DNA of 64,000 nucleotides. Source: Rufibacter roseus (lineage in GTDB: Bacteria > Bacteroidota > Bacteroidia > Cytophagales > Hymenobacteraceae). Within the stretch, counting starts at the first letter, position 1; every line of letters begins with the position of its first letter. Made by a program: the position numbers and the translations under genes. The stretch is taken from contig NZ_LRML01000009.1 in the NCBI RefSeq assembly GCF_001647285.1, positions 124,001-188,000 on the forward strand, read 5' to 3'. Positions 1 to 64,000 of the stretch are shown piece by piece. Under the pieces are notes generated by a model. That model saw only the letters and a program-made list of their open reading frames with translations. It had not been told where the DNA came from and ran no database searches.

Positions 1-694
1 CAGAAAACGAGTCATTTTCACGGTCTCTGCGCGGGCGGTCTTCAAAACGGTTGCCTCTGTCATTGTCACGGCGTTCGCCGCCACGGGAGAATCGGTTTTC
101 TTCACGGTCAGCACCGAAGCCTGGTTTCCGGAAGCCACCTTCTCTACGGTCACCACCGCGTGCTGGGCGGCTGTCGTCGTTGCGGTTGAAGCCACCGCGG
201 GCTGGACGGTAAGTATCACCTCCGCGCTCGCCACCTCTTGAAAAGTCTCCTTCTGGTCTGCGGCCTGGTATGTTTCCGTCGGCTCTGCGTGGAGGGTTGT
301 CATCGCCACGGCGAGGTCTTCTGCCAGATGGGCGGTCACCTCCTCTTGCCGGACGAGAATCATCTCCACGGCGGGCAGGGCGGTCATCACCTCCGCGTGC
401 GCGGAAATCAGAACGGTCGTTATTGCCTCTGTCTGGTCTATCAAATCCCCGAGCTGGGCGGAAGTCTCCACCCCGGCGATCGTTTTCTCTTCTAGGTGCT
501 CTTTCGCGGTCTTCGCGGCGGCTGTTTACTTCACCGTCTGCATCGTCTCTTCTGTTGCGGAAACCACCCTCTCGGTCGCCGCTTTCGGGGCGGTCAAAGC
601 GGGTGCCTCTGCCAAATACTTTTTTATCGCCGCCGGCGGAGTTTCCCCGCAGGCGGTTGTTGCCTTCTTGAGGCATATCTTCATTTCTAGCCAT
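1..694 (-). CDS. Partial gene: Arg/Gly/Asp-rich N-terminal extension, probably of an RluB-like pseudouridine synthase
   Basis: Read on the minus strand from the ATG at 692-694, the frame stays open for about 231 codons and runs off the window. All that is visible is a head made almost wholly of Arg, Gly, Asp, Pro and Asn, with a loose repeat (RPARGG then D/F and R/N) at about residues 80-190. Such disordered, RNA-binding-like heads precede the S4/RsuA-type pseudouridine synthase domain in many Bacteroidetes, and the gene after scpB is often rluB. I therefore infer a 23S rRNA pseudouridine synthase whose catalytic part lies outside the window. It begins 54 bases after the scpB stop, probably in the same transcript. 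The reading frame is clear. The function rests on context only, because no catalytic motif is in view. Plus-strand frames over the same bases are GC-rich mirror images. Confidence 0.6.
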   Translation of the reverse strand, partial: MARNEDMPQEGNNRLRGNSAGGDKKVFGRGTRFDRPESGDREGGFRNRRDDADGEVNSRREDRERAPRRENDRRGGDFRPARGFDRPDRGNNDRSDFRARGGDDRPARRGDDSRPARGGDRPSGRRPRRGDDNPPRRADGNIPGRRPEGDFSRGGERGGDTYRPARGGFNRNDDSRPARGGDRREGGFRKPGFGADREENRFSRGGERRDNDRGNRFEDRPRRDRENDSFS

Positions 695-748
695 GTTGTG
701 TTGAAAAATTGCAGTATCGCTACTGTATAAAGAAGTGTGTAATGCGGA

Positions 749-1312
749 TTATTGTGCGGCGGCTTCGCCGATGGTATTCTCTTCCGGCGCCAGGTCTCTA
801 AGCTGCGGAAGGTCTCTGAGGTGGTTCAGGCCAAAGTACTCCATGAATTTCTGGCTGGTGCCAAATAATACCGGACGGCCAATGGTATTTGCCTTGCCTT
901 TAATCTCCAGCAGGCCTTTTTCTAGCAGGCGCTGAATGGCGTAGTCGCAACTAACGCCTCTGATCTGCTCTACCTGAGAGCGGGTAATAGGTTGTTTGTA
1001 GGCAATAATTGCCAAGGTTTCCAGAGCAGAAGCAGAAAGCTTCTTCTTTGATTTGTGCTTGAGCAAAATGCTTACCGAATCTTGGTAAGCAGGTTTGGTT
1101 AAAAACTGATACCCACCCCCAATGGCATAAATCTGAAAAGCAAAAGCATCGGTAGAGAATTGAGCATTCAGCTGCTCAATTCCCTCCAATACATCACTCA
1201 CGCTCACCTCAATTACCAGCGCTTCAGAAAGGCATTTCTGCAGTTCCTCAATAGACACCGGTGAAGTGGCACAAAAAATCAGGGCCTGAAGATGGTTCAG
1301 TAACAGGTTCAA
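749..1312 (-). CDS. scpB: Segregation and condensation protein B
   Basis: ScpB is the winged-helix partner of ScpA that binds the Smc ATPase and helps condense and segregate the chromosome. The 187-residue product has the family length. The central stretch SASALETLAIIAYKQPITR (about residues 93-111), followed by IRGV and the GRPVLFGTSQKFMEYFGL segment (about 145-162), is typical of ScpB. The only usable start is TTG at 1312: an in-frame TGA lies shortly upstream inside the end of the DksA-like gene, and there is no early ATG. The gene follows the DksA-like gene by 17 bases and precedes the rluB-like gene by 54, so the three look like one operon. Identity is secure. The start codon is less so. 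Confidence 0.92.
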   Translation of the reverse strand: MNLLLNHLQALIFCATSPVSIEELQKCLSEALVIEVSVSDVLEGIEQLNAQFSTDAFAFQIYAIGGGYQFLTKPAYQDSVSILLKHKSKKKLSASALETLAIIAYKQPITRSQVEQIRGVSCDYAIQRLLEKGLLEIKGKANTIGRPVLFGTSQKFMEYFGLNHLRDLPQLRDLAPEENTIGEAAAQ

Positions 1313-1329
1313 ATTAGTATTCTGTTTAA

Positions 1330-1713
1330 TTAATCGATGCGATTCATTTTCGCCTCAATGGTGTGCTGCGTGTGCGGCACGGCCTTTAACCGCTCCTTAG
1401 GAATAAGTTTACCGGTTTTGATACATACCCCGTAGCTTCCGTTTCTGATGCGGATAAGGGCATTCTCTAACTGCTGAATAAACTTAAGCTGTCTTGAAGC
1501 TAATTGGTTTAAGCTTTCTTTCTCCTGGGTGTCTGCACCGTCTTCCAACACTTTAGAAGTAGAGGCGGTGTTATCAGTACCAGAGTCATTGCGTCTGCTC
1601 AACGTTTCCTTGATAAAGGCAACTTCCTTGCGGGCGTTGTTCAGTTTCTCAATGATTATTTCCTCGAATTCGTTCAACTCCTCCTGGGAATACCGTTGTT
1701 TTTCTTCACTCAT
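1330..1713 (-). CDS. DksA/TraR-family RNA polymerase-binding protein
   Basis: A 127-residue member of the DksA/TraR family, which enters the RNA polymerase secondary channel and, with ppGpp, adjusts rRNA and amino-acid promoters. The N-terminal half is a charged coiled coil (EELNEFEEIIIEKLNNARKE, then the QLKFIQQLENALIRIRNG helix). The C-terminal part, NGSYGVCIKTGKLIPKERL then PHTQHTIEAK, aligns with the DksA zinc-finger region but keeps only one of the four zinc cysteines, as is usual for Bacteroidetes versions. The acidic coiled-coil tip is replaced by a Ser/Thr/Asn-rich stretch. It lies directly upstream of scpB. In several Bacteroidetes a gene of this type sits between ileS and lspA, whereas here those two genes are adjacent and 40 kb away. 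Confidence 0.85.
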   Translation of the reverse strand: MSEEKQRYSQEELNEFEEIIIEKLNNARKEVAFIKETLSRRNDSGTDNTASTSKVLEDGADTQEKESLNQLASRQLKFIQQLENALIRIRNGSYGVCIKTGKLIPKERLKAVPHTQHTIEAKMNRID

Positions 1714-2052
1714 GGCTGTACTGTTAGTAACGGGTTTGTATAGTTTGTTAGTTTAATTTAATGCGGTTTAGCTTAACTGAGTTCCCTAGTTTAAAGTAAG
1801 TCCCCCTGCCGCAGCACCGCTGTAGTAGTAATTTGGTACTCAATAGAGAGGCTTTTTCAAGAAAAATCCCTCCTAATTTTGCGCAAAAATACAGTTATTA
1901 TTTCTTAAAACTATGCAGACAGTCAAAATGATAGCTGAATTTTACAATTACATAGCTTTATCTTAACAGAACCTGATCCTTTTTTGAGCCTACGCCCATC
2001 AGTGAGGTTTGGCATCATTTATGAATTAATGGTAGCACCAATGTTTACTACC
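1714..2052. other. Intergenic region between divergent genes
   Basis: This 339-base spacer separates the DksA-like gene (minus) from the small barrel protein (plus). It must hold both promoters. A TAATTTTG at 1874-1881 fits the Bacteroidetes -7 box in the plus direction, and a CAAAAATA at 1884-1891 gives TATTTTTG in the minus direction, but neither has a clear -33 partner. I see no gene, RNA or palindromic element here. Confidence 0.3.
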
Positions 2053-2589
2053 ATGAAAAAAGCACTTCTCTTTCTGTTCATATTCTTTGCCGCTATAGGT
2101 TTGAATCCCTCAGCCAGTGCACAACAAGTTACAATAAAGGCTAATATTTTGAGCCCAGTAGTGAAGACAGGTTCCTTTTTTGCCGAATACGCTGTCTCGC
2201 CCAACCTAAGCGCTCAGTTAGGTTATTTTCAGTCAGGCATTAAAATAAAGGAGACCAGCTTTGATGGCTTTGGCCTTACCCCTGAGGTGCGCTATTTTTT
2301 TAGTGGTCAGGCTCCGTCTGGTTTGTATGGCGCTGGCTATGTGCGCTACCAAAACTTTGACCTCACCCGCCAAGACACCCAATCCAAAGGCTCTCTTACT
2401 TCTTTTGGCGCCGGCGGCCTACTGGGCTATCAGCTGATCATTGGGAAGCATTTTGTCATTGATGCCTTTGCTGGGCCTGGTTTTAATGCCGCCAATGTGA
2501 ACGGCGGCAACAGTGAAAAAGACTTTAACCTGGGCACTTTCAGCGGCTTTAGCCCGCGTGGAGGACTGTCTGTAGGCATTGCGTTTTAG
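2053..2589 (+). CDS. Small outer-membrane beta-barrel protein
   Basis: The product has 178 residues from the ATG at 2053, which places a signal peptide (MKKALLFLFIFFAAIGL to ASAQ, about 22 residues) at the N terminus. Longer in-frame starts upstream (ATG at 2041, TTG at 1984) would bury the signal. The mature part alternates polar and hydrophobic residues and is rich in Gly and aromatic residues (AQLGYF, GLTPEVRYFF, GLYGAGYVRYQNF, FGAGGLLGYQL, IDAFAGPGFN). It ends in Phe, as an eight-strand porin-like barrel would. Such DUF3575/OMP_b-brl-like proteins are common in Bacteroidetes envelopes, and a specific role cannot be given. It faces ribH and shares a bidirectional terminator with it. Confidence 0.7.
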   Translation: MKKALLFLFIFFAAIGLNPSASAQQVTIKANILSPVVKTGSFFAEYAVSPNLSAQLGYFQSGIKIKETSFDGFGLTPEVRYFFSGQAPSGLYGAGYVRYQNFDLTRQDTQSKGSLTSFGAGGLLGYQLIIGKHFVIDAFAGPGFNAANVNGGNSEKDFNLGTFSGFSPRGGLSVGIAF

Positions 2590-2616
2590 CGTTGTTTTTC
2601 TGAAAGTAAGCCAAAA

Positions 2617-2650
2617 ACAAAGGCCAGCCGAGTTACCGGCTGGCCTTTGT
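2617..2650. terminator. Bidirectional terminator hairpin
   Basis: A perfect 14-bp stem (2617-2630 with 2637-2650) and a 6-base loop lie between the convergent barrel-protein gene and ribH. The stem core is AGGCCAGCCG with A/T ends on both sides, so it can serve both strands. Confidence 0.8.
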
Positions 2651-2670
2651 TTTGAAAGAAATCTCTTCGC

Positions 2671-3153
2671 TTAGCTAAAAAGACCCACCATTTGAATGGC
2701 AGTTACTGCGGCCTCCACTCCTTTGTTGCCGTGTTTTCCGCCGGCGCGGTCCCAGGCCTGTTGCTCATCATTGGTGGTGACCAGACCAAATATAACGGGC
2801 TTATTGAACTTCAACCCTACCTGAGTCAGGCCTTGGGCTACGGCATGGCAGATGTAATCATCGTGCTTCGTTTCGCCTTTGATCACTACACCCAGTGCGA
2901 TAACGGCATCTATTTCATAGCTCTGGGCTAGCAGCTGAGCCCCCAGCGTAAGTTCAAAAGAACCTGGCACTGTGTTGCGGTGAATATTTTCTGCCTTTGC
3001 CCCGTGTTTGATCAGCGTGTCATAGGCACCGTGGCATAGCGTGTCAGTTATTTCTTTGTTCCATTCTGCTACTACCAACCCAAATTTTTTACCTGAAATG
3101 TCAGGAAGGTTGTCTGAATTATAATCGCTTAGATTTTTAAGGGCGCTTGCCAT
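2671..3153 (-). CDS. ribH: 6,7-dimethyl-8-ribityllumazine synthase
   Basis: RibH makes the lumazine precursor of riboflavin from a pyrimidinedione and dihydroxybutanone phosphate, and forms an icosahedral or pentameric cytosolic assembly. The 160-residue product matches the family in length and shows its signature sites: the VVAEWNKEIT start of the core, PGSFELTLGAQLL (about 63-75), the GVVIKGETKHDDYI loop with its catalytic-site His, and KPVIFGLVTTNDEQQAWDRAGGKHGNKG near the end. It starts with ATG at 3153. An upstream copy of the palindromic element (3195-3232) and the terminator of the TPR gene separate it from its neighbour. No FMN riboswitch is visible upstream. Confidence 0.97.
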   Translation of the reverse strand: MASALKNLSDYNSDNLPDISGKKFGLVVAEWNKEITDTLCHGAYDTLIKHGAKAENIHRNTVPGSFELTLGAQLLAQSYEIDAVIALGVVIKGETKHDDYICHAVAQGLTQVGLKFNKPVIFGLVTTNDEQQAWDRAGGKHGNKGVEAAVTAIQMVGLFS

Positions 3154-3194
3154 CTTGCTGTAGGTTAGGGAAAATGAATCCTGATCTTAGTCTT

Positions 3195-3232
3195 GGTTTT
3201 AGGCTGATTTGCTAAAAACGAGCCGGAAACGG
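3195..3232. repeat. Palindromic element copy 1
   Basis: A degenerate copy with arm GGTTTTAGGCTGATTTGC facing arm CCGTTTCCGGCTCGTTTTT (read as reverse complement). It sits in the leader region of ribH, between that start codon and the terminator of the TPR gene. Confidence 0.55.
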
Positions 3233-3253
3233 TTCTACGCAAATTTGCATAAA

Positions 3254-3298
3254 AAAGCGGAGCAGCGGCCTAAATAAATTAGGTTGCTGCTCCGCTTT
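3254..3298 (-). terminator. Terminator of the TPR gene
   Basis: A 20-bp stem with two G-U pairs (3254-3273 with 3279-3298) starts 23 bases beyond the TPR stop. Read on the minus strand, the stem is followed by a run of T, as in an intrinsic terminator. Confidence 0.8.
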
Positions 3299-3320
3299 AC
3301 TTTATTTCTTTGTGCAGGAA

Positions 3321-4025
3321 TTAGTTAGCTAATTCTTCGGCCCGAGCCTTGAATTTTTTAGCGTCGTTCACTTCCTGACTTACAGGGTAGTTCTCAATAA
3401 TACGGCCATACACCTCAGCGGCTTCGGCATTTTTGTTAGCGGTCTCCAGAGCCAAAGCGGCTTTCATGAGGTACTGCGGCGAAAAATAATCGTTGGCTTT
3501 GTGTTCAGCAGCTTTGGTATACAACTCAGCGGCCTCTTCGGCTTTTCCTAGCTCTAACTGGGCATCACCTTGAAGGCTATAAGCACGGGCCTGAAGCAAC
3601 AAATCATCAGATTTGAACTCCTCTAAATAATTCAGAGCCTCTTGGAACTGACCTTGCTTTAACAAGGCTATACCAGCGTAGAAGTTTGCAAGGTTACCTG
3701 CTTTGGTGCTACCGTACTCATCGGCAATTTTCTTGAAGCCGGCATACTGGCCGTCACCATTGATGGCTTTATTCAACGAGTCAGCCTCTAAATAATATTC
3801 TGCCTGAAACATAGCAGCCAGCGCTTCTTCGTTCTGATTCTGGCGGTTCTGGTAAAACAGGAAACCACCCACCACAGCGGCAGCTATGGCCACAAAAATC
3901 CCGATCAGCAAATTCTTGTGACGGGTCACAAAATCCTCCGACCCTCCTACAAGGCGATCAGCCAGGGCATCTGGGTTTTCCACTAGCTCTAAGTCGCTCT
4001 CTTGCTTCATTGTTTTAATTGACAT
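3321..4025 (-). CDS. Membrane-anchored tetratricopeptide-repeat protein
   Basis: The 234-residue product has a short cytoplasmic N-terminal part, one transmembrane helix (NLLIGIFVAIAAAVVGGFLFY, about residues 38-58) and a soluble domain of TPR-like helix pairs, for example AGIALLKQGQFQEALNYLEEF, ARAYSLQGDAQLELGKAEEAAELYTKAAEH and MKAALALETANKNAEAAEVYGRII. The plan of one N-terminal anchor plus periplasmic TPRs resembles the YfgM/AncA type linked to secretion quality control. This is analogy only. A gene of this kind commonly precedes ribH in Bacteroidetes. The ATG at 4025 is used, and a second Met five codons later (4010) is equally possible. Confidence 0.75.
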   Translation of the reverse strand: MSIKTMKQESDLELVENPDALADRLVGGSEDFVTRHKNLLIGIFVAIAAAVVGGFLFYQNRQNQNEEALAAMFQAEYYLEADSLNKAINGDGQYAGFKKIADEYGSTKAGNLANFYAGIALLKQGQFQEALNYLEEFKSDDLLLQARAYSLQGDAQLELGKAEEAAELYTKAAEHKANDYFSPQYLMKAALALETANKNAEAAEVYGRIIENYPVSQEVNDAKKFKARAEELAN

Positions 4026-4119
4026 CAGTAAGTATAAAAATAATATTAAATGCTGCTACACAAAGCCTTGCCCGCTGAACCCCAAATATCTCTGGTGCGT
4101 TCCCCGCCTGGCAGCTTTT

Positions 4120-5151
4120 TTAGACCATCACGTACGGATAGTCTTTTTCTACATATATATCTGTGTATAATTCTTCAGGCTCTGGGTAAGGAGAGTTTTC
4201 TGCAAATTCCACTGATTCCTGCACCTGCGCCTTGATTTTAGCATCAATTTCTTCCAGTTCCTGCTCAGTGGCGAATTTATTCTCCAGAATGGTGTAACGC
4301 ACGCTCTCAATAGGATCTTGGTTACGGTAGTTCTCCAGTTCCTCTTTGGTGCGGTACTTAGCCGGGTCAGACATAGAGTGGCCTTTGTAACGGTAAGTTC
4401 TGAACTCTAGGAAGGTTGGACCTTCACCGGCGCGGGCACGCTCAGCGGCACGGGCTACAGCATCATGCACATCTTCGCAACGCATGGCGTTTACCGGCTC
4501 AGATGGCATGTCATAGCTCAAACCTAATTTATACAGATCAGTTACGTTTGAGGTGCGTTGTACAGAAGTACCCATGGCGTAACCGTTGTTCTCTACTACA
4601 AAGATTACCGGCAGTTTCCATAGCATGGCCATGTTGAAAGCCTCATGTAAAGCACCTTGGCGTACGGCACCGTCGCCCATGTAAGTAATACACAGGTTAC
4701 CGGTTTTGTTGTATTTCTCGGCAAACGCCAAACCAGCACCTAGCGGCACCTGAGCGCCTACAATACCGTGGCCGCCCACAAAGTTTACTTCTTTATCAAA
4801 AATGTGCATGGAGCCACCTTTGCCTTTTGAGCAACCGGTAGCCTTGGCAAAAAGCTCGGCCATAACCGCGTTTGGCGAAGTGCCTAGCCCCAGTGGGTGT
4901 GCGTGGTCACGGTAAGCGGTAATCCATTTATCGTCTTTGGTAAGGGCGGTGATAGCTCCAGCCGCACATGCTTCTTGCCCAATATATAAGTGGCAAAAAC
5001 CTTTTATTTTCTGCTGACCATATAACTGGCCTGCTTTTTCCTCAAATTTGCGCATGAGTTGCATCATCTCATACCAGCGCAGGTAGGTCTCTTTTGAAAA
5101 TGAAGGGGCACCTTTTACCTTTGTCTTCTTCGCTGCTTTCGCGTCCGCCAT
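4120..5151 (-). CDS. pdhA: Pyruvate dehydrogenase E1 component, alpha subunit
   Basis: PdhA is the thiamine-diphosphate-binding half of the E1 heterotetramer that decarboxylates pyruvate and passes the acetyl group to E2. The 343-residue protein shows the TPP site from GDGAVRQGALHEAFNMA through VVENNGYAMGT (about 158-197), the AYRDHAHPL and KGKGGSMHIF segments of the substrate channel, and YRYKGHSMSDP, the phosphorylation-loop equivalent. A short Lys/Ala-rich head (about 15 residues) precedes the domain. The beta subunit is not in the window. TACGTTTG at 5183-5190, about 30 bases upstream, is a plausible -7 box. It is transcribed divergently from recF. Confidence 0.96.
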   Translation of the reverse strand: MADAKAAKKTKVKGAPSFSKETYLRWYEMMQLMRKFEEKAGQLYGQQKIKGFCHLYIGQEACAAGAITALTKDDKWITAYRDHAHPLGLGTSPNAVMAELFAKATGCSKGKGGSMHIFDKEVNFVGGHGIVGAQVPLGAGLAFAEKYNKTGNLCITYMGDGAVRQGALHEAFNMAMLWKLPVIFVVENNGYAMGTSVQRTSNVTDLYKLGLSYDMPSEPVNAMRCEDVHDAVARAAERARAGEGPTFLEFRTYRYKGHSMSDPAKYRTKEELENYRNQDPIESVRYTILENKFATEQELEEIDAKIKAQVQESVEFAENSPYPEPEELYTDIYVEKDYPYVMV

Positions 5152-5182
5152 ATCTTATGTCTGTTGTTCGTAAGGATTAAAT

Positions 5183-5190
5183 CAAACGTA
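5183..5190 (-). promoter_or_regulatory. Candidate -7 box for pdhA
   Basis: On the minus strand this reads TACGTTTG, matching the Bacteroidetes TAnnTTTG -7 consensus. A start about 7 bases downstream would give a leader of about 25 bases. No clear -33 TTTG is seen. Confidence 0.35.
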
Positions 5191-5230
5191 CGGAATTTCA
5201 AATATTGCCATTCAACTGCTGAATTAGCGA

Positions 5231-5238
5231 TAGTTTTG
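5231..5238 (+). promoter_or_regulatory. Candidate -7 box for recF
   Basis: TAGTTTTG matches TAnnTTTG, with a possible TTG at 5205-5207 as the upstream element. The predicted leader of recF would be about 45 bases. Confidence 0.35.
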
Positions 5239-5291
5239 TTCCGTAAGGCATTATAACATGCGAAATTAAGTAAAAATCTGGAAACAAGTTC

Positions 5292-6407
5292 ATGCTCCTC
5301 GAAAATCTACACTTACTGCACTTTAAGAATTACGAGGAAGCCACTCTGCCTTTTTCAACGCACATTAATTGCTTTATAGGCGACAACGGCAGCGGCAAGA
5401 CCAATCTGCTGGATGCTATTTATTATCTATCGCTTACTAAAAGTGCCTTTACCGCCTCAGATTTGCAGAATATCAAAGAAGGCGAGGACTATTTTATTGT
5501 GCGGGGCCGCTTTAAGAATGAAGAGAAAATGAGTGCCGTGCAGTGCTATGTGAAGCTGGGGCAGAAAAAAATCATCACGCTTAACAAAACACCCTATGAG
5601 CGGGTGAGCGAGCACGTGGGCAAATTTCCGGTGGTGCTGATTTCACCGTATGACACTGATTTGATCAGGGAAGGCAGCGAAGAGCGCCGCAAGTTCTTTG
5701 ACAGCCTGATGGCCCAGCTGGACCACACCTACCTAGACCTGCTTATCCAATACACTTACGTGCATAAGCAGCGAAACTCTCTGCTTAAGCAGTTCTACGA
5801 GAAAAATTACGTAGACAAAGAGTATCTGCAGGTGCTGGATGAGCAGCTGATGCCTTTGGGCACCGAACTAAGCATACGCCGAGCATCATTTCTGGAGCAG
5901 TTTGAGCCGGTGTTTCAGCGCCATTACCAGCACCTGTCTGGTTCTTCAGAAGTAGTAACGCTTGATTACCAAAGCCAGCTCATCAGGCAGAACTATGCCT
6001 ATCTGCTAGACCAGAGCCAACGCAAAGACCTTGTGCTGCAGCGCACCACCGTAGGGCCGCACAAAGATGATTTTGTGTTCTTGATGGACGGCAAAAGCGT
6101 GAAGAACTTCGGCTCACAAGGCCAGCAGAAAAGCTACGTCATTGCCCTGAAACTGGCGCAGTTTGAGGTGCTGGCTCAGAAAAACGGTCAAAAACCGCTC
6201 CTGCTGCTAGATGATATTTTTGACCGGCTGGACCAGAAACGCATTGAGCAACTCATGCAGCTGGTGGCCAACAACACCTTCGGCCAAATTTTTCTCACCG
6301 ACACCCACTTAGACCGCACCGACGCCATTCTGCAGCCCCTGTCAAACAACATCCGGAGGTTCAGAATTTCTGAAGGAAAAGCCGAGACTATTGACGATGA
6401 ATGTTAG
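5292..6407 (+). CDS. recF: DNA replication and repair protein RecF
   Basis: RecF is an SMC-like ATPase that, with RecO and RecR, loads RecA onto gapped DNA at stalled forks. The 371-residue protein starts with ATG at 5292 and carries a Walker A motif GDNGSGKTN (residues 30-38), the HKQRNSLLK segment after the Walker A domain, a signature-like GSQGQQKSYVIALKLAQ and the Walker B plus D-loop LLLLDDIFDRLDQKR. Length and layout are normal. In many bacteria recF sits by dnaA/dnaN. Here it is paired with a DUF721 gene, as is frequent in Bacteroidetes. Confidence 0.97.
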   Translation: MLLENLHLLHFKNYEEATLPFSTHINCFIGDNGSGKTNLLDAIYYLSLTKSAFTASDLQNIKEGEDYFIVRGRFKNEEKMSAVQCYVKLGQKKIITLNKTPYERVSEHVGKFPVVLISPYDTDLIREGSEERRKFFDSLMAQLDHTYLDLLIQYTYVHKQRNSLLKQFYEKNYVDKEYLQVLDEQLMPLGTELSIRRASFLEQFEPVFQRHYQHLSGSSEVVTLDYQSQLIRQNYAYLLDQSQRKDLVLQRTTVGPHKDDFVFLMDGKSVKNFGSQGQQKSYVIALKLAQFEVLAQKNGQKPLLLLDDIFDRLDQKRIEQLMQLVANNTFGQIFLTDTHLDRTDAILQPLSNNIRRFRISEGKAETIDDEC

Positions 6408-6427
6408 CAGGGAACAGTTATCAGTAA

Positions 6428-6539
6428 ACAGTGAGCAGTTAGCAATTTATAGTTATCAGCAAACAAGTTCATCTGCACGTTTTCTGCAGGGAAACTATTG
6501 ATTTAATAACATTAAGGATAACTGATAACTGCTCACTGT
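6428..6539. repeat. Inverted repeat with AACTGATAAC-like short repeats
   Basis: After the recF stop, a stretch rich in CAGTTATCAG/AACTGATAAC words contains a perfect 14-bp inverted pair (6428-6441 with 6526-6539, arm ACAGTGAGCAGTTA) enclosing about 84 bases. Related words recur at about 15143-15200. I see no gene in 6408-6704. The rest is AT-rich and leads into the DUF721 gene. Confidence 0.5.
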
Positions 6540-6704
6540 TACAGGCCGTAAACAAAAAAAGGTGAATTGTGCGTATCTTGGGGATAAGTTGCGTGGATAA
6601 ATTCATTTCCCTAAACCCAATTTTACCCATTTTAAAACGCCTAATTTAGCGCTGTAGAATTTGTATTCACTCATTCGCACAGTCATTCCTTCACTCATTA
6701 CACT

Positions 6705-7031
6705 ATGTCCCTGCGTCCGCTAAACCCCAGAAGTCCGTTCATGCGCAAAGCTGATACCATCAGCTTGAAAGACAGCATTGAGTCTATGCTGAAGGCGTAT
6801 AAATTGAATGGGAAGCTGAGTGAGGTGCAACTGGTGAGTTCTTGGGAAAAGATTATGGGCAAGGCCATTGCGCTTAAGACCCAGGAGGTGTTTGTGCGCA
6901 ACCGTAAATTGTTCGTGCGCCTTACTTCGGCCCCGCTGAAGCACGAGCTGAACATGGCCAAAGCCAAGGTGGTGTCTCTTATTAACTCTGAGATGGGCGA
7001 ACAGGTAATTGACGAGGTTGTTTTTCTGTAG
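6705..7031 (+). CDS. DUF721 family protein (DciA-like)
   Basis: A small basic protein of 108 residues. After a short head, ISLKDSIESMLKAYKLNGKLSEVQLVSSWEKIMGKAIA matches the start of DUF721 (the DciA fold), followed by the KTQEVFVRNRKLFVRLTSAPLKHELNMAKAKVV core and a C terminus VIDEVVFL. In other bacteria DciA recruits and loads the replicative helicase DnaB in place of DnaC. Bacteroidetes copies are short, domain-only versions, and pairing with recF fits a replication or repair role. A palindromic element begins five bases after its stop. Confidence 0.8.
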   Translation: MSLRPLNPRSPFMRKADTISLKDSIESMLKAYKLNGKLSEVQLVSSWEKIMGKAIALKTQEVFVRNRKLFVRLTSAPLKHELNMAKAKVVSLINSEMGEQVIDEVVFL

Positions 7032-7035
7032 ATTT

Positions 7036-7074
7036 CTGTTTCAGCGCCATTTTCTGGAAAACAGGTCAAAAACA
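7036..7074. repeat. Palindromic element copy 2
   Basis: Arms CTGTTTCAGCGCC and, from the other side, TGTTTTTGACCTGTTTTCC. It lies five bases after the DUF721 stop codon. The left arm is degenerate. Confidence 0.55.
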
Positions 7075-7140
7075 TTCACACAATTTATAGGTGACAGCTG
7101 CACTTGCCTTTTTTTGTAACTACCAGTTACTAAAAATATT

Positions 7141-7203
7141 GGGAACGCCATGACCGGCAGGTGTAAACATCCCCCCTTCGCCCCCTTCAAAGGGGGAATC
7201 TGC
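7141..7203. repeat. Solo end of a MITE-like repeat
   Basis: This block (GGGAACGCCAT at its left edge, GTGTAAACATCCCCCC in the middle, AGGGGGAATCTGC at the right) is nearly identical to 46548-46606, the right end of a 274-bp inverted-repeat element. Here only one end is present. I see no gene between 7032 and 7471. Confidence 0.7.
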
Positions 7204-7369
7204 GTTTGGCAAGCGTAATTGATGCCTTCTGCTGTTTGAAGTCTTCCGTAGGGTGACTTCAAACCGAAAATGAATCAGTAGGAACTCCGTTCCGGCCAAG
7301 TGGCAAAATCTTACCTATGGAATAACTGCCAATGTCTGGAGCTGCTTTTGCTCCGTGGAGGCAGGAAGT

Positions 7370-7421
7370 CGGAGTCCTCCATTTCCATTATAAATCCGGA
7401 GTCGCCCTACGGAGGACTCCG
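7370..7421. repeat. Inverted repeat in the fuconolactonase 3' region
   Basis: Perfect 11-bp arms CGGAGTCCTCC (7370-7380) and GGAGGACTCCG (7411-7421) enclose 30 bases that include a third related word, CCGGAGTCGCCCTACGG. The segment 7238-7440 looks like decayed dispersed-repeat material rather than a gene. It lies downstream of the minus-strand fuconolactonase gene. Confidence 0.55.
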
Positions 7422-7471
7422 AACAGCGGACGGCGAAAGGTAATGCTCCACAGGAATCTGCGAAGCATCAA

Positions 7472-8305
7472 CTATAATCTATAGAAAGCGGCTGCGTTTC
7501 TTCCAAAGATTAAGCCTTGCTCCTCTTGGCTGAAAGAAGAGAAATAATCTTGCACAATGCCCAGCGTCTCGGCGTAAGAGGCGGCTACTAAACAAACAGG
7601 CCAGTCTGACCCGAACATCAGCCTTTCCGGCCCGAATATCTCTATCAAAGTGTCCAGGTACGGGGTGAAATCTTCTTTTTTCCAGTTCTGCCAGTCTGCT
7701 TGCGTTACCATCCCCGACACTTTGCAGAACCCCTGCTCATGCGGGGCAAAGGCTTTCATGTCCTTTTGCCATTCTTTGAATGCCTCTGCTCCGGCTTTCA
7801 TATTTGGTTTAGCCAAGTGATTGATGACAAATGTCTGGTCGGGGAACTCGGCCACTAGTTCTGCGGTAGGCCTAAGCTGATTAGGGTAAATGAGAATGTC
7901 ATACGTGAAGTTGAATTTCTGCAACTGCGCAATTCCTTTTTTGAAATTGGGGTTCAGCATCAGCTCCTTGTTCTCGGCCCCTTGCAGCACGTAGCGGAAG
8001 CCTTTCAGCTTTTTGAACTGGCTCAGGTGCGCAAGCCGCTCAGCAATGTCTGGTGCGAAGAAATCTACCCAGCCAACCACACCTTTAATGAAATCGTGCC
8101 CTTGAGCCCACTCCAGCAGGATCTCGTTCTCGTGCTCCGGCTGTGATGTCTGCACCAGAACGCACCCGTCAAACCCGTGCTCCTGCAGCAGGGGTTGCAG
8201 GTCCTGAGGCAGGAAATCACGCTGAATAATGGCCATGTCATCGGTGACCCAGCTGTCTCTTATAGGGTTAAACTGCCAGAAGTGCTGGTGCGCGTCAATT
8301 CTCAT
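7472..8305 (-). CDS. Amidohydrolase family protein, probable L-fuconolactonase
   Basis: A COG3618-type TIM-barrel lactonase of 277 residues. It opens with the metal-site motif MRIDAHQHFW, has VINHLAKPN in the middle (about 182-190), and ends with the FGSDWPVCL motif (about 235-243), whose Asp is the expected catalytic residue. This family hydrolyses sugar lactones such as L-fucono-1,5-lactone and L-rhamnono-lactone. It starts three bases downstream of the stop of the GH95 fucosidase gene, so the two are translationally linked. That makes L-fucose oxidation the most likely pathway: fucose released by GH95, oxidised to fuconolactone, then opened here. No fucose dehydrogenase or transporter is in view. 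Confidence 0.82.
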   Translation of the reverse strand: MRIDAHQHFWQFNPIRDSWVTDDMAIIQRDFLPQDLQPLLQEHGFDGCVLVQTSQPEHENEILLEWAQGHDFIKGVVGWVDFFAPDIAERLAHLSQFKKLKGFRYVLQGAENKELMLNPNFKKGIAQLQKFNFTYDILIYPNQLRPTAELVAEFPDQTFVINHLAKPNMKAGAEAFKEWQKDMKAFAPHEQGFCKVSGMVTQADWQNWKKEDFTPYLDTLIEIFGPERLMFGSDWPVCLVAASYAETLGIVQDYFSSFSQEEQGLIFGRNAAAFYRL

Positions 8306-8308
8306 GTG

Positions 8309-10786
8309 CTACAAAGCGTTTAGGTGATACACCTGCCCTCTCTTAGTCTCCAGGTCAAACAACTGCGTGTTGGGCAGCTCTACTTCCGGCAGATTGGCCT
8401 TTGGAGAAACCTGCGGGGCTTTGATGTTGGGAGCTTGGTAAAAAGCGTTCGGGTTATCGCCAGACGCTTTTTTCAGTTCGCCCTTCCTCTGCAAAGCTAA
8501 GGTATTGGACACTCTAATGCGGCAGTTGCCGCCTAACTTTGACTGAATAGTCAGGGCTTTCACTTTCCCGTTCTCCCAGCGCATGTCAATTATAAAACCG
8601 CCTCTGGCTACCAAGCCCTTCACCTCGCCGGAGCTCCATTTATCCGGCAGGGCGGGCAACAGGTGCAATGCCTCGTTGTGGCTCTGCAGCAGCATTTCGG
8701 CAATGCCTGTGGTGCAGCCAAAGTTACCGTCTATCTGGAAAGGCGGGTGCGCATCGAACAAATTGGGGTACGTACCGCCGCTTTCGCCTTTTTCCGCTAC
8801 ACTGGCGGGGGTAAGTTGATCTTCTATGAGCTTATAGGCACGGTTTCCATCAAGCAGGCGGGCCCACAGATTTACTTTCCAACCCATAGACCAGCCCGTG
8901 GATTTGTCGCCGCGGTACACCAACGAGTTTCTGGCGGCCTGAAAGAGCTGCGGGTGCGTGAACGGTGAAATCTGGTCGCTGGGGAACAGCCCGTACAGGT
9001 GCGAAACATGGCGGTGTTTGTCGCCGGTTTTGTCCCAATCGTGCATCCACTCCTGCAGTTGCCCGTGCTGCCCAATCTGCATGGGCGGCAGGCGGTCGCG
9101 CATCTTCTGTAATGTATCGGCAAAGGCCTGATCAGTACCCAGTAGCGCGGCAGCTTTTATGGCGTTGGAGAAGACATCGAACACCAGTTGGTTGTCCATA
9201 GTGGTGCCCGCGGCAATAGACACGCCGCTCTGGTGTTTGTTCTCCGGCGACATAGACGGTGCCACTACCAGCCATTTGTTTTCCGGCTCCTCTTGCAGCA
9301 CATCCATATAAAACATGGCCGCCCCTTTCAGAACAGGGTAATATTCCTTTAAAAAAGCTTTGTCGCCGGTGTAGAGGTAGTGCTGCCAGAGGTGCTGCGT
9401 GAGCCAAGCGCCGCCCATGGGCCAGAGGCCGTAAAAAGCGCCGTCTATAGGTCCGGTGAACCGCCAGATGTCGGTGTTGTGGTGCATGTTCCAGCCGCTG
9501 GCGCCGTATATTTTCTGGGCACTCTCCTGCCCTGTCTCCGCCAGATCTTTTAACATACTAAAGAGCGGCTCGTGCATCTCAGGCAGGTTTGTGACTTCAG
9601 CGGGCCAGTAGTTCATCTCGGTGTTGATGTTCACGGTGTACTTGCTGTCCCAGGACGGTTTTACTTTGTCGTTCCAGATGCCCTGCAGGTTGGCGGGCTG
9701 GGTGCCGGGCTGCGAACTGGAGATAAGCAGGTACCGCCCGAACTGAAAGTACAAAGCCGTCAGTTGCGGGTCATTACCCTGGGCAAACTCCGCCAGACGC
9801 ACGTTGGTCGGCTTTTTCACCGCCTCAGTGGTACCCAAATCCAGCGACACCCTATTGAAGAAATTCTGGTAGTAGGTGACGTGGTCTTTTCTGGCTTTTT
9901 GAAAGTCTTTCTTTACCGCTGCTGCCAGAAAAGCCCCTGCTTTGGCACTTTCATCGCCGCTGATGTCTTTATAGTTCTTGAAATTGGTGCCTATAGAGAC
10001 ATAAATCACTGCCTCGTCGGCCCCCATAATCTGCACTGTATTGCCCGTAGTCGACACTTTTCCGCCTTTCACTTTAGGCTGCACCAGCGCCTGAAACCTT
10101 ACCTTCCCTTTCTTATTGTCATTATCGCCAGACACCCCAGAAAGCAACAGTTGATTGTCTTTGGTGCCCACGCTATAGTTTTTATGCGGACTGTTGGCGC
10201 TGAGGGTACAGGTAATGCTGCGCGGTTTGCTGGCCGTCAGACGAATTACAATCACTTCATCTGGGAAAGAAGAAAAAATTTCGCGCCTAAAAGTGGTACC
10301 TTTCACTTTATACGTCACTGACGCCACTGCCTGCTCAATGTCAAGGTCACGGTAGTAGTCTGTGGCGCCCTCGTGCCCCGGAAACTGGAGCAGTAGATCG
10401 CCCACGGGTTGGTATGGCATTCCGTAATTGAGATTTGGCGGCGGATTTCTTGGGAATTTCTCCAGCGCCAAAGCCTGCGCCTCCTTGTACTTCCCCGCAA
10501 ATATCAGCTGCCGGATCTGGGGCAAAGCACCATAGAGTTCAGTATTGATGTTGTTGCCCGGTTCTCCCGCCCAAACGGTTTCCTCGTTCAGTTGCAGTTG
10601 CTCCTGTGTCGTGCCGCCAAAGACCATGGCTCCTAACCGACCATTCCCCAGCGGCAACGCCTCGTTCCAGTTAGTGGCTGGTTGGGTGTACCAGAGTTTC
10701 AGCGCTGTGGGTTGCGGCTGCGCAGTGGCTGGCAAAAGAAGACTCCAAAACAACAGAAGCAGAAAAGACGAAATTGATTTTACCAT
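8309..10786 (-). CDS. Glycoside hydrolase family 95, alpha-L-fucosidase
   Basis: A secreted or periplasmic enzyme of 825 residues with a signal peptide ([19 protein letters not shown], cleavage after ATAQ at about 23). GH95 enzymes remove alpha-1,2-linked L-fucose (some act on L-galactose) by inversion. The N-terminal beta domain begins with [16 protein letters not shown]. The (alpha/alpha)6 barrel carries [13 protein letters not shown] (386-398), [11 protein letters not shown] (about 509-519), [16 protein letters not shown] (about 593-608) and [13 protein letters not shown] (678-690). The Asn residues of the first and the Asp of the last correspond to catalytic positions known in Bifidobacterium AfcA. 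Length is normal. It forms an operon with the fuconolactonase gene. Confidence 0.93.
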
Positions 10787-10922
10787 AATTCAGGGGAGAC
10801 AGGTTTATTGAATGCAATCGTTTGCACAATAAAACAAAAAGTACTATTAATCGCAACTGCATGATCTTCTGACGGTGAGGCTAATATGACACCATTCTCT
10901 AATTTTATGTTTGACAGTTTTC

Positions 10923-10962
10923 CTGTTTTTGGCCTACTTTTAGAAAAACAGCGTAAAAACAG
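10923..10962. repeat. Palindromic element copy 3, abutting a start codon
   Basis: Left arm CTGTTTTTGGCCTACTTTT, right arm (reverse complement) CTGTTTTTACGCTGTTTTT. It ends two bases before the ATG of the thioesterase gene, which makes it one of the few copies in a leader rather than after a stop. Confidence 0.8.
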
Positions 10963-10964
10963 CC

Positions 10965-11540
10965 ATGCAGCAACCCATACCAGAACCAGATTTCTACCGC
11001 CCTGTCTCCTACTCACGCACCACGCTTACTGAGCTCATGATTCCCAGCTACGCCAACTTTGGCGGCAAAATACATGGGGGCATTTTGCTATCACTCATGG
11101 ACAAAGTAGCCTATGCCTGTGCCGCCAAGCATGCGGGAAACTACTGCGTGACGGTGACGGTAGACGGCGTAAACTTTCTGCAGCCCGTGGAAGTGGGCGA
11201 ACTGGTGAGTTTAATGGCTTCAGTTAACTACGTAGGCCGCACTTCTCTGTTAGTAGGTATAAAGGTGATTGCCGAAAACGTGAAGACCCGAACTGTAAAG
11301 CACACGAACACCTCCTACTTTACCATGGTGGCCAAAGGCGAAGACGATAAACCCGCCAAAGTACCTGGTCTCCTTCTTGAAACACCCGATGATGTGCGGC
11401 GGTTTATGGAGGCCCAGCAGCGGAAAGAAATTAAAGCCCGCTACGAGCAGGAATTCAAAGCCATTAAAACTGAGCTGGAGCTAAGGCAGAATGTAGCGTC
11501 TTTGGTGGGGCAACGTTGTCAGGTGGCGTTTGAACTGTAG
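10965..11540 (+). CDS. Acyl-CoA thioesterase, hotdog fold (YciA-like)
   Basis: A 191-residue hotdog-fold protein that should hydrolyse acyl-CoA thioesters in the cytosol. The signature LMIPSYANFGGKIHGGILLSLMDKVAYACA (about 24-53) contains the helix-bearing HGG and the Asp of the LMD motif. It is followed by TVTVDGVNFLQPVEVGELV and SLLVGIKVIAEN. The C-terminal 50 residues are a charged helix (RRFMEAQQRKEIKARYEQEFKA) not needed for the fold. The start chosen is ATG at 10965, two bases after the palindromic element. No Shine-Dalgarno sequence is visible. The gene is alone on the plus strand. Confidence 0.88.
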   Translation: MQQPIPEPDFYRPVSYSRTTLTELMIPSYANFGGKIHGGILLSLMDKVAYACAAKHAGNYCVTVTVDGVNFLQPVEVGELVSLMASVNYVGRTSLLVGIKVIAENVKTRTVKHTNTSYFTMVAKGEDDKPAKVPGLLLETPDDVRRFMEAQQRKEIKARYEQEFKAIKTELELRQNVASLVGQRCQVAFEL

Positions 11541-11541
11541 G

Positions 11542-11579
11542 TTGTTTTCAGGCTGAATTCTCAAAAATAGGCCTAAAAG
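11542..11579. repeat. Palindromic element copy 4
   Basis: Arms TTGTTTTCAGGCTGAATTC and, reversed, CTTTTAGGCCTATTTTTG. It lies directly after the thioesterase stop and seven bases from the convergent cardiolipin synthase stop, so it could end both transcripts. Confidence 0.75.
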
Positions 11580-11586
11580 GCAAGTT

Positions 11587-13068
11587 CTACAACAACGGCG
11601 ACAGCAGCCGGGCCAGCTTCTCGAAGAACTGCTTTAGGTGAGGCCGTTGCCGCCATTCCTCCAAATTGATCTTTTTGGCGTGCTGCAGGTCTTGGTAAAA
11701 ATCATCGCGTAGCTGCTCAGAAACGGCATCATCATACACCACGGCATTTACCTCAAAGTTCAGCTCGAAGCTGCGGTTGTCCATGTTGGCGGTGCCTATA
11801 ATGCTCACGGCTTTGTCTATCACCACCGTTTTTGAATGGATAAAGCCCTTTTGGTACAGGTAAATCTCTACCCCTGCGTTGAGCATGTCGTCATAATAAG
11901 ACCAAGCCGCCGCGTTCACTAAGGCGGAATCGGCAATGCCGGGCACCAGCAACTTTACTTTTACCCCGCCCAAAGCCGCCACCGTGAGCGCCTGCAGAAT
12001 ACTTTCGCCGGGAATAAAGTAAGGCGTTGTGATGAGAATCTCTTTTTGCGCCAGATAGAACGCCTGCAAGAAAGAGAACACAATGGTAGGCATGGGCGAG
12101 TCCGGACCACTGGCGGCAATCTGCACCAGCGTGTTTTCATCCATTATCGGTTTGCCCAGGAAATAGCTCTCATGCGGGTGTAGCTGCTGCCCCGAAGCAA
12201 AATTCCAGTCGCAGAAGAACAGGTACTGCAGGTAATAAATACCGGGGCCGTCAATGCGCAGATGGGTGTCGCGCCAGAAAAGCTTTTTGCTGTCCTTCCG
12301 GCTGTTAATATACCGGTCAGCCACGTTCATGCCACCCACAAAAGCTGTTTGGGCATCTATGATAATGATTTTGCGGTGATTGCGGTAGTTTAGCCTGTTG
12401 GCCAGCAACCAGAAATGCACTTTATGAAAAGGATAGGCTTCTACCCCAGCAGCTCTCAGTTCCTGCACATACTTTCGCCGGATGGAGCGGCTGCCGTAGT
12501 CGTCGTAAATAAACCGCACCTGCACCCCTTCCTTCGCCTTCTGAATCAGAACATCTTTCAGCCTGTTGCCAATGACATCGTTATCTATGATGTAGTACTC
12601 TAGGTGAATATGGTTTTTGGCCTGCCGCAACGCCTCCAGCACTTCCGGAAACTTTTGTTCGCCGTTCTGCAGCAGCTTTACCTGATTTCCGCCTGTTAAG
12701 GGACTTAGGCCATCATGCAACAGCAATTTCACCAGCTCGGTGTACCGCTCTACCCTGCCATTGTGAGCCGCCAGCATTTCCTGTGTGTAAGAATGCACCC
12801 GCTCCTCTAGTTCACGCAGGAACACCTCATCGTCTAGCAGCTTTTTGGTGTAGAGCTTCCGCTTCTTGTAATTTATTCCGAAGGAGAAGTACGTGATGAT
12901 GCCCAGCACAGGCACAAAAATGGCCAGCAGCAGATAGGCTAATGTTTTGGAGGTAGAGCCGGTATCATAGATAATGCGCAGGCACACCGCCGCCAGCACC
13001 GGAAAATAGACAATATTCCAGATGAGCAGCCAGTCAATATTATCCAGATTTGCCAGCAGGTCCGCCAC
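11587..13068 (-). CDS. cls: Cardiolipin synthase, phospholipase D superfamily
   Basis: Cls joins two phosphatidylglycerols into cardiolipin at the inner membrane. The 493-residue protein has two N-terminal transmembrane helices (about 14-33 and 41-66, ending YLLLAIFVPVLGIITYFSF) and two PLD half-sites: NYRNHRKIIIIDAQTAFVGGMN and GFIHSKTVVIDKAVSIIGTANMDNRS, each with the HxK(x)4D catalytic pattern. Length is typical. The start codon is GTG at 13068. No closer ATG keeps the first membrane helix. It is followed by the convergent thioesterase gene and a shared palindromic element. Confidence 0.93.
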   Translation of the reverse strand: MADLLANLDNIDWLLIWNIVYFPVLAAVCLRIIYDTGSTSKTLAYLLLAIFVPVLGIITYFSFGINYKKRKLYTKKLLDDEVFLRELEERVHSYTQEMLAAHNGRVERYTELVKLLLHDGLSPLTGGNQVKLLQNGEQKFPEVLEALRQAKNHIHLEYYIIDNDVIGNRLKDVLIQKAKEGVQVRFIYDDYGSRSIRRKYVQELRAAGVEAYPFHKVHFWLLANRLNYRNHRKIIIIDAQTAFVGGMNVADRYINSRKDSKKLFWRDTHLRIDGPGIYYLQYLFFCDWNFASGQQLHPHESYFLGKPIMDENTLVQIAASGPDSPMPTIVFSFLQAFYLAQKEILITTPYFIPGESILQALTVAALGGVKVKLLVPGIADSALVNAAAWSYYDDMLNAGVEIYLYQKGFIHSKTVVIDKAVSIIGTANMDNRSFELNFEVNAVVYDDAVSEQLRDDFYQDLQHAKKINLEEWRQRPHLKQFFEKLARLLSPLL

Positions 13069-13212
13069 GTGTTAGTTTTTCTGAAGGTGAAAATTGCCGC
13101 AAAAATGGCGTTTAGGTCTTAAACCTGCAATGGAAACGCATTAGCTTTCTTTTTGTGACTTTTTTTAAACAGGCACAGTAGCCGCTTCATCTGCTAGTTG
13201 AAGAATTTGGCG

Positions 13213-14271
13213 CTACTGACTTTCTAGCTCCTGCTCATGTTCCTGTTTAGGCACCACAAAAATGTACTTCAGCATACGCTGAATAGTTTCAGAGCTCCAA
13301 CCCTTCAGGCGGCCGCGTTGCATTACTAATTTGTTGTCTGCCTCCGGCGGGCTCAGAAAATAATGGAAAGCGAATCTGGCTTTGGTGTTCTGCCAGCCGC
13401 CCATTTGCCCAAACCGGAGTACGTTAAACACCAGCGTATCTCCGCCCCAGCGCTCCACGGTATAGAAGCCATCCTCGGCAAAATTTTTCAGTTCCTGAAC
13501 TTCCTGCTGGTTCTGAACTGGGTTTAACAACTGCTGCTGCTTTGGATAAAACTGAAAATCCGTTTGATAATCAGCTGGCCAAAAAACGGACCTGTTGCTT
13601 ACGTAATACCCAGAATCAGTGGCGGCCACCGCGTACCAAAGCCAGTTGTTGAACGGTGTGGGCGTGACAAAAAGACGCTGGGCCGAAATCTGCTTTTGCT
13701 TGAGAGCAGCCGTTACGTGTGTTTTAATATGATTCTTGTTGAAGCCAGCATAGCCCAGATAAAAAACCGCTGGCACCAATCCTATCAGCACCCACCTCCC
13801 CCGCGCCGGATTAATACGCCGGAGCAACAGAAGACCCGCCACTCCCAGACACGGCCACAACGTAAAAAGCGGGTCAGCCACGTACAGCAGGTGAAACGTG
13901 AAACGCTCCTGGCTGAAAGGCTCCAACAAACCTGTGCCGTAGGCGTTGCAGGTGTCTAACAGGTCGTGGGTCAGAAACTGAATCAGAAAGAAGGCAAAGA
14001 AATGGCTCCAGTGTATTTCGCGCTCTTTTTGCCACTTACCGGCCAAAACAGCTAACACCAACGCCAGCAGAAGAGCAAACAGAAACGAATGGGTGAAGCC
14101 TCTATGCACCAACAGGTTCTGGTAAGGAGGCAGCCAGAGAGCAGCCACCACATCAATATCTGGTATGTTTGCCGCCACTGCTCCCCAAAGCAACGCCCGC
14201 TTCCCCAGCTTTCTGGTCAGCATTACTTCACCTAAACAGGCTCCTAAGGCAGCATGCGTTAATGAATCCAT
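13213..14271 (-). CDS. Membrane-bound metal-dependent hydrolase, YdjM/DUF457 type
   Basis: A 352-residue membrane protein. MDSLTHAALGACLGE at the N terminus, AANIPDIDVVAAL (about 33-45), HRGFTHSFLFALLLALVLAVL (about 57-77) and FLTHDLLDTCNAYGTGLLEPFS (about 99-120) give the His/Asp metal-ligand pattern of the YdjM/LexA-regulated hydrolase family. Four or five hydrophobic helices follow up to about residue 175. The C-terminal half is soluble and less conserved. The biochemical substrate is unknown. It stands alone between cardiolipin synthase and the ABC ATPase, with a palindromic element 40 bases upstream of the start. Confidence 0.8.
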   Translation of the reverse strand: MDSLTHAALGACLGEVMLTRKLGKRALLWGAVAANIPDIDVVAALWLPPYQNLLVHRGFTHSFLFALLLALVLAVLAGKWQKEREIHWSHFFAFFLIQFLTHDLLDTCNAYGTGLLEPFSQERFTFHLLYVADPLFTLWPCLGVAGLLLLRRINPARGRWVLIGLVPAVFYLGYAGFNKNHIKTHVTAALKQKQISAQRLFVTPTPFNNWLWYAVAATDSGYYVSNRSVFWPADYQTDFQFYPKQQQLLNPVQNQQEVQELKNFAEDGFYTVERWGGDTLVFNVLRFGQMGGWQNTKARFAFHYFLSPPEADNKLVMQRGRLKGWSSETIQRMLKYIFVVPKQEHEQELESQ

Positions 14272-14310
14272 ACAGGAGAGGCTTCTGTTTTAGAACTGAT
14301 GAAAAGCAAA

Positions 14311-14356
14311 ATGGCGTTTTTAGGCTAATTTTCAAAAATCAGCTTAAAAACGCCAT
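14311..14356. repeat. Palindromic element copy 5
   Basis: One of the most complete copies: outer arms ATGGCGTTTTTA and TTAAAAACGCCAT pair perfectly, with inner AGGCTAATTTT against AAGCTGATTTT. It lies between the ABC ATPase stop (minus) and the start of the YdjM-type gene. Confidence 0.88.
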
Positions 14357-14416
14357 GTATAAAGCAGCTTGCCAGCTACCTTTTTTATAAATGTTGGTGC
14401 AAATTACTTCTAACAG

Positions 14417-14442
14417 TTATCCACACCCAATTCTGTGGATAA
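14417..14442. promoter_or_regulatory. Inverted pair of perfect DnaA boxes
   Basis: TTATCCACA at 14417-14425 and TGTGGATAA at 14434-14442 face each other across eight bases, ending right at the stop codon of the ABC ATPase gene. It could bind DnaA, or it could simply form a 9-bp terminator stem. The sequence cannot separate these. Confidence 0.45.
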
Positions 14443-15135
14443 TTACACAGTAAAATAGTTTTCCAGCTGCTGCAGGGTAGTTTCTGACGTTTTCATGTCT
14501 TCCACCACTTTGCCTTTTTCCAGCAGAACTATGCGGTCGCAGACCTCTATGACATGACTTAGGTCGTGGCTAGAGATGAGCATGGTCATGCCTTGGCGTT
14601 TCAGGTCTTTTAGCAGGTTCTTGAGGCGAATTTGTGAGCTTGGGTCTAGGTTCGCAAACGGCTCATCCAGAATCAGCAGCTCAGGGTCTGACATCACCGC
14701 GGCCGCCACACCTACTTTCTTCTGGTTTCCTTTAGAGAAATCTCTGATGTACTTGCGCTGCTCCAGAATTTCACCGTTGAAAAAGTCACGGAACCTATCC
14801 ATAAATGCCTGCACATCGCCGCTGGTCAGACCATTGAGTTTGCCTATGAAGTTGAAGTACTCTTCTGGGGTGAGAAAATCTATGAGAAAACCTTCGTCCA
14901 AATGAGAGCCGGTATACTGCTTCCAGTCTTCGGTGGAGCTTACATTCTCGCCTTTGCTGAACACCTCGCCTCTGGTCGGGCGAATGAGGTCGAGAATCAT
15001 CCGGAAGAAAGTGGTTTTTCCGGCTCCGTTGTTGCCCACCAAACCAATGGTTTCACCTTTCTGCACGGTCAATGCCGGTATGTCTACTACCGTTACGCCG
15101 TTATAATTCTTTTGGAGTTCACGTACTTCTATCAT
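14443..15135 (-). CDS. ABC transporter ATP-binding protein (partner of DUF5687 permease)
   Basis: A single-domain ABC ATPase of 230 residues with Walker A GNNGAGKTT (about 34-42), signature RDFSKGNQKKVGVAAA (about 131-146), Walker B LLILDEPFANLDP (about 153-165) and switch His in LISSHDLSHV. The signature is FSKGNQKK rather than LSGGQ, which is common in exporter-type ATPases of the BcrA/NatA class. It lies 82 bases downstream of the DUF5687 membrane protein and should energise it. The substrate is unknown. Confidence 0.9.
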   Translation of the reverse strand: MIEVRELQKNYNGVTVVDIPALTVQKGETIGLVGNNGAGKTTFFRMILDLIRPTRGEVFSKGENVSSTEDWKQYTGSHLDEGFLIDFLTPEEYFNFIGKLNGLTSGDVQAFMDRFRDFFNGEILEQRKYIRDFSKGNQKKVGVAAAVMSDPELLILDEPFANLDPSSQIRLKNLLKDLKRQGMTMLISSHDLSHVIEVCDRIVLLEKGKVVEDMKTSETTLQQLENYFTV

Positions 15136-15142
15136 ATCGTTT

Positions 15143-15200
15143 TGTTCAGTTAACAGTTATCAGTAAACAGTTAGCAGTTAGCAGTTGTTAGTTATCAACA
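15143..15200. repeat. Short repeats of the CAGTTATCAGTAAACAGTTAGC type
   Basis: The 82-base gap between the ABC ATPase and its permease is filled with overlapping CAGTTAACAG, CAGTTATCAG and CAGTTAGCAG words, related to those after recF. No promoter is evident. Confidence 0.5.
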
Positions 15201-15217
15201 ATTCATTCAGATTAAAA

Positions 15218-16705
15218 CTACGCCTGACGAAAGCCAGCGGCTATTCTGTACTTCTCGCGTTGGAAGCGCTGCACCACCACTCCCATTAACTGTCTGTGGA
15301 AAATAAAGCCAAGTACACCCAACAAACCTATGGCCGCTATTCCCCACCAAGGTTGGTCCATGAGCCCGAATGGCAGGTAAATTAAGATGGGGAGAATAAG
15401 CGTAGGCAGCATCATGATAAATTGTGAGGCACCTACCCCTTGCCAGTTAAACGAGGCACTTTTGCTCAAGTCAATCCGCTTTTTGTTGTAGGTACTCATG
15501 AACAACACTACAAAAGTATTTATGCCAATATTGTACAGAAAGCAAGCCGTATTAATAGCGACAATCTTACCGCCAATTTCAGGCATTAAGCCGTACAGCA
15601 ACGTAATGAGGTAAGCCAAGGTGCAGGCGGGCACGAACATCCAGAATTTACTCAGATAGAAGGTGTAAGGGCTCAGGCGCTTGGTAAGCAGGGCATCAAA
15701 GTGAGCGCTTTGCCAACCCGGCACAAACTGACCGTAGCTCATCATCATAAATCCTGTCATGAAAATGCCCGGGAATATAAGCATGGCAAAACCGTTGGTG
15801 TAAATTTCTTGCCCGTAGAAGATGAAACCGTACGCCAAAAAGAAAACCGACATCATGGTAGTAGACTTAGGCCGCTTGTGACGCATAATCAGCTTCAGCT
15901 CTAAACCAATTAAAGTACCCAATTCTCCAAACCGCTGCAGGAAACCTATTTCGGCATTGTCCCCCACTTTAGATGCTTGACGCACCCGCATTTCCTCCGG
16001 ATACGTGTGGGCTATTAAGAATTGAAAGTTCATATAATACACCACCGCCAGCAGCGCCAGTGGCACCATTACCCATATTGGGGCGGCACCTAAGGCGTTG
16101 AAGAAAACCCCGGAAACCTTACCAACGGAGATATACCCAAGATAATCGGCGGTAGCCAGGGCAATAACCAGCAACAGAAAACCATAGGAAAGCAAAGGCT
16201 TTTCCACCATTAGCCGTTTGAAGTAGAGCGTGAGAAAGTTGTTGACCAATGTCAGTAGGAACAGCCCTGCTACCCAGCTCCATGCACCCGCCACGCCGTA
16301 CACCTCGGGTAATTCTTTCAACGCGAACGGAATAAACAGCAGCAGGGGCAAAAAGTTGAATATGCTGGTGATGGACTTCCAGAGAACGAAATTCACCAGT
16401 TTACTTTTGCGTATGGGTAAATGTAAATACGGCTGTACACTCAGCACCGGCAGTTCCTGCAAAAAGAACCGCATGGCCAAGTCTAACAGGAAATAATATA
16501 GCAAACCAGCGTTAACGGCCGCTATTGGGTCTGCACCAGGCTTTATGGCTTCAATCAGCTCCCTCATGAAAAAGCCGAGCAGTACTACATACAGCAGCAA
16601 AATGAGCATCAGGAAACCCAACACCAGATTAATGGCCAGGTTCTTCTGCCAAACACTTGAGCGTTTAGATTCTTTCCATTGATGTGAGAGTAAAAGACGA
16701 ATCAT
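15218..16705 (-). CDS. DUF5687 family ABC-2-like membrane protein
   Basis: The 495-residue polytopic membrane protein has about eleven or twelve hydrophobic segments (for example LVLGFLMLILLLYVVLLGFF at about 28-47, VAGLFLLTLVNNFLTLYF and YGFLLLVIALATADYLGYI). The N terminus MIRLLLSHQWKESKRS and the PYLHLPIRKSKLV loop are typical of DUF5687, a Bacteroidetes permease family found next to an ABC ATPase. It is the first gene of a two-gene operon with the ATPase. Substrate unknown. One possible role is export of an envelope component or toxin. Confidence 0.8.
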   Translation of the reverse strand: MIRLLLSHQWKESKRSSVWQKNLAINLVLGFLMLILLLYVVLLGFFMRELIEAIKPGADPIAAVNAGLLYYFLLDLAMRFFLQELPVLSVQPYLHLPIRKSKLVNFVLWKSITSIFNFLPLLLFIPFALKELPEVYGVAGAWSWVAGLFLLTLVNNFLTLYFKRLMVEKPLLSYGFLLLVIALATADYLGYISVGKVSGVFFNALGAAPIWVMVPLALLAVVYYMNFQFLIAHTYPEEMRVRQASKVGDNAEIGFLQRFGELGTLIGLELKLIMRHKRPKSTTMMSVFFLAYGFIFYGQEIYTNGFAMLIFPGIFMTGFMMMSYGQFVPGWQSAHFDALLTKRLSPYTFYLSKFWMFVPACTLAYLITLLYGLMPEIGGKIVAINTACFLYNIGINTFVVLFMSTYNKKRIDLSKSASFNWQGVGASQFIMMLPTLILPILIYLPFGLMDQPWWGIAAIGLLGVLGFIFHRQLMGVVVQRFQREKYRIAAGFRQA

Positions 16706-16865
16706 ATTGGTTTGTTTGTTAGAAAGGCGGTGTACCCTGTTAGTCTTCAGAAATACTGAAATGTTACAGGTAATTTATATTTTTTTGTTTGGCTTTGGAA
16801 ACTTAAGTCAGAAGCTCTTTAACCAGCCCCTCCTAAATTTGAAAGTAAAACTTTTCCGGCTGATA

Positions 16866-16904
16866 CATTTTCAGGCTGTTTTTGAAAAATCAGACAGAAA
16901 ACAG
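16866..16904. repeat. Palindromic element copy 6
   Basis: Arms CATTTTCAGGCTGTTTTTG and, reversed, CTGTTTTCTGTCTGATTTTTC. It lies in the spacer upstream of the DUF5687 gene, immediately before the first copy of the 45-bp repeat. Confidence 0.7.
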
Positions 16905-16919
16905 CTTTGACGCCTGCTC

Positions 16920-16963
16920 AAAAGACCTAGCAGTGTCTTTCAGACCTGCTAGTGTCTGTGCCA
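16920..16963. repeat. 45-bp repeat, copy A
   Basis: Contains AAAGACCTAGCAGTGTCT, then CAGACCTGCTAGTGTCTGTGCCA. The two halves are similar to each other (GACCTxGCAGTGTCT and GACCTGCxAGTGTCT). Related copies are at 17176 and 18557. Confidence 0.7.
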
Positions 16964-17005
16964 GTAGCCGCAGCTACTATAGGTACATCTGGAATACAGC
17001 TTTAC

Positions 17006-17064
17006 GCCAATCGGGAGATTGGCTGTCCGGCAGTGCGTAGAGCGCTTTTGCTAACTCTACGCAC
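17006..17064. other. Two hairpins in a gene-free spacer
   Basis: The 532-base gap 16706-17237 holds no gene. Besides repeats it has a 7-bp stem (GCCAATC, 17006-17012 with 17017-17023) and a 10-bp stem (GTGCGTAGAG, 17033-17042 with 17055-17064). Their role is unknown. They may be remnants of repeat elements. Confidence 0.4.
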
Positions 17065-17175
17065 AACTATAAGATTAATTCCTTTAGTAACTTTCGTGCC
17101 ATAGAGAGGGGCTTTTTTTCTACAGTATCCAAAAAGGAGGGATTCTTACGGCACGCAACAGTAATACCGCCGGCT

Positions 17176-17220
17176 CAAAGGGCCTCGTAGCGTCCGGAGG
17201 ACCTGCGAGCGTCTGTGCCA
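17176..17220. repeat. 45-bp repeat, copy B
   Basis: Reads CAAAGGGCCTCGTAGCGTCC, then GGAGGACCTGCGAGCGTCTGTGCCA in two parts. It is the GC-richer version of the same unit as copies A and C and ends 18 bases before the stop of the membrane-protein gene. Confidence 0.7.
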
Positions 17221-17237
17221 ACCGCCTTAGAAATTAA

Positions 17238-17876
17238 TTACGCTGCGGCCTCCAGGCTTTCTAGCTCGCAGTAAGCGCTTCTAAGTGATTGTAAGTGATT
17301 CCCGAACATTTTGCGGATATACCACTTCAGGAAGAAATACCCTACCACAGCTCCAATTAAAAACCCTATGGTTAGGCGCAGGTACATCTGCTCCCATGGC
17401 AGGTGCGAAATGTTGATGCCGTTGGCTAGTTTCAGATACACCAGCTGCCCCGCCACCAGACCAATAGGGGCTAGTAACATGTTGGTCCAGAAGTAAAGTC
17501 TGGTTAAGCCTGAAAGCATTTCAATCAGGTTGCGGAGAGTAGCCCGCAGGTTAGCAGTAGAAACGTTCAGTGCTTTTAGATACATCAGGCGCATCCAGAA
17601 ATAGGCCAGGAAAGGCAGGCAAAGCACTACCACCAAAGCACATATGCCGGTAAAGACTGGGTCATTTTCTGTGAAGAAAGCACCTACGCCAAACAACAGT
17701 ACGGTAAACAGCTGCACCCCTAACTCAAAATATATGTTGGTCTTGAGCTTGGTTACTGCGTTTTCAGTTCGCACCTTCATTAATCCGGAAATCTGGTCCT
17801 CGGTGACCTGGTGTGCCGCAGCAGTCTGGGCAGCGTACACTTTCCATGCGTCTTTGAGGCTATCTAATTTCATCAT
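17238..17876 (-). CDS. Hypothetical membrane protein co-transcribed with an ECF sigma factor
   Basis: The 212-residue protein has four hydrophobic helices (about 50-69, 73-94, 122-146 and 162-186) after a roughly 45-residue N-terminal cytoplasmic region (MKLDSLKDAWKVYAAQTAAAHQVTEDQISGLMK). Its start overlaps the sigma-factor gene by 17 bases, so the two are translationally coupled. By position it may act as a regulator of the sigma factor. No zinc anti-sigma motif (HxxxCxxC) is present, so this is inference. It resembles the proteins that follow sigma-70 genes in many Bacteroidetes. Confidence 0.6.
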   Translation of the reverse strand: MMKLDSLKDAWKVYAAQTAAAHQVTEDQISGLMKVRTENAVTKLKTNIYFELGVQLFTVLLFGVGAFFTENDPVFTGICALVVVLCLPFLAYFWMRLMYLKALNVSTANLRATLRNLIEMLSGLTRLYFWTNMLLAPIGLVAGQLVYLKLANGINISHLPWEQMYLRLTIGFLIGAVVGYFFLKWYIRKMFGNHLQSLRSAYCELESLEAAA

Positions 17877-18378
17877 ACACCGGGGTTAAGAGCTTCTCCA
17901 ATTTCGCTTTTATGCGGTTCAGCTTCACGCCTACGTTCGTTTTGGTTATTCCTATGATGTCAGCCATTTCATCATAGCTTTTTTCCTCTAAATACAGCAT
18001 GACAATGGCTTTCTCTACCTGAGAGAGTTGGTCAATGGCCGCATAGAGGTACTTAATCTTCAGTTCGTACTCGGCAGACGTGTCCGGACTAGCCGGAATA
18101 TCTATCTCCATTTCAGAAAGGGAGCCGTGATGGGGGCGGCGGCTGTCTTTCCGGAAACTTGACACGGCGGTGTTCAGAGCCACCCTGTACATCCAGGTGC
18201 TTACTTTAGATTCGTGCTTAAACGAAGGATATGACCTCCAAAGTTGCAGTACTATCTCCTGAAATAAATCTTTCCGTTCCTCGGGGTCCCGGCAGTACAT
18301 GCTGCACACCTTATGAATCAGGGCTTGGTCCTGGGCTATAAGCTGTACAAATTCTTTGCGAAGTGCCGAATTCTCCAC
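17860..18378 (-). CDS. RNA polymerase sigma factor, ECF type
   Basis: A 172-residue sigma-70 family protein with region 2 (MYCRDPEERKDLFQEIVLQLWRSYPSFKHESKVSTWMYRVALNTAVSSFRK, about 23-73) and region 4 (IDQLSQVEKAIVMLYLEEKSYDEMADIIGITKTNVGVKLNRIKAKLEKLL, about 113-162). An acidic linker joins them. It would redirect polymerase to a small regulon. The start is GTG at 18378. No nearer ATG retains region 2 in full. It overlaps the following membrane-protein gene, the likely partner or first target. Confidence 0.92.
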   Translation of the reverse strand: MENSALRKEFVQLIAQDQALIHKVCSMYCRDPEERKDLFQEIVLQLWRSYPSFKHESKVSTWMYRVALNTAVSSFRKDSRRPHHGSLSEMEIDIPASPDTSAEYELKIKYLYAAIDQLSQVEKAIVMLYLEEKSYDEMADIIGITKTNVGVKLNRIKAKLEKLLTPVYDEIR

Positions 18379-18511
18379 GGGTTTGGTAAAGGGTTTAGGG
18401 TATTAGTAGTGAGCCAGAGCTGGAAATTACAAATTGTGGAAGAAAATTCGTTAAACGTTATTGGTTGCTCGTTATTGGAATACCAGATGTTACTAATGTG
18501 AAGCTGGAATT

Positions 18512-18550
18512 CCTTTTTTGACCTGTTTTTCAAAAACTAAGCTTAAAACG
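18512..18550. repeat. Palindromic element copy 7
   Basis: Arms CCTTTTTTGACCTGTTTTTC and, reversed, CGTTTTAAGCTTAGTTTTTG. It lies upstream of the sigma-factor gene, seven bases before copy C of the 45-bp repeat. This is the same neighbour pairing as at 16866-16963. Confidence 0.7.
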
Positions 18551-18556
18551 CTAACT

Positions 18557-18601
18557 CAAATGACCTCGCAGTGTCTTGCAGACCTGCGAGTGTCTGCGCC
18601 A
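18557..18601. repeat. 45-bp repeat, copy C
   Basis: Contains CAAATGACCTCGCAGTGTCT and GCAGACCTGCGAGTGTCTGCGCCA in two parts, the clearest version of the unit. The rest of 18379-18965 holds no convincing gene: 18757-18838 is low-complexity CAACAATTAAC-type sequence, and the small plus-strand frame over it is not credible. Confidence 0.7.
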
Positions 18602-18852
18602 ATTGCACTTGCTAGCGCAACAAGAAGTATGAACAATGCAAAAGACTAAGAAAGAAGCAATGCCTGTATTCGCTGCTGCCGCAGCGAGGGCAGTCAGAGA
18701 CTACCCATTATTCAAAGTTGGCAGTCATCAGACTCCCAACAGCATCTTTAAATTAAAATCAATTAACAACCAACAATTAACCATCAGCAACAAAAAACAA
18801 TCAGCAACTAACAATCAACAAGTAGCGACCACCAATCTGCCTCTGACATAAA

Positions 18853-18884
18853 AAATCCCAGCTAACCATGGTCAGCTGGGATTT
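18853..18884 (-). terminator. Terminator of glutamate dehydrogenase
   Basis: An 11-bp stem AAATCCCAGCT (18853-18863) with AGCTGGGATTT (18874-18884). On the minus strand it is followed by a T run. It stands 82 bases past the gdh stop with a palindromic element in between. Confidence 0.75.
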
Positions 18885-18924
18885 CTGTTTTAAGGCTGTT
18901 TTTGCAAAAAGAGGGCAAAAACGG
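18885..18924. repeat. Palindromic element copy 8
   Basis: Arms CTGTTTTAAGGCTGTTTTTGC and, reversed, CCGTTTTTGCCCTCTTTTTGC. It lies in the glutamate dehydrogenase 3' region between the stop codon and the terminator hairpin. A perfect DnaA box follows at 18935-18943. Confidence 0.8.
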
Positions 18925-18965
18925 CTTTTATTACTGTGGATAACTGGCAAGTAATACCACCTAAA

Positions 18966-20390
18966 TCACGGGAAAATACCCAATGAACGGTAGCTCACAC
19001 CAATTTTTTCGATGGCGCTGTAGAAGCCGGCAGTACGCAAATCAGTGATGGACTTTACCTGACGTGTTACCTCTCTGATCTCGTGGTAAGCGGTAATCAT
19101 GGTGTCTTCCAAGCCAGAGTACACCAAGGCCTTTTCATCGGCACCGTGTACAATGAGCTGCTTTTCTTCATTTGACAGCGTCTTGCCGGTAGTTTGCTCA
19201 ATAGTGCTTACCAAACGTTTAAGGCTAGCCTCCTCGGCTCTTTTCCCCATTCGCCCGAAGCGCACGTTTGATAGGTTTTTCAACCACTCAAAGTAAGAAA
19301 CCGTTACCCCACCCGCGTTCAGGTAAAGGTCCGGAATAACGATGATGCCTCTTTCCAGCAGAATACGCTCGGCCTCTTGCGTGATAGGTCCGTTGGCACC
19401 TTCAGCAATTATTTTGGCTTTTATGCGCGGCGCGTTGTCTTTGTGAATCTGGTTTTCCAGAGCGGCCGGTAATAGTACATCGCATTCATGCTCCAGCACC
19501 TCTACTGAGTTTTCTAAGAACACGCAGCCTTTGTAGCCCAACAATGTTCCGTTTTCAGAGCGGTATTTGAATACATCTTCAATATCTAGGCCGTCTGGGT
19601 TGAAAATAGCTCCCTCACGCTCAGCTATACCGGTTATGATGGCACCGTCTAATTGTAAGAAATGGCCAGAATGATAACCCACGTTTCCTAGACCCTGTAT
19701 AATGATGCGCTTGCCAGCCACACCTGCTGTCATGCCCAACGGTTTAATCACCTCAGAGTCATTCAGCGCTTCGCGAATACCGTAGAATACTCCTAAGCCT
19801 GTTGCCTCAGTCCGCCCTCTGATGCCGCCCTGCCCTACTGGCTTACCAGTTACGCAGCCCAAAGCATTGGTTTCCCCATATTTGAACGTATGGTAGGTAT
19901 CGGCTATCCACGCCATTTCGCGGCTACCGGTTCCGTAGTCAGGCGCGGGCACGTCCATAGCGGGGCCAATCAGGTTTTTCTTGATGAGCTCACTGGCGAA
20001 ACGGCGGGTAACTTTCTCCAGCAACTCCGGTGACGAGGTTCTTGGGTTTACCTTCACCCCGCCCTTGGCGCCGCCAAAAGGCACGTCTACCACCGCGCAT
20101 TTAAACGTCATCAGCGTAGCTAGTGCCACTACTTCATCTTCGTCTACGTGCATGCTGTACCGTATACCGCCTTTAGTAGGCAGTTTATGGTGGCTGTGCT
20201 GGGCTCTTATGCCTTCAAACACTGTCACGTGGCCGTCTATTTCAACTGGGAAGTTAACCTTGTACACACTGTTGCAGGTCTTGATCTGCGAAATGATACC
20301 TGCGTCTAGCTTGGAGTGTTGGGCAGCCTGGTCAAAGTAGTAATGGACACTGTCCAAGAACTCTCTGCCGGGCGAGATTAGTTGACTCAT
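18966..20390 (-). CDS. Glutamate dehydrogenase (Glu/Leu/Phe/Val dehydrogenase family)
   Basis: A cytosolic oxidoreductase that interconverts glutamate and 2-oxoglutarate plus ammonia. The 474-residue protein has the substrate-domain motif LPTKGGIRYSMHVDEDEVVALATLMTFKCAVVDVPFGGAKGGV (about 68-110), including the catalytic-site Lys region, the DVPAPDYGT loop, and the nucleotide-binding GLGNVGYHSG (about 223-232). IAEGANGPIT and YLNAGGVTVSYFEWLKN complete the family pattern. Cofactor choice cannot be decided from sequence alone. It is monocistronic, divergent from the M28 peptidase, with a palindromic element plus hairpin after the stop. Confidence 0.94.
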   Translation of the reverse strand: MSQLISPGREFLDSVHYYFDQAAQHSKLDAGIISQIKTCNSVYKVNFPVEIDGHVTVFEGIRAQHSHHKLPTKGGIRYSMHVDEDEVVALATLMTFKCAVVDVPFGGAKGGVKVNPRTSSPELLEKVTRRFASELIKKNLIGPAMDVPAPDYGTGSREMAWIADTYHTFKYGETNALGCVTGKPVGQGGIRGRTEATGLGVFYGIREALNDSEVIKPLGMTAGVAGKRIIIQGLGNVGYHSGHFLQLDGAIITGIAEREGAIFNPDGLDIEDVFKYRSENGTLLGYKGCVFLENSVEVLEHECDVLLPAALENQIHKDNAPRIKAKIIAEGANGPITQEAERILLERGIIVIPDLYLNAGGVTVSYFEWLKNLSNVRFGRMGKRAEEASLKRLVSTIEQTTGKTLSNEEKQLIVHGADEKALVYSGLEDTMITAYHEIREVTRQVKSITDLRTAGFYSAIEKIGVSYRSLGIFP

Positions 20391-20488
20391 AGTTTTTGCT
20401 GCGGTTGGTAGTTAATTGATTAGAACGTACTATTACTTACCTGCGTTGCTCTTTTTGCTCATGTTCCACGACGAACATCTTTAGAAAT

Positions 20489-20528
20489 ATGTTTTTGCTC
20501 TGTTTTTTAAAATTTAGCTTAAAAACAG
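20489..20528. repeat. Palindromic element copy 9
   Basis: Arms ATGTTTTTGCTCTGTTTTTT and, reversed, CTGTTTTTAAGCTAAATTTT. It lies in the divergent promoter region between glutamate dehydrogenase and the M28 peptidase, so this copy cannot be a 3' end for either. Confidence 0.7.
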
Positions 20529-20628
20529 CTATTCGGCCTTTCATTAACAAGAAACTTGGAGCAACCGCAATGGTTTTCTGCGGAATATTACGGAAATTAC
20601 GGGATAGATTAACAAACAACCGTTTTTT

Positions 20629-22005
20629 ATGACCTCAACTATTGGTTCTTTAGCCCGAGCCGGGGCAGCCGCTCTAGGCCTGCTACTGATAAACCCGTTT
20701 GCCCAAGCCCAAACCATTGTAAAAGCCGACCCTACCATTCAGAAACTAACCGAGCAGGTAAGTTCCCAGGAACTGGAAAGGCTGGTCCGCGGGTTGGTTA
20801 GCTTTGAAACCCGCCACTCGCTCAGCACTACCAAAGACAAAAAGAAAGGCATAGGCGCCGCCCGCAACTGGGCGCAGGCCGAGCTGGAGAAAGCCGCCGC
20901 CACCTCAGGCGGGCGCATGACTGTTACCCAAGACAAATACGTGGTGAAAGCCGATGGCCGCCGCATTCCGCAGGATGTGGAAATGGCCAATGTAATGGCT
21001 ACGTTAAAAGGCACCGACCCCAACGATGACCGTGTATTTATAGTAAGCGGCCACATAGACAGCCGCAATACTGATATCATGGATGCCAAAGGCAAAGCAC
21101 CCGGTGCTAACGACGACGGCTCCGGCACCGCCGCCGTGATAGAATTGGCCCGCGTGATGGCCAAACAGCCTTTTCCGGCTACCATTATTTTTGTGTGCGT
21201 GCAGGGCGAAGAGCAAGGACTATACGGAGCAAAGCACTTAGCCGAACGCGCCAAAAAAGAAAACTGGAACCTGGTGGCCATGATTAACAACGACATGATT
21301 GGCAACTCATTTTCAGACGAAACCAACCTGAACGACAACACCCGCGTGCGTATATTCTCTGAAGGTGTACCTGCCCATGAAACTCCTGAAATGGCCTCCC
21401 TCAGAAAAAGCATTGGTGGCGAAAACGACAGCCGGAGCCGCCAATTAGCCCGCTACATGAAAGAAATGGCTACTCGCTACGTGCCACAGCTAGAGGTAGT
21501 ACTGAACTACCGCACCGACCGCTTCCTGCGTGGCGGTGACCACACCCCTTTCAGTCAGGCCGGCTTTACCGCGGTACGCGTGTGCGAAATGAACGAGAAC
21601 TACCGGTACCAACACCAAGACGTACGCACCGAAAACGGCATTACCTACGGCGACTTCCCGGAGCACGTAGACTTTGAATACCTCCGCAAGAACACCACTC
21701 TAAATTTGGCCACGCTTGCCAACTTAGCCATGGCTCCTTACGCACCAGAGGAAGTTGGCGTGGTCATTAGCAACCTCACGAACAAAACCGAGCTGAAGTG
21801 GAATGCCCCTACCAAAGGGGAAAAGCCAGCTGGCTACTATTTGCTCATGCGCGAGACATCAGCTCCTATGTGGGAGAAAAAGATTTATGTGGAAGGCACC
21901 ACTGTTACTCTGCCTTATTCTAAAGACAATTATTTCTTTGCCGTACAAGCCGTAGACGCCGAAGGCCATGAGAGCCTGCCGGTAGTGCCAAGACCGGTAA
22001 GGTAA
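20629..22005 (+). CDS. Secreted M28 family metallopeptidase
   Basis: The 458-residue zinc aminopeptidase-like protein has an N-terminal signal (MTSTIGSLARAGAAALGLLLI to AQAQ, about 28). The M28 metal and catalytic motifs are present in order: SGHIDSRNTD (first zinc His), GANDDGSG (bridging Asp), VQGEEQGLYGAKHLA (general base Glu and zinc Glu), NNDMIGNS and RGGDHTPFSQAGF (last zinc His), followed by YRYQHQDVRTENG. The C-terminal 85 residues (from about 375) look like a fibronectin type III-like beta domain (TELKWNAPTKGEKPAGYYLLMRE). Substrate is unknown, probably peptides in the periplasm or outside. Confidence 0.9.
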   Translation: MTSTIGSLARAGAAALGLLLINPFAQAQTIVKADPTIQKLTEQVSSQELERLVRGLVSFETRHSLSTTKDKKKGIGAARNWAQAELEKAAATSGGRMTVTQDKYVVKADGRRIPQDVEMANVMATLKGTDPNDDRVFIVSGHIDSRNTDIMDAKGKAPGANDDGSGTAAVIELARVMAKQPFPATIIFVCVQGEEQGLYGAKHLAERAKKENWNLVAMINNDMIGNSFSDETNLNDNTRVRIFSEGVPAHETPEMASLRKSIGGENDSRSRQLARYMKEMATRYVPQLEVVLNYRTDRFLRGGDHTPFSQAGFTAVRVCEMNENYRYQHQDVRTENGITYGDFPEHVDFEYLRKNTTLNLATLANLAMAPYAPEEVGVVISNLTNKTELKWNAPTKGEKPAGYYLLMRETSAPMWEKKIYVEGTTVTLPYSKDNYFFAVQAVDAEGHESLPVVPRPVR

Positions 22006-22007
22006 AT

Positions 22008-22049
22008 CTCGTTTTTGAGCTAGTTTTTCAAAAATAGCTTTAAAATAGC
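22008..22049. repeat. Palindromic element copy 10
   Basis: Arms CTCGTTTTTGAGCTAGTTTTTC and, reversed, GCTATTTTAAAGCTATTTTTG. It lies two bases after the M28 stop and runs directly into the GC-rich terminator, sharing its last bases with that stem. Confidence 0.75.
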
Positions 22050-22078
22050 CCGGCCGCTGCATCGGCCGGGCTATTTTT
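22043..22078 (+). terminator. Terminator of the M28 peptidase gene
   Basis: A 14-bp stem AAATAGCCCGGCCG (22043-22056) with CGGCCGGGCTATTT (22063-22076), loop CTGCAT and a T tail. A strong intrinsic terminator. Confidence 0.85.
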
Positions 22079-22175
22079 GTGAAACCCCATTTAGCCAAGC
22101 TTGCCATATTTTCAGTTCTTTTCCACAACTTGCCGTGACAGTAAAGAACAGAAAACACCTCTGCTCCTATTCACT

Positions 22176-23531
22176 ATGGCTGAATCTGCTTTTCGTTTAC
22201 CAAAGGCTAATGTTATAGACTGGCTCTTCCAACCTGTGGATAACGCCCCGCTGATCGTCTTCCGGTGGCTGTTTGGGTTGATGCTGTTCTTGGAGACTGC
22301 CGGAGCCATTGCCACAGGTTGGGTAAAGAAAAACCTTATAGAGCCTACCGTACAGTTGCCGTTTATTGGGTTTGAGTGGCTGCAGCCGCTGCCTGGCAAC
22401 GGCATGTACTACTATTACGCTTTAATGGCGCTTCTGGGCCTTCTGGTCATGGTGGGGCTATATTATCGTGTAAGCTTGGGGCTGTTCACCTTGCTGTGGT
22501 GGGGCAGTTATTTAATGCAGAAAGCCAGCTACAACAACCACTATTACCTGCTGCTGGTGCTGTGTTTCCTGATGGTGTTGGTGCCCGCTAACGCTTATGC
22601 CTCCGTTGACGCCAAAAGAAATTCTAACCTACGCGCCACTACCTGCCCACGCTGGTGCCTCTTCATTTTTGTGGTGCAGATGGGAATTGTGTACACCTAC
22701 GCGGCACTGGCTAAAATCTCCGCAGATTGGTTGGCGGGGCTTCCGGTGGGAATTTGGTTTACGGCTAAAAGCCATTTCTATGTGATTGGCCCGTTGCTGG
22801 CGCAAAAGTGGTTTCAGTGGCTGGTGGTGTACGGCGGCATTGCGTTTGATTTGCTCATCACGCCGCTGCTGCTGTGGAGACGCACCAGACTATTCGCCTT
22901 TGCGGTAGCTATCTTTTTCCATGGCTTTAACTCGGCAGTTTTCCACATTGGTATTTTCCCTTATCTGGCGCTGGGGCTTTGTCTTTTCTTCTTTCCCCCA
23001 GAAACTATCAGGCAGGTATTTCTTCGTTCAAAACACCCTGTAGACGCACTTGAGGCACAACATGGGCAAACTTATCCACAGAGCAAATTTATCTTAGCTG
23101 TGTTGGGATTGCACTTCCTTCTACAAATAGTGCTGCCATTGCGCCCTTTTTTCTACCCCGGAAATGCCAACTGGACCGAGGAAGGTCACCGCATGAGCTG
23201 GCACATGATGTTACGTTCTAAATCTGGTTTTGCCCAGTTTAAAGTTATAGCAGACGAAAAGACTTTTTGGGAATCGCCTTCCACGCACCTGACGTATAAA
23301 CAGCAGCGATCTTTGGCTACACACCCAGACCTTATCTGGCAATTCAGTCAGTATCTGGCGCAACAGTACCGCGCCAAAGGCTATAAAGAAGTAGAAGTAT
23401 ATGCCCACAGCAAAGTGAGCCTGAACGGTAGACCGCCACAATACCTGATAGATACTACCGCCAACCTGGCCTGTACACCGTGGCCCTACTTTGCTCCTGC
23501 CCCATGGATATTACCGCTGCAAGAAGAATAG
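22176..23531 (+). CDS. HTTM domain membrane protein (vitamin K-dependent gamma-carboxylase-like)
   Basis: The 451-residue protein starts at the ATG at 22176 (MAESAFRLPKANVIDW). A longer frame from 22101 is possible but would start inside the terminator-proximal sequence. Eight or so transmembrane helices fill residues 25-300, including PLIVFRWLFGLMLFLETAG, YYYYALMALLGLLVMVGLYY, NNHYYLLLVLCFLMVLVPANAYAS and FFHGFNSAVFHIGIFPYLALGL. This is the horizontally transferred transmembrane (HTTM) domain shared with gamma-glutamyl carboxylase. The C-terminal soluble part (from about 315; NWTEEGHRMSWHMMLRSKSG) matches the lumenal region of that family. The bacterial function is unknown. Confidence 0.85.
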   Translation: MAESAFRLPKANVIDWLFQPVDNAPLIVFRWLFGLMLFLETAGAIATGWVKKNLIEPTVQLPFIGFEWLQPLPGNGMYYYYALMALLGLLVMVGLYYRVSLGLFTLLWWGSYLMQKASYNNHYYLLLVLCFLMVLVPANAYASVDAKRNSNLRATTCPRWCLFIFVVQMGIVYTYAALAKISADWLAGLPVGIWFTAKSHFYVIGPLLAQKWFQWLVVYGGIAFDLLITPLLLWRRTRLFAFAVAIFFHGFNSAVFHIGIFPYLALGLCLFFFPPETIRQVFLRSKHPVDALEAQHGQTYPQSKFILAVLGLHFLLQIVLPLRPFFYPGNANWTEEGHRMSWHMMLRSKSGFAQFKVIADEKTFWESPSTHLTYKQQRSLATHPDLIWQFSQYLAQQYRAKGYKEVEVYAHSKVSLNGRPPQYLIDTTANLACTPWPYFAPAPWILPLQEE

Positions 23532-23560
23532 TTATCCACAAGCCATTCTTCCCTCAGAAG

Positions 23561-23600
23561 GCGTTTTAGGTCAGTTTTTGCAAAAATAGACCTAAAACAG
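23561..23600. repeat. Palindromic element copy 11
   Basis: Arms GCGTTTTAGGTCAGTTTTTGC and, reversed, CTGTTTTAGGTCTATTTTTGC. It lies 29 bases after the HTTM stop. A perfect DnaA box (23532-23540) lies between. The remainder up to 23830 is AT-rich leader for the patatin gene. Confidence 0.85.
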
Positions 23601-23830
23601 AGGTTCTAGAGCTCCGCTAAAATTAATGGCAGAGGTTAAACATTATGAAGAACAGAAAGTTAGTTAAGCAGCGGCATCAACCTTTTCTAGCCTTAGCAGT
23701 ATGAATCATATCTTACCTATAGGTTTATACCGGTTTTGGTGTAAGTTTTATCATGATTGTCAATGGTTTAACTTATCATCTCTCTAAAAAAACCGTCTTA
23801 CTGGCTTGTACATTATTCATATAAAAAACC

Positions 23831-26149
23831 ATGCATCCGCCGAGCTTCCAAACCTGGATTTGCCTCTTCTGCCTTTTGTGGATAACTACCACTGCTGCCA
23901 CTGCCCAGAAGGTGGGTTTGGTGCTAAGTGGCGGCGGGGCCAAGGGCTTGGCACATGTGGGCGTACTGAAAGTGCTGGAGCAACACCAAATCCCGATAGA
24001 TTACATAGTGGGTACGAGCATGGGCTCAGTCGTAGGTGCCTTGTATGCAGCCGGGTACTCACCCTCTGAAATTGAGGAGCTGGTGCTGTCACCTCATTTT
24101 CAACATTGGGCTACAGGCAAGAAAATGGATGAGCACGCATTCAATTATTTTAGCTTAGACCCCTCGCCAGCCGCTCTTAGACTACCTTTAGACCTTAATT
24201 CAAGCTTAAAGGTGCAAGCCACCAGCGGTCTGGTGAATGATGTTAACCTGAATTACGCCCTGGCCACCCGCCTTGCCGCCGGAAGCGCCATTGCCAACTA
24301 TGACTTTGATAAGCTGTTTGTGCCTTTCAGGAGTTTGGCCGCCGAAATCTTTACCCGCCAGCAGGTAGTACAGGAAAAAGGCTCTTTAGCCGATGCCGTT
24401 CGTAATTCCATGGCCGTTCCGTTGGCATTCAGGCCAATAAGACAGGCTGATGGGCGCTACTTGTTTGACGGAGGCGTTTTCAACAATTTCCCCGCCGATG
24501 TCATGCGCTCTGAATTCAAACCCGACATCATCATTGGTGTGAACGTGGGCGACGTCTCCTACAAAAAATATCCACATGAAAAGGACGACGAACTGTTGAA
24601 CAGCGCCCTCATATTTCTGGCGTTGGATGTAGCCGACACAACAGCCTTGGGTAGTAAAAGCATTCTTATTCAGCCTAATTTAGAAGGCTTCGGAACCACA
24701 GACTTTGCCCGTGTGCAGGAACTGATTGACATTGGCGTGAAAGCCGCCCAAGAGAAGTTGCCTCTTATGAAGCAGCGTATTGAGAGAGAAGTAGATACGG
24801 TGGCCTTAATCCAACGCAGGCACCAATTCCAAAGCAGAGCGCCTAAACCTCGGTTCAGCAACGTTGAGGTGCATGGGTTAGAGGAAAACCAAAACGAGTA
24901 TACACGCAAATTCTTCCGGAAAATCGGCCGTTACTATACTATTGATGACATTGAAGAAGGATACTACCGCTTAGCCGCCAACGACTTCTTCAGGGGAATT
25001 TATCCGCGTATTCACTATGACAGCACCTCTAAAGGCTATGAACTGAGCATTGATGCCCGCCAGAGTAATAACGTTACCGCTGAGGTAGGCGCTGTTTTCA
25101 GCACCCGACCTGTGGATAACTTATATGTGGGGCTAGAATTCAGATACCTGAACCGCTTGCTGTACACAATAGGGGCTAACGGAAATATCTCTAGATTTAA
25201 CCCCGCAGGCTCCTTTAGTTTCAGGGTGAATATACCTGCGTTCATCCCCTTTTATCTTGAGCCCTCGGTGCTGTACCATTCTATGAACTACCAAGATGCA
25301 AACGGTTTTCTGGACCGTGACGCTACCAGCACGCAGTTAAGACTCCGAAACTTTAAAGTAGGCTTGCAGGCAGGTTTCAGCCACAACTTCAGAAGCCGTT
25401 TTGTTCTGGATGGGGCTTGGTTCTCTAACGAAGACATGTACGCCAACTCAGAAAACGTTTCTACTGACGATGTGCTGGACGAAACCGATTATGACGGCTA
25501 CACAGCCGCCCTTAGGTTTGAGCGAAACTCTTTGAACCGGAAAATGTACTCCACCAAAGGCCATCGGGCTGTATTAGGAGTAAGGGCTGTCACTGCTTCT
25601 GAGCTTTACCGACCCGGCTCTACTTCCATCACCACAGAGGCGAACACCAATGAGCACAAATGGCTACAGTTTTCGGCTACGTATGAAGGATTTTACCCGC
25701 TTGCCAACCAGAAGAGCAGTTGGGGCTATTTTATAAAAGGCGTGATAAGTACACAGGGTCTGTTCTCCAATTTTCAGTCTTCCTTAATCAGTGCGCCGGC
25801 CTTTAGCCCATTACCTGATTCACGCACTATTTTCTTGGAGAATTACCGAGCTAACCGGTACGGAGCAATAGGTCTCAACTACTCGCTTACGTTCTGGAAC
25901 AAGTTTGAATGGCGCACCGAAGTGTATACACATATCATGCACCAGCGCCTACAAGAGGATCTGCTGCAAAAAGCAGTCAGAAGCAAAGGGTTTTCAAGAC
26001 CTTACCTTACCGCCAGCACCGGATTTGTCTTTCAATTACCTATTGGCCCGGCTGCCCTCCACTTTATACATTATGACAATCCCACTAACCGCTGGTCTGT
26101 CTTTGGCCACGTAGGTTTCCTCATTTTCAGGCCCCGTACTCTAGAGTAA
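23831..26149 (+). CDS. Patatin-like phospholipase fused to an Omp85-type barrel
   Basis: The 772-residue protein with a signal peptide (about 1-26, ending ATAQ) is followed at once by a patatin domain: oxyanion loop GGGAKG (34-39), nucleophile Ser63 in GTSMGS, and catalytic Asp213 in DGGVFNNFP. After about residue 330 comes a POTRA-like segment (PRFSNVEVHGLEENQNEYTRKFFRKIGRYYTIDDIEEGYYRL), then a C-terminal beta-barrel domain from about 400 to the end with FxF-rich strands. The layout matches PlpD-type (type Vd) autotransporter lipases and their Bacteroidetes relatives. The expected activity is phospholipase A on membrane lipids. The ATG at 23831 is the first that includes the signal. Confidence 0.9.
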   Translation: MHPPSFQTWICLFCLLWITTTAATAQKVGLVLSGGGAKGLAHVGVLKVLEQHQIPIDYIVGTSMGSVVGALYAAGYSPSEIEELVLSPHFQHWATGKKMDEHAFNYFSLDPSPAALRLPLDLNSSLKVQATSGLVNDVNLNYALATRLAAGSAIANYDFDKLFVPFRSLAAEIFTRQQVVQEKGSLADAVRNSMAVPLAFRPIRQADGRYLFDGGVFNNFPADVMRSEFKPDIIIGVNVGDVSYKKYPHEKDDELLNSALIFLALDVADTTALGSKSILIQPNLEGFGTTDFARVQELIDIGVKAAQEKLPLMKQRIEREVDTVALIQRRHQFQSRAPKPRFSNVEVHGLEENQNEYTRKFFRKIGRYYTIDDIEEGYYRLAANDFFRGIYPRIHYDSTSKGYELSIDARQSNNVTAEVGAVFSTRPVDNLYVGLEFRYLNRLLYTIGANGNISRFNPAGSFSFRVNIPAFIPFYLEPSVLYHSMNYQDANGFLDRDATSTQLRLRNFKVGLQAGFSHNFRSRFVLDGAWFSNEDMYANSENVSTDDVLDETDYDGYTAALRFERNSLNRKMYSTKGHRAVLGVRAVTASELYRPGSTSITTEANTNEHKWLQFSATYEGFYPLANQKSSWGYFIKGVISTQGLFSNFQSSLISAPAFSPLPDSRTIFLENYRANRYGAIGLNYSLTFWNKFEWRTEVYTHIMHQRLQEDLLQKAVRSKGFSRPYLTASTGFVFQLPIGPAALHFIHYDNPTNRWSVFGHVGFLIFRPRTLE

Positions 26150-26343
26150 CCTTCATCAACGTTCGTGACACTATTATGTGATTAACTCCGCGGGTTTGTT
26201 TCTAACGAAAAGCTACATTTCTGAAGATCTAACCTGTTTAGGCAAGACGTGAATCGTGCACGTAGACCTCTTCCATTATAGAATATCGCTTCGTTTGTAG
26301 AGCTTAGCTTTCCACATATACTTTCTGTGGAAAAAGTATATGC

Positions 26344-26381
26344 ATTATAAGGCTATTTTTCAAAAATCAGCTTCAAAACAG
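26344..26381. repeat. Palindromic element copy 12
   Basis: Right arm (reversed) CTGTTTTGAAGCTGATTTTTG is good. The left arm ATTATAAGGCTATTTTTC has lost its outer GTTT. It lies between the convergent patatin gene and the lipoprotein gene, 29 bases from the latter stop. Confidence 0.65.
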
Positions 26382-26410
26382 ACTTAAGTCTTCTATTGAA
26401 GAATTCTTGT

Positions 26411-27412
26411 TTATTGCTGCAAACTTATAGTTCCGTAATATTCATACACTGTTTTCAGGAAAGGCTGCTCCTGCCCGTCGACCATTTTGTAATGCGTGGT
26501 ACTGAGTAATTTACCTTCTGTAGAAAATTGATTTATCTCTTTTAGGTACAGCTGCTGCTCCATTAAAATTAACTTTTCTGCAATTTGGTTGCCTCTGTAT
26601 GTTAGCTGAATAGTCTTGGAGGTTGTAGTACCAGGATAAATCAATTCTAACACAGTCGGTTGGTTTTGTGCATTATAAGTGATCTTCACTTTCAAAGCCG
26701 GACCCGTTCCGTTGCCACTCATTTGCTTCCGGGTTTTTATCTGGCCACTTTTGGTGCTGTACCGCCATTCGGATCCCTCACTGCGCAGCAAAAAATCTAC
26801 ATCGTACGGCTGCACATAATAGTTGTAGGTGATTTCATTGCTGCTTGAGGTGGGAGTGACATTGGCAGGCATGCCCTGGTGATTTAAACGCACCGTGGCT
26901 ACAAGTTCTTCTTTACCGCCTTCCAGGGCATAGATGCTCTTCGCCTGCACGTAACCTGGTAAGTATTGTAGGTTTCGCTTGTATTTTATGCCTACAGCGG
27001 CTAACTCATGTGTGGTGACCGAATAATAATTGTCTTCAATTTCAGTGTTGAAAAGTATTTCTGTAAGTATTTCGCCCAGTGTTTCGTCGGTTTTGATACG
27101 GGTGCTCTGGTTTTTCCCCAACAGCAAGATAGCGTCTATGCCCTGCTCCTGCGCTTTAGCTTTTAAGTTTTCCAGTAAAGTAGAGTAGGCTACTTCTCCT
27201 TCGGCTTTATGTTCCAGCACGCCAATTTTAACATAGGCTGTATCAGTAGGTTTCTCACCCGGGAAAAATACCTCCACTTCATTTTGATGGAAAGGCGTAG
27301 GAATGGCAGACAAACGGTTATATGAATGGTCTGGCACATATTGGTGCATACAAGAGGTACCCAACAGTACCAAAGAAGCAAAAGCCAGACAACGGAAGGT
27401 GAAAGTTTTCAT
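26411..27412 (-). CDS. Hypothetical lipoprotein
   Basis: The start is taken at the ATG at 27412, which puts a lipoprotein signal (MKTFTFRCLAFASLVLLGTSC, lipobox Cys at residue 21) at the N terminus. The frame extends to 27553, but the longer version would begin inside the terminator of the DUF2807 gene. The mature 300-odd residues contain an N-terminal alpha/beta region (EVEVFFPGEKPTDTAYVKIGVLEHKAEGEVAYSTLLENLKAKAQEQGIDAILLLG), which resembles outer-membrane-associated proteins that handle small redundant domains, then beta-rich sequence with repeated YNAQNQPTVLELIYPG-like strands. No named family is recognised. Confidence 0.65.
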   Translation of the reverse strand: MKTFTFRCLAFASLVLLGTSCMHQYVPDHSYNRLSAIPTPFHQNEVEVFFPGEKPTDTAYVKIGVLEHKAEGEVAYSTLLENLKAKAQEQGIDAILLLGKNQSTRIKTDETLGEILTEILFNTEIEDNYYSVTTHELAAVGIKYKRNLQYLPGYVQAKSIYALEGGKEELVATVRLNHQGMPANVTPTSSSNEITYNYYVQPYDVDFLLRSEGSEWRYSTKSGQIKTRKQMSGNGTGPALKVKITYNAQNQPTVLELIYPGTTTSKTIQLTYRGNQIAEKLILMEQQLYLKEINQFSTEGKLLSTTHYKMVDGQEQPFLKTVYEYYGTISLQQ

Positions 27413-27532
27413 AGCTAAGAGAAAGCGGGTAAATGTCTTTTCTATTTGACAGACTTTCCATGGCTTGCCCCTACTAAACAACAATTTTCTTTTCTTCATC
27501 TCAGTGTTAGATGTGTTAACAACTACACATAA

Positions 27533-27561
27533 AAGAGCCTGTACCGGCGGCACAGGCTCTT
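27533..27561 (-). terminator. Terminator of the DUF2807 gene
   Basis: A 10-bp stem AAGAGCCTGT (27533-27542) with ACAGGCTCTT (27552-27561), followed on the minus strand by TTTA. It lies past the palindromic element that follows the stop codon. Confidence 0.7.
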
Positions 27562-27578
27562 CTGAAATATTTATTTAT

Positions 27579-27617
27579 CGGTTTTCGGCATGTTTTAGGA
27601 AAAAAGGCCAAAAATAG
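27579..27617. repeat. Palindromic element copy 13
   Basis: Arms CGGTTTTCGGCATGTTTTAGG and, reversed, CTATTTTTGGCCTTTTTTCC. It lies five bases after the DUF2807 stop, ahead of the terminator. Confidence 0.75.
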
Positions 27618-27621
27618 AATG

Positions 27622-28338
27622 TTATCCGCGTTTCTGTACAGAACCGCTACCGCTTACACGGCTGTCTACAGTAGGTGAGCCGGCATAGTATACTTTGCCA
27701 CTGCCGCTGATACTGGTCTTGAGGTTATTCTTGGCGCTTACTTCACATTTGCCCGAGCCACTTATGCTCACTTTGGCTTCATCGGCTTTAAAATCAAAAC
27801 TACGTACGCTGCCAGAGCCGCTAACTGCTGCGGTAGACTGTTTTCCTGATCCTTTCAGGTCAATACTGCCGGAGCCAGAAATACGGCTGGACACTTTATC
27901 CACATTAGCAGTTAGTTGTATTGAGCCTGAGCCGCTCACCGCTAAGTCTAATGAAGTGGCTTTAAAGGTGCTTTCGCTTTTAATTCTGCCTGAACCACTC
28001 ACGGCCAAACGCTCAATGCTAGGTACGGTAACGTAAATGGTCACGCGTTCTTTGTTATTGCTGGTTCTGTTCCAGTTTCTTTCTTTGTTTCTAATGTTCA
28101 GCTGGCCATCTTTTACCTCGGTCTCTATTTGAGCCAGCTGCTCCGCATCTCCTTCAAGGCGCACACTCTGCGTGTTTCCTTGACGAAGTATTACTTGAGC
28201 CGGATACGCCAATCCAATGCCATTGAACGATGGTAAATTTCTGGCTTCCTCTTGAGCCAGTGCTGTAGTACGGAACGAAGACAGCGATACCAATACGGCT
28301 ACAAAGGCCAGCAAAGTGAGGATGTTTAAGTTTTTCAT
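27622..28338 (-). CDS. DUF2807 (putative auto-transporter adhesin, head GIN) protein
   Basis: The 238-residue exported protein has a signal peptide (MKNLNILTLLAFVAVLVSLSSF to ALAQ, about 29). The mature part opens with SFNGIGLAYPAQVILRQGNTQSVRLEG, the head of DUF2807. It then becomes a regular series of short strands separated by SGSG turns (VSGSGRI, VSGSGSI, ISGSGSI, VSGSGSV, ISGSGK twice, VSGSGSV), about one per 19-20 residues, which should wind into a right-handed beta-helix. Such proteins are abundant in Bacteroidetes and their role is unproven. The gene is followed by a palindromic element and hairpin. Confidence 0.85.
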   Translation of the reverse strand: MKNLNILTLLAFVAVLVSLSSFRTTALAQEEARNLPSFNGIGLAYPAQVILRQGNTQSVRLEGDAEQLAQIETEVKDGQLNIRNKERNWNRTSNNKERVTIYVTVPSIERLAVSGSGRIKSESTFKATSLDLAVSGSGSIQLTANVDKVSSRISGSGSIDLKGSGKQSTAAVSGSGSVRSFDFKADEAKVSISGSGKCEVSAKNNLKTSISGSGKVYYAGSPTVDSRVSGSGSVQKRG

Positions 28339-28647
28339 GGGAATAGCAAGTTTTATTTAATCTAAAGATGGCTGCACCAGGGGAATGGTTGCTTCAAATG
28401 CCATTTTTATTTGCTTCTTCTATGGCCACCAGCTTCAGATACTCTCAATTTTCAGCTTACCTTCTTGAATATCAAGCCAATCCCTTTGAGCTCTATTCAC
28501 TTACCTTCTACTTTTAAATAAATTTTAAAAACAAAAAACAGTTCAGTAGTTGCTTTTCCTGTTTCAGTCAAGTTTTCAACCGGTCCGTCATATTTACAAA
28601 AGACTATATAGGGGTTTTATCTAGGTTTGCTCTCAATAATTCGGAAA

Positions 28648-31035
28648 ATGATTCAAAAATATATGAGACCTGTCCTAAAATTCCATCTCTTGAAGCGAAG
28701 CATGATGCTCTTCTTCAGCTGCCTAATGGCATTGCTACTTTCCTTCCCCGCGAAGGCACAGCAAAAAATAACCTTAAGTGGGTATGTAAAAGACAAAGCC
28801 TCTGGCGAGGGTTTGATTGGAGCTACTGTGAGCGTAAGAGAACTGTCTGGCACAGGAGCCGCTACAAATGAGTACGGCTTTTTCTCGCTCACCTTGGCAC
28901 AAGGAACCTATACTGTAGTGGTCAGCTATTTAGGCTATGCCACTTATTCCCAAACTATACAACTCACTTCGGCTCAAAAGCTAAACATTGAGCTGCAAGA
29001 AGATCATACAAAGCTGCAGGAAGTGGTCATTACCAACACCGAGAAGAAAGACGAAAACGTGCGGAGCATGGCCATGAGCACCATGAAAATGCAGGTAACC
29101 GAACTGAAGAAAATGCCTGCGCTTATGGGCGAGGTAGACGTGATTAAAGCTATTCAGATGACACCGGGCGTGCAGACTGCCGGCGAGGGCACCAGCGGCT
29201 TTTACGTACGCGGCGGCGGCGTAGACCAGAACTTAATTTTATTAGATGAGGCGCCCGTGTACAATGCTTCGCACTTGATGGGCTTTTTCTCAGTTTTCAA
29301 CGCTGATGCTATCAAAGACGTGCAGTTGTATAAAGGCGGAATACCGGCTGAGCATGGCGGTCGGCTTTCTTCCTTGCTAGACATTAGAATGAAAGAAGGC
29401 AACAGCAAACGCTTTGCCGCCAGCGGCGGAATTGGCACGCTGAGCAGCCGACTAACTCTGGAAGCCCCCATTGTGAAAGACAAAGGCTCCTTCATGGTAT
29501 CGGGCCGCAGAACGTACGCTGATATCTTCTTTAAGCTGAGCTCAGATGAAGGCATCAAAAACAACCGTCTGTACTTTTATGACCTCAACCTGAAGGCTAA
29601 CTACACGCTAGGCCCTAAAGACCGCTTGTTCGTGAGCGGCTACTTTGGCCGTGATGTGGCGGGTAACAACTCTGGCGCCTTTAACTGGGGAAACGCTACC
29701 GGCACTTTACGCTGGAACCATCTTTTCAACGACAAACTTTTCACCAACACCACCCTTATCTTCTCAGATTTTGATTACTCCTTGGGTTCAAAAGAGAAGT
29801 CTACCGAGTTCACCTGGACCTCGCACATTATAGACTACGGCCTCAAAAACGACTACACTTTTTACCTGAACCCGCAGCACCAGCTCAAGTTTGGAGTAGC
29901 CGGAACCTTCCACAAGTTTCAGCCTGGTAAAGTAAAACCAGGGCCGCAGTCTTATTTCAACGAGATTAAATTAGACGGAACAAACGCCGTAGAAGGAGCT
30001 GCTTACCTGAGCCATGAGTATCAGCTGTCGCAGCAGTTCACAGTAGAGTACGGCTTGCGCTTCTCTTATTTCGCCACAGTGGGCAAAGGCACCATTTATG
30101 AATACGCCGAAGATGGTTTCACCAAAACAGGCAGCAAAGAGTACGGTGCCATGGAAGTGATTCAACAATATTCAGGGTTTGAGCCTCGCTTTTCAGCTAA
30201 ATACGAACTGACCGAAAGCAGCGCCCTTAAAGCTTCATACAACCGCATGCGCCAGTACCTGCACCTGCTGTCTAACTCAACCGCCTCTTTGCCTTTTGAC
30301 GTGTGGGTACCCAGCATCCATTACATCAAGCCCCAAATTGCCGACCAGGTAGCGGCCGGCTACTTCCGCAACTTCCAAGACAATACCTATGAAGCCTCTG
30401 CCGAAGTGTACTACAAGCACATGGATAACCAGATTGACTACAAAGACAATTCTGAAGTTTTCCTGAACAGCCGCATTGATACGGTGCTGCTACGCGGCAA
30501 AGGCACCTCATACGGCGCTGAGTTCATGTTCCGGAAGCAAAAAGGCGTTTTTACGGGCTGGGTGAGTTATACGTGGTCCAAAACCGACCGCACCGTGCCT
30601 GAATTGAACGGCGGAAAAGCTTTCCCTACCCGCTATGACCGTAGGCACTCGGTTAATTTGGTAAGCACGTACCAACTAAACGAGAAGTGGAGCATTGGCG
30701 CCAATTGGGTGTACGCTACCGGCGGAGCCATTACTATGCCGGTAGGTCGTTTTGAGTATGAAGGGCATACCTACCCTGTTTATTCTTCCAAAAATGGTTT
30801 CCGGTTACCTGCATACCACCGGTTAGACTTGGCCGTGACCTATGACCGTCCGCGCAGCCTCACCGGCAAAAAGTATGACAGCAGCTGGAGCCTGTCTATT
30901 TACAACGCCTACAGCCGCAAAAACGCCTTCTCTATCTCCTTTAGAGAGAATGAAGACCATCCGGAGAAAACCGAAGCCGTGAAAACCTACCTGTTCGGCA
31001 TAATTCCGGCCCTTACTTACAACTTCAATTTCTAA
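28648..31035 (+). CDS. TonB-dependent receptor with carboxypeptidase-like N-terminal domain
   Basis: An outer-membrane active-transport receptor of 795 residues from the ATG at 28648. A TTG seven codons earlier (28627) and ATGs inside the signal region are alternatives. A signal (KRSMMLFFSCLMALLLSFPAKAQ) leads into a CarboxypepD_reg-like domain (ITLSGYVKDKASGEGLIGATVSVREL, GTYTVVVSYLGYATYSQTI, about 40-125). The plug follows (MPALMGEVDVIKAIQMTPGVQTAGEGTSGFYVRGGGVDQNLILLDEAPVYN, about 155-205), then the 22-strand barrel ending in aromatic strand TYNFNF. It has no SusD partner. The DUF4249 lipoprotein 22 bases downstream is the usual companion of this receptor subgroup. Ligand unknown. Confidence 0.93.
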   Translation: MIQKYMRPVLKFHLLKRSMMLFFSCLMALLLSFPAKAQQKITLSGYVKDKASGEGLIGATVSVRELSGTGAATNEYGFFSLTLAQGTYTVVVSYLGYATYSQTIQLTSAQKLNIELQEDHTKLQEVVITNTEKKDENVRSMAMSTMKMQVTELKKMPALMGEVDVIKAIQMTPGVQTAGEGTSGFYVRGGGVDQNLILLDEAPVYNASHLMGFFSVFNADAIKDVQLYKGGIPAEHGGRLSSLLDIRMKEGNSKRFAASGGIGTLSSRLTLEAPIVKDKGSFMVSGRRTYADIFFKLSSDEGIKNNRLYFYDLNLKANYTLGPKDRLFVSGYFGRDVAGNNSGAFNWGNATGTLRWNHLFNDKLFTNTTLIFSDFDYSLGSKEKSTEFTWTSHIIDYGLKNDYTFYLNPQHQLKFGVAGTFHKFQPGKVKPGPQSYFNEIKLDGTNAVEGAAYLSHEYQLSQQFTVEYGLRFSYFATVGKGTIYEYAEDGFTKTGSKEYGAMEVIQQYSGFEPRFSAKYELTESSALKASYNRMRQYLHLLSNSTASLPFDVWVPSIHYIKPQIADQVAAGYFRNFQDNTYEASAEVYYKHMDNQIDYKDNSEVFLNSRIDTVLLRGKGTSYGAEFMFRKQKGVFTGWVSYTWSKTDRTVPELNGGKAFPTRYDRRHSVNLVSTYQLNEKWSIGANWVYATGGAITMPVGRFEYEGHTYPVYSSKNGFRLPAYHRLDLAVTYDRPRSLTGKKYDSSWSLSIYNAYSRKNAFSISFRENEDHPEKTEAVKTYLFGIIPALTYNFNF

Positions 31036-31057
31036 AGATTCAGCATCAGAAAATATC

Positions 31058-31861
31058 ATGAAAAAGTATTTGTTCTTACTTGCCGCCGTTCTTCCGTTCC
31101 TGAGCAGCTGCGAAGAAATTATCTCCTATGATTTGCCTGAGGGCGCCTCAAAAGTGGTGATTGAAGGTTTAGTGACTAACCAGCCGGGGCCATATTCGGT
31201 GCGAATTACTTCTACCAAAGGCTATTTGGCAAACGGCGCTGCTCCGGGTTATGAAAACGCGGTGGTCAAAATTTCTGACAGCCAAGGCTTTGAAGAAACG
31301 CTGGTTTCTAAAGGAAATGGCCTTTACCAAACCAGTCAACTGCAGGGCAAAACGGGTAATACCTACTATCTAAAGGTGCAACTGAACGGACAGGAATACA
31401 CAGCCAATAGCTACTTAAAACCCGTACCCCCCATTGATTCGCTCCTGTTCCGGTTCAAGAAAGGGAACGCGCAGGTAGAAGAGGGGTATTATGGCACCTT
31501 TTACTTCAGAGAACCAGCTGGCAAAGGCGACTTCTATAAGTTCAACGTTTATTACAACAGTGAGCCTGAAAGAGACGTGGTGGCCATAAATGATGATTTG
31601 TATGACGGCAACTACGGCGACCCTGAAATTGGCCAGGAACTGAAACTAGGAGACACACTGCGGGTAGAAATGCTTTCCATTGACCGACCTGGTTACGAAT
31701 TCTTCCGGGTACTCAGCCGCATGCAGTACTACACCGGTGGCCCTTTTGACTCTCCGCCCGCCAATGCCCCCAGCAACATCAGCAACGGAGCTATTGGGTA
31801 TTTTGGTGCTTCTGCGGTATCTGTAATGGAACGTAAGGTAGAGACTGAGTTTATCAGGTAA
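31058..31861 (+). CDS. DUF4249 domain lipoprotein, partner of the TonB receptor
   Basis: The 267-residue lipoprotein has a signal (MKKYLFLLAAVLPFLSSC, lipidated Cys18), then EEIISYDLPEGASKVVIEGLVTNQPGPYSVRITSTKGYL, the standard opening of DUF4249, a beta-sandwich family found beside TonB-dependent receptors in Bacteroidetes. The middle contains TYYLKVQLNGQEYTANSYLKPVPPIDSL. It probably sits on the outer face as an accessory binding protein of the receptor, by analogy with SusD-like roles. It is in the same operon (22-base gap). Confidence 0.88.
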   Translation: MKKYLFLLAAVLPFLSSCEEIISYDLPEGASKVVIEGLVTNQPGPYSVRITSTKGYLANGAAPGYENAVVKISDSQGFEETLVSKGNGLYQTSQLQGKTGNTYYLKVQLNGQEYTANSYLKPVPPIDSLLFRFKKGNAQVEEGYYGTFYFREPAGKGDFYKFNVYYNSEPERDVVAINDDLYDGNYGDPEIGQELKLGDTLRVEMLSIDRPGYEFFRVLSRMQYYTGGPFDSPPANAPSNISNGAIGYFGASAVSVMERKVETEFIR

Positions 31862-31877
31862 AACTAATTGTGTTTTC

Positions 31878-31916
31878 CGTTTTCAGCCTGTTTTCTCTAA
31901 AATAGGCTGAAAACAG
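31878..31916. repeat. Palindromic element copy 14
   Basis: Arms CCGTTTTCAGCCTGTTTTCTC and, reversed, CTGTTTTCAGCCTATTTTAG. It lies 16 bases after the DUF4249 stop and ahead of the terminator. Both arms carry C at the variable position after GTTTT. Confidence 0.88.
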
Positions 31917-31933
31917 TAGCTTAAAACAAAGGA

Positions 31934-31961
31934 AAAGGGCTGCCAACTAGGGCAGCCCTTT
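31934..31961. terminator. Bidirectional terminator hairpin
   Basis: An 11-bp stem AAAGGGCTGCC (31934-31944) with GGCAGCCCTTT (31951-31961), loop AACTAG, between the DUF4249 gene and the convergent fasciclin gene. Confidence 0.8.
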
Positions 31962-31996
31962 CACATTCACTTTTATCTTACTAAGAGGTTGAAAGG

Positions 31997-32494
31997 TTAT
32001 AGCGTAAAGCAGCCATTTAGTTGGTGCCACACGCCATTGGTATATAATTTATCTCCTTCTTTCACTCGCATTCCATTTACAATAACGGCTCCCTTTTTCC
32101 GGTACACTTTAATTGTGCTACCATTGATAGAGGTTAGTTCAGAACCATCTTTTAAATCAGAAGTAGTGAGCGTGCCTTTTACTATATGCTGCGACAACAG
32201 CTGCTTTAGCACTTCAGGCCTGGCTTCTTTATACTGCTGTAGGGTCTGCTCTGAGGGAGCAAAAAAAGTATAAGCTTCTGACCCAGTCAGCACGGGCATT
32301 AAACCTGCTTTGGTAACTAGTTCTAGAAGTAGTGGGCTTTCAGTGTTGGTTAACCCTTCTCCTAAGCTTATGGTCGCTACTTTGGCTGATGCCGCTGTAG
32401 CTGCCAAAAATGATTGACTCATACCTCTGCTCTGCACACATAGGAAGAAGCATAATACCATCACTATCTTTACAAAATTATATTTATTTCTCAT
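31997..32494 (-). CDS. Fasciclin domain protein
   Basis: The 165-residue exported protein has a signal peptide (about 1-27, ending SQS) followed by one fasciclin (FAS1) domain: SPLLLELVTKAGLMPVLTGSEAYTFFAPSEQTLQQYKEA (H1-like box with FFAPS) and QLLSQHIVKGTLTTSDLKDGSELTSINGSTIKVYRKKGAVIVNG (H2-like box). FAS1 domains mediate adhesion to polymers or cells. The second box is shorter than usual and the C terminus ends in NGCFTL. A GGAGG sequence stands just upstream of the ATG at 32494, one of the few clear Shine-Dalgarno sites here. Confidence 0.82.
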   Translation of the reverse strand: MRNKYNFVKIVMVLCFFLCVQSRGMSQSFLAATAASAKVATISLGEGLTNTESPLLLELVTKAGLMPVLTGSEAYTFFAPSEQTLQQYKEARPEVLKQLLSQHIVKGTLTTSDLKDGSELTSINGSTIKVYRKKGAVIVNGMRVKEGDKLYTNGVWHQLNGCFTL

Positions 32495-32581
32495 CTCTCC
32501 CTCCGTTAAATCAGCCTATACTAATAGCTATACGAAAGTTTTAAGAAAAAGATAAAAAACGCTATATTTAGTAAAGTGCAA

Positions 32582-33196
32582 TTAACCAAAAATCATAGAA
32601 AAGAAGGTAGGAATATGCCCTGGAATGAGAAGTACACTAGCTAACAAACCAAAGGCAGCCCCATAGAAGTGGGCACTGTGGTTGATACCGTCCGTTCCCT
32701 TTTTACCCATGTAGTAAGAGTAGAACAGATACAGTGCCCCAAAAATGTAGCCCTTGATAGGCAGTGGTATTGGGAAAATAATGAGTTCTGTGTTCGGGTT
32801 GAAGTAGATACTGGCAAAGATAATGGCAGAAACACCACCAGATGCCCCCAAAGAATAATAGTTGCTCTGGTTCTTATGTTTGAAATAGGTAGGCAAGTCA
32901 GATAAAATGATGGCTGCAATGTATAGCCCCACATATAAACCAATACCTATAAAAGGATCAAACACATTGATGAACACATTCTCCACCACGCTTCCGAAGA
33001 GATACAGCGAGTACATGTTGAAGAAGAGGTGCATAAAATCTGCGTGCAGAAAACCAGAGGTCAACAAGCGCCACCACTCACCCTGCGCCACGCTTTGCGG
33101 ATGATGCACCCAATTCTCCATTAAGTTGCTGTTCTGCCACGCATATATTGAAGCAATTACAGTTAAGGCTATGATTAATAAGGTGATGCTAAGCAT
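32582..33196 (-). CDS. Rhomboid family intramembrane serine protease
   Basis: A 204-residue six-helix membrane protein. Features in order: EWWRLLTSGFLHADFMHLFFNMYSLYLFG (about 40-68, with the HxxxH of helix 2), the catalytic Ser119 in GASGG, and His176 in NHSAHFYGAAFG. It lacks the extra helix of larger rhomboids. Such enzymes cut transmembrane helices of substrate proteins within the bilayer. Substrate unknown. It stands as a single gene between the fasciclin gene and a small membrane protein. Confidence 0.92.
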   Translation of the reverse strand: MLSITLLIIALTVIASIYAWQNSNLMENWVHHPQSVAQGEWWRLLTSGFLHADFMHLFFNMYSLYLFGSVVENVFINVFDPFIGIGLYVGLYIAAIILSDLPTYFKHKNQSNYYSLGASGGVSAIIFASIYFNPNTELIIFPIPLPIKGYIFGALYLFYSYYMGKKGTDGINHSAHFYGAAFGLLASVLLIPGHIPTFFSMIFG

Positions 33197-33262
33197 ATTT
33201 TAAGTAAATCTTTTGTTGAAGTTAAAAGAGTACGTTCTTTTCAAAGCGTACTTTATGTTGTT

Positions 33263-33643
33263 CTAAATACCTTCTAATAGGTTTAAAATGCTGAATACTA
33301 CGTGGAGAAAGGCCGGAAGAAAAACAAAGAACAAGGTGAAGTAGAGCCCCGCTTTAAACATTTTCGGGCCATACGTTTTTGCTCTTGGTGCACCTATTTC
33401 TGTTATCCAACCTAATGTATAGCAGACATTACAAACTAAGGCAAAACCAACTATACCAATATGCACTGACAAGCCTCTGCCCTCTCTTAAATATACCAGA
33501 ATCTGCATAAACCCTAGGCTAACCAATCCGCAGACTAACACAATCAAGTTGTACAGAATCCTTCTCTTCTCCCACCAGCCTATTATTTCTGATTGGCTCC
33601 TTTCTTCATCTTCAACAGTGAGCAATGAATTAAGAAACTCCAT
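33263..33643 (-). CDS. Hypothetical small membrane protein
   Basis: The 126-residue protein has three hydrophobic segments (about 28-50, 58-80 and 97-121) and an N terminus rich in acidic residues (SLLTVEDEERSQSEIIGWWEKRR). I recognise no family. It lies 66 bases upstream of the rhomboid gene on the same strand, so it could share a transcript with it. Confidence 0.55.
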   Translation of the reverse strand: MEFLNSLLTVEDEERSQSEIIGWWEKRRILYNLIVLVCGLVSLGFMQILVYLREGRGLSVHIGIVGFALVCNVCYTLGWITEIGAPRAKTYGPKMFKAGLYFTLFFVFLPAFLHVVFSILNLLEGI

Positions 33644-33995
33644 TTTCTAAAGACTTCTCAGTGAAAGTATCATAAAGGCGAAAAGCTAAAGTACCTGAAT
33701 CTTAAACTTCTGCCCTTGTTGGTGTTGTCACCAACAAGTAGTTGAGTTATTCATTTAGAAGAAAGCGCATTACAGTTCATTCTTCTGACAAAAACCTGTT
33801 ATGTAAGTAGTCAACTGAACTAGTCTAGTTGGTAAGAACACGAACAAGGGCGAAAGGGCGAAAGTATATCAACAGGGAAGAAAGGGATAATTTAAAATGT
33901 GTTTTAGCCCTTTTTTTCAGAAAACAATCCGAAAACAAGATTACATATCCACAATTTTACATCTCCATACTTTCAAATCTGCTCATGCTCAAATT
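33644..33995. other. Gene-free spacer with a stem-loop
   Basis: The only structure besides a palindromic element (33900-33938) is a 10-bp stem CTTGTTGGTG (33715-33724) with its reverse complement at 33729-33738 and a 4-base loop. No T run follows on either strand, so it is not an obvious terminator. It lies about 70 bases upstream of the small membrane-protein gene. Confidence 0.35.
33900..33938. repeat. Palindromic element copy 15
   Basis: Arms GTGTTTTAGCCCTTTTTTTC and, reversed, TTGTTTTCGGATTGTTTTCTG. It lies 57 bases past the polyprenyl synthase stop (minus strand). Confidence 0.65.
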
Positions 33996-34970
33996 CTAAC
34001 TATCACGCTCAATCAACTGAATAGCTAACCCACGCAGAAGGTCTTTTTTGCTGTTTAGAGCGTTGACTTCGTTCAGGTGGTGCAGGCCGCGCTGAAAATA
34101 GTGGTTGATTTGGTTTTGGGTAAGACCTTGAATATCCAGCTCGTCATAGATGGCTTTTACGGCTTCTACTTTTTTATCAGTCTGTTCCGGCTCTAAAAGC
34201 CCTTGCCATTGCTCCAGTTCTTTTCGCTGGGTTGCCGAAGCTCTTTCCAGAGCAGTAAGCAGCAGGTAGGTTTTCTTGTCTGATAGAATGTCGCCGCCTA
34301 CTCGTTTACCAAACTTGGATTGGTCGCCGTACACATCCAGCAAATCATCTCTCAGCTGAAAAGCAATGCCCATGTTAATGCCAAATTCCTTCAGGTGCTG
34401 GGCATCTTCTGGGGTAGCGTCGTTTAACAGGGCTCCTAATTCTAAACTAAAGCCCAGTAAAACGGCCGTTTTCAGCTTAATCATGTTCAGATATTCTTCT
34501 ATCTGAACATCTTGGCGACTCTCAAACTCCATATCTAACTGCTGGCCTTCACAAACCTGCGCTGCGCAGGTGCTGAAGAGTTGCAGTGCCTTAGGAAGTT
34601 TCTCTGGTTCAATACCTAAAAAAAATTCGTAGGCCCGCACCAACATCACGTCTCCACTTAAGATAGCGGTGCTGGTGTTCCATTTCTCGTGCACCGTTAC
34701 CTGCCCACGCCGAAGCGGCGCCTGGTCCATAATGTCATCGTGCATGAGCGTAAAGTTGTGGAAAACTTCTACGCCCACAGCAGGCATGACAGCTTTTTCC
34801 ACATCATCATTGAATAGGTAAGCTCCTAGTAAGGTAAGCACAGGACGAACTCTTTTACCACCCAGGCTCATCATGTAGCGAATAGGGGCATACAGTTTGT
34901 CGGGGGACTCTCCGTAAGAAAGCGTGGAAAGCGTCTGATTTATCCGTTCAGAAAATTGTGAGATATCCAC
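33996..34970 (-). CDS. Polyprenyl diphosphate synthase
   Basis: A trans-isoprenyl diphosphate synthase of 324 residues that adds isopentenyl units to an allylic primer, feeding menaquinone side chains or other isoprenoids. It shows the region LGGKRVRPVLTLLGAYLF, the first Asp-rich motif in LMHDDIMDQAPLRRG (about 74-88) and the second in FQLRDDLLDVYGDQSKFGKRVGGDI (about 204-228), plus KTAVLLGFSLELGA. Residues before the first DDxxD are of medium size, so chain length cannot be fixed. The start is GTG at 34970. No ATG is available upstream in frame. Confidence 0.93.
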   Translation of the reverse strand: MDISQFSERINQTLSTLSYGESPDKLYAPIRYMMSLGGKRVRPVLTLLGAYLFNDDVEKAVMPAVGVEVFHNFTLMHDDIMDQAPLRRGQVTVHEKWNTSTAILSGDVMLVRAYEFFLGIEPEKLPKALQLFSTCAAQVCEGQQLDMEFESRQDVQIEEYLNMIKLKTAVLLGFSLELGALLNDATPEDAQHLKEFGINMGIAFQLRDDLLDVYGDQSKFGKRVGGDILSDKKTYLLLTALERASATQRKELEQWQGLLEPEQTDKKVEAVKAIYDELDIQGLTQNQINHYFQRGLHHLNEVNALNSKKDLLRGLAIQLIERDS

Positions 34971-35095
34971 AGAAATAAATTTAGTATTGGGGGCAGAAAC
35001 TACTGTAATATAGACTTAGCGGCCTCTGTTTACACCGTCAAAGCTACGGTAAAATCAGCAAAAAGACTTTGTTGTTTTAGGCTTTAAGGTAAAAA

Positions 35096-35137
35096 AGCGT
35101 TTTCGTGCACTTTTCTAAAAAAGAGCCCGAAAACGCT
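35096..35137. repeat. Palindromic element copy 16
   Basis: Outer arms AGCGTTTTCG and CGAAAACGCT pair perfectly. Inner parts are TGCACTTTTC and, reversed, GGCTCTTTTTTAG. It lies 22 bases after the RNase R stop. An extra half-arm (TTGTTTTAGGC) is at about 35072. Confidence 0.82.
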
Positions 35138-35158
35138 TATACGTAATTTCAGCACTGT

Positions 35159-37495
35159 TTAAAGTACATCTATCAGCTCCAAATCAATGGTACGCTCTAG
35201 CACATTGGTGGCTTTTACTTCCACCATTACCTCATCACCGAAAGAAATAATACGCTTGTTATTTCTGCCTATAATGCGATAATTGGCTGAGTCTAGCTCG
35301 TAGAAATCGTCTTGCAAATCTGCCAGACGAATCATGCCTTCGCACTTGTTCTCCACAATCTCCACGTACATACCCCATTCTGTCAGGCCAGACACCATTC
35401 CTTTGAACTGATGCCCAAGGAACTGGTTAATGTACTCTACCTGCTTAAATTTGATAGAAGCACGTTCGGCATCGGCGGCACGTTTCTCCATGTCTGAAGA
35501 ATGCTGGCTCCGCTCTTCATACTCTTCTGCGTCAACGGTGTAGTTGCCGTGGTTATACTGATCAATAAGCCGATGCGCCATCATGTCTGGGTACCGGCGA
35601 ATAGGTGACGTGAAGTGCGAATAATGCGCAAACGCCAGCCCGAAATGTCCTTCAGGCTCAGTGCTATACTTAGCTTTGGCCATGGTTCTGATAGCCAGGC
35701 TCTGCAGCAGCCCTTGCTCTGGCTTACCTTCGGTGGAAGAGGCCAGCTTGTTCAGCTCTTTTGAGATGTCTCTGCCTTCCTCTAAATCTACCTGATAGCC
35801 AAACTTACGCGCGAACAAAGAGAAGTTCACCAACTTGTCAGGATCTGGGGCGCCGTGCGTACGGTACACCATGGTCAGCTTGTTCTTGCCCTTCTTCATC
35901 TTGTACACATGCTCCGCCACGTATTTATTGGCCAACAGCATAAATTCTTCAATAAGCTTGTGCGCGTCTTTTCGCTCTTTCACGTACAGTGACAGCGGTT
36001 TGCCGTTTTCGTCTAGCTTAAACTTCACCTCAATGGTTTCAAAGTTCACGGCTCCGTTTTTGAAGCGTTTGTCTTTGAATTTTTTGGCCAGCTCGTTCAG
36101 CTTCAGAATTTCTTCTTTAAAGTCGCCCTCACCAGTTTCTATTACCTGCTGCGCATCTTCATAGGCAAACCGGCGGTCTGAGTGAATAATGGTGCGGCCA
36201 ATCCAATACTCATGAATTTTGGCGTTCTCATCAATCTCAAATACTACTGAGAAGGTTAGCTTGTCTTCATTGGGTCTTAACGAGCACAAGCCGTTTGACA
36301 ACCGCTCAGGCAGCATGGGAATGGTACGGTCTACCAGGTACACCGAGGTGGCGCGGCGGTAGGCCTCTTTCTCCAGTCTTGTTCCTGGCTGTACATAATG
36401 TGTAACATCAGCAATGTGCACACCAATTTCCCAGTTACCGTTTTCCAGCTGACGCACGCTCAGAGCATCGTCAAAGTCTTTTGCATCGGCGGGGTCAATG
36501 GTGAACGTGGTCACGTCACGGTAGTCGCGGCGCTTGGCAATTTCTTCTTTGGTAATTGCCTCTGGAATAGCATTCGCCTCTTTTTCCACCGACTCCGGAA
36601 ACTCAAATGGCAAACCAAACTCCGCCATAATAGCATGAATTTCGGTATTGTGCTCACCAGCTGGACCGAACACCCTGATCACCTCACCCATTGGGTTTCG
36701 CTGCGGATCTTCCGGCCATTCTGTGATGCGTACCAGCACTTTGTCTCCGTTTTGGGCATCGGCTAAGCCGCGCTCGCCCACAAACACATCAAAGTACATG
36801 CGCTTCATATCAGGCACAATAAACCCGAAGCCTTTCGACATCTCCAGACGACCTACCACTTCTTCGCGCTCGCGGTGGATAACTTCTACCACTTCGCCCT
36901 CTGGACGCTCATTGGCGCGGCGGCTCTTTCTCAGTTGCACCCGCACCGTGTCACCAGACATGGCAAACATGAGTTTTTCCACAGGCACGCGCACGTCTTG
37001 CTCGCTGTCTTCACTGATCACATAGGCATGGCGCCCGTTGGCTAAATCTACTTTACCCACAATGGTAGGACCACCTCTGCGCGAAACGGTAGCGCCTCTT
37101 CTATCAGAATCACGGCGGCTACCGCGTTCACTGGTGCGCTCTCCTCTAGTGGAGGTACGTTCGGTGCCTCTATAGTCAGGGTTGAAGGTGTAGGTATCTT
37201 CCTGCAGGTGCACCAATTCTCCGTTCTTGCGCATGTTTTTCAACAGGGCAAATACTTCTTCGCGGCCCTCTTTGCTGTTAATGCCTAAGCGGCGGTGCAG
37301 TTGGCGGTAAGTAAATACTTTGTCTGGGTTTTGGCTGAAAATATTCAGCAGTACCTCTCTTGATACTTCGCCCAAGTTCTGGCCACGACTTCCACCGCTT
37401 TTGTTACGACGCGGTGCGCCTTTGTCTTTTCTGGTATTGCTAGACCGAGGGGCAGAATCTTTTCCTGCGCCCGGCCCTTTTCTTTCTCTTCTCAT
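35159..37495 (-). CDS. rnr: Ribonuclease R
   Basis: A processive 3'-5' exoribonuclease of 778 residues that can unwind structured RNA. It has an Arg/Lys-rich disordered head (1-40), a winged-helix (EVLLNIFSQNPDKVFTYRQLHRRLGINSKEG), a second Arg/Ser-rich insert (RGTERTSTRGERTSERGSRR, about 109-128), cold-shock OB domains, the RNB catalytic core with TFTIDPADAKDFDDALS (about 331-347, active-site Asp residues) and HYSHFTSPIRRYPDMMAHRL (about 627-646), and a C-terminal S1 domain (GMVSGLTEWGMYVEIVENKCEGMIRL). The two basic low-complexity inserts are unusual and resemble the head of the rluB-like gene. Confidence 0.96.
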   Translation of the reverse strand: MRRERKGPGAGKDSAPRSSNTRKDKGAPRRNKSGGSRGQNLGEVSREVLLNIFSQNPDKVFTYRQLHRRLGINSKEGREEVFALLKNMRKNGELVHLQEDTYTFNPDYRGTERTSTRGERTSERGSRRDSDRRGATVSRRGGPTIVGKVDLANGRHAYVISEDSEQDVRVPVEKLMFAMSGDTVRVQLRKSRRANERPEGEVVEVIHREREEVVGRLEMSKGFGFIVPDMKRMYFDVFVGERGLADAQNGDKVLVRITEWPEDPQRNPMGEVIRVFGPAGEHNTEIHAIMAEFGLPFEFPESVEKEANAIPEAITKEEIAKRRDYRDVTTFTIDPADAKDFDDALSVRQLENGNWEIGVHIADVTHYVQPGTRLEKEAYRRATSVYLVDRTIPMLPERLSNGLCSLRPNEDKLTFSVVFEIDENAKIHEYWIGRTIIHSDRRFAYEDAQQVIETGEGDFKEEILKLNELAKKFKDKRFKNGAVNFETIEVKFKLDENGKPLSLYVKERKDAHKLIEEFMLLANKYVAEHVYKMKKGKNKLTMVYRTHGAPDPDKLVNFSLFARKFGYQVDLEEGRDISKELNKLASSTEGKPEQGLLQSLAIRTMAKAKYSTEPEGHFGLAFAHYSHFTSPIRRYPDMMAHRLIDQYNHGNYTVDAEEYEERSQHSSDMEKRAADAERASIKFKQVEYINQFLGHQFKGMVSGLTEWGMYVEIVENKCEGMIRLADLQDDFYELDSANYRIIGRNNKRIISFGDEVMVEVKATNVLERTIDLELIDVL

Positions 37496-37614
37496 TAATT
37501 TCTTATTTTAGGTAGGCTAACTTTTATTTCAGCAGCACTACTCTTTACAGCTTATTAGCTGCTTGTTTTAAATTTCTTTTGATTTCCTATTTCAGGGAAA
37601 TGCCTTATCTGTTT

Positions 37615-37653
37615 CTGTTTTAGACCTGTTTTGGGAAAAATAAGGTAAAACGC
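37615..37653. repeat. Palindromic element copy 17
   Basis: Arms CTGTTTTAGACCTGTTTTGGG and, reversed, GCGTTTTACCTTATTTTTCCC. It lies 30 bases after the double ABC ATPase stop, in the region upstream of rnr. Confidence 0.75.
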
Positions 37654-37673
37654 TTGTGAGGAGAAGCGTTCCG

Positions 37674-37681
37674 CAAATATA
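37674..37681 (-). promoter_or_regulatory. Candidate -7 box for rnr
   Basis: TATATTTG on the minus strand, in the 187-base gap upstream of rnr and just past the stop of the ABC gene. Transcription from it would run through palindromic element copy 17 in the leader. Confidence 0.25.
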
Positions 37682-37682
37682 T

Positions 37683-39512
37683 CTATTCGTCTATACTTGC
37701 TTTATACGCTTTTCGTTTCTGTTGCGCCGTTAAAATATCTTCCAGCTCACCCGTGGGTACAGCTTCCAGCAGTGCTTTTGTATACACTTGCCGGGGCTGC
37801 GAGAAAATTTGCTCCGCTGGGCCTTGCTCCACAATATGCCCCGCTTGCATGACTAGCAAACGGTCAGCCATAAACTTGGCTACTGCCAAATCGTGGGTTA
37901 TGAACAGAATGGTAAGGTTAAATTCGCGCTTGAGGCGGTTGAGCAAATTCAGTACCTGTGCTTGTACAGATACATCAAGTGCAGAAACTACTTCATCGCA
38001 GATGATACACGTGGGTTCCAGCACCAGCGCTCTGGCAATGCAGATGCGTTGTAATTGACCGCCGGAAAATTCTTGGGGATAACGGTGAAAATGTTCGGGA
38101 AGCAAACCTACTGTTTCCAGTAGCTCCAATGCGCGCTGTTTACGCTCCCGTTTAGAAATAAACAGCCGGTGCACCTGCATAGGTTCCATTATGGCCTCAC
38201 CTATTCTCATGTATGGATTAAGCGAAGCATAAGGGTCTTGGAACACCATCTGGAAATCTTTCCGCCACTTCCGCAAGTCTTCTGGTTCAAGTTTAGTCCA
38301 GTCAGCGCCGTTGAAAAGTATTTGACCGGCAGTAGGCTCTATTAACCTTAATAAGGTGCGCCCTAAAGTTGTTTTTCCACAGCCAGATTCACCCACAATG
38401 GCTACAGTTTCACCAGGGAAAACATCAAAAGAAACACCTTTTACAGCCTGTATGTACTCTTTTTCTTTAAAAATAAAGCCTCGGCTTATGGTGTAATCCA
38501 CGTATAAATCTTTCACCTGGAGCAGCGGTTGCGGGAGAAGCGTCTCTGGCTGTTGATTCTGGGAAAAGAGTACTTCATTTGTTGTCTTTTCCACAGCTAA
38601 ACCAATTAAATGAGGTACTTTAACCGGCTTCTCGCGCACCTGCCCCAGGTCATCAACTTCCATAAAATCTGATACCACTGGCAGCACTTGAACCTTTTTT
38701 TTAAGGCTAGGCCGGCAAGAAAGTAAGGCTTTTGTATATGGATGTTTCGGATTTGTGAAAATATCTACAACAGTACCCTCCTCCACCATTTTGCCTTGGT
38801 ACATAACCAAAATACGGTCGGCTATTTCGGAAACTACGCCCAAATCATGTGAGATGAACAGCATGGCCATTTCCTGCTCCAGCCTAAGTTGGTTCAGTAG
38901 CTTTAGTATTTCTGCTTGTACCGTCACGTCTAAAGCCGTGGTGGGTTCATCTGCTATAAGTAAAGAAGGTTGACAAGCCATGGCCATGGCAATCATGACC
39001 CGTTGCTTCTGCCCCCCAGACAATTGATGTGGATAACTATGGAAAATCTTCTCGGGTCTTGGCAGCTTTACCTTGTCCAATAGGGCAACAGTACGTGCAT
39101 ATGCCTCTTCTTTGGAAATTGGGAGGTGGATTAACAAAGCCTCTGCCACTTGTTTCCCACAACTGATGACTGGGTTCAGAGAAGACTGCGGCTCTTGAAA
39201 AATAATGGAGATTTCGTTCCCCCTAATTTTCTGCATCTGCTTTTCAGGTAGACTCAGCACATCTACCGAACCAAACTGCGGAGAATTGAAAAGGGCAGTT
39301 CCGCCAGTAATTTGTCCGGGCGGAGTTTGGATAAGCTGCATGAGCGACAAACCCGTAACTGATTTTCCAGAACCAGACTCACCTACAATGGCCAGTGTCT
39401 CACCTTTTTGAAGCTGAAAAGAAATAGTATCTACTGCTCTTATCAAACCCTGCTGAGTAGCAAACTCTATTTGCAGCTGGTTTACTTGTAGAAGCGGTGT
39501 AGACAAAGGCAT
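37683..39512 (-). CDS. Peptide ABC transporter ATP-binding protein with two fused ATPase domains
   Basis: A 609-residue protein of the DppD-DppF/YejF fusion type. Domain 1 (about 1-265): Walker [34 protein letters not shown] and [20 protein letters not shown], with the oligopeptide-type C-terminal tail ([10 protein letters not shown]). Domain 2 (about 330-600): [38 protein letters not shown] and [20 protein letters not shown]. It would drive uptake of di- or oligopeptides, but no permease or binding-protein gene is nearby. Such orphan ATPase fusions are common in Bacteroidetes. Confidence 0.92.
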
Positions 39513-39558
39513 TTGAGGTGAAAGAGAATGAGCAGTAGTGAGGGCTTAAATGAGTGGT

Positions 39559-39599
39559 TCTGTTTTGAGGCTACTTTTCAGAAAACAGGCTAAAACAGA
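39559..39599. repeat. Palindromic element copy 18
   Basis: Arms TCTGTTTTGAGGCTACTTTTC and, reversed, TCTGTTTTAGCCTGTTTTCTG. It lies in the divergent gap upstream of the double ABC ATPase gene, so it is not at a 3' end here. Confidence 0.8.
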
Positions 39600-39765
39600 A
39601 ATTTCTCTGAAACAGAAGCCTTAAAGACCACATAAGTTATTTTTTAAATGACGAATAAACCAATGACTTCTAAAATCTACGGCTAAAATACAACCTATGC
39701 CCTTAAAGAATAGTATTGCACAGTACCTCTTGTTAGATTAAAGCGGCTTTTAGATTATCCTTTTT

Positions 39766-40377
39766 ATGAAAAACTCTTACTTTTTGAATTCTTTCCTATT
39801 TAAAATCATAGCCTGCGGAATATTTTGCCTTTTGCTCTCCCAAACTGTGTCAGCGCAGGCTCGGTACCGGAACAACTTTAGAACAGGTGTTGGCTTTGCC
39901 TATATTGTGGAAGGCGACAACAGCGGAGCCATTTTTACCCAACAGTACACCAGAGAATTAACTGACCGCCTGAATTTTTCATTGTCAGGTGAGTATCTCA
40001 GCTCCTCTAGATATGACCAGGGTAAAGAGATTTTTACTTCTCGTAAAGCCTTTGTGATGTTTGATGCCTCACTTTACTTTGATTTGCTGGAGAATGATAA
40101 GTTTACTATCAAAATTGGAGCTGGCCCGGCAGTGAGAAGACGATCTGAAGTTGACTTGGTACAGGGTGCTATAAACAACAATAGTGGTACACCGGGTACC
40201 ACTGCCGACGAACATTTCATACACAATCGTGAGAGAGATTTCGGGGGTAAAATTGTGTTGGAAAATGACTTCCATAACGACAACCGACTATTCTTTGGCT
40301 GGCGGGCTAGTGGTTACTTTTATAATGCTGGTTCCTCTATATTTTCAGCAGGCTTAACTATGGGCTATTCTTTCTAA
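39766..40377 (+). CDS. Hypothetical outer-membrane beta-barrel protein
   Basis: The 203-residue exported protein has a long signal (MKNSYFLNSFLFKIIACGIFCLLLSQTVSAQA, cleavage at about 31). The mature part alternates polar and aromatic residues (FRTGVGFAYIVEGDNSGAIFTQQYTRELTDRLNFSLSGEYL, FMFDASLYFDLLENDKFTIKIGAGPAVRRR) and ends in a typical last strand AGLTMGYSF with terminal Phe. This fits a small porin-like barrel. No named family recognised. It converges with lspA and shares a long hairpin with it. Confidence 0.65.
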   Translation: MKNSYFLNSFLFKIIACGIFCLLLSQTVSAQARYRNNFRTGVGFAYIVEGDNSGAIFTQQYTRELTDRLNFSLSGEYLSSSRYDQGKEIFTSRKAFVMFDASLYFDLLENDKFTIKIGAGPAVRRRSEVDLVQGAINNNSGTPGTTADEHFIHNRERDFGGKIVLENDFHNDNRLFFGWRASGYFYNAGSSIFSAGLTMGYSF

Positions 40378-40400
40378 TTTTTAGTTGAAGTTCAAGTTAC

Positions 40401-40460
40401 TAGAAGCATAAAAGCGAGAGGGCTGCCAACATTGGCAGCCCTCTCGCTTTTATGCTTCTA
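40401..40460. terminator. 29-bp perfect palindrome ending lspA and the barrel gene
   Basis: Positions 40401-40429 pair perfectly with 40432-40460. The core GGGCTGCC/GGCAGCCC lies between T-rich flanks, so it should terminate both convergent transcripts. The stem is so long that its right half includes the last codons and stop of lspA (TAA at 40450-40452), meaning the 3' end of lspA has an inverted copy on the other side. Confidence 0.85.
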
Positions 40461-41082
40461 CAATATCAATGTCCATTTTTTGAGCGTTGATATCTGTTTC
40501 TTTTTTAGGAGGATTCAAAAATCTATTCTGATTGAAGACTATAATGAGCACGCCTACAAAAATGGCTGCATCTGCAATGTTGAAAATTGGCCACAAAGAC
40601 ATAGGTGTGCCGCCTATAACAGGAATCCAATGCGGCAAAATCCCTTCCCAAATGTCAATGTAAAACATATCAATTACCTGGCCGTGGAGCCAAGGCGTGG
40701 GCGCATCATAGGGAGCATTATCTAAATAAACACCGTAGAAGACACTGTCGATCAAGTTACCAATGGCGCCGCCCAAGATTAGACCTACGCAAACGATCAA
40801 ACCTTTGTGGTAGCGCTCCTTTACCAGATAGTACACCAAGTAACCAATGGCAACCATAGCCACCATCCGGAAAACGGTCAGAATTATTTTGCCATAAGAG
40901 CCCCCTAATTCTACCCCAAAGGCCATTCCTGGGTTTAGAGTATAGTGCAACTTAAACCAATCGCCAAAAACGGGGATTTGTCCATTCATGCCCATTTGCA
41001 TGTTATTATGAACCCACATCTTCACCGCCTGGTCAATGGCAATCACCACTAAGGCAATCAGGTAATATTTTGCGTACTTCAT
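40450..41082 (-). CDS. lspA: Lipoprotein signal peptidase
   Basis: LspA cuts prolipoproteins at the lipidated Cys in the inner membrane. The 210-residue protein has four transmembrane helices (about 5-20, 68-86, 92-112 and 165-188). The catalytic Asp residues lie in GGAIGNLIDSVFYGVYLD (about 105-122) and FNIADAAIFVGVLII (about 167-181). The C-terminal tail (FLNPPKKETDINAQKMDIDIVEA) is longer than in E. coli. It follows ileS by 100 bases, the usual order, and a palindromic element lies between the two. Confidence 0.95.
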   Translation of the reverse strand: MKYAKYYLIALVVIAIDQAVKMWVHNNMQMGMNGQIPVFGDWFKLHYTLNPGMAFGVELGGSYGKIILTVFRMVAMVAIGYLVYYLVKERYHKGLIVCVGLILGGAIGNLIDSVFYGVYLDNAPYDAPTPWLHGQVIDMFYIDIWEGILPHWIPVIGGTPMSLWPIFNIADAAIFVGVLIIVFNQNRFLNPPKKETDINAQKMDIDIVEA

Positions 41083-41095
41083 GCTTCACGTTTAA

Positions 41096-41143
41096 CCCGC
41101 TGTTTTTGGCTTGTTTTTCAAAAAACAGACCAAAAACAGCGGG
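41096..41143. repeat. Palindromic element copy 19
   Basis: The longest clean copy: CCCGCTGTTTTTGG and CCAAAAACAGCGGG pair perfectly and enclose CTTGTTTTTC and AAAAAACAGA. It lies between ileS and lspA on the minus strand, so it is probably within or at the end of the ileS transcript. Confidence 0.9.
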
Positions 41144-41181
41144 CGGTAGACTCAATATGTAAAGGTAACCAGATTATTGTA

Positions 41182-44100
41182 TTACCTCGCTACTTCAATA
41201 CGAACCGGCAGCGTGAAACCATCCATGTCCAACACAGTGGCATCTGCCTCGGCAATAGTTGGTACCAGGTTTAGCTCCAGGGCCTGCACTTCTTCAGAAA
41301 TGTATTGCCCGAACGACTGTACCGCTGCAGCAACTTCGGCATTACCTTCCTGAAGGATCACCCGTATTTTGTCCTGTACTTCCAGACCGCTGTCTTTCCG
41401 GAGGTTCTGCAGGCGGTTTACCAGTTCACGGGCTATACCTTCCTGCTTAAGTTCCTCCGTAATATTTACGTCTAAAGCAACAGTCAGGGCACCTTCAGAA
41501 GCTACTAACCAGCCTGGAATGTCCTCAGACATGATTTCCACATCTTCGCGGCTCAGCACTGTGGTTTCATCTTCGCCTAAGGCAATTTCAAAGAAACCTT
41601 CACGCTCCATTTTGGCGATGTCTTCCTGACCCATCTGCTGGATCTGCGCAGCTACTAGCTTCAGCTTCGGCCCGAAAACCTGACCCAGACGCTTGAAGTT
41701 GGGCTTTATCTTCTTCACCAAAATGCCGGTGGTGTCTTCCAGGTACTCCAGGTTTTTTACGTTTACCTCAGAGAGAATCAGGTCTTCCACGCCTTGCAGC
41801 TGGGTTTTCATTTTCTCATCTAAAATTGGCACCAAAATGCGGCTCAACGGCTGACGTACTTTGATGGTGTGCTTCTTCCGGAGCGAGTGCACCAGTGACG
41901 ATACGTTCTGCGCCAGCTGCATGCGCTGCTCCAGATCAGTGTCAATCAAGTCTTGCTGAACCTGCGGGAACAGCTCCAAGTGGATTGATTCTGACTTGCT
42001 GCGGCCACTCACGCGGTTCAGGTCCAGGAACAGGCGATCCATGTAGAAAGGTGCAATTGGTGAGGCCAACTTAGCCACAGTCTCCAAGCAAGTGTACAGC
42101 GTTTGGTAAGCAGCAGTTTTGTCCTGGTTTACTTCGCCTTTCCAGAAGCGTTTGCGGTTCAGGCGCACGTACCAGTTACTTAATTCATCAGCTACGAACT
42201 CCTGTATGGCGCGGGCCGCTTTGGTAGGATCGTAATCGTCATAGAAACCGGCTACTTCTTTCACCAAGGTGTTCAGGCGAGAGATAATCCAGCGGTCACT
42301 TTCGGTGCGTTGCGCAACTGGTATCTCTTCTCCCCCAAGCGTGAAGCCGTCTAAGTTGGCGTACAGCGCGAAGAATGAGTAGGTATTTTGAAGTGTGCCG
42401 AAGAAACGGCGTTGGATTTCAGTCACACCGTCCAGGTTGAACTTAAGGTTATCCCACGGAGGCGCGTTCACAATCATGTACCAGCGGGTGGCATCTGGTC
42501 CGAAGCGGCCGATGGTTTCAAACGGATCGATAGCGTTGCCGAGGCGCTTGCTCATCTTGTTGCCGTTCTTATCCAGCACCAGACCATTCGCGATTACGTT
42601 TTTGAACGCCACGCTATCTTCCAGCATTACGGCCAGCGCGTGCAGGGTAAAGAACCAGCCACGGGTTTGGTCTACGCCTTCAGCAATAAAATCTGCCGGG
42701 AAATTGGCGTTGAAAATATCTTTGTTCTCAAACGGATAATGCCATTGGGCATAAGGCATGGCCCCAGAGTCAAACCACACGTCAATCAGGTCCAGTTCAC
42801 GGCGCATTGGTTTGCCGCTCTTGCTCACCAGCACAATATTATCTACATAAGGACGGTGCAGGTCGAAGCCTTTATAGTCGAAGTCCGGCAATTGGAACTG
42901 CGCGTTCTCGTCGTCGGCGCCTACTAAAGATTTTACCAGGTCTTCAGCTTTATCTAGCAGAGACTCATCTTCCTGTGGAGCCGTTGGTTTTGTACTAGCA
43001 CCGGCAGCTTTGCGCAGCGGATTCTCTGTCATAACACCAGCAGCAATGGCGCGCTCAATCTCACGGTCCAGTTCTTTTACCGAGCCGATGCAGATTTCCT
43101 CGTCGCCCTCTTCGGTGCGCCAGATAGGCAGCGGTGTACCCCAGTAGCGCGAGCGCGATAGGTTCCAGTCTACCAAGTTTTCCAGCCAGTTTCCGAAACG
43201 GCCCGAGCCGGTAGATTCAGGTTTCCAGTTGATAGTTTTGTTCAACTCAATTAAGCGGGCCTTTACGGCCGTGGTTTTGATGAACCAACTATCTAGCGGG
43301 TAGTACAGCACGGGCTTATCAGTTCTCCAGCAATGTGGATAACTGTGCTCGTACTTCTCTACTTTAAACGCCTTGCCCTCTTCTTTCAGCTTGATGGCTA
43401 TCAACACATCAGTGCTTTTGTAATCAGCGGCGTTTTCATCCAAGCCATCATAGTTTTTCACCGGCATACCGGCAAAATCGGTCACTTCTTTCACGAAGCG
43501 GCCCTGACGGTTTACCAGTGGAGAAGGCTTGCCATTTTCATCGGTTACCAACAGCGGCGGGATGTTGTTTTGTGCAGCTACTCTAAAGTCATCGGCCCCG
43601 AAGGTTGGGGAGATATGCACAATACCAGTACCGTCTTCCGTGGTCACAAAATCACCGATAATTACTCTGAAAGCTGGCTTCTCTGGGTCTGGCTGCACAT
43701 ACGGCATCAATTGCTCGTACTGAATGCCTGCCAGTTCTTCACCAGTGAATTCGCCAATGACCTTGAACGGAATTAGTTTATCACCCGCCTTGTAATCATC
43801 AACATCTAGTTCAGCGGCCTTTGGTGAGAAATATTTGCCCAGTAAATCTTTGGCTAGAATAACGGTTATAGGTGTGAATAAGTACGGGTTATAGGTTTGT
43901 ACCTGCACGTACTTAATATTTTTACCCACCGCCAAAGCTGTGTTGGCAGGTAGCGTCCAGGGCGTAGTGGTCCAGGCTAGGAAGTAGTTTTCCATGTCGC
44001 CCTCGAACAAGAACGTGGACTTCTGGTTGTGGATAATCTTGAACTGCGCGACAATAGACGTGTCCTTCACGTTGCGGTACGTGCCCGGTTGGTTCAGCTC

Positions 44101-44676
44101 GTGTGAGCTAAGTCCCGTGCCCGCCGCTGGTGAAAACGGCTGAATTGTATAGCCTTTGTACAGGTAGCCTTTGTCATAGAGCTTTTTCAACAAAGCCCAA
44201 TTAGACTCAATATACTCGTTCTCAAAGGTGATGTACGGGTTGTTCAAGTCTACCCAGTAGCCCATGCGCTCAGTTAGGTCGTCCCACTGGTCTTTAAAAC
44301 GCATGACCGTTTCGCGGCAGCGGGCGTTGTATTCTTCTACCGAAATGGTTTTGCCAATATCTTCTTTGGTAATGCCCAGCTCCTTTTCAACCTGCAGTTC
44401 AATTGGCAAACCGTGGGTATCCCAGCCGCCTTTGCGCTGCACCTGAAAACCTTGTAAGGTTTTGTACCGGCAGAAAATATCTTTCACGGCACGGGCCATC
44501 ACGTGGTGAATACCTGGCGCACCGTTAGCCGAGGGCGGGCCTTCATAAAATACGAAGGTAGGCTGACCCGCACGGGTCTCCACTGATTTCTCAAAGATGC
44601 GGTTCTCTTTCCAGTAGGCTCTCACCTCTTCGGCCAGGCCCGCATAGTCTAATTGCTTATACTCGTTGTACTTCAC
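41182..44676 (-). CDS. ileS: Isoleucyl-tRNA synthetase
   Basis: A class I synthetase of 1164 residues. The HIGH motif is GAPGIHHVMARAVKD (about 52-66), the editing domain contains the FLAWTTTPWTLPANTALAVG block, and KMSKS is KMSKRLGNAIDP (near 705-716). The C-terminal anticodon domain ends without CxxC motifs, so the zinc finger of the E. coli-type enzyme is absent. Together with the length this suggests the eukaryote-like (IleRS2) class, some members of which resist mupirocin. An acidic insert (PQEDESLLDKAEDLVKSLVGADDEN, near 564-588) interrupts the region before the DLIDVWFDSG segment. The start is GTG at 44676. Confidence 0.96.
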   Translation of the reverse strand: MKYNEYKQLDYAGLAEEVRAYWKENRIFEKSVETRAGQPTFVFYEGPPSANGAPGIHHVMARAVKDIFCRYKTLQGFQVQRKGGWDTHGLPIELQVEKELGITKEDIGKTISVEEYNARCRETVMRFKDQWDDLTERMGYWVDLNNPYITFENEYIESNWALLKKLYDKGYLYKGYTIQPFSPAAGTGLSSHELNQPGTYRNVKDTSIVAQFKIIHNQKSTFLFEGDMENYFLAWTTTPWTLPANTALAVGKNIKYVQVQTYNPYLFTPITVILAKDLLGKYFSPKAAELDVDDYKAGDKLIPFKVIGEFTGEELAGIQYEQLMPYVQPDPEKPAFRVIIGDFVTTEDGTGIVHISPTFGADDFRVAAQNNIPPLLVTDENGKPSPLVNRQGRFVKEVTDFAGMPVKNYDGLDENAADYKSTDVLIAIKLKEEGKAFKVEKYEHSYPHCWRTDKPVLYYPLDSWFIKTTAVKARLIELNKTINWKPESTGSGRFGNWLENLVDWNLSRSRYWGTPLPIWRTEEGDEEICIGSVKELDREIERAIAAGVMTENPLRKAAGASTKPTAPQEDESLLDKAEDLVKSLVGADDENAQFQLPDFDYKGFDLHRPYVDNIVLVSKSGKPMRRELDLIDVWFDSGAMPYAQWHYPFENKDIFNANFPADFIAEGVDQTRGWFFTLHALAVMLEDSVAFKNVIANGLVLDKNGNKMSKRLGNAIDPFETIGRFGPDATRWYMIVNAPPWDNLKFNLDGVTEIQRRFFGTLQNTYSFFALYANLDGFTLGGEEIPVAQRTESDRWIISRLNTLVKEVAGFYDDYDPTKAARAIQEFVADELSNWYVRLNRKRFWKGEVNQDKTAAYQTLYTCLETVAKLASPIAPFYMDRLFLDLNRVSGRSKSESIHLELFPQVQQDLIDTDLEQRMQLAQNVSSLVHSLRKKHTIKVRQPLSRILVPILDEKMKTQLQGVEDLILSEVNVKNLEYLEDTTGILVKKIKPNFKRLGQVFGPKLKLVAAQIQQMGQEDIAKMEREGFFEIALGEDETTVLSREDVEIMSEDIPGWLVASEGALTVALDVNITEELKQEGIARELVNRLQNLRKDSGLEVQDKIRVILQEGNAEVAAAVQSFGQYISEEVQALELNLVPTIAEADATVLDMDGFTLPVRIEVAR

Positions 44677-44806
44677 CTTTTTGTAAATATGGTGTGTAGT
44701 GTTGTTATTCTAATCTATCAAATGTTTCGATGCTGGTATGAAGCAGCTACTCCTTAAGAATGGCGCGGAGAACATATTACTGTTCCGTTCGCATCAGTCC
44801 ATTTAG

Positions 44807-44814
44807 CAAAGTTA
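44807..44814 (-). promoter_or_regulatory. Candidate -7 box for ileS
   Basis: TAACTTTG on the minus strand fits TAnnTTTG. It would give a leader of about 125 bases. No -33 element is clear. Confidence 0.3.
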
Positions 44815-44853
44815 AGCAATAATTAACATGTGGTAGGATTCTCACAGGATTTT

Positions 44854-44894
44854 CCGTTTTAGCATAGTTTTTTGAAAAACAGGCTGAAAACAGG
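44854..44894. repeat. Palindromic element copy 20
   Basis: Arms CCGTTTTAGCATAGTTTTTTG and, reversed, CCTGTTTTCAGCCTGTTTTTC. It lies in the divergent ileS-epimerase spacer. Confidence 0.75.
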
Positions 44895-44999
44895 TTTGGA
44901 AGAGACACTTGTAGAACCTTTAGACAAACGAGTTTTTCTCAAACAGCTAGTTTATTGTTTAGAGTCTCCAAACATTTCTGATAAAACATCAAAGGTTTT

Positions 45000-45039
45000 G
45001 CGTTTTCAGCCTGTTTTTCAAAAAACATCTCAAAAACAG
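45000..45039. repeat. Palindromic element copy 21
   Basis: Arms GCGTTTTCAGCCTGTTTTTC and, reversed, CTGTTTTTGAGATGTTTTTTG. It is the second copy in the same divergent spacer, 105 bases from copy 20 and in the same orientation. Confidence 0.75.
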
Positions 45040-45163
45040 AATTTACCCAAGTTCTCTACAACATGGGTCTCTAAAAGCGTAGATTTTAAAGACTTCATCC
45101 TGAAAATTTTAATAATCCTGAAAATCCTGCTTTTCTTTGCTTCTGTACTTATTCACAGCTGAT

Positions 45164-46252
45164 ATGTCTGCTACTCAAATTGCCGCGGTGCGTTTTCAAC
45201 CGTTGAACCTGCCTTTGCTTGAACCATTTGCCATTGCCACAGGCACCCAATATAATGTGGAGAACGTGGTAGTGCAGATTGAGCTAAAAGATGGTACCAC
45301 GGGTTTGGGCGAGGCTGCTCCTTTTCCGGCCGTGAGTGGTGAGACGCAGGAAAGTACGCTGTTGGTGCTTCAGGAACTGGAAAAGCATTTGCTCCAAAAG
45401 GATGTGAAAAACTGGCGTACCCTTGCCAAAGAATTAGATCAACTTGCGCCGCAGGCGCCAGCTGCCCGTTGCAGTGTAGAGATGGCCATTTTAGATGCGC
45501 TGTGTAAACATTACAAAATGCCACTGTACGTTTTCTTTGGCGGAGTGAAAAACTATTTGAAAACTGATCTCACCATTACCGCCGGAGATGAAGCACACGC
45601 AGCGGCTTCGGCCAAGTCAATTGTGGAAAGAGGCTTCTCGGTGATCAAAGTAAAGACCGAGGGAACTGATGTGGATTATGATTTGCGACGGTTGCAGGCT
45701 ATCCACAATGCCGCACCTTCCGCTACCTTGATTGTAGACGGAAACTGCGGGTATAATCTGGAGCGTGTTCAAGCCTTTGTCCACAGGGCAGCAGAAGCCA
45801 AAATCCCTATTATTTTGCTGGAACAACCACTTCCACGGGATAGTTGGGAGGAATTAGCCGTGTTGTCAACTACCTGTCCTTTCCCCATAGCCGCAGATGA
45901 ATCGGCGCGAAGCGCTGCGGACGTAGCACGGCTGGCTCAAGATAATAGTGCGAACGTTGTCAACATTAAACTAATGAAGTGCGGAGTGCTGGAGGCCCTG
46001 CAGATGGCAGCGTTAGCTCAAGTACACGGTCTTGGACTAATGATTGGCGGCATGGTGGAAAGTATTCTGGCCATGACTTTTTCAGCACATTTCGCGGCGG
46101 GCATTGGAGGGTTTGAATTTATTGATTTAGATACACCTCTGTTTATAGCGGAGCATTCGTTCAGCGGTGGGTTTCAGCAGAACGGCGAGAATCTAACTCT
46201 GTCTTCAGATGTGGCTGGGCACGGGGTTTGGTTAGAAAGTCCTTTGAAGTAG
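45164..46252 (+). CDS. Dipeptide epimerase (L-Ala-D/L-Glu epimerase-like), enolase superfamily
   Basis: The 362-residue protein starts with ATG at 45164. An alternative start at 45137 adds nine residues. It is a muconate-lactonising-type enolase superfamily enzyme with the KVKTEG catalytic lysine strand (about 156-161), metal ligands in DGNCGY, LLEQPL and AADESARS, and NIKLMKCGVLEAL with the second catalytic Lys. DTPLF near the end is the family's substrate-recognition DxD-like segment. Members of this type epimerise L-Ala-D-Glu during murein recycling. The specificity here is inferred from overall similarity. It is a single gene followed by a palindromic element. Confidence 0.88.
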   Translation: MSATQIAAVRFQPLNLPLLEPFAIATGTQYNVENVVVQIELKDGTTGLGEAAPFPAVSGETQESTLLVLQELEKHLLQKDVKNWRTLAKELDQLAPQAPAARCSVEMAILDALCKHYKMPLYVFFGGVKNYLKTDLTITAGDEAHAAASAKSIVERGFSVIKVKTEGTDVDYDLRRLQAIHNAAPSATLIVDGNCGYNLERVQAFVHRAAEAKIPIILLEQPLPRDSWEELAVLSTTCPFPIAADESARSAADVARLAQDNSANVVNIKLMKCGVLEALQMAALAQVHGLGLMIGGMVESILAMTFSAHFAAGIGGFEFIDLDTPLFIAEHSFSGGFQQNGENLTLSSDVAGHGVWLESPLK

Positions 46253-46270
46253 TAACTAGAATGTTGAAGT

Positions 46271-46310
46271 GCGTTTTGGACCTTCGTTCTGAAAAGCAGA
46301 TCCAAAACGC
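46271..46310. repeat. Palindromic element copy 22
   Basis: Arms GCGTTTTGGACCTTCGTTCTG and, reversed, GCGTTTTGGATCTGCTTTTC. It begins 18 bases after the epimerase stop. Both arms have G at the variable position, unlike other copies. Confidence 0.85.
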
Positions 46311-46332
46311 TCTTTATTTTTACGGCACTATT

Positions 46333-46606
46333 GCAGATACTCCCCATTAGAAGGGCGAAGGGGGATGTTTACACAAAAGTATCACGCATTGCTGATCGTA
46401 GGGACAGGTCGCGACCTGTCCGGAGACGCTGGCCCTAGATGTAGGGCTTACTATGGAAAAGAAAATCACTCCGGCAGGCGCAGAACCTTTACATGAATGG
46501 AATTTGTAGGGGCATCCGCAAAGGACAGGTCGCGACCTGTCCCTACAGGGAACGCCATAATTGGCAAGTGTAAACATCCCCTACCCCCTTAAAAGGGGGA
46601 ATCTGC
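46333..46606. mobile_element. MITE-like element with about 40-bp terminal inverted repeats
   Basis: The left end (46333-46374) and right end (46568-46606) are inverted copies of one sequence (GCAGAT at the outside, then a GGGG-rich tract, GATGTTTACAC inside). The 190 bases between carry two identical 20-bp palindromes, GGACAGGTCGCGACCTGTCC, at 46402-46421 and 46523-46542, the first preceded and the second followed by GTAGG/CCTAC. No coding frame of note lies within. Sequence 46548-46606 recurs at 7141-7203. This looks like a small non-autonomous transposon or the decayed ends of one. No transposase is nearby. Confidence 0.6.
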
Positions 46607-46675
46607 ATTTAGGGGGCGCTTTTACTGTTAGCAACTTATTTTTCTTCCTCTTATCCACTTGGTAGTATCCACAAC

Positions 46676-46710
46676 AAAAAAGGCGCTCCCGCATTGGAAG
46701 CGCCTTTTTT
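46676..46710 (-). terminator. Terminator of glycyl-tRNA synthetase
   Basis: A stem AAAAAAGGCGCT (46676-46687) with AGCGCCTTTTTT (46699-46710). The loop side carries an imperfect CCC/GG extension. The minus strand shows a TTTTTT run. It stands past palindromic element copy 23. Confidence 0.8.
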
Positions 46711-46718
46711 GTTAATTT

Positions 46719-46757
46719 TGTTTTAGGCTTATTTTCAGAAAAACAGACCTAAAACAG
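46719..46757. repeat. Palindromic element copy 23
   Basis: Arms TTGTTTTAGGCTTATTTTCAG and, reversed, CTGTTTTAGGTCTGTTTTTCTG. It lies four bases after the glycyl-tRNA synthetase stop and before its terminator. Confidence 0.85.
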
Positions 46758-46761
46758 ACAT

Positions 46762-48258
46762 TTAAAGTTTCTCGAAAATACGTTTGAAGCTCACGGCGTC
46801 ACCAATGTACTGGCGAAGCTCCGAAATGTGCATGCGCTTCTGCTCTCGGCTGTCGCGCTCGCGTACGGTCACGGTGTCGTTCTCAAGGGTCTCGTAATCA
46901 ACGGCTATACAGAACGGCGTACCGATCAGGTCTTGGCGGGTGTAGCGTTTTCCTATGGCGTCGCGCTCTTCATAGATCACGTTGAAATCGAACTTCAGAT
47001 CATCAAAGATTTGCTGGGCTTTCTCTGGCAAACTATCTTTGCGCACCAGCGGGAAAACAGCGGCTTTTACTGGGGCAATAGCTGGATGGAACTTCAGGAA
47101 GGTGCGGGTTTTAGTGTTCTCGCCTTCCGTGATTTCCTCTTCCTGGTACGCATTGCACAGCGTCATCAGGAACAGACGGTCAGCGCCTACCGATGTTTCC
47201 ACTACGTATGGCACGTAGTTTCCGTATGGCTTACCGTCTTCGTTCAGGTCGTTGTCAAAGTACTGCTGCTTTTTACGGCTAAGTTCCTGGTGCTGGGTCA
47301 GGTCAAAATCGGTACGGGAGTGAATACCTTCTACTTCTTTAAAACCGAACGGGAACTCAAACTCAATATCAACGGCGGCGTTAGCGTAGTGAGCCAACTT
47401 TTCGTGGTCGTGGTAGCGAAGCTTTTCAGAAGGAACGCCCAAAGCCTCATGCCAACGGCGGCGAACAGTTCTCCAATGCTGGTACCATTCCATTTCGGTG
47501 CCAGGGCGAACAAAGAACTGCATTTCCATCTGCTCAAACTCGCGCATTCTAAAAATGAACTGACGAGCCACAATCTCATTTCGGAAAGCTTTGCCAATTT
47601 GGGCAATCCCAAAAGGCACTTTCATACGACCCGATTTCTGCACGTTCAGGAAGTTCACAAAAATTCCCTGGGCAGTCTCGGGGCGGAGGTAAATAGTGCT
47701 AGAGTCTTCGGCCACGGAACCTACCTGTGTGGAGAACATCAGGTTGAACTGACGGACTTCTGTCCAGTTACAGGTGCCTGAAATTGGGCACTTTATGTTT
47801 TCTGAGATAATTAATCGCTGCACGCCTTTCAGATCTTCGGCCTCCAGCAAACGCGCCATTTGATTCAGCAGGTTTTGCTTTTTATCCACATCACCGGCTT
47901 TCTCGTATTCGGCAGCTTTTTCCTCAATCAATACATCAGCGCGATAGCGCTTTTTAGAATCGAGGTTATCAATCATGGGATCATTAAATGAATCCACATG
48001 ACCCGATGCTTTCCAGGTGAGCGGGTGCATGAATATGGAAGCGTCAATGCCCACTACATTTTGGTGCAGTTGCGTCATGGCTTTCCACCACAGGTTCTTG
48101 AGGTTATTTTTTAGCTCTACTCCGTTCTGCCCGTAGTCATACACGGCCTGCAGACCGTCATAAATCTCGCTGGAAGGAAAAACAAATCCGTACTCCTTGG
48201 CATGCGAGATAATATCTTTTAACTGCGCGTTCTCAGTCTGTTTCTCTTGTTTGCTCAT
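46762..48258 (-). CDS. glyQS: Glycyl-tRNA synthetase, dimeric (alpha2) type
   Basis: A class II synthetase of 498 residues that charges tRNA-Gly. The N-terminal motif DIISHAKEYGFVFPSSEIYDGLQAVYDYGQNGVELKNNLK is characteristic. Class II motifs follow: FNLMFSTQVGSVAEDSSTIYLRPETAQGIFVNF (motif 2 region, about 180-212), IAQIGKAFRNEIVARQFIFRMREFEQMEMQFFV, and GADRLFLMTLCNAY (motif 3). The anticodon-binding domain ends the protein (FPLVRKDSLPEKAQQIFDDLKF to the GTPFCIAVDYETLENDTVTVRERDS block). The large plus-strand frame opposite it is a shadow. A -7 box close to the start suggests a very short leader. Confidence 0.97.
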   Translation of the reverse strand: MSKQEKQTENAQLKDIISHAKEYGFVFPSSEIYDGLQAVYDYGQNGVELKNNLKNLWWKAMTQLHQNVVGIDASIFMHPLTWKASGHVDSFNDPMIDNLDSKKRYRADVLIEEKAAEYEKAGDVDKKQNLLNQMARLLEAEDLKGVQRLIISENIKCPISGTCNWTEVRQFNLMFSTQVGSVAEDSSTIYLRPETAQGIFVNFLNVQKSGRMKVPFGIAQIGKAFRNEIVARQFIFRMREFEQMEMQFFVRPGTEMEWYQHWRTVRRRWHEALGVPSEKLRYHDHEKLAHYANAAVDIEFEFPFGFKEVEGIHSRTDFDLTQHQELSRKKQQYFDNDLNEDGKPYGNYVPYVVETSVGADRLFLMTLCNAYQEEEITEGENTKTRTFLKFHPAIAPVKAAVFPLVRKDSLPEKAQQIFDDLKFDFNVIYEERDAIGKRYTRQDLIGTPFCIAVDYETLENDTVTVRERDSREQKRMHISELRQYIGDAVSFKRIFEKL

Positions 48259-48263
48259 AATCG

Positions 48264-48271
48264 CAAATATA
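48264..48271 (-). promoter_or_regulatory. Candidate -7 box giving a near-leaderless glyQS mRNA
   Basis: TATATTTG on the minus strand ends six bases before the ATG at 48258, so a start 7 bases on would fall at the initiation codon. A TTG on the same strand at 48293-48295 is a possible upstream element. Confidence 0.35.
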
Positions 48272-48577
48272 GAGGATTCTAAAGCACAACCTCAAGATAA
48301 GCTTTTCATTTGATGATGTTTTACCTGAACTTGTTTTTAAAAAGCACAAAATTTCTTTACCCAATTGCCTTTGTATTAGTGTGCAGTAAAAGGCAGTGCT
48401 GTTTGAAATAACCCATCAAATACTTTCTCACCTTCTTTTAAATGAACAGCAACTATCTTTTTCTTTAATATACAGGCTCCTTCAGCATTTCATTTACCCA
48501 ATACATATATGGGAACCACTTTATATAGGAGCTTTAGAGTTTACAATTTGATAACTTATCTATTTTCTTCTTTACGT

Positions 48578-48585
48578 TACCTTTG
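48578..48585 (+). promoter_or_regulatory. Candidate -7 box for the PiT transporter
   Basis: TACCTTTG, 26 bases upstream of the ATG at 48612, fits TAnnTTTG. The rest of 48259-48611 is AT-rich and empty apart from a faint, half-decayed palindromic element near 48316-48355. Confidence 0.4.
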
Positions 48586-48611
48586 TCTGCTTTTTTCTCA
48601 CCTATTGTTTT

Positions 48612-50018
48612 ATGTTTGGCTTAGAGACAGGATTACTTGTTCTATTAATTCTTTGCCTGGCTGCCGCCTGCTTTTTCGAGTTTATCAACGGTTTTCATGA
48701 CACCGCCAATGCCGTAGCTACTGTTATTTACACCAACACCCTTCGTCCTTGGGCCGCGGTTATATGGTCTGGCTTCTGGAATTTTATTGGTGTTTTTGCT
48801 GGAGGTATTGGAGTGGCCATGGGCATTGTATATCTGTTACCTATTGAAACCCTGATAGACCAAGATGTTTGGCACGGAGTGGCTATGATAGGTGCTCTTT
48901 TGTTCAGCGCCATATTTTGGAACCTTGGAACCTGGTATTTAGGCTTGCCTTCGTCAAGTTCGCACACTTTGATTGGGTCTATATTAGGATTAGGTATCGG
49001 ATACTCTCTTTTACCAAGCACTACTGAAGCCACTTTTGCTTGGTCAGAAGCATCCAGAACAGGTTTGTCTTTAATTGTCTCTCCTATTCTTGGTTTTTCT
49101 TTGACCATTTTGCTAATGTTTGTGTTAAAGCGGTATGTGAAAAACAAGACCATTTTCAAGCAACCTCACAAACGCAAGCCCCCTCCCCTCTGGATTCGGT
49201 TAATTCTAATTATTACCTGCACCCTGGTTTCTTTTTTCCATGGCTCTAATGACGGTCAAAAAGGAGTTGGTTTGGTCATGCTTATTTTGATAGCCATTGT
49301 TCCTTCCTACTTTGCTCTGGACCACACCAGAAATCCGTTTGAGATGCAGCAGTCTATTGTTAAAGTAGAGAAAGGCTTGAACAGAATAGATCGTAATTCA
49401 TTGTCTGCGGCTAATGCACAGCAGTTAGACCAGTTAAAGGAAGAAGTTCATAAAATGATGGATCTTTTTGCTGCTTCCTCTGACATGCCTTCTCTAGCTG
49501 AAGATTCTCCTTTTAAGTTAAGACGCAATATTCTTGTTATTTCAACCAGAGCAGATAAGTTTCTGAATAACCCAAATGCTATGTTGAGTAAAGAAGAAAC
49601 ACAGTTGCTAAGAGAAGGAGTTACTGAAATGCGTTCATTCACTGAATACGCACCTGATTGGGTGTTGATGATGGTCGCTCTTTCGTTGGGTCTTGGTACT
49701 ATGGTTGGCTGGAAAAGAATTGTTAAAACTGTTGGTGAAAGAATTGGCAAGGAGCACCTGACATACGCCCAAGGAGCCTCTGCCGAATTTATGGCAGCCA
49801 GTGTAATTGGTTTTTCTACACTTATCTTTAAGTTACCGGTTAGCACAACACATATACTTTCTTCGGGAGTGGCCGGTAGTATGGTGGCAAACAAAGGAAT
49901 GAAAAATTTAAATCTTGAAACAGTACGAAACATCACTTTAGCTTGGTTTCTTACGTTACCCGTTTCAATGTTTTTGTCAGGGAGCCTTTTCTTTATTTTC
50001 AGGTGGCTTCTTGATTAG
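48612..50018 (+). CDS. PiT family inorganic phosphate transporter
   Basis: A low-affinity phosphate permease of 468 residues, driven by H+ or Na+. The two inverted PiT repeats are seen as FEFINGFHDTANAVATVIYTNTLRP (about 22-46) with LGLPSSSSHTLIGSILG (about 111-127), and as FFHGSNDGQKGVGLVMLIL (about 206-224) with KLPVSTTHILSSGVAG (about 414-429). Ten or so transmembrane helices. Between the halves lies a soluble helical insert of about 110 residues (FEMQQSIVKVEKGLNRIDRN to RSFTEYAPDW), resembling a PhoU/DUF47-like helical bundle. No separate DUF47 gene is adjacent, so the insert may replace it. Codon use is AT-richer than in 20-31 kb. Confidence 0.94.
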   Translation: MFGLETGLLVLLILCLAAACFFEFINGFHDTANAVATVIYTNTLRPWAAVIWSGFWNFIGVFAGGIGVAMGIVYLLPIETLIDQDVWHGVAMIGALLFSAIFWNLGTWYLGLPSSSSHTLIGSILGLGIGYSLLPSTTEATFAWSEASRTGLSLIVSPILGFSLTILLMFVLKRYVKNKTIFKQPHKRKPPPLWIRLILIITCTLVSFFHGSNDGQKGVGLVMLILIAIVPSYFALDHTRNPFEMQQSIVKVEKGLNRIDRNSLSAANAQQLDQLKEEVHKMMDLFAASSDMPSLAEDSPFKLRRNILVISTRADKFLNNPNAMLSKEETQLLREGVTEMRSFTEYAPDWVLMMVALSLGLGTMVGWKRIVKTVGERIGKEHLTYAQGASAEFMAASVIGFSTLIFKLPVSTTHILSSGVAGSMVANKGMKNLNLETVRNITLAWFLTLPVSMFLSGSLFFIFRWLLD

Positions 50019-50041
50019 CTATAATCTTACATAATCATCAT

Positions 50042-50075
50042 AAAAATGCCCCTGTGTTCCTACAGGGGCATTTTT
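50042..50075 (+). terminator. Terminator of the PiT gene
   Basis: A 14-bp stem AAAAATGCCCCTGT (50042-50055) with ACAGGGGCATTTTT (50062-50075), 23 bases past the stop. Confidence 0.85.
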
Positions 50076-50262
50076 GTTAGCCTTATTTATTAATGATCTG
50101 CACTTCCAATTGCTACTTCTTTTCTCTTAAATATATTTCATTATGTATTGAGACATTCATTTAGAGATTTATTTCATCATTGTGTCAATAGAGCTTTACC
50201 GAGGCTAAACTTTTAGCGTATGTACTTAACATTACCGTAACATTAGGACCATTATCTTATAG

Positions 50263-50270
50263 TAATTTTG
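50263..50270 (+). promoter_or_regulatory. Candidate -7 box for the PiT-like gene
   Basis: TAATTTTG, 30 bases upstream of the ATG at 50301, fits TAnnTTTG. It shows that the gene probably has its own promoter past the PiT terminator. Confidence 0.4.
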
Positions 50271-50300
50271 CAGGAACAAAAATTCTAACTCACTCATTTA

Positions 50301-51440
50301 ATGGCTAAAAGAAGAAAGGGAAAGGGTTCATTAGTACCCGCCCAACCCTACAAATTCAGGAAACGGACTGGTTTGCTGGATATCGTGCTCCGAAAAGAAA
50401 AGCCCTTCCTGTATTTCATTGCCTTTGCCCTTATTCTGTCTGGTATTATTTATCCGTATACTCCTGTGGCTATGTGGGTAGGTTTTGCATTTGCCGGCTA
50501 CTCAGCCATTGCCAATGACAGTATTCAGACCATTGGTACTTTCATAGTTTCCAATGAAGACAAGAAGTGGTACTGGCAGTGGCTCTTTATGGGCGGTATT
50601 TTTCTGGCTACTGTTTTTTACAGCTGGTATGTCTTTAACGGAGATGTTACCTACCAGCGTTTAGCCTCTAAAGGGTTTGCAGATACCCCAGAGAACTTTG
50701 TGTATCTGCAGTTGGCTGCCCCAGTTATTCTTTTGCTGCTTACACGCTTCAGAATACCTGTATCTACCACTTTCATGCTTTTGAGTGTATTCACCATTGA
50801 CTCAGGTGCGATATTTAGCATGGTGAATAAGAGCTTGATGGGTTATGTGGCTGCGTTTGTAGCTGCTTTACTTATCTATCTGCTTCTTTCAAAGGTCTTG
50901 AAGAGGCTTGTTAAAGGCCAGGCTCACAATGCCTGGATCTGGGCTCAGTGGATTATCAGTGGCTTCTTGTGGCATACATGGCTGGCTCAGGACTTGGCCA
51001 ACATTGCGGTATATCTGCCCCGTCAGTTGAACGTTTGGGAATTTGTAGCCTTCGCAAGCTTTATTTTCTTCGGGTTGGCATACCTGTTCTACATGCGTGG
51101 AGAGAAAATCCAAAATATTATCAATGAGAAATCTGAGGTAAGAGACGTACGCAGTGCTACTATCATTGACTTAGTGTATTCTATTATTCTTTACTACTTC
51201 AAAGAGATAAACAACATTCCTATGAGTACAACATGGGTGTTTGTGGGTCTGTTAGCGGGTAGAGAACTCGGAATTCGCATCAGATCAAGAGAATCTACCT
51301 CAAAATTCTCTAAGACCTTTAAATTGATTGGACGCGATATCTTTTCAGTTTCTATAGGTTTAATTATTTCAGTAATTCTAGCCATTGCCATCAACCCAGC
51401 TATTCAGGCAGAAATAAAAGCTTTCCTCTTCGATGAATAG
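50301..51440 (+). CDS. Diverged PiT-like membrane protein of unknown substrate
   Basis: A 379-residue protein with about ten transmembrane helices after a basic N terminus (MAKRRKGKGSLVPAQPYKFRK). It keeps the skeleton of the PiT repeats: AGYSAIANDSIQTIGTFI (about 66-83) with RIPVSTTFMLLSVF, and WLAQDLANIAVYLP (about 225-238) with IPMSTTWVFVGLLAGRELG (near 310-328). The phosphate-binding GxND is changed to AND in the first half and to AQD in the second. It follows the PiT transporter on the same strand with its own promoter. It is likely a paralogue or distant homologue, perhaps carrying another anion. Substrate is not predictable. Confidence 0.75.
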   Translation: MAKRRKGKGSLVPAQPYKFRKRTGLLDIVLRKEKPFLYFIAFALILSGIIYPYTPVAMWVGFAFAGYSAIANDSIQTIGTFIVSNEDKKWYWQWLFMGGIFLATVFYSWYVFNGDVTYQRLASKGFADTPENFVYLQLAAPVILLLLTRFRIPVSTTFMLLSVFTIDSGAIFSMVNKSLMGYVAAFVAALLIYLLLSKVLKRLVKGQAHNAWIWAQWIISGFLWHTWLAQDLANIAVYLPRQLNVWEFVAFASFIFFGLAYLFYMRGEKIQNIINEKSEVRDVRSATIIDLVYSIILYYFKEINNIPMSTTWVFVGLLAGRELGIRIRSRESTSKFSKTFKLIGRDIFSVSIGLIISVILAIAINPAIQAEIKAFLFDE

Positions 51441-51453
51441 AGGTTAGCTTCTT

Positions 51454-51497
51454 AAAAAGAAAGAGCCCGCTGTATTTGCAGCGGGCTCTTTCTTTTT
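51454..51497 (+). terminator. Terminator of the PiT-like gene
   Basis: A 19-bp perfect stem (51454-51472 with 51479-51497), core GAGCCCGCTG, loop TATTTG, T run at the 3' side. Confidence 0.88.
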
Positions 51498-51535
51498 TAA
51501 GGTTTTTAAATAAAAACTCTTAAAACAACAGGTTG

Positions 51536-51585
51536 ATCACTATAAAAGAAAAGGCCGCAGTAGCGGCCTTTTCTTTTATAGTGAT
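51536..51585 (-). terminator. Terminator of the 51604-52113 gene, 23-bp perfect palindrome
   Basis: 51536-51558 pairs perfectly with 51563-51585 around AGTA. The core AAAAGGCCGC has T runs on both strands. It is directly next to the opposing terminator of the PiT-like gene, so the two transcripts are doubly insulated. Confidence 0.85.
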
Positions 51586-51603
51586 TATAATTAATCTTTC
51601 AGC

Positions 51604-52113
51604 TTAGCTGCCTGCTGGCCACAGCACCTCCAGATTATCATCCATGTGTACGCCAAAATTGACAGCTAACAGCTTCCCTTCTTCAAAATAAAGGTCAATC
51701 ATTTCTTTTTCGTAAGAAAGGCAGGTAACGTTGTTTTCAATCTTCTCTTTTTCTACCGACTGAACTCCATTGGCTTTGAACAAGTCTTCTACTTCCTGCA
51801 GGCTTAATTCAAAGATCTTCTTTCCCCACAGGGTTACGTTAGGGTTTGCCGTTTCTATGCAGCTCAAGCGGTAATCATCTTCTTTGTCAAAGTAAAAAGA
51901 GAAGCCGGTGTCCCAGTAGTTGAACGCCTTGTGCTCAAACTCATCTTCCTCGCTAGACTCTTCAATTTCCTCAGGCTCTCCCATGATGTCTTCTACCTGC
52001 TCCATGCTTAACCCAAAGGTCAAGTCCCCTATCCCGCGGCCGAGCTGTATTTCATTATCAAATTGCTGTTTTTCTAATTCCATGGTAATTGCTCTTTCGT
52101 CTGTTTTTGACAT
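51604..52113 (-). CDS. Conserved hypothetical acidic protein
   Basis: The start is placed at the ATG at 52113 (MSKTDERAITMELEKQQFDN). A TTG seven codons earlier is the longer option, and the Met at MELEKQ is a shorter one. The 169-residue product is very acidic and cytosolic. GRGIGDLTFGLSMEQVEDIMGEPEEIEE resembles the first half of SmpA/OmlA-type or SMI1-type repeats, and the GKKIFELSLQEVEDLFKANGVQ segment near 105-125 looks like a second copy of the same unit. I recognise no function. It is monocistronic and downstream of the AT-rich DnaA-box cluster. Confidence 0.6.
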   Translation of the reverse strand: MSKTDERAITMELEKQQFDNEIQLGRGIGDLTFGLSMEQVEDIMGEPEEIEESSEEDEFEHKAFNYWDTGFSFYFDKEDDYRLSCIETANPNVTLWGKKIFELSLQEVEDLFKANGVQSVEKEKIENNVTCLSYEKEMIDLYFEEGKLLAVNFGVHMDDNLEVLWPAGS

Positions 52114-52139
52114 GATTTTTATAAAACTAGTCAAAAATA

Positions 52140-52685
52140 GATTTTAATCAACATTAAATCTGACTAAACGCGCTGCTTCATTTTTCACTCGCGCCCCAGC
52201 TCCCCTTTCTCTTGCTTGATTTGGGCGGCTTTTCCCACTTTTCCACGAAGTCCACTTGATATCTATTATAAATCAATTTTTCTTAAAAAGAATCTTTTTC
52301 ATCATTAGGCCTGTGCACAAGTGGATAAGTGGATCAGATGAAACTTTATCCCCGCTTCTGTTTATAAAAAGCATATACATTCACATTCCTTAATTTTTAT
52401 GTGGATTCTTCTTCTTTATTGATCAATGAGTTATCTGTGATTTCCACTTTTTCACATTTGGCTTGGTGTATAAAGCTCCAAACTTATGAGCACGTGCATA
52501 ACTCTTCATTTTTGTGAATCTTATTCACCTTTTCTCACATTTTGACTCTCGCTCCGGTTGTTGAGCCTTAATGGTTCTTGTGTTATCAGACTTTTGCCCT
52601 TGTTTTCCCGAACTTTCTCCACATTTATCCACGTTGTTTCCACTTGTTGTGGAGACCTCTCTTTTTTTGGCTTTCTATTTTTATT
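52140..52685. other. Gene-free AT-rich cluster of DnaA-box-like 9-mers, candidate oriC
   Basis: Taking TTWTNCACA and its complement with at most one mismatch, I count about nine sites: 52239-52247, 52312-52320, 52320-52328, 52448-52456 (exact), 52493-52501, 52521-52529, 52531-52539, 52615-52623 and 52625-52633. About one would be expected by chance. The stretch lacks open frames and is AT-rich, and mnmG (gidA), often an oriC neighbour, lies 2.6 kb away. Against it: the genes on both sides are mostly on the minus strand, with no divergence around this point, and dnaA is not in the window. Confidence 0.4.
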
Positions 52686-54287
52686 CTAGAAGCTGATAGG
52701 GTTATCTTCTACTATTTCCCAATTGCTTCTGATCTCAAATTTTGCTGGGTGTAGAATAACTGGTTCTGGTAATTGGCGTTTGGCTAGATCTCCGTTGTCC
52801 CAGACACCATTGTTGTTTTTGTCTACCAGTATACGAACTTGATACGTTCCTGGCTGTAGGTTGTCCCACTTCACCGTTTTCTTATTTCTTGTTTCCCTTA
52901 CTATTTTATTGTCTTTTAGTAGCTGTACATTGAAACTTGTTTCTTCAGTTTTCAAATTAATTTTTAGACTACCCACATTTGCCCTATCTGCTACCTGTAT
53001 TGTTTGTGTAGAGGCATTAAAAGGAAGTCCGCTAAAGGGCACAATTTTAGTTGTGTCAATCTGCACTTTCATTTCTTTTGCAGCCGTTAGAGGCATTAAT
53101 ATGCTCAGTTCTGTTTGGTCTTGGTTGAACTTCAGCTGTTCTGCACTCTTTGTTGTGATTGTTGTTGCGGAGTCTGCAATGATGGTAACTGCCCCTTCTG
53201 TATTGACTAATGTGGCTGGAACTTCAAATCTTAATTTTAGTGTATCACCTGGAACTATGGAGGTTCCATTGCTTATCTGGAAGCTTTTTATTGATCTTCC
53301 TAATCTGTTTCCTGCCAATCTTATTCCTACGGTATCTATTTTAGTGTTGCCGGCACTGTCTTGAGCTTCAATAAGCCATCTATTTTCATCTGCGGAATTT
53401 GGAAAGAGACGCAATGTTTTACCTGAGTTAACCAGCAACCATTTTAGCTCAGTTGTATTTTCTGGATTTATCTTATTTATGCTCACTCTGGCTATTCCTT
53501 CAGTGTATTCTATATCATACGCGTCAGCATAACTTTTTCTGCTTAAAGCTATTGGCTTTGTCTTGTCTTGGTAATGCAGTTTTAAGTCGACATCTGTTAC
53601 GGTAGGCTCTATTGCAATTGAATCTTGTGTGAAGGCAATGGCTTCCTTTTCATTGTCATACTGCAGGTTATTGTTTATTTCAGTTAATGCATAGATGTAG
53701 TAATTTCCTCGCTTCACGTAGTTGAACTGGAATACACCACTAGAGTCTGTTTGAGTAACATAAAGTGGTTTACCTCTTTTAACCTGACCTGTATCACTAG
53801 CTGGATATAACAAGACGCTTGCCTCCTTAGGTGGCGTTGCATTGAATACATAACTAACTTTCCCGCTAACCTGGCCAGAATCTAAAAAATTACCGGTACT
53901 AAAGGTTAATACAACACCTTTTGCTGCATTTTTCTCTGTAATGTCGGTTATGCTTTTTCTGAAGTTAAGACTATAGGTGGTGTTTTCTTGCCAAGGTTTA
54001 GCAAAAGTAAGTTCAACGGTACCGTCTTTTATTTTTGTTTTATAGGTATTATCAGTGAAAGGAGCTATCAATAACTGACGCGCCAGATCAGGTGCCTGAA
54101 TGGCTTCATCAAAAACGAGCACTATTTTTTCCGGGTTTACATTGGTTGTTCCATTCTTAGGATTTGACATTACCAATTTTGGTGGCTCTAAATCCCTTGG
54201 CCCTCCATCTGGGCTTCCAATGCTTGCGCAGCCGTATATAATCAATAAGCATATGCCTATACATGCGTTTATTACCTGATTTTTCAT
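52686..54287 (-). CDS. Lipoprotein with Ig-like (SbsA/Big_5) domain
   Basis: A 533-residue lipoprotein with signal MKNQVINACIGICLLIIYGC (lipidated Cys20). The next stretch ASIGSPDGGPRDLEPPKLVMSNPKNGTTNVNPEKIVLVFDEAIQ (about 21-64) is the start of a bacterial Ig-like domain (Big_5) common in large Bacteroidetes lipoproteins. A second module (SGQVSGKVSYVFNATPPKEASVLLYPASD, about 137-165) looks like a carboxypeptidase-regulatory or Ig fold, and the C terminus has repeated beta-strands with NNNGVWDNGDLAKRQLPEP. Probably an envelope protein of unknown role. It lies just downstream of the methyltransferase gene, with a hairpin between them. Confidence 0.75.
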   Translation of the reverse strand: MKNQVINACIGICLLIIYGCASIGSPDGGPRDLEPPKLVMSNPKNGTTNVNPEKIVLVFDEAIQAPDLARQLLIAPFTDNTYKTKIKDGTVELTFAKPWQENTTYSLNFRKSITDITEKNAAKGVVLTFSTGNFLDSGQVSGKVSYVFNATPPKEASVLLYPASDTGQVKRGKPLYVTQTDSSGVFQFNYVKRGNYYIYALTEINNNLQYDNEKEAIAFTQDSIAIEPTVTDVDLKLHYQDKTKPIALSRKSYADAYDIEYTEGIARVSINKINPENTTELKWLLVNSGKTLRLFPNSADENRWLIEAQDSAGNTKIDTVGIRLAGNRLGRSIKSFQISNGTSIVPGDTLKLRFEVPATLVNTEGAVTIIADSATTITTKSAEQLKFNQDQTELSILMPLTAAKEMKVQIDTTKIVPFSGLPFNASTQTIQVADRANVGSLKINLKTEETSFNVQLLKDNKIVRETRNKKTVKWDNLQPGTYQVRILVDKNNNGVWDNGDLAKRQLPEPVILHPAKFEIRSNWEIVEDNPISF

Positions 54288-54305
54288 TTTTTGCTTTAAA
54301 ATGGA

Positions 54306-54337
54306 AATGACCTTATAGCCTAAACTATAAGGTCATT
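54306..54337 (-). terminator. Hairpin between the methyltransferase and lipoprotein genes
   Basis: A 13-bp perfect stem AATGACCTTATAG (54306-54318) with CTATAAGGTCATT (54325-54337), 20 bases past the methyltransferase stop. No strong T run follows, so it may be a weak terminator or an mRNA-stabilising stem. Confidence 0.55.
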
Positions 54338-54357
54338 GTACTTAGTGTGTTTTACTT

Positions 54358-55245
54358 TTATCTTTTCTCTGCAATAAAAATTTGGCTTGAGTAAGAGTTA
54401 TCGTTCTTAGCACCGTACAGATTTGACCTGAACCCAGTAAAGAATGAACCCAGCATTTTTGTTTGCCCGTGGCGGTACTTTTCGCTTAGTATACTTACGT
54501 AGTAAGCATCCCATTTCATTGGAAGTACTTCTTTCAAGTGCAGTTTATGTTTTTTAAATAAACGCTGCATACTTGCTTTATTAAAGTGGTAAAGGTGGCG
54601 GGGTACATCATATGCCGCCCAATCTGCTCCATATTTTTTGGCATCGTAAGAATCAGCATTAGGGACAGCAATGATCAAATGCCCTCCCTTTTTTGTTGCT
54701 TTTATGAGAGCTTGAAGCGTTTCATTCAACGTGTGCACGTGTTCTAAAACATGCCATAGGGTCACTACCTCAAAGCTTTCTGTTTCTAATTCCTCAAGTT
54801 TGCCTCGGTACAGCGGCTTTCCTAATTTTTCTTCAGTTTGCTGTCTAGCCACTTCATTGGGCTCAATCCCTTCAACTTTCCAGTCTTGTTTTTGGCATGC
54901 CTGTAGAAAGTACCCCACTCCGCATCCATAATCTAAAATGGATCCTTTGTTTCCTAAACGGTTTATCAACTCCACTTTCCGCCGTACTGCCATTGATCTA
55001 ACCAAGCGGTAAGTTTTGTTTAAAAGACCTTTGCTAGTGTCTGAGTGCGAAATATATCCTTCAGATTCATAGTAGGGTCCTATGCTCTCTTCATTCGGTC
55101 GCGGATTAGTAAACTTTAAGCCGCAGTTCTCGCACTGTACTATCACAAAGCTTTCCTGGCTTACACTTTTGTCTTTTACTACTAGAAAATTCTTAAAATC
55201 TGTTTTGGAACAAATGGGGCAAAGGTCTAGCCGTTCGTAGCTCAT
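54358..55245 (-). CDS. Class I SAM-dependent methyltransferase with zinc-ribbon head
   Basis: A 295-residue protein. The N terminus CPICSKTDFKNFLVVKD followed by VQCENCGLKFTNPRPNEESI (about 34-53) forms a four-cysteine zinc ribbon, then comes a Rossmann methyltransferase core with motif I SILDYGCGVGYFLQAC (about 102-117), EGIEPNEVA, VVTLWHVLEHVHTLNETLQALIKATKKGGHLIIAVPN and DVPRHLYHFNKASMQRLFKKH. Such zinc-ribbon methyltransferases act in cell-surface polysaccharide or lipid modification. The substrate is unknown. Its start lies one base after the mnmG stop, so it is the last gene of the operon. Confidence 0.88.
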   Translation of the reverse strand: MSYERLDLCPICSKTDFKNFLVVKDKSVSQESFVIVQCENCGLKFTNPRPNEESIGPYYESEGYISHSDTSKGLLNKTYRLVRSMAVRRKVELINRLGNKGSILDYGCGVGYFLQACQKQDWKVEGIEPNEVARQQTEEKLGKPLYRGKLEELETESFEVVTLWHVLEHVHTLNETLQALIKATKKGGHLIIAVPNADSYDAKKYGADWAAYDVPRHLYHFNKASMQRLFKKHKLHLKEVLPMKWDAYYVSILSEKYRHGQTKMLGSFFTGFRSNLYGAKNDNSYSSQIFIAEKR

Positions 55246-55246
55246 T

Positions 55247-57109
55247 CTATTTTCCTAAATACACCATCAAAATGGAGATATCTGCCGGAGATACGCCACT
55301 GATGCGTGATGCTTGTCCTAAGGTTTCTGGCTGTACTTTCAGTAACTTTTCACGTGCCTCATTTGAAAGCGCGGTAATAGCTTTATAGTCTAGCCGGTCT
55401 TTAATGCGATAATTCTCCAGTTCCTCCATTTTAGAGGCCATCTGGTTTTCCTTCTCAATATAGCTGGCGTATTTTAAAAGAATAACCGCCTGCTCTAAAC
55501 TTTCTGGTAAATATTTACTCAGGTATAGATTCAGGCTTTCAGAAGAGGCCAATAAATGCTCCAACTCCACGTTTGGCCGCTTTAACAGATTACCCGCTTT
55601 GGCTCTTTCGCTGATTGGCGCGGAATCCAGAGAAAGCAGCATTGCATTTACCTCCTCCGGCTCAATTCCTTTCTGCTGTAGATATGCCAGTACTTCCTGC
55701 GTTTCCTGTTTTTTGCGATTTACCTTCTGCAGACGCTCTTCTGAAGCTAATCCTAAATTATAGCCTTTTTCAGTTAAGCGAAGATCTGCATTGTCTTGAC
55801 GCAAAAGAATCCTGTGCTCAGCACGCGAGGTAAACATTCGGTAAGGCTCATTGGTACCTTTGTTCACCAAATCATCTATCAATACGCCTATATACGCCTC
55901 TGATCTTTTCAAAACAAACGGCTCTGCGTTATGCACCTTATTATGGGCGTTAATTCCCGCCATAAGACCTTGGCAAGCCGCTTCTTCGTAACCAGTGGTA
56001 CCATTGATTTGACCTGCAAAGTAAAGGTTATCCACAAGCTTGGTTTCCAATGTTAGGTTCAATTGGGTTGGCGGGAAGAAGTCATACTCTATGGCATAAC
56101 CAGGGCGGAACATCTTTGCATTTTCGAAACCTGGTATCTCACGAAGCGCTTTAAACTGCACATCTTCCGGCAATGAGCTAGAGAAACCATTTACATACAC
56201 CTCTACCGTATTCCATCCTTCTGGCTCTACAAATATCTGGTGACGGTCGCGTTCTGCAAATCGGTTGATTTTATCTTCGATAGATGGGCAATAGCGTGGG
56301 CCTAAACCTTGAATTCGTCCTTGAAACATAGGTGATTTTTCAAACCCTGTTTTAAGAATCTCGTGAACTTTAGAATTGGTATAGGTAATGTAGCAGCTTC
56401 TTTGGTTTGATAAAGCTTGCGTATCAGTGTAAGAGAACTTATTAGGATTTTCATCTCCTTTCTGCTCTTCCATAGCTTCGTAGTTCAGGCTGCGACCATC
56501 CACTCTTGGCGGTGTTCCGGTTTTCATTCGCCCTGCCTCAAAGCCTAACGACACCAGCTGCTCAGTTATACCTTTAGCAGATTTCTCTGCGGCCCTTCCG
56601 CCTCCTAATCTTTTCTCGCCAATATGGATAATGCCGTTCAGGAATGTACCGTTTGTGAGTACCACCGCTTTGGCTCTTATTTCTAAGCCTAGGCTAGTTT
56701 TTACTCCTACTGCTTTACCATCTTCCACTATTATCTCTGACACCATTTCTTGCCAGAAATCTACATTTGGTGTTTGCTCAAGAGCTATTCTCCACTCTTC
56801 AGCAAAACGCATTCGGTCGCTCTGAGCCCTTGGGCTCCACATAGCAGGGCCTTTGCTCATGTTCAGCATTCTGAACTGAATCATTGTTTTGTCGGTAATG
56901 ATTCCGCTCATGCCGCCCAAGGCATCCACTTCTCTTACTATTTGCCCTTTTGCCACGCCGCCCATAGCTGGGTTACATGACATTTGCGCAATTGTATTCA
57001 TGTTCATGGTAACGAGTAATACTTTCGATCCCATGGTGGCGGCCGCATGTGCTGCTTCACATCCGGCATGTCCCGCCCCTACAACTACTACATCATAACT
57101 TGTGAACAT
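55247..57109 (-). CDS. mnmG: tRNA uridine-5-carboxymethylaminomethyl modification enzyme MnmG (GidA)
   Basis: MnmG, with MnmE, installs the cmnm5 group at wobble U34 of several tRNAs. The 620-residue protein has the FAD-binding GAGHAGCEAAHAAATMG (11-27), NPAMGGVAKGQIVREVDALGG (about 46-66), TGTPPRVDGRSL and FAGQINGTTGYEEAACQGLMAGINA (about 368-392), and a C-terminal helical MnmE-binding domain (from about 550, YRIKDRLDYKAITALSNEAREKLLKVQPETLGQASRISGVSPADISILMVYL). mnmG often lies near the replication origin. Here the candidate origin is about 2.6 kb downstream. Gene length and motifs are normal. Confidence 0.97.
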   Translation of the reverse strand: MFTSYDVVVVGAGHAGCEAAHAAATMGSKVLLVTMNMNTIAQMSCNPAMGGVAKGQIVREVDALGGMSGIITDKTMIQFRMLNMSKGPAMWSPRAQSDRMRFAEEWRIALEQTPNVDFWQEMVSEIIVEDGKAVGVKTSLGLEIRAKAVVLTNGTFLNGIIHIGEKRLGGGRAAEKSAKGITEQLVSLGFEAGRMKTGTPPRVDGRSLNYEAMEEQKGDENPNKFSYTDTQALSNQRSCYITYTNSKVHEILKTGFEKSPMFQGRIQGLGPRYCPSIEDKINRFAERDRHQIFVEPEGWNTVEVYVNGFSSSLPEDVQFKALREIPGFENAKMFRPGYAIEYDFFPPTQLNLTLETKLVDNLYFAGQINGTTGYEEAACQGLMAGINAHNKVHNAEPFVLKRSEAYIGVLIDDLVNKGTNEPYRMFTSRAEHRILLRQDNADLRLTEKGYNLGLASEERLQKVNRKKQETQEVLAYLQQKGIEPEEVNAMLLSLDSAPISERAKAGNLLKRPNVELEHLLASSESLNLYLSKYLPESLEQAVILLKYASYIEKENQMASKMEELENYRIKDRLDYKAITALSNEAREKLLKVQPETLGQASRISGVSPADISILMVYLGK

Positions 57110-57178
57110 TGTGTGGATTACTATTATGTTTCACGTGAACATTGTTGATAACTGAGGTAAAACTATAGAAAGCGGTGT

Positions 57179-57610
57179 TTATAACTGAAGCATTTCTAAA
57201 CACTCATCTTCCTTAGAACGCATTAGAGCTTGTTTTTCTTCTGATTTGTCTTCATAACCAAGTAAATGGAGTAGACCGTGCGCCATTACTCTATGAAGCT
57301 CCACTTCTGGAGTTATGTTGAAAGCAGCGGCATTATCAACAATACGGTCTATACTAATGAAAACATCACCTTCAATAACTCCTTCTATGTCGGAATTATC
57401 AAAGGTGATGACATCAGTGAGCGTGTCATGCTCTAAGTATTCTACATTCATCTGATGAAGATATTCATCAGAACAAAAAATGTAGTTTAAAGATTCTAAC
57501 TCGAAGGAATATTTTGAGATAATTTCAAAAAGCCATTCCTTAATCTTTGCCTCATCTTTTACTTCAAACTCCACATCCTCGGCAAAGAATTCAATGGGTA
57601 ACTCAGGCAT
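57179..57610 (-). CDS. ybeY: Endoribonuclease YbeY
   Basis: YbeY is a zinc-dependent single-strand endoribonuclease involved in 16S rRNA maturation and ribosome quality control. The 143-residue protein starts at ATG 57610. Sequence LNYIFCSDEYLHQMNVEYLEHDTLTDVITFDNSDIEGVIEGDVFISIDRIVDNA is the family core, and HRVMAHGLLHLLGYEDKSEEKQ carries the metal site. In E. coli the motif ends GYDH with three His ligands. Here the third position is Asp (GYED), as I believe is usual in Bacteroidetes. The gene overlaps the HATPase gene by eight bases and precedes mnmG. Confidence 0.93.
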   Translation of the reverse strand: MPELPIEFFAEDVEFEVKDEAKIKEWLFEIISKYSFELESLNYIFCSDEYLHQMNVEYLEHDTLTDVITFDNSDIEGVIEGDVFISIDRIVDNAAAFNITPEVELHRVMAHGLLHLLGYEDKSEEKQALMRSKEDECLEMLQL

Positions 57611-58010
57611 TTTCAATATTAAATGTTAACGATACCGTTTTGCCGTCGTTGCTGAATTCTACCTCGTCACAAAGATTGCGCATTAAAAAGATACCACGTC
57701 CTCCAGGGTTCTCCAGGTTTTCAGGGGCAGTAGGGTCAGAGAGAGACTCAGGATCAAAACCGTTTCCTTCATCTTCTACTTCAAACCGCAGTTTTTTAGG
57801 CTCTACATAGAGAGAAAGATAGACGTTCTTATCCTTGTCAAACTTGTTGCCGTGTCTGATGGCGTTATTCACAGATTCCGTTACAGCAACCATGATGTTA
57901 CCATAGATATCATCCTCAATCTGGAACTTCTCTCTGGAGTTGTCAATAAAGCTCTCCACTATGCGGATGTTCTCAATGATAGAAGGAATCTGAATTTTTA
58001 CTTGATTCAT
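57603..58010 (-). CDS. Small HATPase protein, RsbW-like
   Basis: A 135-residue cytosolic ATPase of the serine-kinase/anti-sigma type. ESVNNAIRHGNKFDKDKNVYLSLYVEPKKLRFEVEDEGNGFDPESL carries the N box (NNAIRHG) and G1 (DEGNGFD), and GGRGIFLMRNLCDEVEF the G2 loop. In Firmicutes RsbW/SpoIIAB proteins phosphorylate an anti-sigma antagonist and bind a sigma factor. No partner gene is adjacent here, so that role is unproven. It is co-transcribed with ybeY (8-base overlap), a conserved arrangement in Bacteroidetes. Confidence 0.85.
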   Translation of the reverse strand: MNQVKIQIPSIIENIRIVESFIDNSREKFQIEDDIYGNIMVAVTESVNNAIRHGNKFDKDKNVYLSLYVEPKKLRFEVEDEGNGFDPESLSDPTAPENLENPGGRGIFLMRNLCDEVEFSNDGKTVSLTFNIENA

Positions 58011-58043
58011 AATATGTAACCTATATCTGAAATGTCTGCAAAT

Positions 58044-61000
58044 CTAATAACCTATTTTTTTAAAATAAGCATCTACCTGCTTTTTATAATAAGGAGTTAA
58101 AGCAGGAAGGTTCTGCCGGAGCGTCTCCGTCTGCTGTTTTTGCTGAGCCTGGTACTTCTGAAGAGACGGCGGAATACGGGCAGGCAGTTCCTTAGCGGTA
58201 TTTGCCTCTCTTTTCTCATCTAAATCTCGTTCATTGGCCGCCTTCTCAGCCTGCAACAATCTGGTCAAAATTTCTTTCTGGCGCATGATTGTCTGCTCCG
58301 TAAGACGTTTATTAACGAGATCAGTTTCGGTTTGTTCCATCAGTTTGCGCAAATTACTTAGATTCTCTCCTCCTTCTTTGCCCCCTGGTTGTGTAGAAGG
58401 CGGAGCCAGTTCTTTCATGGCGTTCCGAAGCATTTCCTGCTGCGCCGCCAAACGGGCCAAAGATTCCGACAAAGCCTTACCAGATTGCCCACTTTGCTTT
58501 AGTTGCTGGATTTGTTCGTTTAGCTGCTGCTGCATTTGCCCTAGTGCGCCGGGGCTCTGACCCTTTCCTTTTCCTTTGCCCTTCTTTTTGCCAGGGCCAC
58601 TTTGTTGGGCGGCCATCATGGCGGCCTGCATTTGCTGCTGCACATCGCTAAGCATTAGCGCCAGATTGTTCATTGACGTCATGGCCAGTTGCTGATGCGT
58701 TCCGGTTTTGCCCAGATTCCGGTCCTTAATAGACTCAGAACTGCGCTTCATCTCCTCTTCCATAGCCCCGACCTCACGTGTCACAAATGACTGAATCTGA
58801 GCTACGCGTTTGGCCAAGGAAAGTAGGCTGTCTTCAATGATCTTGGCATCGTCAGACAGTTTGAGCTGCTGCTGGGCCAGGGCAATGAACCGAGGGTCTG
58901 ATTGGTGTACGTTCCGGAAATCTTTCATCAGCTTCTCCTGGTCAAAAGAGAGCGTTACCAAGTTCTCCAGAATATCACGCAGATGGTCTAAGTTTTCCTG
59001 CATCTGTTGCATGTCTGATTCCATTGACATGCTCTGCATTTGCTCAGACATCTGCTTCATTTTTTGGGCAGCCGATTTTTGTGATTGGCTTGCCTTTTGG
59101 TTTTTGCCTTTGTCCAGATTCTCCTGCGCATCCTGCTGGTCTTGCTCAATCTGCTCTTCCATTTGGTCTGTGTCAGGCAAAGACTCAGGGTGCTCTAGCT
59201 GTTCGTTCATTTTCTCTGCTTCATTCAGCTGTTCCTGCGTCTTTTTGAACTCCTCTTGCAGTTTCTTTTGCTCTTCCTGCAGGTTTTGCTGCAGATTCTT
59301 ATCAGGCTGCTTTTGTCCTTCGGTTTTCTGAGCAAGGTCTTCCTGTTTTTTAGCCAGTTCATCTAGCTTCTGCATTGCATTTTCAAGCTTTTGCTCTACC
59401 TCCAGCTGTTTAAAGAGCTCTAGCAGGCGGTCTAGTTCTTTCTGAAGGTTATCTTCTTGCTGGTTCAGCTTGTCTAGCAGCGGCTGAATCTTAGCTGGGT
59501 CTGGCTGTTTTTGTTGCAGCAGTTTCTCCAGCTCTTCATACAGCTTTTTGGTTTCGTCGTCCAGCAACTCGTCCATGAGCTTTTTAAGCTGGTCGCGTTT
59601 TTCGGCTAGTTTTTCATTTTGAGGCGAAAAACGCTCTTGCTGCTGGTTTAGCTGCTCGTTCATTTTCTGCAGCGTGTTCAACTCTTCCTGCAGGGCCTTT
59701 TTCTTCTCGGCAAGCTCTTGCAGCGCTTTTTTGTCTTGCCAGCTCAGTTCTTTCTTTACTTTCGTTTTTTCTTCGTTCTGCTCCAGCGACTTTTGTAATT
59801 CCTCGGCTTTGCTTAAAGAAGACTTCAGCTGTGATTCTACCTGTTGCGAAGATTCTTCAATTGATTTCTGCGCCTCGTTAAGGTCTGGGAATTTAAAGGT
59901 GAAGGTAGAAGTGCGGGCGCTTTTTGGCTGGGGCACCTGGTCGTTGTCGGTTACCTGTACAAAATACTCCAGCTTCTCCCCTTGTTTGAGCTGCAGCGGC
60001 TTCAGGTTGAATTGGTAAAAATATGACTGGGTAGGAATGGTAGGGTTGTAAGGCATGGCCATCGCCTTAAAACTTGGTGCCGGTTGATTGTCTTTCACCA
60101 CGCGGTAGTGCAAGGCCAACCTACTGAAGCCGTAGTCATCAGAAATAGTGCCGCCCACCACTAAGTAAGAGTACAGCACTGAATCACGGAACTGCTCTAG
60201 AGTGATTTCAGGGTGACGATCTGGAATGACAGTAACTTGGTGGGAGATCTTTTCTTTGTTCTCAGAGTACCGGTTACGCAGGTGCATGCTGAAGCGCTGG
60301 CTCTGCATAAAGGTTTTGTTTAATACAAACTCTTCTCCCTGGGCCTGTGCTTTCAGCTTCTGGGCAGGCTCCTGAAACTGCAGCCAAATAGAATCAGCGT
60401 CATCGGCGGCGAAGCGCCAAGTTACCTTGGTACCTTCCGGAATGGTTAAATCACCAGTGTTGTCTAGTATTTCATTGGGCTTGCGCAGGTATTTGGGGTA
60501 ATTTAGTTCTGCTTTGAGCTGGCGCAGCACTGGGCGAGGTACCACAGTTAACGTGTTAGGCTTTGAGTAAAAGCCAGCGCCGGTAAACTGGAAATCAACT
60601 GATTCTTGCACCTGCTGGAATTCGTGCACGTAGGTTTGCCCTTTCCCTTTTCTCAGAGGTATTTCACGGCCATTTATTACCACGGCCACTTCCTCCGGAA
60701 TTGATCTTCCTTCAATGGCTACTTCCAGTTTGAAATTTTCGCCTTTGAAAGCTCGCAATGATTTGTTCTGCACCACAAATTGAAAAGGAGCTTCAGGGGC
60801 GTAATGGGTCTTAAAATCAATTATGCGGCGGGTACCTTGCACGAACAACGCAGGGTAAATAAATGCCAGTACCAATACCAACACCAAAGGAAGTGCCAGG
60901 TATTTAAAGTACGACTTGTTGTTTTGGGTAATCTTGATTCGCTCCGGAAACTGGTAGCCAGACAATTCTTCAGAGCGTTGCTCCACGCTGGCGGCAATTA

Positions 61001-61376
61001 GATCATTCTCTTGGGCGGCATTGCGAAGTTGGAGCAGGTTCAGGAGCCTATCTTGTATTTCGGGGAAGTAGTGGGATACTTGTTGAGCCGCCTGTTCGTC
61101 TGAGAGAAGTTTCTTAAGATTGGCCAAGGCCATGAGCGGGGTCCAGAGCCAACGGATAACGGCAAATGCGCTGAGGCCTAAAAAAGAGAAGAGCAGAAAC
61201 GCTCTGACCTCTGGCTGAAAGTAAAAGAAATACTCCAGAAGCGTCATGAGCAGGAACGAAGACAACAGCAAACCTGTAGCCAGCAACGTTCCTTTGAAAA
61301 GCAGATTCAGGTAGAACTTGCGTTTAAACGCCTGAAGCTGCTGTAATACAGTTTGTAAAGATCCGGCAGCCCGCAT
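58044..61376 (-). CDS. DUF4175 family large coiled-coil membrane protein
   Basis: The 1110-residue protein has two or three N-terminal transmembrane helices (about 22-65 with LNLLFKGTLLATGLLLSSFLLMTLLEY, and around 155-172 with YLALPLVLVLVLAFIYPALFV). A beta-rich periplasmic-like region follows (about 180-490). The next roughly 350 residues are a very long Gln/Glu/Lys coiled coil (SQQVESQLKSSLSKAEELQKSLEQNEE and similar, to about 840), then a Gly/Lys-rich hinge (KKKGKGKGKGQSPG, near 945) and another coiled coil. DUF4175 proteins head the ybeY-mnmG operon in this phylum. Function is unknown, with envelope stress or cell-division scaffolding only a guess. Confidence 0.82.
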   Translation of the reverse strand: MRAAGSLQTVLQQLQAFKRKFYLNLLFKGTLLATGLLLSSFLLMTLLEYFFYFQPEVRAFLLFSFLGLSAFAVIRWLWTPLMALANLKKLLSDEQAAQQVSHYFPEIQDRLLNLLQLRNAAQENDLIAASVEQRSEELSGYQFPERIKITQNNKSYFKYLALPLVLVLVLAFIYPALFVQGTRRIIDFKTHYAPEAPFQFVVQNKSLRAFKGENFKLEVAIEGRSIPEEVAVVINGREIPLRKGKGQTYVHEFQQVQESVDFQFTGAGFYSKPNTLTVVPRPVLRQLKAELNYPKYLRKPNEILDNTGDLTIPEGTKVTWRFAADDADSIWLQFQEPAQKLKAQAQGEEFVLNKTFMQSQRFSMHLRNRYSENKEKISHQVTVIPDRHPEITLEQFRDSVLYSYLVVGGTISDDYGFSRLALHYRVVKDNQPAPSFKAMAMPYNPTIPTQSYFYQFNLKPLQLKQGEKLEYFVQVTDNDQVPQPKSARTSTFTFKFPDLNEAQKSIEESSQQVESQLKSSLSKAEELQKSLEQNEEKTKVKKELSWQDKKALQELAEKKKALQEELNTLQKMNEQLNQQQERFSPQNEKLAEKRDQLKKLMDELLDDETKKLYEELEKLLQQKQPDPAKIQPLLDKLNQQEDNLQKELDRLLELFKQLEVEQKLENAMQKLDELAKKQEDLAQKTEGQKQPDKNLQQNLQEEQKKLQEEFKKTQEQLNEAEKMNEQLEHPESLPDTDQMEEQIEQDQQDAQENLDKGKNQKASQSQKSAAQKMKQMSEQMQSMSMESDMQQMQENLDHLRDILENLVTLSFDQEKLMKDFRNVHQSDPRFIALAQQQLKLSDDAKIIEDSLLSLAKRVAQIQSFVTREVGAMEEEMKRSSESIKDRNLGKTGTHQQLAMTSMNNLALMLSDVQQQMQAAMMAAQQSGPGKKKGKGKGKGQSPGALGQMQQQLNEQIQQLKQSGQSGKALSESLARLAAQQEMLRNAMKELAPPSTQPGGKEGGENLSNLRKLMEQTETDLVNKRLTEQTIMRQKEILTRLLQAEKAANERDLDEKREANTAKELPARIPPSLQKYQAQQKQQTETLRQNLPALTPYYKKQVDAYFKKIGY

Positions 61377-61534
61377 ACTTTTTGTTTAGAATGAGAAAAG
61401 TAGCCCCAAAACAGCCGCGAACAGAATTCTCCTGCTAAGGCTGTTTCACAGTAATCATACGTAATTGATCAGTAGAATATTAACTCTTTTTAAGACAAGT
61501 TTAGTATAAATAAGAACAAAGGAAAGAAAAGAGC

Positions 61535-61576
61535 TGCGTTTTTGGCCTGCTTTTTAGAAAACAGACCAAAAACGAC
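61535..61576. repeat. Palindromic element copy 24
   Basis: Arms TGCGTTTTTGGCCTGCTTTTTAG and, reversed, GTCGTTTTTGGTCTGTTTTC. It lies 76 bases after the xth stop (minus strand) and upstream of the DUF4175 start. It is the first copy seen after a 14.8-kb stretch without any. Confidence 0.85.
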
Positions 61577-61652
61577 AGAAGTTCTTCCAGATTATTGCTG
61601 GTACAGTTGTTCTGTTTAGCTGTGTCTTTAAAACAGGTTGTACAGCTTATCC

Positions 61653-62426
61653 CTACCCTTCTACCGGATGCATCTCCAGCAGAACGGGGCAGTGGTCAGA
61701 ATGTTTAGCCTCTGGCAAAATAGCGGCACGTTTCATCTGAGGCTTCAACTGCTCTGACACCAACAGGTAATCAATACGCCAGCCCAAGTTCTTCTCACGT
61801 ACATTAGCACGGTAGCTCCACCAAGTATATTGGTGCGGCTCAGAGTTGAAGTGGCGGAACGAATCAACAAAGCCATCTTGCAGAAAGCCGCTGAACCAAT
61901 TTCGTTCTTCAGGCAGAAAGCCAGAGCTTTTAGCATTTGATTTCGGATTGTGGATATCTATGGCTTGATGGCAAATATTATAGTCGCCGCAGATAACTAA
62001 ATTAGGCACTGTAGCCTTTAAACCTTGAATATACTGTTGAAAATCGCGGAGCCATTCCATCTTAAACGCCTGCCGCAAATCACCACTAGACCCAGACGGC
62101 ATGTACACGTTCAACACTGAATAGCCTGCATAGTCGGCGCGGATAACTCTGCCTTCTTGGTCGTACTGTTCAATGCCACAGCCAATGCATACGTTCTTTG
62201 GTTCTACCTTAGATAAGATAGCCACGCCGCTGTAGCCTTTCTTTACTGCTGGGTGTAGGTAAACTTTATACCCAAGTTCCTCAAAGGGAGCTTTGTCAAA
62301 CTTAGTTTCGTCAGCCTTTATCTCCTGCAGGCACAGCACGTCTGGATTAGCGGCTCTTACCCAATCTACAAATCCTTTTGAAATGGCGGACCTGATGCCA
62401 TTTACATTATAACTGATGATTTTCAT
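61653..62426 (-). CDS. xth: Exodeoxyribonuclease III / AP endonuclease
   Basis: A 257-residue class II AP endonuclease that cuts 5' of abasic sites and has 3'-5' exonuclease activity. Motifs: KIISYNVNGIRSAI (metal-site Asn), LQEIKADETKFD (metal Glu), NVYMPSGS, VICGDYNICHQAIDIHNPKSN, and KHSDHCPVLLEM with the catalytic His-Asp pair. Length and order are typical. The small 112-residue gene upstream ends three bases before this start, so the two share a transcript. Confidence 0.96.
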   Translation of the reverse strand: MKIISYNVNGIRSAISKGFVDWVRAANPDVLCLQEIKADETKFDKAPFEELGYKVYLHPAVKKGYSGVAILSKVEPKNVCIGCGIEQYDQEGRVIRADYAGYSVLNVYMPSGSSGDLRQAFKMEWLRDFQQYIQGLKATVPNLVICGDYNICHQAIDIHNPKSNAKSSGFLPEERNWFSGFLQDGFVDSFRHFNSEPHQYTWWSYRANVREKNLGWRIDYLLVSEQLKPQMKRAAILPEAKHSDHCPVLLEMHPVEG

Positions 62427-62429
62427 GTA

Positions 62430-62768
62430 CTACAGCTGATCGAAATATTCAACGGCATGCCATTTCAGCATCCGCTCCTGTTCTTTTAAATTACATGCCG
62501 GCAGCGGCTTCACCGATTTCCAGTGCGGCCATCCGTCTTGGTCAGTGCCTTCCAGTTGATAATAACCCGAAAGGCTCAATAGTTTGCAGGTAGCTATGTG
62601 CATCAAATCCTGCTTTTCTTCCTTTGTGAATTCCCGTAGCCCCTGCCCCAATTCCTGAATACCAACTAAGAATAGTATGGCGTTCAAGTCTGGCTTCTTG
62701 CCGAATTTCTGTTTCAGGTCTTGACGCAAAGCTGCCCACCGGACATCAAAGTCTTCCTCGTTCTCCAT
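62430..62768 (-). CDS. Conserved hypothetical small protein
   Basis: A 112-residue soluble protein with alternating acidic and basic stretches (MENEEDFDVRWAALRQDLKQKFGKKPDLNAILFLVGIQELGQG, then FTKEEKQDLMHIATCKLLSLSGYYQLEGTDQDGWPHWKSVKPLP). The pattern GYYQLEGTDQDGWPHW is distinctive and probably conserved, but I recognise no domain. Its stop codon is three bases from the xth start, suggesting operon co-expression. Confidence 0.6.
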   Translation of the reverse strand: MENEEDFDVRWAALRQDLKQKFGKKPDLNAILFLVGIQELGQGLREFTKEEKQDLMHIATCKLLSLSGYYQLEGTDQDGWPHWKSVKPLPACNLKEQERMLKWHAVEYFDQL

Positions 62769-62845
62769 GGGTATTTAAAGAGTGAATAAGTAATGAATTG
62801 AATGAAGGATGTTTCTTTGATCCTTCATCAATTCTTGTTGTAAAG

Positions 62846-62887
62846 GCTGTTTTAGACCTGTTTTAGCGAAAACAAGCCTAAAACAGC
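62846..62887. repeat. Palindromic element copy 25
   Basis: GCTGTTTTAGACCTGTTTTAGC faces, reversed, GCTGTTTTAGGCTTGTTTTCGC, with A in both arms at the variable position. It lies 17 bases after the stop of the carboxymuconolactone decarboxylase-like gene. Confidence 0.88.
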
Positions 62888-62904
62888 TTTTGTTCTCACT
62901 TTTA

Positions 62905-63255
62905 TTAAACCTGTTGTTCAGTCTTTAGTTCCTCCCAATACTCCACTGCGCGGCGGAAGTGCGGAATCACAATAGAACCACCGATTAAGTTGGCTATGGC
63001 AAAAACCTCATACACCTCTTCGTCTGTTAGGCCGCATTCAAAGCACTTGCCCAGATGGTATTTAATGCAGTCATCGCAGCGCAATACCATGGAGCACGCC
63101 AGACCCAGCATCTCTTTGGTCTTCACATCCAAGGCCCCTTCAGCGTAGGCATTAGTATCTAAATTGAAAAAGCGTTTGATTACTTTATTGTCGGCCGCCA
63201 TGATTTTTTCGTTCATGCGGGAACGGTAGTCGTTGAATTCTTTTATTAAGCTCAT
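62905..63255 (-). CDS. Carboxymuconolactone decarboxylase family (AhpD-like) protein
   Basis: The 116-residue all-helical protein carries the AhpD-type motif in VLRCDDCIKYHLGKCFECG (about 58-76): a redox CxxC (CDDC) followed by the conserved His three residues on, as in alkylhydroperoxidase partners. The rest (LDVKTKEMLGLACSM, EEVYEVFAIANLIGGSIVIPHFRRAVEYWEEL) fits the CMD fold. A peroxidase or disulphide role is likely rather than true lactone decarboxylation. It is divergent from comF with a 68-base shared promoter gap. Confidence 0.85.
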   Translation of the reverse strand: MSLIKEFNDYRSRMNEKIMAADNKVIKRFFNLDTNAYAEGALDVKTKEMLGLACSMVLRCDDCIKYHLGKCFECGLTDEEVYEVFAIANLIGGSIVIPHFRRAVEYWEELKTEQQV

Positions 63256-63323
63256 TGTTGTGCGGAATTAACAGGGGCATCATTGCTCCTTATGTAAAGT
63301 TACACCAAAATCCGCAAGAGTCT

Positions 63324-64000
63324 ATGGCTGCCGTACTCACAGGTTTACAGAGCTTGGTACATGATTTTTTGGCGCTGATTTATCCGGAGCACTGCCGTGC
63401 CTGCGGCGGAGAATTGGCCATGGGCGAGGAAGTTATCTGTAGCCACTGCCGCATAAAACTTCCTTTCACTGATTTTCACCTACACCCCAAAGACAATCTT
63501 TTGCACCAAGTGTTTTGGGGAAGAGTGCCTATTCAGTTGGCTACTGCTTTTCTTTTATTTCAGGAAAAAGGAAGAGTGCAGCGGCTCTTGCACCAACTCA
63601 AGTACAAGGGTCAGGAAGAAGTAGGTGAAGTACTAGGCAGGTGGCATGGTGCAGCTCTGAAAGTACAACCCGATTTCTCTTCTGTTGAAGTTGTTGTTCC
63701 AGTGCCGCTACATAAAAGTAAATTGAGGCAGAGGGGATACAATCAAGTAGCAAGTTATGCTAAGGCTGTAGCGGCTGCATTAGAGGTACCTGTAGCGGAT
63801 GATGCTCTGAGAAAAAATAAGTTGATCCGTACCCAAACAAAGAAGAACAGGCAAGAGCGCTGGGAATCTATGCGCTTACTATACAGCATTCATAAAGCTG
63901 AATTAGTGCATGGAAAGCATGTGCTCTTGTTAGATGATGTGGTAACTACCGGTGCCACTGTTGAAGCGTGTGCTGATGCTTTATTACAGGCTGGTGCCAG
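63324..64000 (+). CDS. comF: ComF family protein, amidophosphoribosyltransferase-like (partial)
   Basis: The frame opens with ATG at 63324 and runs to the edge, about 225 codons, so the C terminus is missing. A zinc-ribbon head (YPEHCRACGGELAMGEEVICSHCRIKLP, about 20-47, four Cys) precedes the phosphoribosyltransferase core: VVVPVPLHKSKLRQRGYNQVASYAKAVA and the PRPP-binding loop LLLDDVVTTGATVEACADALL (about 199-219). ComF proteins act in DNA uptake in competent bacteria and in an unclear way elsewhere. The CMD gene on the other strand is the only neighbour in view. Confidence 0.92.
   Translation, partial: MAAVLTGLQSLVHDFLALIYPEHCRACGGELAMGEEVICSHCRIKLPFTDFHLHPKDNLLHQVFWGRVPIQLATAFLLFQEKGRVQRLLHQLKYKGQEEVGEVLGRWHGAALKVQPDFSSVEVVVPVPLHKSKLRQRGYNQVASYAKAVAAALEVPVADDALRKNKLIRTQTKKNRQERWESMRLLYSIHKAELVHGKHVLLLDDVVTTGATVEACADALLQAGA

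Follow-up and report, generated by a model that had tools for sequence, protein, structure and literature searches.

A genus-specific family of intergenic 36-bp palindromes in Rufibacter, putative sites of a chromosomal protein

INTRODUCTION

Dispersed palindromes in bacterial chromosomes are usually read as mobile REPs or as RNA hairpins. REP elements are defined as a class by a tetranucleotide tag, GTAG or CGTC, that terminates the palindrome on one side, and Bacteroidetes are among the phyla from which CGTC-tagged repeats have been reported (PMC3733652, in excerpt). The RAYT gene is flanked by two REP elements in inverted orientation (PMC2817692, in excerpt). Like REP/BIME repeats with their RAYTs, the element described here is short, high in copy number, extragenic, palindromic, often located behind genes, and species specific in its consensus. 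Unlike them, it has a fixed 7-4-7 box spacing, a drifting middle, and genus-wide positions, with no tag beyond chance and no regular RAYT flanking.

Intrinsic terminators, in which a GC-rich stem precedes a sense-strand U-tract, share with the element its hairpin potential and its location behind stop codons. The element differs in that its T-tracts and A-tracts lie within the 5' and the 3' arm respectively, opposite to the flanks of a terminator, in that it lacks sense-strand asymmetry, and in that canonical terminators coexist with it. GapR, a nucleoid-associated protein of Caulobacter, offers a likeness in gene 3' ends, A/T-tract contacts, and a dimer-of-dimers or tetramer form (PMC8510090 and PMC7498317, in excerpt). 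GapR follows overtwisted AT-rich DNA, whereas the Rufibacter element is a defined 36-bp dyad kept base by base. In the DNA uptake sequence dialects of Neisseriaceae, too, a dispersed signal is worded in concert within each species (PMC3630211, in excerpt); unlike those sequences, the Rufibacter element is a 36-bp dyad at conserved positions, nearly always outside genes.

RESULTS

The window, a 64,000-nucleotide stretch of the Rufibacter roseus genome, had been described in an initial annotation as carrying an unrecognised family of about 25 palindromes of 38 to 48 bp, all outside genes, at one per 2.6 kb. The family is real, and we count 28 elements, or one per 2.3 kb. Its conserved core, GTTTT-N7-TTTT-N4-AAAA-N7-AAAAC, spans 36 bp; the spacing is fixed and the middle variable, and some copies carry outer stem extensions beyond it. 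An element was defined by the 18 fixed positions of this core with up to 3 mismatches; the reversed control gave 2 matches in the window, and 30 Markov shuffles of its intergenic DNA gave a mean of 0.23, far below the observed number. Searching with the arm GTTTTAGGCCTGTTTT at up to 3 mismatches gave 28 matches against 1.24 expected from 100 dinucleotide shuffles. Two arms around a 4-bp spacer were seen in the 22 sites set in register, the second arm often being degenerate. The seven copies initially singled out as best, and the one starting at 3195, all match the core with 0 to 3 mismatches. By a simple ORF caller written for this analysis, which stands in for annotation, 27 of the 28 lie outside genes, the exception being the copy at 52103. 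The elements are as follows, with mismatches to the 18 fixed positions, (.) for no strand, and the initially described span in brackets.

2583..2618 (.) element, 1 mismatch
3195..3230 (.) element, 3 mismatches
7038..7073 (.) element, 1 mismatch
10925..10960 (.) element, divergent region, 1 mismatch
11544..11579 (.) element, convergent region, 3 mismatches
14316..14351 (.) element, 2 mismatches [14311-14356]
16867..16902 (.) element, 2 mismatches
18514..18549 (.) element, 2 mismatches
18887..18922 (.) element, exact
20491..20526 (.) element, 2 mismatches
22011..22046 (.) element, 2 mismatches
23563..23598 (.) element, exact [23561-23600]
26344..26379 (.) element, 3 mismatches
27581..27616 (.) element, 2 mismatches
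31879..31914 (.) element, 17 bp past a stop codon, exact [31878-31916]
33901..33936 (.) element, exact
35099..35134 (.) element 3' of the RNase R-like gene (rnr) 35159-37495(-), within a terminator-like hairpin
37617..37652 (.) element 3' of the ABC-transporter gene 37683-39512(-)
39562..39597 (.) element, divergent region, 3 mismatches
41102..41137 (.) element between ileS and lspA, exact [41096-41143]
44856..44891 (.) element upstream of ileS, divergent region, exact
45002..45037 (.) element, same divergent region as the 44856 copy, exact
46273..46308 (.) element, 3 mismatches [46271-46310]
46720..46755 (.) element 6 bp past the stop of the class II tRNA-synthetase gene 46762-48258(-), exact [46719-46757]
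51491..51526 (.) weak match overlapping the end of a canonical terminator, 3 mismatches; may be chance
52103..52138 (.) element overlapping the start of a called gene, 2 mismatches
61538..61573 (.) element, 1 mismatch
62849..62884 (.) element, exact [62846-62887]

The spacing is part of the element. In 400 kb, the 7-4-7 spacing gave 76 copies at 0 to 1 mismatch, and six of seven other spacings gave 0 to 1; the 7-3 spacing gave 27 matches, 26 of which were 7-4-7 sites shifted. When 80 kb of each genome was scanned for dyads without bias, GTTTT@25 and @36 ranked first and second in R. roseus and in genome G012, @36 ranked first in G051, and in G042 @36 came second and @25 third, while one genome from each of five other genera showed no similar dyad. 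The consensus starts with (C)YGTTTT and holds four boxes, GTTTT (positions 1 to 5), (G/A)TTTT (12 to 16), AAAA(C/T) (21 to 25), and AAAAC (32 to 36). Within an arm, the boxes form a direct repeat 11 bp apart, about one helical turn, and the arms are mirrored about the 4-bp centre. Among R. roseus copies, there was covariation beyond consensus at positions 6, 7, and 9.

The R. roseus genome holds 374 exact copies (reversed control, 0), and its total including degenerate copies extrapolates to ~1,500 (about 1,500 to 2,000). Exact copies were present in 16 of 16 Rufibacter genomes searched, with 10 to 820 in each, and 134 other genomes drawn from the family had 0 to 1 each. The element is thus genus specific in the family and order draws made, and a phylum-wide signal is rejected; of the suggested phylum-specific nucleoid-binding signal, the nucleoid-binding part fits best and the phylum range does not hold. 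Rfam gave no match above the gathering score in the window, and a DNA query built from repeated arms gave no lead. Within the open-licence literature searched, the titles and starts of abstracts listed hold no description of the Rufibacter element, and no paper combines Rufibacter, repeat, and intergenic. Rufibacter and Hymenobacter are absent from the main text of the RepRanger paper (PMC12306157) as excerpted, and among the matches listed, literature on concerted REP evolution and on NAP motifs gave no lead. As far as these sources go, the family is undescribed so far.

In 400 kb of R. roseus, 101 of 109 copies lay outside genes. Convergent regions held 2.90 copies per kb, tandem regions 1.72, and divergent regions 0.79, and 59 of 78 tandem-region copies were closer to the upstream stop. 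In the window itself, divergent regions (2.08 per kb) equalled tandem ones (2.03), and the convergent preference failed in G012 (0.94 per kb, 8 elements).

Of 138 comparisons, 109 had an element at the orthologous position; where the R. roseus genome has no copy, 7 of 64 did. The species are related, and the comparisons are partly reciprocal and not independent. With the same limits, identity between related species was 0.914 in the boxes (1692 cells), 0.752 in the middle, 0.747 in the spacer, and 0.778 in the flanks, over 94 alignments from 13 ordered species pairs that are conditioned on one species and require a BLAST alignment across the element. T/A runs just outside the element reached 0.868 against 0.939 for the boxes. 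Constraint is on the four boxes, and the middles and spacer drift like the flanks.

Three sites were followed across 16 species. All 16 had the rnr site in the same place at up to 3 mismatches, the ABC-transporter site was scored at its position in 16 of 16 with up to 4, and the ileS-lspA site was shared by 16 at up to 4 and by 15 at up to 3. The site alignments held all 16 species (A1), all but G027 and G054, which were off register (A2), and all but R. roseus and G057, off register or poor (A3). Registers in A1 to A3 were set by a box-favouring script, so the box invariance there is partly by choice, and the related-species identity is the fairer measure. At the ABC-transporter site, with 14 species aligned, the boxes were kept while arm pairing was 58.4% against 61.5% in shuffles. 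Because boxes are kept there without pairing beyond chance, the conserved core is read as a duplex-DNA site, with hairpin pairing kept only at some copies. Of the three orthologous sites counted, two (ileS-lspA and rnr) show strong covariation of the full hairpin, with none of 500 shuffles reaching the covariation score. G-T mismatches exceeded A-C at rnr (33 versus 9), and the opposite held at the ABC-transporter site (14 versus 41). The strong covariation at two sites and the G-T excess at rnr argue for selection on RNA or on the hairpin at some copies.

At fixed positions, the wording of the element differs from species to species, forming dialects. Identical arms exceeded column shuffles in G051 (126.5 versus 28.6 pairs) and G048 (14.2 versus 2.3), and arm similarity was nearly equal for the same locus (0.652) and the same species (0.659). 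Because identical arms exceed the column shuffles, we infer that some species homogenise their copies in place at orthologous sites. Arm would be copied to arm, giving perfect palindromes, and copy to copy, giving species dialects. The evolutionary evidence splits the element into two layers, boxes kept at orthologous places genus-deep and a drifting or homogenised filling.

DISCUSSION

Judging from comparative sequence, we give about an even chance to the reading that the element is the site of a putative architectural or boundary protein peculiar to the genus. The boxes are constrained, strand-symmetric, and set at a fixed helical spacing, as expected of an architectural-protein site. Each 36-bp element would be a duplex-DNA binding site with four boxes; the direct box repeat about one helical turn apart and the mirrored arms would suit either a dimer whose subunits have two heads or a dimer of dimers. 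A chromosomal protein particular to the genus would then bind ~1,500 to 2,000 sites, mostly behind genes, and may act at transcription-unit ends as a roadblock, supercoil barrier, or topoisomerase recruiter. Should such a protein read the boxes, Rufibacter would have an architectural system of its own, with a large share of its genes followed by sites. The identical-arm excess speaks against a plain binding site, as it points to a copying process that such a site would not need. The hairpin covariation at some sites, the lineage-dependent presence at others, the near-equal arm similarities, the failure of the convergent preference in G012, and the equal divergent and tandem densities in the window also weigh against the reading. 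A wider account is less likely than not, and we advance it tentatively: a sequence-specific chromosome protein of Rufibacter's own would mark a large share of transcription-unit ends at 1,500 to 2,000 four-box sites, protein and sites would have changed wording together in place in each species, and perfect palindromes would stem from copying between arms and copies. If so, the dialects make the co-evolution of a DNA-binding protein with >1,000 sites directly testable.

A rival reading is a selfish REP-like repeat. A transposase, RAYT or another hairpin-processing enzyme, would spread palindromes that settle behind genes, where damage is least, and the dialects would be successive waves. The abundance and extragenic placement shared with REPs, the perfect palindromes, the dialects, and the identical arms of G051 and G048 suit this, as do lineage-dependent presence at some sites (the lspA convergent site, with differences involving G022, G017, and G060) and the Y1_Tnp genes that 15 of the 16 Rufibacter genomes carry. 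At the one presence/absence site aligned, the surrounding DNA was too diverged to read the junction for a target-site duplication, the MITE criterion. Against a selfish repeat, positions are common to species with 80 to 90% IleS identity, and boxes are constrained with drifting middles also in G042, G054, and G027, species without shared arms in the samples examined. G017 holds 256 exact copies and gave no Y1_Tnp match. Elements lay on both sides within 500 bp at 5 of 25 Y1_Tnp loci (5 of the 6 R. roseus matches and 20 from relatives; the gene was chosen by an HxH rule and may be another ORF at loci L234 and L236); among 107 genes of similar length, 14 had them on both sides. GTAG or CGTC, sought from 2 bp inside to 8 bp beyond an element end, occurred in 16 of 137 copies (12%) against 15% at random places, and the consensus has no such column. 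We therefore reject RAYT mobilisation as a general explanation on the tag and flanking tests; the initial comparison to REP/ERIC families holds for abundance, extragenic placement, and dyad, and fails on tag and RAYT flanking. A selfish repeat of the broader kind seems somewhat unlikely.

A separate GTAG/GTAC-tagged family, GTAGGGACAGGTCGCGACCTGTCC, was searched with up to 2 mismatches, a limit that partly accounts for the near-identity of its repeats, and was seen in the R. roseus genome and in 8 of the 16 from the genus. Nor does this family flank the Y1_Tnp loci that were examined.

It is quite unlikely that the element is in general an RNA-level hairpin at mRNA 3' ends, whether for termination, processing, or stability. 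The 3'-end bias, the covariation behind ileS and rnr, and, at rnr, the G-U excess together with the conserved T-tract that follows the outer stem would fit. In G022 and G017, a long-stem element stands in place of the canonical terminator of most species, and in convergent regions a terminator was found in 13 of 27 with an element versus 1 of 9 without. However, 122 tandem-region copies showed no strand sense (G-T 126 versus A-C 111 mismatches, columns nearly mirror-symmetric), nor did the 110 near-stop copies (194 versus 165). The ABC-transporter site is unpaired yet conserved in its boxes, and elements also lie upstream of the divergent ileS, at positions kept in most species. In tandem regions, terminators were independent of elements, and the terminator came first in 9 of 11 regions having both. 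The stem and sense-strand U-tract of intrinsic terminators are absent from the strand-symmetric consensus and present in the rnr copy. With no sense-strand asymmetry and with terminators separate from elements, intrinsic termination is rejected as a general explanation; the terminator initially proposed survives for single copies, such as that at rnr.

Uptake signals are short single units that are common within genes. Although species dialects at fixed positions would suit an uptake or transformation signal with receptor-driven dialects, the unit here is a whole 36-bp dyad and, as counted above in R. roseus, sits largely outside genes, so this reading is very improbable.

Around the G012 chromosome, density was even. 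Each of 25 samples, of which two share 3 kb, gave 5 to 11 elements per 20 kb, and an ori-ter mark is rejected on this count.

A genus-specific four-box DNA site

The elements are a genus-specific, strand-symmetric four-box DNA site, which no paper listed by searches of an open-licence library was seen to describe. The palindromes reported in the initial annotation proved real (28 arm hits in the window, with 1.24 expected), and their placement outside genes held: 27 of the 28 window elements at ≤3 mismatches to the 18 fixed positions are extragenic, compared with 0.23 in Markov shuffles of intergenic DNA. The window comes from a draft genome of 5.12 Mb (nearest named IleS record among the matches listed, Rufibacter ruber at 81%). 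That genome contains GTTTT-N7-TTTT-N4-AAAA-N7-AAAAC in 374 exact copies, and the reversed control is absent from it. In 464 kb, 137 elements were counted versus 3 for the reversed control, which extrapolates to ~1,500 per genome; a congener, G012, averages 8 per 20-kb sample (n = 25), or ~1,900 per genome.

The symmetrised consensus in the window's genome is cTGTTTT-n-GG-c-CTG-TTTT-t. Read as boxes, it comprises two GTTTT (positions 1-5 and 12-16) and two AAAAC (positions 21-25 and 32-36), each arm being two direct repeats 11 bp apart and the arms being mirrored over 4 bp. Over 400 kb, the 7-4-7 arrangement gave 76 copies at 0-1 mismatch. Of seven alternative spacings, six gave 0 or 1, and 26 of the 27 matches to the seventh (7-3) are 7-4-7 sites in a slightly shifted reading. 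When every 5-mer was scanned for dyads of total length 16 to 63, GTTTT@25 and GTTTT@36 took the top two ranks in this genome and G012, and ranks two and three in G042 behind TGTTT@38; GTTTT@36 ranked first in G051. No comparable signal appeared when 80 kb was scanned from a single genome in each of five further genera of the family; the element scored 0 or 1 there.

Exact copies occur in all 16 genus genomes searched (10 to 820) and number 0-1 per genome elsewhere in the family (134 genomes drawn). An order-wide draw of 241 genomes comprised 4 of the genus and 237 others (25 shared with the family draw); 7 of the 237 have 1-4 matches, 11 in total, and the reversed control gave 13 matches across 10 genomes. 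G252, from another family of the order, has four exact matches with mutually similar centres and middles, which may be a separate repeat family.

Placement and constraint

A putative chromosomal protein most likely binds the elements at the ends of transcription units; the binding protein, its stoichiometry and its task are what we infer. For comparison, GapR sites are treated in PMC8510090 and PMC7498317, and uptake-sequence dialects in PMC3630211. In tandem regions of the window and its genome, the upstream stop is closer for 59 of 78 copies, which lie a median of 56 bp behind it. The preference for convergent regions is not universal, since convergent density in G012 falls below tandem density.

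Elements per kb of intergenic DNA (convergent, tandem, divergent)
Window's genome, 400 kb: 2.90, 1.72, 0.79
Window: 4.94, 2.03, 2.08
G042: 2.13, 1.80, 0.72
G057: 3.27, 0.68, 0.50
G012: 0.94, 2.23, 1.50

The gene order ileS, lspA, ABC-transporter gene, rnr (RNase R-like) is kept in 15 relatives. An element occupies the same place in 16/16 species 3' of ileS (≤4 mismatches; 15 at ≤3), 3' of rnr (≤3) and 3' of the ABC gene (≤4). The convergent site at lspA has an element in G022, G017, G060 and, weakly, G063, and in no other species. Across two blocks, a relative's intergenic region carries an element in 109 of 138 cases if its orthologue in the window's genome does, and in 7 of 64 if that orthologue does not; these counts are not independent draws because the species are related.

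We compared elements of one species with a relative's orthologous DNA, requiring of the relative nothing beyond a BLAST alignment that spans the site. In 94 alignments from 13 ordered pairs, identity was 0.914 in the boxes, 0.752 in the 7-bp middles, 0.747 in the spacer and 0.778 in the flanks. In 8 ordered pairs, T/A runs immediately outside the elements reached 0.868 versus 0.939 for boxes. At the ABC-gene site the boxes are kept (14 of 16 species, registers picked by best box match), and the arms pair no better than shuffled ones (58.4% versus 61.5%). Constrained boxes together with unpaired arms at this site indicate that the boxes are the conserved function and that pairing is optional.

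Dialects and relation to REP elements

The wording at the same places varies by species (GTTTAG..CTAAAC in G048, GTTTTCGGGCTCATTTC in G051, GTTTTTGGCC in G022). Across 15 loci and 96 elements, arm likeness within species was 0.659 versus 0.624 (SD 0.006) with species labels permuted within loci. Arms of different species at the same locus are nearly as alike (0.652), so descent by locus is visible too. Identical arms between elements exceeded the column-shuffled expectation in G051 (126.5 versus 28.6), G048 (14.2 versus 2.3), G012 (28.6 versus 12.9), the window's genome (29.1 versus 16.2), G022 (13.4 versus 8.0), G060 (7.5 versus 4.5) and, barely, G017 (3.8 versus 3.2); none or almost none were found in G042, G057, G006, G032 and G063. 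Perfect middles are over-represented in the window's genome (12 of 98 copies at ≤2 mismatches; ~0.7 expected from the product of per-position chances). Arm-to-arm and copy-to-copy copying thus probably occurs in some species, as a REP-like homogenising overlay on the elements.

Membership in the REP class itself is ruled against by tag, flanking and copy-number results. REP palindromes of the GTAG/CGTC class carry that tag at one end (PMC3733652), and a RAYT gene lies between two inverted REP elements (PMC2817692); the RepRanger paper, as far as its main text goes, does not mention Rufibacter or Hymenobacter (PMC12306157). The element consensus has no GTAG/CGTC column, and 16 of 137 copies carry the tag, not beyond the 15% at random places. 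Elements flank both sides (≤500 bp) of 5/25 loci encoding Y1_Tnp, the RAYT transposase domain, and of 14/107 genes of like length. Copy number does not track Y1_Tnp number: G017 has 256 exact copies and zero Y1_Tnp.

A separate GTAG/GTAC-tagged repeat family has 34 strand-wise matches in the window's genome (≤2 mismatches; two sites on both strands) and occurs in 8/16 genus genomes, often as inverted pairs. None of the Y1_Tnp loci examined is flanked by it, and its transposase was not found there. The window contains a pair:
46398-46421 (+) and 46523-46546 (-): two GTAG-tagged REP-like repeats in inverted orientation, GTAGGGACAGGTCGCGACCTGTCC, separated by ~100 bp and lying between convergent genes

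The genus also has ~181-aa Y1_Tnp proteins of several kinds (MSRSYKVRNQ..., MGIKNKIHEG...; loci L224-L243 and L005-L009), with no regular flanking repeats.

RNA hairpins and terminators

An RNA signal as the general reading is rejected by strand symmetry and by similar numbers of G-T and A-C mismatches. Among 122 tandem-region copies oriented by transcription, columns are near mirror images, and G-T and A-C mismatches number 126 versus 111 over all arm pairs and 98 versus 96 in the middle alone (194 versus 165 in 110 copies ≤120 bp from a stop). Of 165 tandem regions, 19 had a detected terminator, with no association with elements (Fisher p 0.22); where both occur, the terminator comes first in 9 of 11 regions. 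A terminator is present in 13 of 27 convergent regions that have an element and in 1 of 9 that lack one. The rnr and ileS elements are exceptions whose pairing covaries: the former sits inside an AAAAGC...GCTTTTT stem (G-T 33 versus A-C 9), and the latter has 19 versus 11. The ABC-gene element has 14 versus 41.

Two further sites were observed in the window:
40401-40460: perfect 29-bp inverted repeat between lspA and the gene convergent with it; most species have a canonical terminator here, G022 and G017 a long-stem element in its place
57127-57140: TGTTTCACGTGAAC, between two called minus-strand genes; resembles the ParB site parS
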